A stretch of DNA of 64,000 nucleotides, from assembly GCF_910592395.1 (NCBI RefSeq), contig NC_088321.1, positions 9,984,001 through 10,048,000 of the forward strand. The letters run 5' to 3'. Under the pieces are notes generated by a model that did not search any database, was not told the origin of the DNA, and worked only from the letters and a program-made list of their open reading frames with translations. The DNA is from Lineus longissimus (lineage: Eukaryota; Nemertea; Pilidiophora; Heteronemertea; Lineidae). Of this stretch, positions 1 to 64,000 are shown piece after piece. Every line of letters begins with the position of its first letter. Position 1 is the stretch's first letter. Both the position numbers and the translations under genes were made by a program.

Positions 1-3000
1 ACAAGCCTGGTGGCGACTGGGACATGTAGGGTGTGGCTTTGGTCTTCGGTGTGGAAGGAGGGGTCTGTAGGCATGTTTACGCAAGTTGTAACACTACGCA
101 CTCATCGCATTTGTAGTCGAAACGGTCAGCGCCGTGTAGCGGAAAAGACGGGAACCAGTTTAATCACATGCCTGGGGAAACCGATAAAGGCTAAAGGATA
201 AAGGCTAATTAGGCGAATGGGTCAGAAATGACTGATTTCCCCCTTAAAATGGCCTTGGCATTCTTCAAAAACAGCCAAGTAACTATACAATCATTCGTTA
301 CAATTATTTAGTTGAATTCGTTACCAAAAAATACATATACATGTAATTCGCATATAATTCTATCTGACACGCATTTTTGTTCATCATACCGTCCTGGAAT
401 TTTAGGGATTCCCCGACAAGCCAAAAATATATTTGCTAGAAGAACAACGGATTTCCCCTCTTAAAACCACATTTACATTCATCAGATACACCCCACAAAC
501 TATACAGTAACGCATAAACATAAGATATAACCATTCATCAATTAAAGCAATTATGTGATTCTATTCAAGACAACTTATCGTTGACGAAAGGAGTTATGTC
601 ACAGATGTTCTGACCGATTATAATGGACACTTACGTGATCCAATAATTGAATGCGGTTTTCAGCAGAGAATGGTATATTTAGTTGGTAATGTATCTGTTT
701 TATTTGGGCCTAGCTAATCCTGTCTCTTCATTATGTAACAGGCAATTTTTAAAATGTCCAAAAACAAACTTTTTTATTCTATTTTATTTTCGTTCTTTTT
801 CATAATGTATGGGTGAACTATGCTGCAACAAAGTTTTTTTTGCTTTAATTAGAAAATACCTGCTAAATTCTTCATTTTGAAGACTAGTTTTAGCTCGCTG
901 TAGGTGACCGTTTTTTAAAGACAACTAGTGACCTTTGAGAACTCCCCTCATGGTAAGCAATGCAGTCAGTCAGGGACTTTTTATGAATGGGGCCATATGA
1001 GTTGATTTATTGTAATTGCATGGCCCTTGGCTCACACATGAAGGATTGGGGGTCTTTATCAAAGGTAATGGTTGAGATTAAAATCATAACATAAAAATCC
1101 GAAGCAAAAAGGTGCATTTGTCACTATTGAACACATTCTTTGGGCTTGCAAGTGCCACAAAATGATGGTCATAAAGCACAGCTCATGGGCTTGTGTGAAT
1201 TTTTGAAAAAGCACATGAAATAAAAAAAGTAATTTTACGACCTTTTTTGAAATGTTTGTTACATAATGATGGGGTGGAATAGGTGCATCCAAATACAACA
1301 GATATATGACCAACTTAAATACCATCCTCTGCTGAAAACCGCATTCAAATATCTTATTTTATCTCTGTGATATTTTCAAAAAACGTTGGACATTTACTTT
1401 CTGGAAGGACTGTACATTGGGCTGTACTGAACTAATTTTCTTATACTTTCATGCCTATATTTCAAAATTGTACATTAACATGTTCACTTAAAGCTCATAC
1501 CGGTCACAATGGGTGAGTTTAAAGTAGGTGTTGGTGTTAGTGTTGGAGATTAGTGTTAGTGTTAGTGCTAATTTCAACCCCCAAAGACTTGGTGTCGTGT
1601 CAACACCGGTGTTAGTGTTAATGTTAATACTGGTGTTAGTGTCAATTCCAGTGTTAGTGTCAAGAGCTGCCATTTTGAAAAAAGTTGTTCATTTTCAAAA
1701 GGTAGGCTATAACAGTTACTTTTTAAATTGAGGAATCTAAATTGAATAGGCTGGCCTGCAATTTGAGGGCCCTTGCTGCACTTGCAGTACTAAAGTTATC
1801 CTTGTTCTGTGAACATACCTAGTCAGCTGTAGGCCTGGCCTAGTAGTCAGTAGTGGTAGCTCCAAAAGAAGCTAATAATGTTCAGCCATCCTAATTCCAG
1901 TCCCTGTTATTCCCAAGGTTGCGGCAGAGCGATGTGCCGCGGAGTTATGTCTTGCATGAAGTCTGCAACCAACTTCATGGGTGTATTTCAAAGTAGTGCA
2001 AGTTGTTACCCCACAGCTGTAGGCTTGCTGCCTATAATAACCTCTTGGTGCCAATTATGACAGAAAAATGTCCATTCGCCGCTGGGAAGACTTGAAAGAG
2101 GCACGACCTTGTCCATGGGCTATTCTGTGCTGATGAAATTCGATTCATAAACCATGTAATTGTTCTTCTTTTAGCCGCAATTGTTTTTCTTGAGGCTCTG
2201 TGGAAAAAGCAGCTCTTCTTACATGATTTGGGCCTCTTTCCTGCTCCAAAATACCTGCAACAACTTCTTGAAATGGTATGAAAATATTTTTCTTTTTCTT
2301 GTCGCTCACTCTATCCAAGATGGCTGCTAACACCAGGGAAGATCTATAAACTGACATCGGTGTTATCACTTAGGGGTTAGTGTTACTGCAAAGGAAAAAT
2401 CCATTGGAATTCTGGCCAAGATAACACCGAGTAGAAATTATCGGTGTTAGTGTAAAGCCCTCTTGAACACTTAACACCAACTTTAAAATGAATTAAGCTA
2501 ACACTCGTTGTTAACACTGAACAGTTTATTTCTGGGGTAAGCCTAGGGGTTAGTGTTGCCTTAGTTTTGACACCAAGTGTTAACACCTACTTTAAACGCA
2601 CCCAATGTATTTAAAATATAAGCATGAAACTATAAAAACTTTATTTCAGTACAGTACTCTTTTCAAAAATTTATTTCAATGCAGTTTTCGGCTTTCATAG
2701 TTGGTCAGTCAGAGATAGGCCCAGTGGCCTGGTTTGCAATTGACCACAAGTGACTACAGAATATCGGAACAGTAACAGGCAGTTGTGGGAATGAAGTGAA
2801 TTACAATAACAAAGCTTTAACCGGCGGTTGGCACGCGATAATTTCAGTTTTCTCTTTTACACATAGATATATTTGAACACATAGATATATTTTGCACATT
2901 ATAGCCATCTCTACATTTCAGATGCTTAAGATCTTTTTTTAAACATTTGGGTGGAAATAGGCAATATTTAGAAAATTGTAAATCGAGGCCTTTCAGGGCA

Positions 3001-3859
3001 TTAATTTGTTTTATACCAATTAAATTGAATGTATTTTCAGAAAAAAATGATCGTTAGCACCTGCACGCACCATGCCTTGATGTGAGAGCCCAAATATGAA
3101 ACGGCTATGTCGCATCATAAAGTCTGCAGATTTGTTCAAAACTCAAATTATGACATCTTATTTTTAAAAAGCTAATTAACTCTATTCTGATCGGTCAAAT
3201 ATGATATTTAATGGGAAGATAAAGGTTGGAACTAAAATATACATTGAAATAATTGGGTACCCTTTTGTGATCAATATGTTATAGATAGTTTTGTTGGAAG
3301 CGCACAACAGATGTCGGCATTAGGATATTAAAAACAAAGTCAGTCCCGCCGGTTGTCAGTTGCATTGCATAGACTCAGACCAAGAGATAACTGGCAGATA
3401 TCTGAAATAAGACCAGCAGAGTGACGTATTGTTTTGTTGGTCTGATGATTGATACATTCAGTTCATCAGGTGCTAAATTTATTATTACATCGTCATCATG
3501 GTTACAAAAATTAAAATACATGTATATCCTGTTTGGTTTTGAGGTGAGGATCAATATAAAACTAAATTTCAAAGAAATATGACCAGTAGTTCCAGTATTG
3601 CTTTCACATTCTTAGTATTTATGATATATCCGCCAACAACTGATGACCTGACATTTGCAAGGATGAAGATGAATAAGTTTCTCAAACAAACATTCACCAA
3701 ACTATTTGGATTGATCTCACGATACACGATATTACCCAAGGAGTATTTTTTTCGACACAAGTCCAAATAAAATACCCACAGCTAAAAAAGATGCTGCTTC
3801 TAATCGATAGCTGGTTCCATCCAATACTCAAATAGCGATGTCCTTCGTTCTCATTTTAG
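1..3859. other. Non-coding AT-rich DNA upstream of the first visible protease exon
   Basis: Apart from the TIR element at 1505-2608 I see no exon, RNA gene or recognisable transposon. In particular there is no His-loop (TAAHC) exon on the + strand that would extend the protease gene. The stretch is either intron or intergenic. Confidence 0.5.
1505..2608. mobile_element. Non-autonomous TIR element with degenerate GTGTTA repeats
   Basis: Left end CAATGGGTGAGTTTAAAGTA at 1507 is mirrored at 2580-2608 (TACTTTAAACGCACCCAATG). Next to both ends lie irregular repeats of (A)GTGTTA/TAACACT, facing inward. Chance reading frames in this repeat give Val/Leu- or Thr/Asn-rich peptides on both strands; these are not genes. 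Flanking target duplications were not resolved. Confidence 0.6.
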
Positions 3860-31227
<27,368 letters not shown>

Positions 31228-31262
31228 GAATGGAACCACTTTCTCAATTTCAATATAAAGAT

Positions 31263-31308
31263 AATAAATTACATTACATTAAACGCAGACATTGAGAAGA
31301 AAAATAAA
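31263..31308 (+). promoter_or_regulatory. Polyadenylation signals of the serine protease gene
   Basis: AATAAA at 31263-31268 and again at 31303-31308, 36 and 76 bp after the stop codon, the second followed by a T-rich (GTTTGTTTTTTTTG) downstream element. Confidence 0.65.
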
Positions 31309-31309
31309 A

Positions 31310-32434
31310 GTTTGTTTTTTTTGTCTTGCTCATTTTCTTCTTAGCTTTTTCTTGTTTGGAAGCAAGCATGAAGGTGATTTTTTTAAAATTTCACAAAACT
31401 ACTTGATCTTAGGATTTTTTATCGTTCCGGAAGCCAAAACGTAGCAGCAAATGCGACGGACGAAAAATGACGTTTTCGTAGAGTTTACATTGATCGTTTG
31501 ATTATTAAACATTTCTATGCCAAGTGATCAGCGATTCCAACTGACCAGGGAGAGCCAAGTTGCATTCAGTTAGTTGTCGAGCAGTAAGTCTCCACCTGCC
31601 CAAAAGTCCATCAGATGTGAAATTGTTAACGCTGACCCTGTCAGGAATTCAATCGTTCGCCCATACTGTCATCGACAATCTTGAAAAGTTACATGGTCAT
31701 GTTCGTTCCCTTTCTCCATGGCCAGGTCCGGCCTAAGACCTACCAGACCTAATATTGCTCAATGCGGGTTGTTGATTATCATATTCTAAGCAAAAGTACT
31801 TCGGTTGGTATACATGTATATCGTTTGTAGACCCGATGAAGATTCTTTAATACACTTAGCATTTTTCACTTTTATCCTCCATTCAAAAACACTTAAAAAT
31901 TCTATAATAATTCTGTATAGAATCTATGAACATTCTTTACAGAAACTTATATGATGATTTTGTATTTATCTTTTTTTCGTAGATTTTGAAAAACTTGGTA
32001 GATTTCTCTTCTTTGTTTTTAATGCCAATTAATGTCAAGTCGGCGACTAATTTGTTTTGAACAACCACATCGATGGTACACATCGATTCCAAATTCAGTT
32101 GATGACGCCAAATAGACACACATGTACAATATATCATTATTTACATCCATCTTTGGAAAGAATGAACTAAAATGACCAAGCAACCACCACCCGGAACTAG
32201 AGTATATTGATTAATTAGTTAAGTTACGTAAAATTATTTCAATGCGAATCGGGTTATTTTTACAATTGGCTCTACCCCATATACATAAAAATGCGCCTTG
32301 TCCACTCTATGCAACAATGAATTGGGTCATTGGAATGTTCTCTCTGTCGGTATAGCAGGGTATGCAAATGACAGGCATTGGAGTATTTGGATCTATTTTT
32401 AAATCCGCCTACATTGTATCATTGGTGGTCACTT
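31310..32434. other. Intergenic region between the two convergent genes
   Basis: No supported exon. I searched the - strand for the missing LOX C-terminus (about 50-60 residues ending in the iron-binding Ile) and did not recognise one. Confidence 0.45.
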
Positions 32435-33223
32435 TTACCCATCTTTGTTATTATTTACAGTTCCTTCTGATTCAAAAGCTCGAAATTTTGATGCAAACTC
32501 TTGAAACAGGGTACAGAGAGCGAGTATAGAGGGCGCCTCCAGTCTTCCCGGAAATGACGTCATCAGTGTCATGGTCTGTACTAATCCTTTCATGAGTGGT
32601 GGCGTCCTCTTCATGACCAGTGGCGCATTAGCGATGACAGAGGCGCGCTCCCATATGTTTGTTGTCAGCGCAGGGAGACGGAAACTGGCCTCAAATACCA
32701 TCCATGTGATGAGGGTACAGAGCTGATTAACAGTCCGAATTTTTCCAGAGTATCTATAGCCCTCTGCGTCATACTGGGGAAGGGCGTCCCGATAGATCTC
32801 CCGCACCCAACTTTGAACTTCCTCATCATTCATGACGTCATCATTATTTGTGTAGTGCGCTAGGATGAAATCTGTGACGTATGCTGACATGTTGTCCCAT
32901 GCACGTAACGCCTTCTGGCGGTATGGGTAGTGAGGTAGCTTCTTTGGGTCATGTGTTCCAACTGCTTCAAAACAATTTGGTACAAACTGCTGATCAATGT
33001 GGAAATCTCTGTACAAGTGTTCTCCGATTTTGCTGTACTGTCGCCGGTTTATTCCTGTTATTTTCTCCACGAGAGTAAGTACTTCTCGTGAGGACATGTT
33101 CATGGCGAGAATGGGTCTAAAATACGGCATCAGGAGCGTGTGGACTGGGTGGAACGAAGGCATTTTCCTCAACGTGGCATTGGCAACTGCTTCCACGATT
33201 CTGGCGAGCAATGAATGGTGGAT
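32435..33223 (-). CDS. AOS-LOX exon 10: C-terminal half of LOX domain, iron ligands replaced
   Basis: Acceptor CACAATTTCAG before 33223; phase 0. Recognisable LOX blocks are FHPVHTLLMPYFRPILAMN (the HP-x-LL-x-P-x-xR segment), DDVMNDEEVQSWVREIYRD and NAPLVMKRTPP. The helix that should read H-x4-H reads HHSLLA, so the first His stays and the second is Ala. The later helix that should carry His and, four residues on, Asn/His reads FEASFRLPALTTNIWE, giving Leu and Thr. The frame ends EGTVNNNKDG-stop about 20 residues after ALCTLFQEFASKF, where active LOXs continue about 55 residues to the iron-binding Ile. A GTAAAA donor two bases before the stop could instead lead to another exon. Confidence 0.88.
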   Translation of the reverse strand: MHHSLLARIVEAVANATLRKMPSFHPVHTLLMPYFRPILAMNMSSREVLTLVEKITGINRRQYSKIGEHLYRDFHIDQQFVPNCFEAVGTHDPKKLPHYPYRQKALRAWDNMSAYVTDFILAHYTNNDDVMNDEEVQSWVREIYRDALPQYDAEGYRYSGKIRTVNQLCTLITWMVFEASFRLPALTTNIWERASVIANAPLVMKRTPPLMKGLVQTMTLMTSFPGRLEAPSILALCTLFQEFASKFRAFESEGTVNNNKDG

Positions 33224-36200
33224 CTGAAATTGTGAGGGAGATGGAGGGCGTGGTGCATCAGGGTCACATCAGAGTGGAGGTTTCAGGGAACGAATGAAAG
33301 GGTACAAAAGTTTGGTCACTTATCATCATTCTATCCACAGAAGGCATAATCAAAGCATTACACCTCTGCTATATGAAGAAGACATAATTTACATTAATTT
33401 ATCAAACCCATGACCCAATTTATTCTGAGAAATTTGATCTTTCAAGCTTAAAAATTCCAACTTGAAATTATGCGAGGATCAGAACTTTTCCTCCAAAGGT
33501 GAAAAGTGCCGACATTTTATGGATTAAAATCAACTTATCGCAAGCCTTTTCATGCATGTGTTCGATACTTATGTTCACAAGCGTTTGTGCAAGAATAGTT
33601 ATCTGATACGTTTTATTGTGTTCGTATTGAGCATTTAGTAGGAAACCGCTTTACATCAGTCGGTACGTTTTAGCCAATCAATTACTCTAGCAAATACCCA
33701 GCAACCTTCTTCGTACAGCCGAGCAGTTGTCCCGAACTTTTCCGAGCATAAATTAGGACACGCTAAGGTATCATCGATTTTCCATGACAGGTCCTTACTC
33801 AAAGCGCCTCGTCTTTCGGGGATATTAAAGAGCGGGTCCTAACCTAACCTTCGAATTCTAACAGTTAGAGAATCGAACCCCATGATCTTTCGGTCATGAG
33901 TCTGGCACTTTCACGACGACGTACGCCACTGCGCTCTCTCTCCCCTATATAGCACGTACACACCCTTGGTAATAAAGGCTTTTGGGGTTTTAAAGACACT
34001 TTGAATGTTTTTCGGCCAACACCAATAAACGCGTCACCTTTAGATAATTTTCAGTGAAACGAAAAACCGTTAAAGGTTTTTTAAAATCTCAAAGACCTTC
34101 AAGGGTTTTTCATTTCCCTGAAAAACCTCTAAAGGAGCACATTATTGTGTTTAGGTTTTTTAGAAGCTAAAAAACCGTTATTTCTATGGGCGAACTTATG
34201 CATTGCACTGGCGGGAGAAAATACTTCCCGTCTGAAGCTTTTTAGTTCATTAGCTTCAAGTAAAAGGCCGAGGAAGTCACATTCATTCCGAGGGAACAAG
34301 AGTGTTGGGATGAAGATATTGCAAATGTGAGTTAACTTTAATTGAATGCCCGCTTTTCTTGTTTTTGTAACTTACCAAGTCAGCCTGCTGGTCAGAACAC
34401 TTCACATACGCTTTGGCTAGCTGCCACTCATCTTCGGGATCTTTTGGTGTCCAAACCTCGCCAGGTCGCTGCCCAAGCTGTACGGCCAAGGGGACGAGTA
34501 TGCCATCATCATTGACGTGGAAGGCGGCAATTGGTGCGCAGTAGTAGAACCCACGGCCACTCACTTGGGTGAGAGGTGTTAGGAAGGAATAATCGGCAAG
34601 GTATATTTTACCCTCCTGAAAGTGCACATTTTTGCATATGTTTTATTCTGTCTCTTTTTAGGAAAATAGGTTGATAATACAATCAATGAGAAAGACGATT
34701 CGGCTCTCGTTGGGGTAGATCTCGAATGTAAAAAAAGGAGGATGAGCTTGAGGCCAGTTGACCCTATAACAATTCTACAAATACAAAATGAGCCACACAC
34801 TAACAACGCCAATTCACCATCTCTGGCCAACCCCTGTTGGACCTGGCTTTTAACATGTCATTTGCACTCAGAAATGCGCCAAATCCCTTTTCGGGGTTCG
34901 ACGAAGTTTGCGGATTGCGAATTGCTCTATGAGATGTCTCCATTTCAGAGACGAATTCAATTTTCATAGAGATCGTGATGGCCAATTCGGCCCAATTCAT
35001 GAATAAGCCCTACAACGTCTTTATATGCTTAAAGATTACATACTATGTATGTTTTAAAATTTCCTCAGCAAGCAGCTGCGTGGGTATCCCCGCACCCAAG
35101 GCTAAAATCTTGGAGGCGTAATCATCATATATGCGCGCCAACTGTAGCTGGCAACGTGTATTTAAATGCTGCCATTTTGACCTACCATTGGGCCGAATAA
35201 TGTATTCCAACTAACCTACCTTGGAATTCATCAGCGAGTATTTGCCTAGGCTTGAGAACATCCTGATAATGAGTGTGATGGCATCAGTTAAGAAGTTATG
35301 GACCGTCAGGTCTACTTTAAATGCAATGTCATTTGAACTTTGGCCGAATTAATGTCCCGAATCGCAACACTATGAAGACAGTCATTTGGACTTTTGAATG
35401 TCGCCTACCTTTATTTCCTCATGAAGCGGTCGCCTTTGCCCAATGATTTCCTGAATTGTGCTGTCATCAACACAGAAGTTCGACGGTAGTCTGTTCTTGC
35501 ATCGCCTCAGTAGCATCGTCGGGGCAAGGAATTGGTTAACGTACTCCGTGTCCGTGTGCCAGGTAGAGGCGATATGCTTGACTTCCTTGCTATAGGGGAA
35601 GACGGCTTGCGCATAGTCTCTGGAAGCAAAAGCCATATTGAATACGAGGAGCATTTGGCTTTTGAGAGAATTCTACAGGGTAAGTCAATGAAAAGGTAAT
35701 CCAAAAGTAAAGAGTTTTGAATACTTCAAGGATGATTATTTTTGAATGACTTTATAGTTGTACCATAAAGTAGGAGCTACGGCTAATCCACTGACACCTT
35801 GATTATATTGCCCCGATCATGCTATGCTGAGCACCATCGTTTTGAATTAAAATACAGTATCGTCAAAATTAACGATTCTTATATGTACATGTATCATTCA
35901 TTTGATACATCATTTGTGCAGCTTTGCATCAAGGAACGTCATCAATTTAAAAAAACATGACACCGAAGCTTGCTAAATTGTCATGTTCTGCCACGATTCT
36001 TAAAAAAACTGTGGTCACAAAGGCATTTCCAAAGTAGTTGTGCTCACCGTTTACAGACCCCACAAATTCGGTAAGGGTATCATTTAAAAACCAAGGACCC
36101 CAGCTGTATTAACCGGGTCCTATATTTTGGATTACCTTTTTGGTTCACGGTAGGGGAGTCTATACAATACCGCTGTGTCTGTCGTCCGTCGTCGTCTGTA

Positions 36201-39200
36201 TCCTGTTTCAAAATCAGTAACACGTTTCCCAACCGATAGGACTATGAACTTGAAACTTTCTACAAAGGACCCCTCCCAGGTCAGGTGACCTCTGACACTG
36301 AATTTCAGTCCGATCTGATTCTCCACTCGGCCACCAGGGGCATAAAGTTGGAACCTTAAAGTGTGATATCTCTCTTATAAGTGACTCGTTTTCGATATGT
36401 TTATGATAGGTTTTCCTAGCAAGGGTACATCACATATCTTACGGGTTTCTGATTTGACCTAATTTTCAAGCTCACAGGGGTCAAATAGCATAAATTGGCC
36501 GTTTGAGTGTAACTTGGCACGTGTAAATTGGCACGTTTTGTAACCGCTAAAGCTTTGGTACACATGACTCCCTACGTCGTATAACCTCTGACACCGAATT
36601 TCGGTCTGTCCGTTTCTCGACTTTGCCACTAGGGGCAAAAACTAAAAAAGGAAAAAGTGTTATATCTCGCTTGTTATCATATACTCTATGTGCACTGATC
36701 CGGCAGACAAGACATCGGAAAAACAAAAAAATACCCTGAAAAATTCATTCAAACTTCACCAGAATCAAGGACAGGGTACAAAAAACCAGCTTTTGTAAGA
36801 TAACACCGAACTCATCTCACCTGATATCATTGCAGAGTGTATTTTGAAAAAGATTTGCTAAAGATGCACGAAAGAAATATCGCATGGCTGAGTGCAGTCC
36901 GCCCATGCAGTAATAATATCCAGACTGCACGAGCGATTTTCTCGTTCGGTCAGGACCCTACGCATTCTCCAAGCGTCGTCAGTGGTGATCATCGTTGCCA
37001 AGGCTCACTCGACCTACTGTCTCTGCCACAGTTGGCACGCAAGTGACCTCTTAACAATGGGAAGAATCGCCGGCCATCAATGGTCATAATGGGACGTCTC
37101 TAAGGTTGGATACGCATGCGCGCAATATCATTGCGCGTTCTATTTTTTTCTTCAAAATGGTGGACGAGGGCTTGCGAAATGGCTTTTTTTCCTTGAATTT
37201 TGCCAGAATGCGATCCGTTCATAAAACTAAAAACAAATCAAAAAGAGGGTTTTCATTGCCCCAGTGACGTCGAGGAAGGTCACATGCCTGAGATAATAGA
37301 TCCATGCTAGAAACCTGCATTAATACACAAATCCTAAAGTGAGGCGAAATGGCGAAATGGTGCCGTGATCAGTCGTGTTGTCACCTGAACAAGGATCACG
37401 GCAATACTGGGCGCCCGTGATCACTGCGCCACTGCGCCATTCATTGTTAAAATCTATATCTTTATCATGCATCTATTTGACACAAAAACGCTTCACAGTG
37501 TTATGAAAATGAAATGGTCCAGGGACCATGTGCTCACCGCGGGTAATGTAATGCATGTCATTTGCAGTGGATATGGGAGAACAGTTTTTGGCTAGTTTCA
37601 CCAGTTTTGATTCCATTGAATAACATCATTCTTCTCGACTCAGTGGCACCAAAGAAAATTACCGGTACCATCTAACTATAGCATTTTGGTTATAAAGTTG
37701 ACTTAATGTCAGGGTTATTGAAGAGTGTATATGTCACATGGAAATTGGTTGACATCTGTTCAACAGTTTAGGAGTACTAGAACTTTGTTGGATTTTCAAG
37801 ATGGCGGCCTCGCGCCCATATTTGTCACGGGATTTGACTGAAAATTAGAGATATTGATAAGATTACATTGATACATAATCACATGTAGTTTGGTTTAAGG
37901 AATTGAACCCGAGGCGGAGGACCTTGGTTGAGTTACCAAGACACTCGAGGGTGGAGCTAAAATACAGTCCAAACCCGAGCCGATAGGCGAGGGTTTGGAC
38001 GAAATTTTAGCTCCACCCGAGGATAGGAAGTCCGCATCGGCTCGCTCAAGTGATGCTAAAATCCGCGCAAATGGGCTATTTGGAGCGTTTTTCTCAGCAA
38101 ATATGTGTAGTGCTCATTAAAAAACTTAGGGTGGTTGATGCTTCCTTGGCTGATTTGTGTTTGAAGCAGTGTTTTGAGAGCCTCAAACTTCTGAAGTGAG
38201 CTGTGTGCATGGTTTCCACATTTTAGTGCAACCCGAGGGAACTTTGGTAGAGCATCTTGGTTGCGTGTCCAAAACACTCCACTCTCAGAACGAGGCTTAT
38301 GCATTTTCCATTTAAAAGTTGACTTTACGGTACCAAGGTATTTTAGAATTAAGGAATTGAACCCGAGGCGGAGGACCTTGGTTGAGTTACCAAGACACTC
38401 GAGGGTGGAGCTAAAATACAGTCCAAACCCTCGCCGATAGGCGAGGGTTTGGACGAAATTTTAGCTCCACCCGAGAGTGTCTTGGTAACTCAACCAAGGT
38501 CCGAAGCCGAGGGTTCAATTTCTATTCTAAAATACCTCAAACTTAAAAAGATAGGCCACGAAAATAACTTGAATATGTGCGAATTTGGCAAATTCCATCC
38601 ATCGCCTGCCCGGAGCGCCGGTAGCGCCGTTGTTTACATTATGTTACGGCAGCGCGTATAGGAAGTCCGCATCGGCTCGCTCAAGTGATGCTAAAATCCG
38701 CGCAAATGGGCTATTTGGAGCGTTTTTCTCAGCAAATATGTGTAGTGCTCATTAAAAAACTTAGGGTGGTTGACGCTTCCTTGGCTGATTTGTGTTTGAA
38801 GCAGTGTTTTGAGAGCCTCAAACTTCTGAAGTGAGCTGTGTGCATGGTTTCCACATTTTAGTGCAACCCGAGGGAACTTTGGAAGAGCATCTTGGTTGCG
38901 TGTCCAAAACACTCCACTCTCAGAACGAGGCTTATGCATTTTCCATTTAAAAGTTGACTTTACGGTACCAAGGTATTTTAGAATGCATCACAATCATTAG
39001 TTTCGGGGAAATAGGACTTTGTTTAATTTTCAAGATGACCACCTGGTGGCCATATTGGTAGATGGATTTGACTGAAAATCTGGGATGTTGTAGACAATGA
39101 AATTTGGTTGCAATCCGACTTTGTTTAATTTTCAAGATGGCCGCCTGGCGGCATATTTGAAGTCCGAGCGGACACATTTTTGGGGTAGGATAGAGGGTCC

Positions 39201-42200
39201 TAGATACATGTCCTCTCAAGTTTAGAACCTTCTAGCTCAAATAGAAACGAAACGTGCCACCTATCGGTGATTTAGTTAACTTTGACCTCTGTGACCTTGA
39301 AAAGTAAGTCAAATCAAAAACCCGGGTGATATGTCATTTACCCACCATAAAAATGTCGTCACTACATACAACCATTAGCTTCAAAAAGGCAAAAAACAAT
39401 TTCCAGATAGCAGCCAGGAGGCCAGAAAGTAGGTCATATCACGAAAAAGAAAAATACGTCTGGGCATATCGCCCAAAGCCACCATCACACCAAGTTTTAG
39501 CCATCTCGCCCTAGCGGTGATGAAACGTGTTCCGCTAAGAGATGACGATGACGTATAAGCTCCCCAGAGGTGAGCTACCAACTATCACGACTTCCTTAAA
39601 ATGTTTTTTATCGAAACATAACAGGAGGGCTTTTCAATCCATGTTACGAGCAGTGCACTATACACACTGACTCAGTGTGCGGACGATCAAACTATGACAG
39701 AGGGACTATGTGAGAATTTCAGCGGGTCCATGTAACATTCGACAGCCGGACCGAAGACCGGAAAATTGGACCCTCCGTTGTTGAAATACGTTTTTCTTTT
39801 GCAGCACTTTCATTGTTGCTATTTCTGACGTCATAAATTTAATCCTCGCGTCAATGATTTTGTGTGGTCACGACGTCATCACATCGCTGTCCAATCTCCC
39901 GGGCGCCGGGCCAAATGTCCAATTTACATGCACCCGCTGAAATTGTCACATAGTCCCTCTGCCAATTTGATCGTCCACACACTGATCCAGTGCGTATAGT
40001 GCGCTGCTTGTAACATGGCTTGCGTAATAAAGATATAGATTTTAACAATGAATGGCGCAGTGGCGCAGTCACGGGCGCCCAGTGTTGCCGTGATCCGTGT
40101 TCAGGTGACAACACGACTGATCACGGCGCCATTTCGCCTCACTTCAAACATGATTTGTGTATTAATGCAGGTTTCTCGCATGAATCTATTATCTCAGGCA
40201 TGTTACCTTCCTCGGCGTCGCTCAGGCAATGAAAACCCTCTTTTTTTAATTGTTTTTAGTTTTATGAACGGATCGCATTCTGGCAAAATTCATGGAAAAA
40301 AGCCATTTCGCGAGACCCCATCCACCATGTTGAAAAAATAGAACGCGCAATGATATTGCGCGCATGCTAACCTCTGTTGGATTAGTAATAGGGAGGGCGG
40401 CTGATCTATGGAACAGCCTCCTTGCTATTGTTTGGGGTTGAGGAATTAGGCTCACGCTTAGTCTGGAACAATGGACGATCATGTGGGAAGATAGAATAAA
40501 ATCTGAATCGGGATCAAGGCTCCAGAAACGTAATGGCCGAATTCTAACTGTACTGAGCCAGGTCATCTCAAGAATATGGGCTGTTTAGAACATGTATTTT
40601 AGTTGGCTGAAATCAGTGCGCAGGCGTCAATTTGAGGGTTTACACACATCGTGTCTTCTAAGAGATTGGTATTGGATTGTTATCTTCTTTCTTTTTGTGT
40701 TCGACTGGTCAAACTTTTACCTTGTCAATTGTTGGTCCTTAAGAACGTGGCAGTGACGAAAATCTGCCTCTGTTCCCCAAATCTTTTCTTTGAGAGATGT
40801 GGACTCAGGCCAGGCCTCCCCTCGGTTGGTAAACAGAGGACATTCTTCCAGGATGTGTTCTGGCATCTGTTCCTTTTCTCCTTTCATACTTCTTTTCGTC
40901 TCTCATGTTGGGTGCTGGTGTTGCTCTCATTCTGGTACGATTTGGCGAGGATATTAGCAACCGATTTCCCAGAAACGATACCTCGCTCAGTCGGGAGTAT
41001 GGTGGTGCCTCCTTCTTGACGGTCACCATTCAGAGATTTGGTTACGCACCAGAGCTTTTGAGTATCTTTTTCCAGGTTGAGGGAAGCTGTTTTCTCTAGC
41101 CAGCTTGATCGTATTTGTCGCAGATTCTCTCGAGTTACTCTTCCTTCACCTTGTTATGCTCCACTACATGTTGGCCATTAGGATCTATTTCCTCGTCACC
41201 CTGGCCTTCTTAATCCTGAGTGCAGTTTGTCAAGTTTAGTGTTCAAGTATGGCTTGCATTCTTGCCTTCCCTCTCTAGGGATTGTATTTTTGGCAGCATT
41301 TAGGATGGCATTAGAGATACTGGTTACATTATTTGTACTGACACTCCACTTGGAGAATATCACCTTTCGCGCTTTTCTGGAGTTCCAACTTTGGGGTAGA
41401 GGCTTGTTATCAGGCATGCCTTCAGAGCTGATATGTAGCATGATTGTTTGTTATCACTTCCTCCAAGCTGGCTGCATACTTCGCGACATATGCTTTGTTG
41501 GATGTCGTCAGTGGCTAGGGCAAGATCTGGACTGCTTGTCGTTCTCAAGGCTCTGGAGTCGAAGCTTGGTGGGTCGTCTGGTTGGTTGATCAGAGAAAGC
41601 TGGGAATCTGCCATCCACCTCTTGACTTTTTCCCTTTCTTGTATAGGTGATTGTAACCCCAACTTGGAGAATGGCTGTTAAAATCACATGCTACGATCCA
41701 GGTTTCGGGGTCTGGTATCACTTTTTCTAGCTACCTGTCTGTTGACGAGTAACTGCTGCAGACTGCAGAGAGAGCCTTTTGGATGGAACATGTTGGAAAT
41801 GATGGATTCTGCCAGCGCTTCTTCTGACCTCTGGATCTCTGTTGATGGCATGATGTACACCAGGGTTACTCCTCCTCCTCATTTGGACTGATGTTCTCTG
41901 TCCTGTCATTGCACCTCGTACCCTCTGATTGAGAATCTGTGCTCACTTGACAAGTTTCTTGAATGCAGCAGACATCAATGTTGTGTGTCTTGAGGAAGTT
42001 GTGGAATTCGATCTTCTTTCTCCTGACTCCTTTTGCATTTCATTGCATTACCCTGATTTTGTGACCATTCACAATCCAACTCCTCCAGTTACATTAGGAG
42101 TATTGGAGCCGCCAGTACCTTGAGATGGATTCTTTCGAAGCGCGGAACCCGGCATTGTCTCGACCTGTCTGTGAGCCATGGTGAGTGCCTAACGATAATT

Positions 42201-45200
42201 GTTTAACCATGTTCTCGTATATGCGTAACATATTTTTTTTAGAAACATCTAGAAATATAAATGCGGACCTTACGCCCCTCAAATGAACTAATCTTTTCTC
42301 TGTTTCTTTTGTGTCATCATATCCTTTTCAGGTAAGCACATATTTTTCTTAGGGAAACCGATACCTTTAGCCACCGTGTATCCATGCAGTAAATAACTCA
42401 CCCGAAGTCGCCCTCAGAAAGGAAGTTCATATGAAGTTCTAATTTAGTATCGCACATTCGATACATGGCATCTATTTTTTGTGTAACATTCCGCACCGGG
42501 ATGAAATCTCGCGATATCTCGCTTTGCTTGACTGTCAATCTCGCGGGAAGTGTGCTGATTTTCATCCATCCGTATATGTTTTGTTTTTCCCGGATCTGAA
42601 ATTTTCGGAGCTCAGCCAGGAAGTGGTGCTGTTCGCGGAAACACGTTTTGGCTGGAACATGTGGCAAGAAGACATATACAGTCAATTTACAGACACTCAT
42701 GAAAAGTTGCATGTATTGCAGTCTTTGTGCTATTTAGGGAAACTTTTCCATTTTATGTGCAATTTGTTGATGGAAACTAGAACTGCAGAATAGAAGGTAC
42801 CAAGGAAGCCAATAGCTTGGTAATAATGCCGTAACAATGACATTAGTTCTTTAAAGAAACAGGACAAGAACAATTTAAACGTATCAAACGGATACTGGGG
42901 CTACTTCTTTTAACTGATGATTGGCATACCATTCTCTGCTGGATTTTATGTTATTTAGTAGAGAGGTTAAACCACAAAATGAAATTTTTCCAATCATTTC
43001 AAGCACCCATCGCCAATATGTAGGGAATAGAGTCCCACACCTGGCTAGCGTCGATGCCAAGCGTGATTTTTCAAAAAGGGCCAAAATTATCCCTTTTCCA
43101 CAGAAGTTGGAATTTTCAAAAAATCACAAAAAGGGGGATAGAGATTTCAATAAAGTGCCATAATTTCCTTGTTACCAATCGGAAATCAACAAATTATATC
43201 TAGTATTGGAGCAGATAATGCTGCCTTCAGAATATTGTCAGCGATTTGAAGTTCGACAAATATTTGGGGTCATTAGGGGTCAAAAGGTTACGTGACCATT
43301 TATGACCCTTAAATTGTCACTTTTGTGAGTTTGACCCCCCGAAACTTATACTGAACTGGTCGAAATTGTTTCTATTTGTGAGTTTTCTGAAAGCATGCAT
43401 TCTGAGAGAAAACATGTTAAAGCAGTTTTTGAAAAAGAATTCACCACCCTGCCTCTATTAGGTCAGTAGTTCAAAAATGACTCTTTTTAAGAAAAAAATT
43501 AAGAAAAAAATTAAATGCTGGGGATAAGCTTAATTTGGGTTGTCGTTGACTCTTAATGATGTTTGAGACAATGGTTCATCACCCCATTGTTAAATTAGTA
43601 TCATAAATCATGATAAATAACTAATTGGGGGTGTTACATTAAAAGGGTGTCATTATGACCCTTTTTCAAAAACTGAAAAATATATGTTTATAAAAAAAAA
43701 AATAAGTGCATAGAAATGCTGACAAAACATATATTAATATCACACCACCCTTAACATAACTTTTATGCATTTTCCGGTATGCACTTTTATGCACTTTCCA
43801 AAAAAGGGTATCACAAGCATGCTGTAGGAAAATACATTAAGATTGCGATTTTCAACAAATGCCTTTTTTCATGCATCTATTGCAACAATCCATCCAAAGT
43901 ACTTGTCAAAACTGTTATCAAAATCAACTTTTATCCTATCATGCACATGCAGACAAGCTGTCCTTGACATCATCACTTATCTACGGTCTGCCAGTCAGTC
44001 AGTGATAATAAATGTTATGTAGTAATATGTAACCCGTTAACTTGGCATCGGCGACCCCCGTTATGAGCCTCCTTACACAAGGTAAGAGGTCAAGGTCAGG
44101 GGGAGGATACGGGGTCGCCGGGAAGAAAGGAAACGCATAGAGTCATGCCGTAAATTACTGCCACAATAAATCACTTGTAAATAGAGTTTAGGACGAAATA
44201 AACGTTATCAAAGTTAACACAAGGATTCATTATTGTTAGCGGAGTCGCTAAGGAGGAAACATAAGACGCCCAACGTGGAAAAAACACTTTTATTCGCCCT
44301 TCGGACTGCCGATTTTTCATCCTCACGCGGGGTTTGATATTACCGAACTTGCTCAATTGATAGTGCTTGGTCAGAATTTCTATGGATATATATGATATGC
44401 TGGGGCTGTCAGAGTGACATAGTGGAAACATCCGCGTGCGTCACCTCTGAGGTCCCGGGTCGATTCAGCTCTCAATTGGGTTGGGTCCTTGACGCAAGGA
44501 CCCAACGCGCCGCGTAGCGGCAAAACAGCGAAGCTGGCGAAACATTTATAACGGGTCACCGTGATCTCATTATGGACTTATAGCGCGATTATGGAGTTGT
44601 AACTATTTTGCTGTATATTGTCACGAGAAAAGAAAAGCACGCGACCTAACGCCAAACTATTTATGTAAAGAGATAATTAGAAGGTACATAGTTCAGGAAA
44701 TGTTGATAAAAAAACATTCCTTATCGTCTTTTGAGAGCATTTTTAATTACAAAAAGTATATGCCTACGTCACAGAGTCTCTAGAAATGGTCATTTTTATC
44801 ACAGTAGTGTCGCGTAGCCAGACCTTATTCTCCTATTAGTCTGGCGCAAGCCAGGCGATCTTTGTACTAGACGTTTTCCACCACAATGTATCTGAGCCAA
44901 AAAAACACTGCGCAAGATTACCTCGAGCTGGAGTTAAGATTAGATTATGCATATGACTCGAGGAGGATACTTCCTCATTGAATTTTCCCAGAATGGTGCA
45001 TATCGCGCGAAGCTACTTGGCCTTATATCATTAAGCCCGGCGTGGTGGCGCTGAGGCGGCCGCTGTAATCAAGAGAATGGTTGAGTCACTCTAGAAGCTA
45101 CTTGGTGATAACAAATGACAAACCTAACCAAAATTGCTTACATTTTCGCATTGCTACAATGAAAGACATAATATTGAAACCACGTGTCTGTTGACTAGAC

Positions 45201-46634
45201 ACCACTATACCCTCTCATCACACTCAGAAACCACCAACGCCCACCCATTCCTGCTACCTTAATACTTCTGGATAAATATGATGTTGTCAAGGTTTGCTTG
45301 TCTGCATGTGCATGATAGGATAAAAGCTGATTATATGACAATAGTTTAGGAACTTAGGGTTGGATTGTTGCAATAGATGCATGCAGAAAGGTGTTTGTTG
45401 AAAATCACAATTTTAAAACATTTCACATAATTTCATATATTTTGATACCATTTTGTATCACGTGACCTTTTGACCCCTAGTGACCCCAAATATTTGTCAA
45501 ACTTCAAATTGCTTACATCATTTTGAAGGCAGCGTTATCTGCTCCAATGCTAGATATAATCTGTTGATTTCCGATTGGCAATAAAGAATTATGGCCCTTT
45601 ATTTGTGTCCCCCATTTTTTGTGATTTTTTTTCAAAATTCCAACTTTTGTGGAAGAGGGTTAATTTTGGCCCTTTTTGAAATAGTCATGCTTGGCATCCA
45701 CCCTAGCCAGGTGGATGCTTGTGTCCAACACGAAATGATATTGAAAACCTTATCCATGCCTCTTCTTGAGTTTCGCCGCTCTGATTAGGCAAATCGACTT
45801 TGTCAGGAATGGTAATGTGGAAGAAGCTAGAGTTTGACCTACCTTCACAAATGGCGATGATATCTCGATTGCATATCACACGGTGTACCACCATCTTGTT
45901 CAGTGATTCATGCTTTTCGTTCATGATGGAAATATCGTGCAGCGCTATGACGTCACTCGCAGTCTCCAGAATGATTTCGAGAGCAAATGGTTTGCCAATG
46001 TCTGGAGATTTTATGCTCTTTGCGATGTTGGAGACTGGGAGGGGCTGGGCGTAGCTAGTGACATCGACAGGCGCTGTGGAACCTTCTGGACCTGGTTGAA
46101 GTGAAACGAGGTTTTTTTGAAACTTTTATGTTTGCATTTATAGATTTGTTTTATTTGGGCGGCAAGGGCTGCCAACATGTCCTACCTTGGTTGGTAAAAG
46201 TGCGACGTCTGCCGTTTCTAAATGCTAACATAATCTTGCCTACTACTGGCAATGCACCCACAGTCTATTTTGGAAGTTTGCATTGGACTTTTGAAGTGGA
46301 AGATTATGATGATCGATGAGGGCCGATCCACTTTACAGGGCTATATATAAGTCGGTCCCTTAAGCACTGTCTGTAATTTTGGTTGAATTTGAATGAATTT
46401 GGGGGATTTTCAGGAGGTTTTCGTGGTCTTGTCTGCCGGATCACTTCATTTAGGGTATATGATATAAGAAAGGTCGTGTCTGTGCTGAAATTTACACGAA
46501 ATCTGTAACACGTCATCAGATATGTGTAAAGATCTTAGACATTTTTGTGCATCCAACTCTCTTAAAATTTATAAGTAAACAACTGGTAAAGTTCCTATTA
46601 CACTAACTGTGAAATTAGTAAAAAAAAGTGAAAC

Positions 46635-46666
<32 letters not shown>

Positions 46667-49600
46667 TCACGGATTTATATAGCGCACCTGAGTAATGAAA
46701 CTGTTCTGCTCTCTGAAGATGGCGTTCACTTGAACAAGAGCAGTTAGGGGAACTAAGCAGTGACTCGGCCGGTAATCGAACTCACGACCTCCTGATCATG
46801 AGGTCGACTCTCTTCCACTGCACTACCGCTGCCCCTTCGTTGCTCACCACAAAGTTCAAAGTCTGAAGTATATGTCTTACTTGCCCATTATGGATAATCA
46901 ATAATTGTGAAAAAGTCATTCTGAATTCATATGCCGTCGTTGTCTCTTCTTTACTTCCTTATTTCGGGTATAGCTGTGGGATTAGCACAACAGTCAGGGA
47001 CCACGAGCTGGGTGTTTCTTTGGATTTCGCGGTGCTCTCAATCAAGCTCTGGTCTCACAGTAGCCAGTGCGGAGAATGTCTCCAGCTGAACCAACGAGTA
47101 GGCCCAGCTGGGATTCGAGGTATGTTCTGGAATCCTCTTGAGGTCAATCCTTTGTTCATAACTTTATTACAACCTATACATTTTTAGACTTGAAAAGACC
47201 AAGGGGAGACGTTTAGAGCACTTTCGATGGATTTTATCTGATAGTTTCAAATAGGTGCGCTACCTTTTGTACCCCACGGGTCCTTGAAATGGTGTGAAAT
47301 GGTCCAAAAAATAAAGGCCTGATGTGTGTCAAGTTCGCCTGGTCATAGATTGGTAAATATAATAATAATAATTTCTTCGTAAGGCAACAGCAATGTGATA
47401 GCCAGGGGAATACTATCTTACATCACATAAAAAAACAAAGGGGTGTTGCGGCTTTTCATTGATCAAATTTCACCTGAAGTGCAACTATAGGAATTGACTA
47501 TCGCGCAACTATCGCCAGACTTGCTATGTTGCATATTGTGTGGGCGAGGTATCAGTTATAACTGCCACACCCTACACATTTATAGGTTCGCAGAGACCCA
47601 GCATTTTAGAACAATTTGGACGGATTTAATGTGATAGGGAACCAATCAGGTTGCACTACCTTTGATACCCCAAGATATCCTGCAAACGGTCAAAAATTGG
47701 AGAGAAAAAAGTTCCGGAGATGATGCTGAACTGTGTCTGGTCAAAGACTCAAGGAAAAAATATTTATTTTTTTGGTGTGGGGGGGGGTACAAAGTGGACC
47801 TTGTCTCCACTGGCTAGTGAGACCTTAGGTTTCACCAGCAAGTGGGAACGAGGTCCACTGTGTCCTTCATGTAAGATATAGTTCCAGCCGTGGGCTGTTT
47901 CCACGGACATGAATAAGCTTTTCCTGTTCAAACTGAGGTAAGACGGGGGGGGGGGGGCGATCCCACGGGGAATTATGAACCTAACTGTAACCTTTTCATC
48001 CCCCCCCCCCCCCCCCATTGATGAACTGGACCAAACAAGGCATGAACATACAAATAAGTCTTGTTTTCTACCTAGCTATAATTATGAAGTCTACCAGTAT
48101 TATACCAGTGGCGCAGGCTTGAATTGCATGGGCCGAAATATTGAATTGCAATGAAAATCTAAAGCAATATCAAAGGAACCATATCGAAGAGACAAATTGA
48201 ACCAACCATTTGTCCACAGACGTGGACCATGTGGCGTGCTGTATTCATAAAAGTACATGTATATCAATTGGTCCATTAGAGATGGTGAGGCAATGTCAAT
48301 ACGCTCGTTCCTTAGTCAGCAATAGGCCCCTTTTTAAACGGAGAAGAAGAAGGAGACCACAGATAGGCCTTCACATGTCGGCTTCCAAATGGCTCGAACC
48401 AATTGCACTATCACTACTCCAACTTTAAAATGCGTGCTCCTCCTACATGTAGCAAGGTCTCGGGCTAGGCACTTAATAGTCGACAGGCAAGCTAGAAGTT
48501 CAGCACCGTGTGCAGCTCCTTGATAAGGCCATGCCAAGATCAGAGTGCCTCTTCAGATACGTCAAGTATTGAAAGTTGTGGTGAGCACATAGACATACCT
48601 TCATTTGAAAATCCCTTCATAATCAAGGGCTAGCTCTGGCTAACTCAGCACTCATAAACAATGGACCACCAATTTGACCCCAGCTCCTAACTGCGGGAAA
48701 ACCCAAGTCCTGGAACAACTCAAGTACATTTTTGTTTACATCTGAACTGCACACATGCGTTTGTTTACAATTTCATTTCCCGCGAAATCACAAAGATCAG
48801 GTGACCAGCAATCGTGGATTGAAAATAACATTCAGGAAAATAACATAACAGCAGGTAAGCAGGTACAGGCCGTTCGAATCATCCCCTACACCCAGCTGTC
48901 CAACTGGTAATGTTATTCACCCCACAGGGAGTGCAGGTAATTGATTAAGCCCCTGCATAACCAAACGGCAATGGCTTGGCTTGTGTGAGTGGTAAGGAGA
49001 ATTGACAGTGTCCGATTAAAAATCCCTCATTACTGCTCCGCTGAAGAAAATTTCCAAAATAAACAAAACGTAAACTATTTTTCTTAATGTGTTTGATGCT
49101 TTTCCTATTTTGTTTCAGCTATAAGATAGTAGAAAATCGCTTTATTCGTTATTTCTAGTACGCACAAGCCCTGGCGCGAAAGAACTTTCCCGCCACATGA
49201 GTGCATGCCGATATCACGTCACCGCGCTATTAAGACACCACCTCATTTTCATTTATCGTCGCAGTTGCGGGGTAGCTAATCAAGTGCCATCAGCGTGACG
49301 TCCGAAAGATCTGTATCAGCACCATGACGTCACAGGGTAGATCCATGGCTCCAGAAAACGCCTTACCAGTGCATCGTTCCACGTGGAAAGGGTCGATGCA
49401 TGGAGGGCCAACTCGGGTAAAATCGGAGTCCACATCGGAAAAGCATTCAGTCAGATTTTGAATGTTTCCTTTTTTTGTGCAATTTCTTGATGGAAAATAC
49501 TGATGTAGAAAAAGATGGTGACTGGGCAGCCGACCACAGGCTTATATTGCCCTTAATAATGCCAATGGTCCTTTAAGTGGAAAGGATTTCCGGAAATGCA

Positions 49601-52600
49601 GCTGCGGGATATAAAAATGAACCCACCCACTGTGAATTGCATGTGATGCATGCATACTGGCATTAACACAAAAAATGATGTTTCGTGATGTTTCTTGATA
49701 TTTGTACACAAATGCCTTTCATTGTTTGATATACTTCACTTATTAGTATGCCTTTTATCTCACTTTGATGCAAAGTCTGGTGATAAAAGGGTTAATCGTG
49801 TTAGCATTATTAAGCCATATTGAAGTATGAAACAATTGTTTATTTTCTTGAATAAAGCTATTTATTTATGCAAAAATAATACGTCAGAGTAACATTGGTC
49901 AGGAGGTTCATTTTACCCCGACCCGACTTCAAGTCTGGAACATAATCTCAGGGGCGTTTCCATTGATCTAGCTTCGTGAATTTAACGTCTCACTATCGGA
50001 AGAAGTAGCATTACAAGGTCCAGGCAAGCACTGGCGCATTATTTCTAAATTTCCGATGAAAACTGAGGTTCATTTTCCCTCGTCTTACCATACTATTGGC
50101 CCAGCTTAACGACTGCCAACTTCCTTGGTTTGTCTTCTGGGCCACAAAGCAAAAAGAGATGTGATGGGGGGGGGGGGGTAGACTTTTGACAATAAACCTC
50201 CAGCGTATATATATCTGGGTATCCTAGAGAGGCATGCTCATGTTAGTGCCCGAAAAATCTCCTTCACGTGGTATATGACCATTCCTCTTACCACCAGTCG
50301 GGCAGGTGTGATTTGTTCACATTTGTTGGATCTGGGTGGTGTCAAAGAAGGAGTCCCCTAGTTGTCACAAAACCAAACAGTTGCCTCGAGTGTACATAAG
50401 AAGCCTTCCCTAGGTCTCTACCTGCCCTAATATATATGTGTATGTAATGTCAACAATTTGGTCTCCGCATCAATGCAATGCGATGGTCGCGCCCGGAGGG
50501 GTCCACCGAGCTATAATGAGACCTCACATGAGTTGGTAGGGAACACCAATTTCTCCCATGGTGGGCCTCACTGTTAATGTCTGCGGTGTGATATTTTTTT
50601 TCAAAATGACCTGGTATCACTAGTATACCGTGACATTTTTTGGTAAAATGGGGTTTAGTACTACCCGTGGCCGCGGTGTCATGGACCACTGACCATTGTG
50701 CCGAATTTCCAGCATATACACCCATTGAACTAAGGAATGTGCACAGTGTTTTTGAGTATACTTGCATCAAATGTTATAATCGCATTTTGATAAAATATCT
50801 GTTTCCACATTCACTTTTTCAATTTACTTTTATCATCCTCATCCTCAACAATCATCATCATCATTATAATCATCAATGCGGGGGTCGTTGATATATTGGA
50901 AATTTTCCGGATTGACGGAGTCCACTACAGGCACCTGTCCACCTGTATGGGATGTTTACCTCCCCTGGCATATAGGGTAGAAAGGGGTATTTGTAGCCCC
51001 GGTTTAATTATAGCCCCTGCATCTGATATTCATTGATATCCCCTAGCATCAAATAATGCAGGGGCTACATATAAACCGGGGCTACAAATACCCCATCCTA
51101 CCTTACACTCGGAACACGGCTTATACTTTTTTGATTCGTGACTGTTCTTACCGTTAAGTATGATCTTCATCCGGAGAGTGTCGCTCTTCTCTAAAAACAA
51201 AGTTTCCACGGCAAGATGAATGTGATAGACGGCACCAACATCGACAGTGTCGTCACTACGGTTCATGTGACTGCAGGCAAGCGATATCCCTTGGACGAAT
51301 GCGATGGAGTTTGGATCATGCTTTGACTTCGCGCTCAGAAATCCAAAACATGGCGGATGGGATGATACCGAAAAATGGGTGCTCCTACACATTGCATCCA
51401 TCATCGATGTCGTTAAGATCACTTCCGCTAGAGGGAGCCAGGGGCACTGTGATTCATCCCACGGAAATATGGCATTACACACATGCTCAGAACCCTTCTC
51501 GCCCTCTGAGTCTTGCAGCTGTAATTCGAGATAGAATTTCACTGGTCGTCGCCGAAGCCTTGACTTCAGACCTTTACGAAGGTAGTCAACAGACCTTGTT
51601 TCCCCTGGGAGACGTTCCTTACTGCAATAAATATGCTATTATGTTTACATTCGCGTACAAATTTAGACAGGTGGTACCAGTGTGAAAGTAAATGCAGTCC
51701 TTGTGCATTAGTCCTTAGCTATTGTTTTGTTATGGGTTAAGGTTCAATGCTGTGCAATCGACGGTTGGAGGTCACAACATATTTTAAAGAACCTATCACT
51801 ATCCACAGACTTTCTCACCAGAGATCTAAGATTCCTCTCACCCCTTGGACACAGATGTCGAGTACAATGTCACGGTGCATTTCATTACTTTTTGATCCCT
51901 TCAAGGTTGAATTATAGCGTATCAATCATCAAGGAAAATCTACGCTGATTCCATAAAAGTATTGTCATAACCCCAAACGCATTAAGTATATATTTAACGT
52001 TTTGATCTAAACCTTTCTACATACCCGTACTACTGTTATTACTAAGACGTATGACCCAAGGTCACAAGGGTGTCATGGCAGCAGTCTGCAGTGATTCCCT
52101 CCTAAGAACTCTCGGTTTATAGAGAATTTCACTTGAGTCACTGGTTTATAAAGAATTTCACTTACCTCATCCAGTTTTTCACCTGGTCCCCAACTGTAAG
52201 TAGGCCTGTGTCCTTGACTGGGCATGCTGGAACGAGCCGGAATCTCCCGAAACGCTTTGTGCCATCGTCGGAATTAACGACGTATGTCACCTTTGTGTAG
52301 TAGGTCATCATTGAGAAAGAGAGAGGTGCTCGGCGGATTGCTTCGATGTGGGCAGTCAGTCTGGAATAAATCAGATTTCTTTATGAAGAGCTGCGTGGTC
52401 TACTAATAATCTAAACATCGCGGGTTTGATACCCGACACAGACACATCACATAGTTTGTGCCCTTCAGTCGATTTCCATGTGTGCCTAAGATCACACTCC
52501 TCTCAAAGACGATCCTGTGGGCTGTTCGCTAGAGAGGGGGTCTTGTTAAGAGACACACCTTTGTCGAGTATGGAGAAGGTACTCCTCAGTGGCATGGGTA

Positions 52601-55600
52601 CCATAGATTGCACACCTCTGATTGACAATCTGTTCGTGGGCCAAGTTCTAGAAGAGGGTCACGGGACTCTTAGTGGAGTATGAAGAAGGTACACCTCCCA
52701 GGCATGGGTGCCCCACTCGAGATCACACTCCTCCGGTTGAAAATCCCGTGTGTCGTGCCTTAGAAAGAGACGGTAAAGGGACTCACCTTTGTGGCCTATG
52801 CAGTAGGAACTCCTCCCTGGCATGGGTCCCTGCCACCACACTCCGTTGGTAAGCGATCTCATGAGCAGCATTTTCAGTGAATTTCATCTGCCCCGTTTCC
52901 ATGATAAGGTCGAAATTACTTTCCGAACTGAAAGGTTGATGATACGTAACATAAAATGTGGCACATTGCTTCATTTTACTGTTGTTTGGTTTAGTGTTGT
53001 TGTTTGTCCAAACTGGTTTCCTGAATTGTAAAATACCTGGATGGTAAAATATCTAAATACGTGATACCAAGCCCCGGTCACTTCGCATGTCTCAAGATTC
53101 CAGGTTTACGGTCACTTCGCAAGACTCGAGACTCAAGGTGTACGGTCACTTTGCAAGACTCGAGAATGAAGGTGTACGGTCACTTTGCAAGACTCGAGAA
53201 TGTAGGTGTACGGTCACTTTGCAAGACTCGAGAATGTAGGTGTATGGTCACTTTGCAAGACTCGAGACTGTAGGTGTACGGTCACTTCACAAGACTCGAG
53301 ACTCAAGGTGTACGGTCACTACGCAAGACTCGAGACTGTAGGTGTACGGTCACTTCACAAGACTCGAGACTGTAGGTGTACGGTCACTTTGCAAGACTCG
53401 AGACTCAAGGTGTACGGTCACTTCGCAAGACTCGAGACTCCAGGTGTACAGTCACTACGCAAGACTCGAGACTGTAGGTGTATGGTCACTTTGCAAGACT
53501 CGAGACTCAAGGTGTACGGTCACTTCGCAAGACTCGAGACTCCAGGTGTACAGTCACTACGCAAAACTCGAGACTGTAGGTGTATGGTCACTTTGCAAGA
53601 CTCGAGACTCCAGGTGTACAGTCACTGCGCAAGACTCGAGACTGTAGGTGTATGGTCACTTTGCAAGACTCGAGACTCAAGGTGTACAGTCACTTCGCAA
53701 GACTCGAGACTCCAGGTGTACAGTCACTACGCAAGACTCGAGACTGTAGGTGTACGGTCACTTCACAAGACTCGAGACTGTAGGTGTACGGTCACTTTGC
53801 AAGACTCGAGACTCAAGGTGTACGGTCACTTCGCAAGACTCGAGACTCCAGGTGTACAGTCACTACGCAAGACTCGAGACTGTAGGTGTATGGTCACTTT
53901 GCAAGACTCGAGACTCAAGGTGTACGGTCACTTCGCAAGACTCGAGACTCCAGGTGTACAGTCACTACGCAAGACTCGAGACTGTAGGTGTATGGTCACT
54001 TTGCAAGACTCGAGACTCCAGGTGTACAGTCACTGCGCAAGACTCGAGACTGTAGGTGTATGGTCACTTTGCAAGACTCGAGACTCAAGGTGTACGGTCA
54101 CTTCGCAAGACTCGAGACTCCAGGTGTACAGTCACTACGCAAGACTCGAGACTGTAGGTGTACGGTCACCTCGTAAGACTCGAGACTCAAGGTGTACGGT
54201 CACGTTGCAAGACTCGAGACTCGAGCAGTAATATATGGTCACTTCGTAAGACTCGAGACTCAAGGTGTACGGTCATTTCGCAAGACTCGAGAATGTAGGT
54301 GTGCGGTCACTTCGCAAGACTCGAGACTCTAGATGTACGGTCAATTTGCAAGACTCGAGACTCTAGCAGTATTATGGTCACTTCGTGAGACTCGAGACTC
54401 AAGGTGTATGGTCACTTGGCGAGACTCAAGACTCTAGCAGTATGGTCACTTCGTGAGACCCGAGACTCTCGGTGTACGCCGGGCCACTATGAGAATTTGG
54501 GTGTAGGGTCACTTTTGTATACGTTTCCCATATCAAAGGCTAATGTTAAACTTAACTAGGTAAAGATTAAACTCTTAAACCATCGTGACATCAGTCAGGG
54601 GTTTTCGTTAGCCTTTCGAGCATAATCAACCAATGCAGTGAATTTCTTATGTAAAAATATTATATGTAATTCCGATTCTCTTCTACTTGGCACCACTTTG
54701 CGTGCTTAAAGCATTAGCGAAATCGCCAGGTCCCTGATTCCTTACGTACCCGACCTCCTCCAACTTGATAGCTGCGCCCCTGACGTCGACACCCGCGTCG
54801 TCTGGAATGCTGCTGTTCGAAAAGCGCATGCGCACTCGGAATATTTTCCCCCGGATGAAGAATGGATTGTTTGGGATGTCCTGGTTATCATAAACAGTGC
54901 AAAAGCCTGAAGAAGATAATACAATCGTGATTGCGGAAATAGTGAGCGTCGGCTACGTCACTACGATGATTGAATGTACGCACTGTATTACAAGACCACT
55001 CATTTATGAAGACCCAAGGAATGTCTTGCACCAGTCATATAGTTTATGTATCATTCATTGATTTGTGAAAATTCCATGTATGGCGAGTATTTTCCGCAAA
55101 AACCTAAGGTGGTGGTTTTAACTGTAAAATGCTTGTATTATGTGCGCCGTTGTACACCACGTCCCGTGCTTATCTTCAATACTGAATTCTCCTACAACTG
55201 CGTTTAACGTTCCGTGTGCCTTACGTGATTCCACTCATCACCGCTTGGTGTCGCTGTGTTGCAAAAGTTAAGAGATTGGACACCTACCATTGTTGTGAAG
55301 GGACAGGTACCCTTTGTTGTAGATTCGAAAGTAAATTCAGTCTTTGATTTTAAAAGTCCTGCTCTATTATTCGATGTTTATTCAGGGATTTTAACTGGAG
55401 AGACCAAGACTTAATATTGTCATATTTGTTATACCGATGTGAAAGTGAATATAGTCCTCGGTTTTAAAAAGTCTACCCTACTTTTCGATGAATATTCATG
55501 TCTCCGGTGAGGTTGGAGTATCTTGGACTTGAAATAGTAGTGACCCGTTGTAGAAGAGAAAAGCCCGTAACCTATCTTGTAGCTGAGAGTCAGGCACCTT

Positions 55601-56630
55601 GCAGATGACAACTTGTGATTGTCACAATCAGTCTCAAAGACTTTTCACACCCATTTGAATGAGAGGACAACCTTCGATAGTCACAATCAATTTCAAAACT
55701 CGTCACAACCACTTTAATACAAAGACAACCTGTCATCGTCACAGTCAATTTCAAAGTCTTGTCACACCCACTTTAATATGATGACAACTTGTGATTGTCA
55801 CAACCAGTCTCAAAGACTTTTCACAACCATTTTGATAAGAGGACAACTTTCGATAGTCACAACCATTTCAAAGACTTGTTAGACCCACGCTGATATGAAG
55901 ACAACTTGAGATCACTACAATCAGTTTCGATAGTCACAATTACTTTTAAAAACAAGTCACACCCACTTTAATACAAGACAACTTTCGAAAGTCACAACCA
56001 GTTTCACAATCAGTTTTAAAGACTTGTTATTAAGTCTCTCTAGTTAAAACCCTGAATAAACATCGAATAACAGGGCAGGACTTTTAAAATTGAAGACCAA
56101 ATTTACTTTCACAGCGACAACAAAGGGTACCTGTCCCTTCACATCAATGGTAGGTGTCCAATCTCTTAACTTTTGCAACACAGCGACACCAAGCGGTGAT
56201 GAGTGGAATCACGTAAGGCACACGGAACGTTAAACGCAGTTGTAGGATAATTCAATACGTGATGTATATATAATACACAATACGCGCTTTATGATGCCGA
56301 AATGGTGATCACTAATACGTCGAATTAGACGAAGGTTAACACGATAAACATCGAAAAACAAGCTTTTGACTGTTAAAACCAACACCTAAGATTTTTGCGG
56401 AAAATACTCGCCATATCAATGCTTATATGTTTCTAGAAGAAAGGGTTTAAATCCACCGAAAAATGATTTCTGGAAAGCGTTAATGGCAGAAACCTAAACG
56501 TATATCTACCTGTTGCTCCGACGTATGTTTGATGATTTCCTGTTAGCGCATGTGTGACCTTGCTGAGTGACTTCAACCTCACTGCAGCAAACTTTAGGGC
56601 CAGTTGGCTGCCGAGCCACGGGGCTGGATA
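32435..56630 (-). CDS. AOS-PLAT-lipoxygenase fusion, predicted catalytically dead, partial 5'
   Basis: Gene overview. Ten exons (56630-56510, 54906-54750, 52927-52787, 52360-52166, 51621-51152, 46034-45843, 42651-42402, 35619-35409, 34615-34376, 33223-32435) have matching phases at all nine junctions and total 2766 nt, about 921 codons plus TAA. Domain order is catalase-related allene oxide synthase (exons 1-5), PLAT/C2-like domain (end of exon 5, exon 6), lipoxygenase (exons 7-10), as in the coral fusion enzyme that makes 8R-HPETE and then an allene oxide from arachidonate. Overall similarity is clear, but the heme ligands (proximal Arg/Tyr replaced by Gln/Leu; distal Asn by Glu; distal His absent) and iron ligands (second His to Ala, third His to Leu, Asn to Thr, no terminal Ile) are lost. 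The N-terminus lies upstream. An intact frame with lost cofactors points to a pseudoenzyme rather than a pseudogene. Introns carry most of the window's foldback elements. Confidence 0.85.
33858..33955 (-). repeat. tRNA-derived SINE fragment (Met-like)
   Basis: On the - strand a box-A-like GAGCGCAGTGGCG and a box-B-like GGGGTTCGATTCTC are about 45 bp apart, with a CTCATGA loop in the anticodon position. No clean cloverleaf, so a SINE head rather than a tRNA gene. It lies in the intron between LOX exons 9 and 10. Confidence 0.55.
34376..34615 (-). CDS. AOS-LOX exon 9: start of LOX core
   Basis: Acceptor TGCACTTTCAG, donor GTAAGT; 80 codons, phase 0 at both ends. Reads EGKIYLADYSFLTPL, YYCAPIAAFHVND, ILVPLAVQLGQRPGEVWTPK and DEWQLAKAYVKCSDQQADL. 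These match the LOX order GKIYIVDY, CAP, VPIAIQL and DW-x-LAK-x-W-x-x-x-SD that leads into the first iron-His helix. The QQAD where LOXs usually have a His/Gln-containing stretch is unusual. Confidence 0.92.
35409..35619 (-). CDS. AOS-LOX exon 8: N-terminal part of LOX domain
   Basis: Acceptor TTTTGCTTCCAG, donor GTAGGC; one base, then 70 codons. Contains ASTWHTDTEYVNQFLAPTML and LLRRCKNRLPSNFCVDD, then RRPLHEEIK, corresponding to the LOX segments W-x-D-x-x-F-x-x-QFL, RRC-x-x-LP and the L-x-EE-x loop. Exon 7 leaves GG and this exon supplies A, completing Gly in phase. Confidence 0.9.
36140..36840. repeat. Copy of the CGTCGTC-rich interspersed family
   Basis: Begins GGGGAGTCTATACAATACCG then GTCCGTCGTCGTC, with repeated blocks GACCTCTGACACTGAATTTC and GACCTCTGACACCGAATTTC, and ends near CATCTCACCTGATATC. 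Same family as 4127 and, inverted, 39240-39590. Lies in the intron between LOX exons 7 and 8. Confidence 0.5.
37899..38986. repeat. Tandem duplication of a MITE-containing segment, first copy internally deleted
   Basis: Copy 1 (37899-38346) and copy 2 (38350-38986) start with GGAATTGAACCCGAGGCGGA and end with ACGGTACCAAGGTATTTTAG. Copy 2 contains an intact palindrome (38353-38521: AACCCGAGGCGGAGGACCTT to its complement) plus about 140 bp that copy 1 lacks; copy 1 jumps from CCACCCGAG to GATAGGAAGTCCGCATCGG. The shared 300 bp downstream are nearly identical, so the duplication is recent. Confidence 0.75.
39640..40017. repeat. Inverted pair, about 95-bp arms
   Basis: Left arm CATGTTACGAGCAGTGCACT through AGGGACTATGTGAGAATTTC; the right arm is its complement (GAAATTGTCACATAGTCCCT to GCTTGTAACATGG). 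It overlaps the inner edge of the 37114-40367 right arm. Confidence 0.6.
40580..42125 (-). mobile_element. LINE endonuclease fragment (Jockey-like)
   Basis: On the - strand broken frames read VMQWNAKGVRRKKIEFHNF and HNIDVCCIQETC (42090-41950), then LSLINQPDDPPSFDS, SSPDLALATDDIQQ and GGSD followed by KARKVIFSKWSV (41610-41200). This is the endonuclease order N-x-x-G, IQET, PD-x-x-x and SDH. The end runs out near 40600. Frameshifted and inactive; it lies just downstream of LOX exon 7. Confidence 0.65.
42402..42651 (-). CDS. AOS-LOX exon 7: linker from PLAT to LOX domain
   Basis: Acceptor CACATGTTCCAG, donor GTGAGT; 2 + 82 codons + 2. Reads HHFLAELRKFQIREKQNIYG, WMKISTLPARLTVK and ISRDFIPVRNVTQK. 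The R-x-x-E/Q-R-x-x-x-Y-x-W pattern and following LP and S/P-RD segments match the start of the animal LOX domain after PLAT. Phases match exons 6 and 8. Confidence 0.78.
43035..45716. mobile_element. Large foldback element with long asymmetric arms
   Basis: Left arm 43035-43300 (CACACCTGGCTAGCGTCGAT, GGTCATTAGGGGTCAAAAGG) pairs with right arm 45460-45716 (TGACCTTTTGACCCCTAG to CTAGCCAGGTGG); a second paired block is 43840-43970 with 45290-45410 (ATGCATCTATTGCAACAATC; TATCCTATCATGCACATGCA). The left arm holds 540 bp with no partner. The loop (43976-45280) carries a tRNA-like SINE head near 44410. No ORF of note. Lies in the intron between exons 6 and 7. Confidence 0.7.
44408..44470 (+). repeat. 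tRNA-like SINE head
   Basis: Box-A-like TGACATAGTGGAAAC and box-B-like CGGGTCGATTCAGC about 35 bp apart, within the loop of the foldback element. No cloverleaf is formed. Confidence 0.35.
45843..46034 (-). CDS. AOS-LOX exon 6: second half of PLAT domain
   Basis: Acceptor CCCCTCCCAG, donor GTAGGT; 2 + 63 codons + 1. Reads SNIAKSIKSPDIGKPFALEI, then DVIALHDISIMNEKHE, NKMVVHRVICNRDIIAIC. The ALHDISIMNE...VVHRVIC pattern fits the PLAT strand-loop-strand that in active enzymes reads L-x-H followed by a W-x-x-x-R-V-x-I strand. The conserved Trp is Met here. This is the most diverged exon, but phases on both sides are right. Confidence 0.65.
46622..46836 (-). mobile_element. tRNA-derived SINE with (ATT)n tail
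   Basis: On the - strand: GGGGCAGCGGTAGTGCAGTG (box A TAGTGCAGTGG), box B GAGTTCGATTACC, a body, then GCGCTATATAAATCC and a tail of about ten ATT repeats (46635-46665). The CTCATGA loop suggests a Met-like tRNA ancestor. The CTATATAAAT end resembles the 3' ends of LINE partners. Confidence 0.72.
46840..49079. other. AOS-LOX intron: homopolymer-rich, no exon recognised
   Basis: Contains G or C runs at about 47780-47787, 47946-47957 and 48001-48016. A minus-strand frame at 48018-47764 (SLNRKSLFMSVETAHGW onward) is open, but it is bounded by the homopolymers and is not needed for phase between exons 5 and 6; I do not call it. Confidence 0.4.
49080..49577. mobile_element. Repeat family 'X', uninterrupted copy
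   Basis: A continuous copy of about 0.5 kb of the family split by Harbinger-1 at 6607-10391. It reads from TTTTGTTTCAGC..AAGATAGTAGAAAA to CAATGGTCCTTTAAG. At the site matching the Harbinger-1 insertion it has CGCTATTAAGAC without duplication. Confidence 0.65.
50167..50178. repeat. Poly-G tract
   Basis: An uninterrupted run of about 12 G. Similar G/C runs occur at 47946, 48001 and 60330 within the same 13 kb. Confidence 0.6.
50973..51106. repeat. Hairpin MITE next to AOS exon 5
   Basis: TAGGGTAGAAAGGGGTATTT with TGTAGCCCCGGTTTA at the left pairs with TAAACCGGGGCTACA and AATACCCCATCCTACCTTA at the right, loop about 30 bp. It ends 46 bp beyond the exon donor. Confidence 0.68.
51152..51621 (-). 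CDS. AOS-LOX exon 5: C-terminal AOS domain and first PLAT strand
   Basis: Acceptor ATTTATTGCAG, donor GTAAGA; 1 + 156 codons + 1. Reads KERLPGETRSVDYLRKGLKS, PVKFYLELQLQD, FPWDESQCPWLPLAEVIL and HDPNSIAFVQGISLACSH, then VYHIHLAVETLFL and LRMKIILN. The WDE..PW-x-x-LAE block is the catalase-fold segment shared with coral AOS. The segment NSI-x-x-L-R-x-x-x-Y, which gives heme its Tyr ligand in AOS and catalases, reads NSIAFVQGISL: Arg is Gln and Tyr is Leu. The last 30 residues are the first PLAT beta strands, so the AOS-PLAT fusion point is inside this exon. Confidence 0.9.
52166..52360 (-). CDS. AOS-LOX exon 4: central AOS domain
   Basis: Acceptor TGATTTATTCCAG, donor GTAAGT; 1 + 64 codons + 2. 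Reads LTAHIEAIRRAPLSFSMMTY, YTKVTYVVNSDDG, KRFGRFRLVPACPVKDTG and VGDQVKNWMR. E-x-x-RRAP-x-x-F, the Y-(S/T)-x-x-T strand and RFRLVP (in catalases the strand after the heme pocket) are the family's central blocks. Phases match exons 3 and 5. Confidence 0.9.
52382..52440 (+). repeat. Possible tRNA-derived SINE head
   Basis: GAGCTGCGTGGTCTA (box-A-like) and CGCGGGTTTGATACCCG (box-B-like) are about 30 bp apart directly upstream (in + sense) of the exon 4 acceptor. Weak evidence only. Confidence 0.3.
52490..52860. repeat. Three degenerate 110-118-bp tandem repeats, one of them coding
   Basis: Shared landmarks are GATCACACTCCTC, GCATGGGT (about 52592, 52701 and 52820) and (A/T)AGGAACTCCTC-like text. 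The copy nearest the gene's 5' side (52787-52850) is the 3' end of AOS exon 3; the other two lie in the following intron and still encode GTHA-x-E-x-Y-LLH on the - strand. Confidence 0.7.
52787..52927 (-). CDS. AOS-LOX exon 3: AOS segment with altered distal Asn
   Basis: Acceptor CATCAACCTTTCAG, donor GTGAGT; 1 + 46 codons + 2. Reads SESNFDLIMETGQMKFTENA, AHEIAYQRSVV and THAREEFLLHRPQ. The DFD-x-(L/V)-MNTG block of the family carries the distal Asn that helps bind the peroxide substrate; here it is METG, Asn to Glu. Phases match exon 2 (GG plus T gives Gly) and exon 4 (AG plus A gives Arg). Confidence 0.85.
53083..54500. repeat. 34-bp minisatellite, about 41 units, with 408-bp higher-order period
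   Basis: The unit is about GACTCGAGACT-(GTA/CAA/CCA)-GGTGTACGGTCACTT-(TGC/CGC/CAC)-AA. Variant triplets recur in a fixed order: the stretch from 53342 repeats from 53750, and 53580 from 53988, so the second level of organisation is 12 units (408 bp). Every unit has the palindrome CTCGAG. As 34 is not a multiple of 3 and no frame has a stop, the + strand stays open for 341 codons (53206-54231); this is a repeat artefact, not a gene. Units decay at both edges. It lies within the intron between AOS exons 2 and 3. Confidence 0.92.
54750..54906 (-). CDS. AOS-LOX exon 2: AOS segment
   Basis: Acceptor TTATCTTCTTCAG, donor GTACGT (a GTAAGG three bases on is the alternative, but breaks phase with exon 3); 2 + 51 codons + 2. 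Reads FCTVYDNQDIPNNPFFIRGK, IFRVRMRFSNSSIPDDAG and DVRGAAIKLEEV. R-x-R-x-SN...PDDA-x-x-D-x-RG-x-x-IK is the hallmark of catalase-related AOS and animal catalases (the strand holding the heme-contacting Arg). Confidence 0.9.
55079..56415. mobile_element. Foldback element A
   Basis: Ends TATGGCGAGTATTTTCCGCA (55079) and complement GCGGAAAATACTCGCCATA (to 56415). Long arms share GATTCCACTCATCACCGCTT and GTGAAGGGACAGGTACCCTT with their complements. The interior is made of degenerate repeats of about 50-60 bp with GACAACTT..GTCACAA..TTTCAAAGACTT. No ORF. A target duplication was not resolved. Confidence 0.78.
56510..56630 (-). CDS. AOS-LOX exon 1 (first visible): AOS start of heme region
   Basis: Acceptor TTTACTTGTCAG, donor GTAGAT; 40 codons + 1 base, phase 0 start, so at least one exon lies upstream. 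Reads YPAPWLGSQLALKF, KSLSKVTHALTGNHQ and TYVGATG. The T-x-T/H-x-VG-x-x-G segment is where active AOS has its distal heme His two residues before VG; here that position is Thr, with a two-residue deletion before it. A His in GNHQ is five residues before VG, so an alternative alignment should be tested. The exon sits in a gap of about 240 bp between foldback elements A and B. Confidence 0.8.
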
Positions 56631-58022
56631 CTGACAAGTAAAGAAAAGGCGTCGGAATATGGCATTTTCCGCAAAAACTTAAGGTGGTGGTTTTAACTGT
56701 ATAATGCTTGTTTTTCGGCATCATAAAGCGCGTATTGTGTATTATGTGCGCCGTTGTACATCGCGTCCCGTGCTTATCTTCAGTACTGAATTATCCTACA
56801 ACTGCGTTTAACGTTCCGAGTGCCTTACGTGATTCCACTCATCACCGCTTGGTGTCGCTGTAATGCATAAGTTAAGAGATTGGACACCTACCATTGATGT
56901 GAAGGGACAGGTACCCTTTGTTGTAGCTGTGAAAGTAAATTCAGTCCTCGATTTTAAAAGTCCTGCTCTATTATTCGATGTTTATTCAGGGATTTTAACT
57001 AGAGAGACTAAGACTTAATATAGTGATATTTGTTATACCGATGTGAAAGTAAATATAGTCCTCGGTTTTAAAAAATCTACCCTACTTTTCGATGAATATT
57101 CATGTCTCCGGTGAGGTTGGAGTATCTTGGACTTGAAATAGTAGTGACACGTTGTAGAAGAGAAAAACCCCTAACCTATCTTGTATCTGAGAGTCAGGCA
57201 CCTTGCAGAAGACAACTTGTGATTGTCACAATCAGTCTCAAAGACTTTTCACACCCATTTGAATGAGAGGACAACTTTCGATTGTCACAATCAATTTCAA
57301 AACTCGTCACAACCACTTTAATACAAAGACAACCTGTCATCGTCACAGTCAATTTCAAAGTCTTGTCACACCCACTTTAATATAAAGACAACTTGTGATT
57401 GTCACAACCAGTCTCAAAGACTTTTCACAACCATCTGGATAAGAGGACAACTTTCGATAGTCACAACCATTTCAAAGACTTGTTAGACCTACGCTGATAT
57501 GACGACAACTTGAGATCGCCACAATCATTTTCGATAGTCACAATTACTTTCAAAACATGTCACACCCACTTTAATACAAGACAACTTTCGAAAGTCACAA
57601 CCAGTTTCACAATCAGTTTTAAAGACTTGTTACATCCACTTAAATACGATGACAGCTTCTGATTGTCACAATCTCGGAGTCTCATCGCATTTTCATACCC
57701 ATTTTAATAAGACAAGTTTCAAGTCGCAATCAAATTCAAAGTCTTGTCAGACCTATTTTGATACGAAGACAAATAATTGTTATCGTCAAAATCAGTCTCA
57801 AAGATCATTCTCATCAATTTTGATAAGAATACATAGAATAGTTTGTTGACCTAGACAACAGCTGAATCATGACCGATCATGGGATAAGTTCAGCCTAAAG
57901 GGGTTCAATGAGCTCAATGTCGGGGATTTCTAGCCAGAGAGACAGAGGCCAGGCCTAATTTTCCGTAATACCGGCTTGTTATGAAATTCTACAAACCAGG
58001 TGCAAAATCAGTCACAATGACG

Positions 58023-58153
58023 TATAACATTGGGTGATATGAATAAAGACTAGCAAATGCTTTTATCTAAAACTCCATGTACATTTACACTAGGCCTTCC
58101 TGTACAAAACCGGAGTAAAAGCATTTGCTAGTCTTTATTCATATCACCCAATG
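58023..58153. repeat. Hairpin MITE copy 1 in foldback element B
   Basis: ATTGGGTGATATGAATAAAG with CTAGCAAATGCTTTTA pairs with TAAAAGCATTTGCTAG and CTTTATTCATATCACCCAAT around a loop with GTACATTTACACTAGGCCTT. Confidence 0.75.
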
Positions 58154-58361
58154 TCGCACCCACCTAAGAAACCTTGTTCCAAGCAACGTCTAGAGCAATC
58201 AAAAGATGTATTTATTGAAATTTTCTTAAATATCCGTTACTAGAGTGTCACAACCTAGTTGCCAGAAGACACGTTTGAGACAGAGTTATACGTCGTTTTA
58301 CTGATTGTGACCTTGGAAGTTGTCATCTGAAACAGTTCTTGTCGTATTAGGTCCGATCTAT

Positions 58362-58492
58362 ACATTGGGTGATATGAATAAAGTCTAGCAATTGCTTTTA
58401 CTTCAGTTTTGTACAGAAAGGCCTAGTGTAAATGTACATGGAGTTTTAGATAAAAGCATTTGCTAGTCTTTATTCATATCACCCATTGTATA
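58362..58492. repeat. Hairpin MITE copy 2, inverted relative to copy 1
   Basis: Same palindrome; the loop text (AAGGCCTAGTGTAAATGTAC) is the complement of copy 1's loop, so the two copies form a further inverted pair about 200 bp apart. Confidence 0.75.
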
Positions 58493-59830
58493 GATAGTAC
58501 GGCCATAGACACAGACCTAGGTATTGATCAGTTCTTATAAATAACTGGACAATCAGTTCCAATTTCCATCGGGGTAACAAATAGCATAAACAGCCGTCTG
58601 AGGCTCTCTATAGTTCATTTGAATCCCTGAATAATCATCGAATAATAAGGCAGGACCTTAAGAACGCAGGACCATATTTACCTTAAAATCGGTGTACCCG
58701 ATAGACATCATAATCACAGTCGTAGGCCTGAACCTCTCTTATAACAATCCCTGAATGATTATCAAGTTATATGTCTATGAAAGATAAAATTTGATTTCGA
58801 CTTGAAACCTGTCTTCTTATTAAAATGGGTATGAAAAATCGATGAAACTTCGCGATTGTGACAATCACAAGTTGTCATCGTATTTTAAGTGGATGTAACA
58901 AGTCTTTAAAACAGATTGTGACTTTCGAAAGTTGTCTTGTATTAAAGTGGGTGTGACATGTTTTTAAAGTAATTGTGACTATCGAAGCTGTCTTCTCATC
59001 AAAATGGGTGTGAAAAGTCCTTAAAACTGGTTGTGACAATCACAAGTTGTCTTCATATTAAAGTGGTTGTGACAAGACTGTGACGATGACAGATTGTCTT
59101 TGTATTAAAGTGGTTGTGACGAGATTTGAAATTGATTGTGACAATCGAAAGTTGTCCTCTCATTCAAATGGGTGTGAAAAGTCTTTGATACTGATTGTGA
59201 CGATCACAAGTTGTCTTCTGCAAGGTGCCCGACTCTCAGATACAAGACAGGTTAGGGGTTTTTCTCTTCTACAACGTGTCACTGCTTTTTTAAGTCTAAG
59301 ATACTCCAACCTCGCTGGAGACATTAATATTCATCGAATAGTAGGGTAGACTTTTTAAAACCGAGGACTATATTTACTTTCACATCGGTATAACAAATAT
59401 CACAATATTAAGTCTTAGTCTCTCTAGTTAAAAACCCTGAATAAACATCGAATAACAGGGCAGGACTTTTAAAATCGAAGACCAAATTTACTTTCACAGC
59501 GACAACAAAGGGTACCTGTCCCTTCACATCAATGGTAGGTGTCCAATCTCTTAACTTTTGCAACACAGCGACACCAAGCGGTGATGAGTGGAATCACGTA
59601 AGGCACTCGGAACGTTAAACGCAGTTGTAGGATAATTCAATACTGAAGATCATCACAGGACGTGATGTACAACGGCGCACATAATACACAATACGCGCTT
59701 TATGATGCCGAAATGATGATCACTAATACGTCGAATAAGACGAAGGTTAACACGATAAACACCGAAAAACAAGCTTTTTAATGTTAAAACCAACACCTAA
59801 GCCAAGGTTTTTGGGGAAAATACTCGCCAT

Positions 59831-60210
59831 AGTCGGAATATTGGTAGCGCTCACTTTAGGTTTGGAATGGTTCGGCCGACACCGACTGGTGGCGCACCCT
59901 TCTGGTATTTTTTGCCACCACCGCAAAGCATTATGTGTAAATTAGATATAAAACACACTGGTACATACTTATCTCCGGAACTATAACACCAGATAACTCC
60001 TACCCGAACCAGTCTATTCATTTTCACCATGGCTTACAATTATGACCCGCTTATTTCTGGTTGGTTGATGTATGAATTAAGAATCGTAATCATCGCCTAG
60101 ACCTCAACTCCTACTATTTGACTAGGTAGGACTGTGGCTTTTGCTAGGGTCATGAATATTCACCATTACAGTAGTGTCCAGTGCCAAATCGTCGGAGCCG
60201 ATCAGATTGC
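59831..60210. other. Upstream AOS-LOX region, nothing recognised
   Basis: No upstream AOS exon could be recognised on the - strand in this stretch. Confidence 0.35.
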
Positions 60211-60281
60211 TAGGTTAGGGGTTAGGGTTAGGGTTGGGGTTAGGTTTGGGGTTAGGTTTAGGGTTAGGGTTAGGGTTAGGC
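60211..60281. repeat. Interstitial telomere-like (TTAGGG)n tract
   Basis: About 12 degenerate units on the + strand mixing TTAGGG, TTGGGG and TTTGGGG. The perfect units are at the 3' end (GTTAGGGTTAGGGTTAGG). Short length and variants show that it is interstitial, not a chromosome end. Confidence 0.85.
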
Positions 60282-60329
60282 ATTTATTAGTGTACATGTA
60301 TATCATACATGCAATACCCGTCCGACGAA

Positions 60330-60346
60330 CCCCCCCCCCCCCCCCC
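60330..60346. repeat. Poly-C tract
   Basis: 17 consecutive C, 49 bp after the telomere-like tract. Confidence 0.8.
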
Positions 60347-60393
60347 AAGTCGGATTAAGATCAAACCCTTTGGGAAGGAGATTCTTAATACCC

Positions 60394-61237
60394 CTATTTT
60401 ATTTGCTGTGTTTTTTTTATGGTCGTTGAAGCGGTAAATGCGACATTTTGCCGTTGAAATGTAAGCTCTAACCATCCAAACAAGTTCTCTCTGCCTTGTT
60501 GCGTTGACTGCGCCACGGGACAGATTTTTTCATGCAGATAGAGGTGTAAAAAGGCATCCCTGGAAATAACTGTTTCGCTGCATTTGTTCTTTTCCAGGAT
60601 CGTCCCATTTACGCTGATGTGAAAGGAATTATGGGCTCCACGTCCTAAAAGTCCTACCCTATTGCTCACAGATTTTTCAGGGATTTATGGCCAGTAAAAA
60701 CAAATGTCTTGTATGAATGTAAAATTAAATATCTTATTTCGCGTTTCTTTACAAGTGGGGTCACGTGAAAACGGGACTTCTGTGTTAACTCTGCCTTTCA
60801 CACTGTCACAACGGGACTGCAACCATTTGTCAAAGAATACAATACGTGCTTCCAGTTTAATGAAAATGTTATTGTCGTTCATGATATAATAATATCTATA
60901 TCTATATATTTTACATCGGTTGAGAGAGGATGTGAAAGGCCTATATCCACAAAAGTGATTTGAAAAGTTCTTTCCAAGACATTTGTTATTTCACGCCGCG
61001 TTGCCAACGAACAAAAACCGTATATTCGTCGCGAAACGCTCTCAATCGCTTATTAGCTTGGTGCCTCGTGACTTCTTCTCTTATCAAAATGGCCTTATTG
61101 ATATGTGCCGTTTCAAATCCAGTCCTCACATCAGACTTAAGAAAATCGAGCACCTTATCCGCGATTACAAGTGTGCCCGTAACGGAGGGTAACGAGTTAC
61201 AGATTTCCCCAGGATGAAAACACCATGTCCCACTCAT
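60394..61237 (-). other. Unrecognised open frames, possibly decayed coding DNA
   Basis: Two minus-strand frames (61237-60986, starting MSGTWCFHPGEICNSLPSVT; 60669-60394, with RENLFGWLELTFQRQN) have non-repetitive composition, but stops lie between them. I recognise no family and they do not resemble the AOS N-terminus. Chance is the default reading. Confidence 0.2.
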
Positions 61238-61765
61238 GTTCTTTCGATCATATTATTCAGAGCAGATTAAATCCGTAACATAAAAACAACTATGGAATTG
61301 ATTAAGCCAGTAAACTAAATTGAATTAACTTTAGAGACTGGTATATCCGTTTAGGCCTGACCGGCTCAAAACAAACCGTCTTACCGGTTACGGATACACA
61401 TAGTAAGTGTAGTCGGCTTGACCAACCGTGCGGTGCGAAAGCTCCCTATCAATCCGCGTCACTCCCACATCGTGTTTGTGACGTCATCTGTGTGGTGTCT
61501 TTTTTCTATCGTATCTGTATAGCCAAGAATTGGTAAACAAACAAAAATTTGGAAACATTGCTACAGCAAATTACCTAATTTTGGCATTAAGGGGCCTTTG
61601 CAAGGCTGACCAACTATCCGTACTTTGAACACTGCCCAATTATTTGTTCATCAAAAACCAATAAGAATGTGTAATAACGAAGAAAGGAAGCGGAGGCATC
61701 AGCTTCCTCGCATCCCCTAACAAGCCGCTAAGCAGAAAACCGGCTACGGAAGAGAAAGTCTGAAA
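61238..61765. other. Non-coding, nothing recognised
   Basis: No exon, RNA gene or repeat family identified. Confidence 0.35.
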
Positions 61766-62990
61766 TGACCGCGTGCCCCGGTGGCGATGCACGTGGTAAT
61801 GCACACGATACCACCAGTGGTGGTAAAAAATGGGACCTAGCGCTGGCTAAGCTCGAGAAATTAGATAAGAACGACTCTTTATGTACGAAAATAGCTGAAC
61901 TTACTACATGTACATCTGTTGAGTTTTGTCGTCAGTAAGTAGAGGACATTCTGAAGGAAAACAAACTCTTGACGAAGAACTCGGCTAAAGTCGAGGGTGA
62001 AATTCTTGACTTGAAAAGAAGCCATGAGACGATGGCAGACGATATGCTGGACCAAAATTGGCGGTCAATGAGAGACAATCTGATGTTCTTTGGCATTCAA
62101 GAAGAAACAAGTGAGGACACTGAAACATTCTGAGCCAGTTTATTAGTACGTAGCTGGGCATTCACGAGAAAATTCAATTTGCCCGCGTCCACAGAACTGG
62201 CAAAAAGGATGATACTAGGAGGGGCCCGCGAGTCATAGTTGCTAAATTTGAGTTCTATAAACAGAGAGAGGTCATCAGAGGTGCTGCCCGAAAATTAGCT
62301 GGCAAAAAATTCGGGATTGGTGAACAGGTGCCTGATGAGTGGGCCCGCCGCAGGAAAGAACCCTTGCCTGCCATGAGAGCAGCAAAAGCATCGGGCGAAA
62401 AGGCGCATTTCAATCGAGATAAACTCGTTGTCGATGGGAAAGTGATTGCGCGTGCTAAATAGGTACCCCAGGAGTGTGATCTTGAACTAAGTGAACTTAG
62501 TGTCCCTAGTGCTGAATACGTCGAACGAGTTGTGTTCTTTTCAAACGATGGAAAACTTTGTCTTTTACTAGAATCCATTGAGAGTTTATTTTTGAACAGA
62601 TCTTCTGTCGTGTCGCGGATCAATTATCAAGTGGAGGATGAACAAACGGACATCAGTGACTTAAACTTGGTGGACAATAATGACCCTGATTCGGAGAACA
62701 CTCTTGTTAACACTATCGCTCAGCTCAGTGGTTAATAATACTCATGAAACTATACTTGATACAATTTTAGGATTCCTAGATTGCTGCTGCCTGAAACAGA
62801 GGCTTAATCTACCTGAATTTTGTGACTTGGGTGTGGACTCAGTGAAGGACAATATGCCTGATGGGTATACTGGTTTATCTAATAACAGACACAAGGTGTC
62901 AAGCTTGATAAAGAGCATTTTCATTTTGAAAATGATCTCGTGCTAGGTGTGGTGTATATTCCTCCTGAAGGAATCAGGTATTTTTCACAA
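61766..62990 (+). pseudogene. LINE ORF1 and start of endonuclease, broken
   Basis: From ATG 61766 the frame reads a coiled-coil region (LALAKLEKLDKND), then QNWRSMRDNLMFFGIQEE, the signature of ORF1 proteins of CR1/L1-like LINEs, then in other frames the RNA-binding-like part (GPRVIVAKFEFYKQREVI, RRKEPLPAMRAAKA and a C-terminal DKLVVDGKVI). After it, 62860-62980 reads NRHKVSSL and LGVVYIPPEG, an endonuclease-domain block. In-frame stops near 61936 and 62132 and frameshifts inactivate it. It may be the same family as the 27.5-29.3 kb fragments. Confidence 0.62.
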
Positions 62991-64000
62991 ACAGCATTGT
63001 AAGAGATCGACCAGCGGTTCAGTCGCTGGTTGAAGTTTAAGTTCTTATTCATAATTTTGTACATGTTATACTGTTGAGTGTTTTATCATTAATGTTTGGT
63101 CGCCAAATCTAACAATATTGTAACCTCTATTTACTAATTTTGGTTAGAGTGTCATAAAAGTCATTCGTCATCAGTCATTAGTTACAGAGTTCTCTCCGAT
63201 CAATGGCCTATCGCTGCTATTGGGTGGTTTTGCCAGATTCTTGTCACATAATTCATGCTTCTAATAGCGCAAGTCGTTTAGTAAAGATTATTAGGCTACC
63301 AGGAAAATGTTTTTGACGAAGTTCTAAAACCCCTCTCAGATATAGAATGCCCACTATCACGCCATAGCCCGGGAAATTAAATATTTCATTTTGTCGCTCT
63401 GTATCACCTGCATATTTTCGGAGTTTAGAGCTAAATAAGGTTTTATTTTGTTCGTCTTGGTTATATCTTTGCACTAAGAGAATAAAAATTTGTATCTGTG
63501 TTCAGGAAATCTGCCTTTTTGAAATTAAAAAAAAATTGTTTTTCGAGGTCCAAATTCTTAGTCTTTATCGATTCTTGGTATAGCTCATCAACCTCCTTGC
63601 GCATGACCGGAACTATTTATCGACGTCGTTCCGTCCCAGCTTGAATTGGCCGCCATTCCAATGTAATTGTGGTGAAATAGCAGATCCACGAAACTGAAAG
63701 ACTTTTTATGGGGTTTTTTATTCCAAAAATTCCAAAAGGGTTCTCCTAAAACAAAGTGATTTTGAGGGGGTTTATGCGCACTATTTTGGTAGCGTATAGA
63801 AAATTGCTGTGTGATCAGGTTTGTTTGTGCAGACGGTGACTTGAAGCGAGGTGAGTTTGGCCCTTGAATTGTTTTAATCGGCTCAAAATGGAAATGAATA
63901 TTCACTAATATTAAACAGGGTTAAACAGGGAATTTTCACTTTAGTAATATTAAACAGGGTTACATTGCAGCAGACTCGAGGAATTATTAGTCAACCACCA
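62991..64000. other. Non-coding to window end, nothing recognised
   Basis: AT-rich, with only short unsupported frames. A short direct repeat (ATATTAAACAGGGTTA) occurs at 63907 and 63946. Confidence 0.4.

What the first reader, a model, noticed from the sequence alone, without database searches (positions are those of the whole stretch)
32435..56630. An intact AOS-lipoxygenase fusion gene whose two catalytic domains both appear dead
Seen: ten exons join in phase over 24 kb with standard splice sites and no internal stop, in the order AOS-PLAT-LOX. Known: in coral AOS-LOX, LOX makes a hydroperoxide with a non-heme iron and the catalase-like AOS domain turns it into an allene oxide with a Tyr-ligated heme. 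Here nearly all residues for both cofactors are changed (details in the next two findings). Inference: the protein is kept for another role, for example lipid binding, membrane recruitment via PLAT, or dimerising with and regulating an active paralogue. I know of no described case where both halves of this fusion are inactivated together.
Basis: partly seen in the sequence, partly recalled or inferred. Interest (0 to 1): 0.88.

Follow-up and report, generated by a model that had tools for sequence, protein, structure and literature searches.

The report
Twice-dead coral-type oxylipin fusion enzyme
A bootlace worm gene still codes a full-length relative of a coral enzyme that makes fat-derived signals, yet most of the metal-holding residues of both of its halves are gone; a second worm gene and a lancelet protein have lost most of them too, which suggests an old protein kept for a job other than catalysis.

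Summary
Confirmed and extended. The ten exons join in phase (940 codons, no internal stop, all GT-AG). The missing first coding exon lies 0.6 kb beyond the window edge: 11 exons, 1029 aa, ATG to stop. Contig sizes identify the genome as Lineus longissimus (Nemertea), chr14. The window protein keeps 3 of 13 cofactor residues in either of two alignments: heme-ligand Tyr353, Arg349, H943, N947 and the C-terminal Ile are lost in both. Its PLAT-like part is too eroded for Pfam. Two relatives show the same double loss: a complete AOS-PLAT-LOX gene on chr5 (1209 aa, 1 of 13 kept) and a lancelet record annotated 'AOS-LOX protein-like' (P0013, 3 of 13). No other AOS locus was found in the worm genome. 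Like-for-like, cofactor sites eroded more than other invariant sites in chr5 and lancelet (p 0.002, 0.005), only suggestively in the window gene (p 0.067). An AlphaFold model of the lancelet protein keeps both folds. Best reading: a bilaterian branch of AOS-LOX became a double pseudoenzyme, perhaps once before protostomes and deuterostomes split (tree support moderate). How it works is not shown; a scaffold or regulator is my best guess. No transcript or dN/dS data.

The parts
56510..56630 (-). exon A (second coding exon): start of the catalase-like AOS domain; holds the aligned distal site (R64->T or gap, T66->N, H67 kept)
   Evidence: splice sites and phase; alignment; no profile match on its own; its 5' junction matches a chr5 intron
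54750..54906 (-). exon B: AOS core (R102 kept)
   Evidence: profile E 3e-13
52787..52927 (-). exon C: AOS; N137->E
   Evidence: profile E 0.0095
52166..52360 (-). exon D: AOS
   Evidence: profile E 6e-17
51152..51621 (-). exon E: end of AOS (R349->Q, proximal heme ligand Y353->L or S) and start of the PLAT-like part
   Evidence: profile E 2e-23; PDB 1u5u match
45843..46091 (-). exon F: PLAT-like part, very eroded
   Evidence: no Pfam PLAT; placed by phase, splice sites and two introns shared with chr5
42402..42651 (-). exon G: linker and start of LOX
   Evidence: profile E 0.0006
35409..35619 (-). exon H: LOX
   Evidence: profile E 3e-10
34376..34615 (-). exon I: LOX up to the first iron-ligand helix
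   Evidence: profile E 5e-19
32435..33223 (-). exon J: LOX; H757->S or kept H, H762 lost, H943->L, N947->T; stop codon before the C-terminal Ile ligand
   Evidence: Pfam PF00305 E 2.5e-21; PDB 2fnq

Best explanation
An open protein-coding gene of Lineus longissimus for an AOS-(PLAT)-LOX fusion that most likely holds neither the Tyr-ligated heme nor the five-ligand iron: a double pseudoenzyme. Shown: the open 11-exon gene, the changed residues, coding-type codon use, and the same double loss in a chr5 paralogue and in a lancelet protein. Inferred: the loss happened in a common bilaterian ancestor (moderate tree support) and the protein has been kept since. Mechanism, inferred only: it acts without catalysis, most likely (about 0.35) as a scaffold or regulator through protein contacts, perhaps with the worm's own lipoxygenases; next (about 0.3) as a lipid-surface or lipid-carrier protein, which suits the chr5 paralogue with its apolipoprotein-like N-terminus better than this gene.
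Against: No transcript, protein or dN/dS evidence. For the window gene itself the stronger erosion of cofactor sites is not significant when like is compared with like (AOS 2/4 against 33/39, p 0.15; AOS, ten references, 2/6 against 49/78, p 0.16; LOX, ten references, p 0.0998), except LOX with 12 references (0/5 against 46/87, p 0.028), and that rests on the MAFFT alignment. It has also lost a recognisable PLAT and the C-terminus. Long branches make the placement of the worm genes unsure, and the AOS and LOX trees pair the lancelet with different worm genes. H67 and R102 remain, so binding of some heme is not excluded. A coral protein (P0016, Acropora cervicornis) also lacks part of AOS and has H943->Y, so decay is not confined to Bilateria.
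Confidence: 0.58

Rival explanations
1. A recently dead or dying gene: it lost its function and is drifting, with no stop or frameshift yet.
For: Shortened C-terminus, unrecognisable PLAT, long branch (2.33 changes per column against 1.04 for the lancelet), large introns with repeats; cofactor sites of the window gene not significantly more eroded than other invariant sites in most like-for-like tests.
Against: No disablement in 2,820 nt; at neutral divergence 0.02 the chance of that is about 0.0006 under my assumed indel rate. Coding-type codon use. AOS invariant core kept 33/39. A complete chr5 gene and a lancelet protein with the same double loss.
Confidence: 0.17
2. A lipid carrier or lipid-surface protein that uses the old substrate pockets or added amphipathic segments (a sub-case of the pseudoenzyme reading, so its odds overlap with it).
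For: The chr5 paralogue has an N-terminal stretch with an 11-residue period (39 identities at lag 11, maximum of 2,000 shuffles 26) that matches Apolipoprotein A1/A4/E weakly (41 bits, below the cut-off of 90) and keeps a PLAT domain.
Against: The window gene has no Pfam PLAT and its N-terminal exon shows no such repeat. Pocket residues K60 and K107 and the LSLGGGGH region are changed, although K60 and K107 also vary in cnidarian P0007 and P0008.
Confidence: 0.3
3. A neofunctionalised enzyme with another heme or metal ligation.
For: His67 and Arg102 are kept in the window protein; the chr5 paralogue has Cys at the Tyr353 column.
Against: Arg349 is lost in all three and the replacement residues differ from protein to protein; LOX ligands are lost together with it.
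Confidence: 0.08
4. An artefact: wrong splicing or assembly errors mimic the losses.
For: Exons A and F have no profile match of their own; the distal AOS site and the first LOX ligands sit next to exon borders, where the alignment is uncertain.
Against: PacBio HiFi assembly polished with 10X reads (PMC8593623); introns shared with chr5; R349, H943 and N947 lie well inside exons with strong matches.
Confidence: 0.03

Closest known systems
Coral catalase-related AOS / 8R-LOX fusion (Plexaura homomalla, PDB 3dy5; Gersemia, Capnella, Dendronephthya, Xenia)
   Same: Same domain order; window protein matches 3dy5 at E 5e-92; AOS 94/316 and LOX 130/478 identical
   Different: Proximal Tyr353, Arg349, N137 and most iron ligands lost; PLAT unrecognisable; C-terminus short
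Stony-coral AOS-LOX with altered AOS site (A. millepora c002903, A. digitifera XM_015912608.1, O. faveolata XP_020618715.1; PMC5793058, sections 6 and 7 read)
   Same: Same fusion, some with T66, R349 or Y353 changed
   Different: That paper reports the LOX ligands kept in all predicted AOS-LOX (C-terminus missing in one short sequence); here most of both sites is lost
Acropora cervicornis 'AOS-LOX protein' P0016 (689 aa)
   Same: Partial losses in both halves: T66->G, N137->Y, AOS cut after coral residue 214, H943->Y
   Different: Four of five LOX ligands kept; a shortened database gene model, left out of the reference sets
Branchiostoma 'allene oxide synthase-lipoxygenase protein-like' (P0013)
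   Same: Double loss: T66->F, H67->D, N137->H, R349->Y, Y353->Q, R360->L; H757->L, H943->N, N947->T, I1066->P. Groups with the window LOX part (96/93)
   Different: Less diverged; keeps R64, R102, H762 and the C-terminal region; in the AOS tree it pairs with chr5 (84/80)
Unnamed, presumably bacterial AOS-LOX fusions P0001 and P0015
   Same: Fusion without a Tyr at the 353 column
   Different: Keep R349, H67, N137 and all five LOX ligands

Membership tests
Catalase-related AOS-LOX fusion (by descent) | Catalase-fold AOS domain N-terminal to a PLAT-LOX in one reading frame | tested here: met
   (PLAT by position only)
Catalase-related AOS-LOX fusion (as enzyme) | Proximal heme ligand Tyr353 with Arg349 | tested here: not met
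   L or S, and Q, in the window protein; residues named in PMC5617202 (passages) and PMC5793058 (sections 6 and 7)
Catalase-related AOS-LOX fusion (as enzyme) | Distal residues T66, H67, N137 | tested here: not met
   N, H, E: one of three kept; N137 also varies among cnidarian relatives
Lipoxygenase (as enzyme) | Iron ligands H757, H762, H943, N947, C-terminal I1066 | tested here: not met
   At most 1 of 5 kept
Lipoxygenase (by descent) | Pfam PF00305 over its cut-off | tested here: met
   106.4 bits against 23.6
PLAT/LH2 domain | Pfam PF01477 match | tested here: not met
   None in the window protein at E up to 1; 48.6 bits in the chr5 paralogue
Pseudogene | Stops, frameshifts or broken splice sites | tested here: not met
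Pseudoenzyme | Fold kept while catalytic residues are lost | tested here: inconclusive
   Fold model made for the lancelet relative only; for the window protein sequence retention only, with mixed statistics
Pseudoenzyme | Absence of activity, heme and iron | not testable with these tools
   needs the protein

The most novel reading that the evidence does not exclude
Bilaterian AOS-LOX is one ancient double pseudoenzyme: both metal sites were lost once, before lancelets and nemerteans parted, and the heme-free, iron-free fusion has since been kept in lineages as far apart as chordates and ribbon worms for a non-catalytic job, one branch adding an apolipoprotein-like segment.
Probability: 0.42. 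Interest if true: 0.78.

Novelty: new variant of a known kind. Interest (0 to 1): 0.62.

Why it matters
Coral AOS-LOX is a well-studied two-step oxylipin enzyme. If bilaterians kept its scaffold for a very long time after losing both cofactors, database names such as 'AOS-LOX protein-like' mislead, oxylipin chemistry should not be inferred from them, and the fold must serve something else that can now be tested in two animals.

Tried and rejected
Paralogue exons at 2-6 kb of the window, suggested by weak tblastn hits, were inspected and rejected as chance. A C-terminal exon was sought below 32435 and a first exon inside the window by profile; none was recognised, and the first exon then turned up outside. 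A protein search with the chr5 AOS region found nothing; the search with the window protein scored only the 8,000 candidates sharing most words and gave two proteins. An early reading of the first LOX ligand was wrong: column 749 is not a ligand; it was corrected against published numbering. The column-deleted tree was run before that correction, so the H762 column stayed in. Rows dropped: P0002 and P0017 from the alignment; P0016 from the reference sets; P0012, P0014 and P0016 from the tree. Paper searches for amphioxus with AOS and lipoxygenase (2 papers), nemertea with lipoxygenase, lipoxygenase with catalytically inactive and iron-binding residues, pseudoenzyme with catalase and heme, lipoxygenase with pseudoenzyme or iron ligand (25 of 50 listed), and AOS-LOX with bilaterian, mollusc or other taxon terms (15 of 10,763 and 5 of 1,167 listed) showed in their listings no report of a double loss. 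A structure of exon J (alignment A2) was never accepted.

Full report
What is there. On the minus strand of the window ten exons join in phase from 56630 to the stop at 32435, all with GT-AG borders, giving 940 codons. The product matches coral AOS-LOX 3dy5 over query residues 12-925 (E 5e-92). Eight of ten exons match a profile of 13 relatives on their own at E<0.01; exons A and F do not. An 8 kb stretch fetched from the window edge upwards holds the missing first coding exon: ATG at window coordinate 64866, last base 64600, phase 0 as exon A requires, 89 aa with the motif EEWKNMAEEIF that aligns with coral WKNFGFEIF (N-terminal profile E 0.001, whole-length profile E 0.023). The gene thus has 11 exons, 1029 aa and spans 32.4 kb.

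Which organism. The genome has 391,118,348 bases in 30 contigs, and the lengths of the large contigs read fit the chromosome table of Lineus longissimus tnLinLong1.1 to about 0.01 Mb (PMC8593623; part 1 of 2 of the text read): for example C2 29,188,318 (29.19 Mb), C14 16,759,716 (16.76), C20 13,632,599 (chr19, 13.63). The paper counts 32 scaffolds, so the held version differs a little. The window is therefore most likely chr14:9,984,001-10,048,000 of the bootlace worm, phylum Nemertea. This is inference from lengths, not from a label.

Cofactor sites. The residues named in print are R64, R102, R360 (heme), T66, H67, N137 (distal) and Y353 (proximal) for AOS (PMC5617202, passages), and R349 and the LOX ligands H757, H762, H943, N947, I1066 (PMC5793058, sections 6 and 7). 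In one search the coral sequence carried the expected letter at all 13. Window, MAFFT: T, N, H, R, E, Q, L, R for R64, T66, H67, R102, N137, R349, Y353, R360, and S, gap, L, T, gap for the LOX ligands (3 of 13 kept). Window, profile alignment: gap, N, H, R, E, Q, S, N and H, R, L, T, beyond the end (3 of 13 kept). The two alignments differ at R64, Y353, R360, H757 and H762; they agree that Y353, R349, N137, H762, H943, N947 and the C-terminal Ile are gone.

Second copy. A lipoxygenase search of the genome gave 20 exon matches. The best, on chr5, belongs to a complete compact gene (about 4,953,734-4,959,116, minus): 8 exons, 1209 aa, ATG to stop, one GC-AG intron, with Pfam LOX and PLAT. It has E, G, D, C, Q, L, C, N at the AOS sites and M, V, Y, N, M at the LOX sites: 1 of 13 kept. 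Six of its seven introns match window introns in phase, five at the same column and one within two, which supports both models and shows common descent. AOS searches of the genome found only these two loci: 9 of 9 matches with the window protein, 6 of 6 with the coral protein. Of the plain LOX genes on chr 2, 4, 6, 8 and 9, the ligand exons that displays keep the His ligands, and the four C-termini displayed to the end read -SISI; not every exon of every copy was displayed, and one chr2 copy reads KHCASH at the third and fourth ligand.

Relatives elsewhere. A search with the coral AOS region found 15 proteins: octocorals, a sea anemone, Acropora, a Branchiostoma record and eight without a name. 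The lancelet protein (P0013) has R, F, D, R, H, Y, Q, L and L, H, N, T, P: 3 of 13 kept. Searches with the window protein (8,000 candidates scored) and with the chr5 AOS region gave 2 and 0 proteins, so the wider spread in Bilateria is not tested. The ten reference sequences that I treat as cnidarian (six named or recalled, four unnamed that group with Acropora) keep R64, T66, H67, R102, R349, Y353 and all five LOX ligands; N137 and R360 vary among them. The Acropora cervicornis protein P0016, left out of the references, lacks AOS beyond coral residue 214 and has T66->G, N137->Y and H943->Y: partial decay of both halves also occurs in a coral gene model.

Decay or constraint. AOS positions invariant in 14 references, cofactor sites left out, are kept at 33, 28 and 34 of 39 in window, chr5 and lancelet; the eight cofactor sites at 3, 0 and 2. 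That contrast is not like for like, because only four of the eight are invariant in the references. Restricted to those: 2/4, 0/4, 2/4 (p 0.15, 0.011, 0.12). LOX, 12 references: 0/5, 1/5, 1/5 against 46, 56 and 69 of 87 (p 0.028, 0.067, 0.011). Ten references, AOS: 2/6, 0/6, 2/6 against 49, 47 and 64 of 78 (p 0.16, 0.006, 0.018); LOX: 0/5, 1/5, 1/5 against 65, 95 and 112 of 173 (p 0.0998, 0.139, 0.060); pooled: window 2/11 against 114/251 (p 0.067), chr5 1/11 against 142/251 (p 0.002), lancelet 3/11 against 176/251 (p 0.005). So selective erosion of the cofactor sites is clear for chr5 and lancelet and only suggestive for the window gene. The window CDS has GC3 0.539 against 0.422 GC in introns, and scores above all 1,000 intron pieces on codon use; under an assumed indel rate the chance of no disablement at neutral divergence 0.02 is 0.0006.

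Descent. In trees the three bilaterian proteins lie on one side of a branch: AOS 82/82, LOX 39/0, joined with most cofactor columns removed 86/85. The parts disagree inside the trio: LOX pairs the window with the lancelet (96/93), AOS pairs chr5 with the lancelet (84/80); joined, window and lancelet 84/82. Uniting the two worm genes is not rejected in AOS (p 0.199) or jointly (p 0.207) and is at the edge in LOX (p 0.046). Long branches meet here, so one ancestral loss is the simplest reading, not a proven one. Different letters at the lost sites (for example Y353 to L, C, Q) fit drift after cofactor loss.

How it may work. Without cofactors neither half should catalyse its step; this is inference from established enzymology. 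The AOS lysines 60 and 107 that bind the substrate carboxylate in coral (PMC5617202, passages), and the LOX LSLGGGGH stretch, are changed in all three; the lysines also vary in cnidarian P0007 and P0008. PLAT is unrecognisable in the window gene. So the old substrate and the PLAT route to membranes are doubtful here. The chr5 paralogue has an 11-residue repeat with weak likeness to apolipoproteins. My guess is a scaffold or regulator for this gene, and a lipid-surface role for chr5. Neither is shown.

Novelty. Partial AOS-site changes are in print for stony corals, with LOX ligands kept (PMC5793058). In the listings, three of them cut short, I saw no report of both halves lost.

Noticed in passing
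chr5 paralogue, L010 (C5:4,958,529-4,959,116): N-terminal exon codes about 11 units of an 11-residue amphipathic repeat weakly resembling apolipoproteins, fused to a cofactor-poor AOS-LOX; the gene's last intron is GC-AG.
   Followed up: partly
53075-54478: 34-bp tandem repeat, 41 copies, running from the intron between exons B and C towards exon B; it gives a 341-aa stop-free frame on the + strand.
   Followed up: no
55603-55928, 57209-57530, 58855-59217: Three tandem arrays with similar 58-59-bp (or 117-bp) units in the upstream introns.
   Followed up: no
30997-31227 (+): Trypsin-type serine protease exon with the GDSGGPL motif just downstream on the other strand.
   Followed up: no
9377-10105 (-), 14903-15280 (+), 41360-41677 (-): DDE_Tnp_4 transposase pieces, and a weak endonuclease-reverse-transcriptase piece (21.8 bits, below the cut-off) in the intron between exons G and H.
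   Followed up: no
P0001, P0015 (unnamed, presumably bacterial): AOS-LOX fusions keep R349, H67 and N137 but align D or A at the heme-ligand Tyr353 column, beside a one-residue gap.
   Followed up: no
L022 (C2:10,300,154-10,300,306): One plain LOX copy reads KHCASH where others read HAAVN or HAAAN, so its fourth iron ligand is His.
   Followed up: no
P0016 (Acropora cervicornis): A coral AOS-LOX gene model with a cut AOS part and H943->Y, hinting that partial decay of the fusion also occurs in corals.
   Followed up: partly
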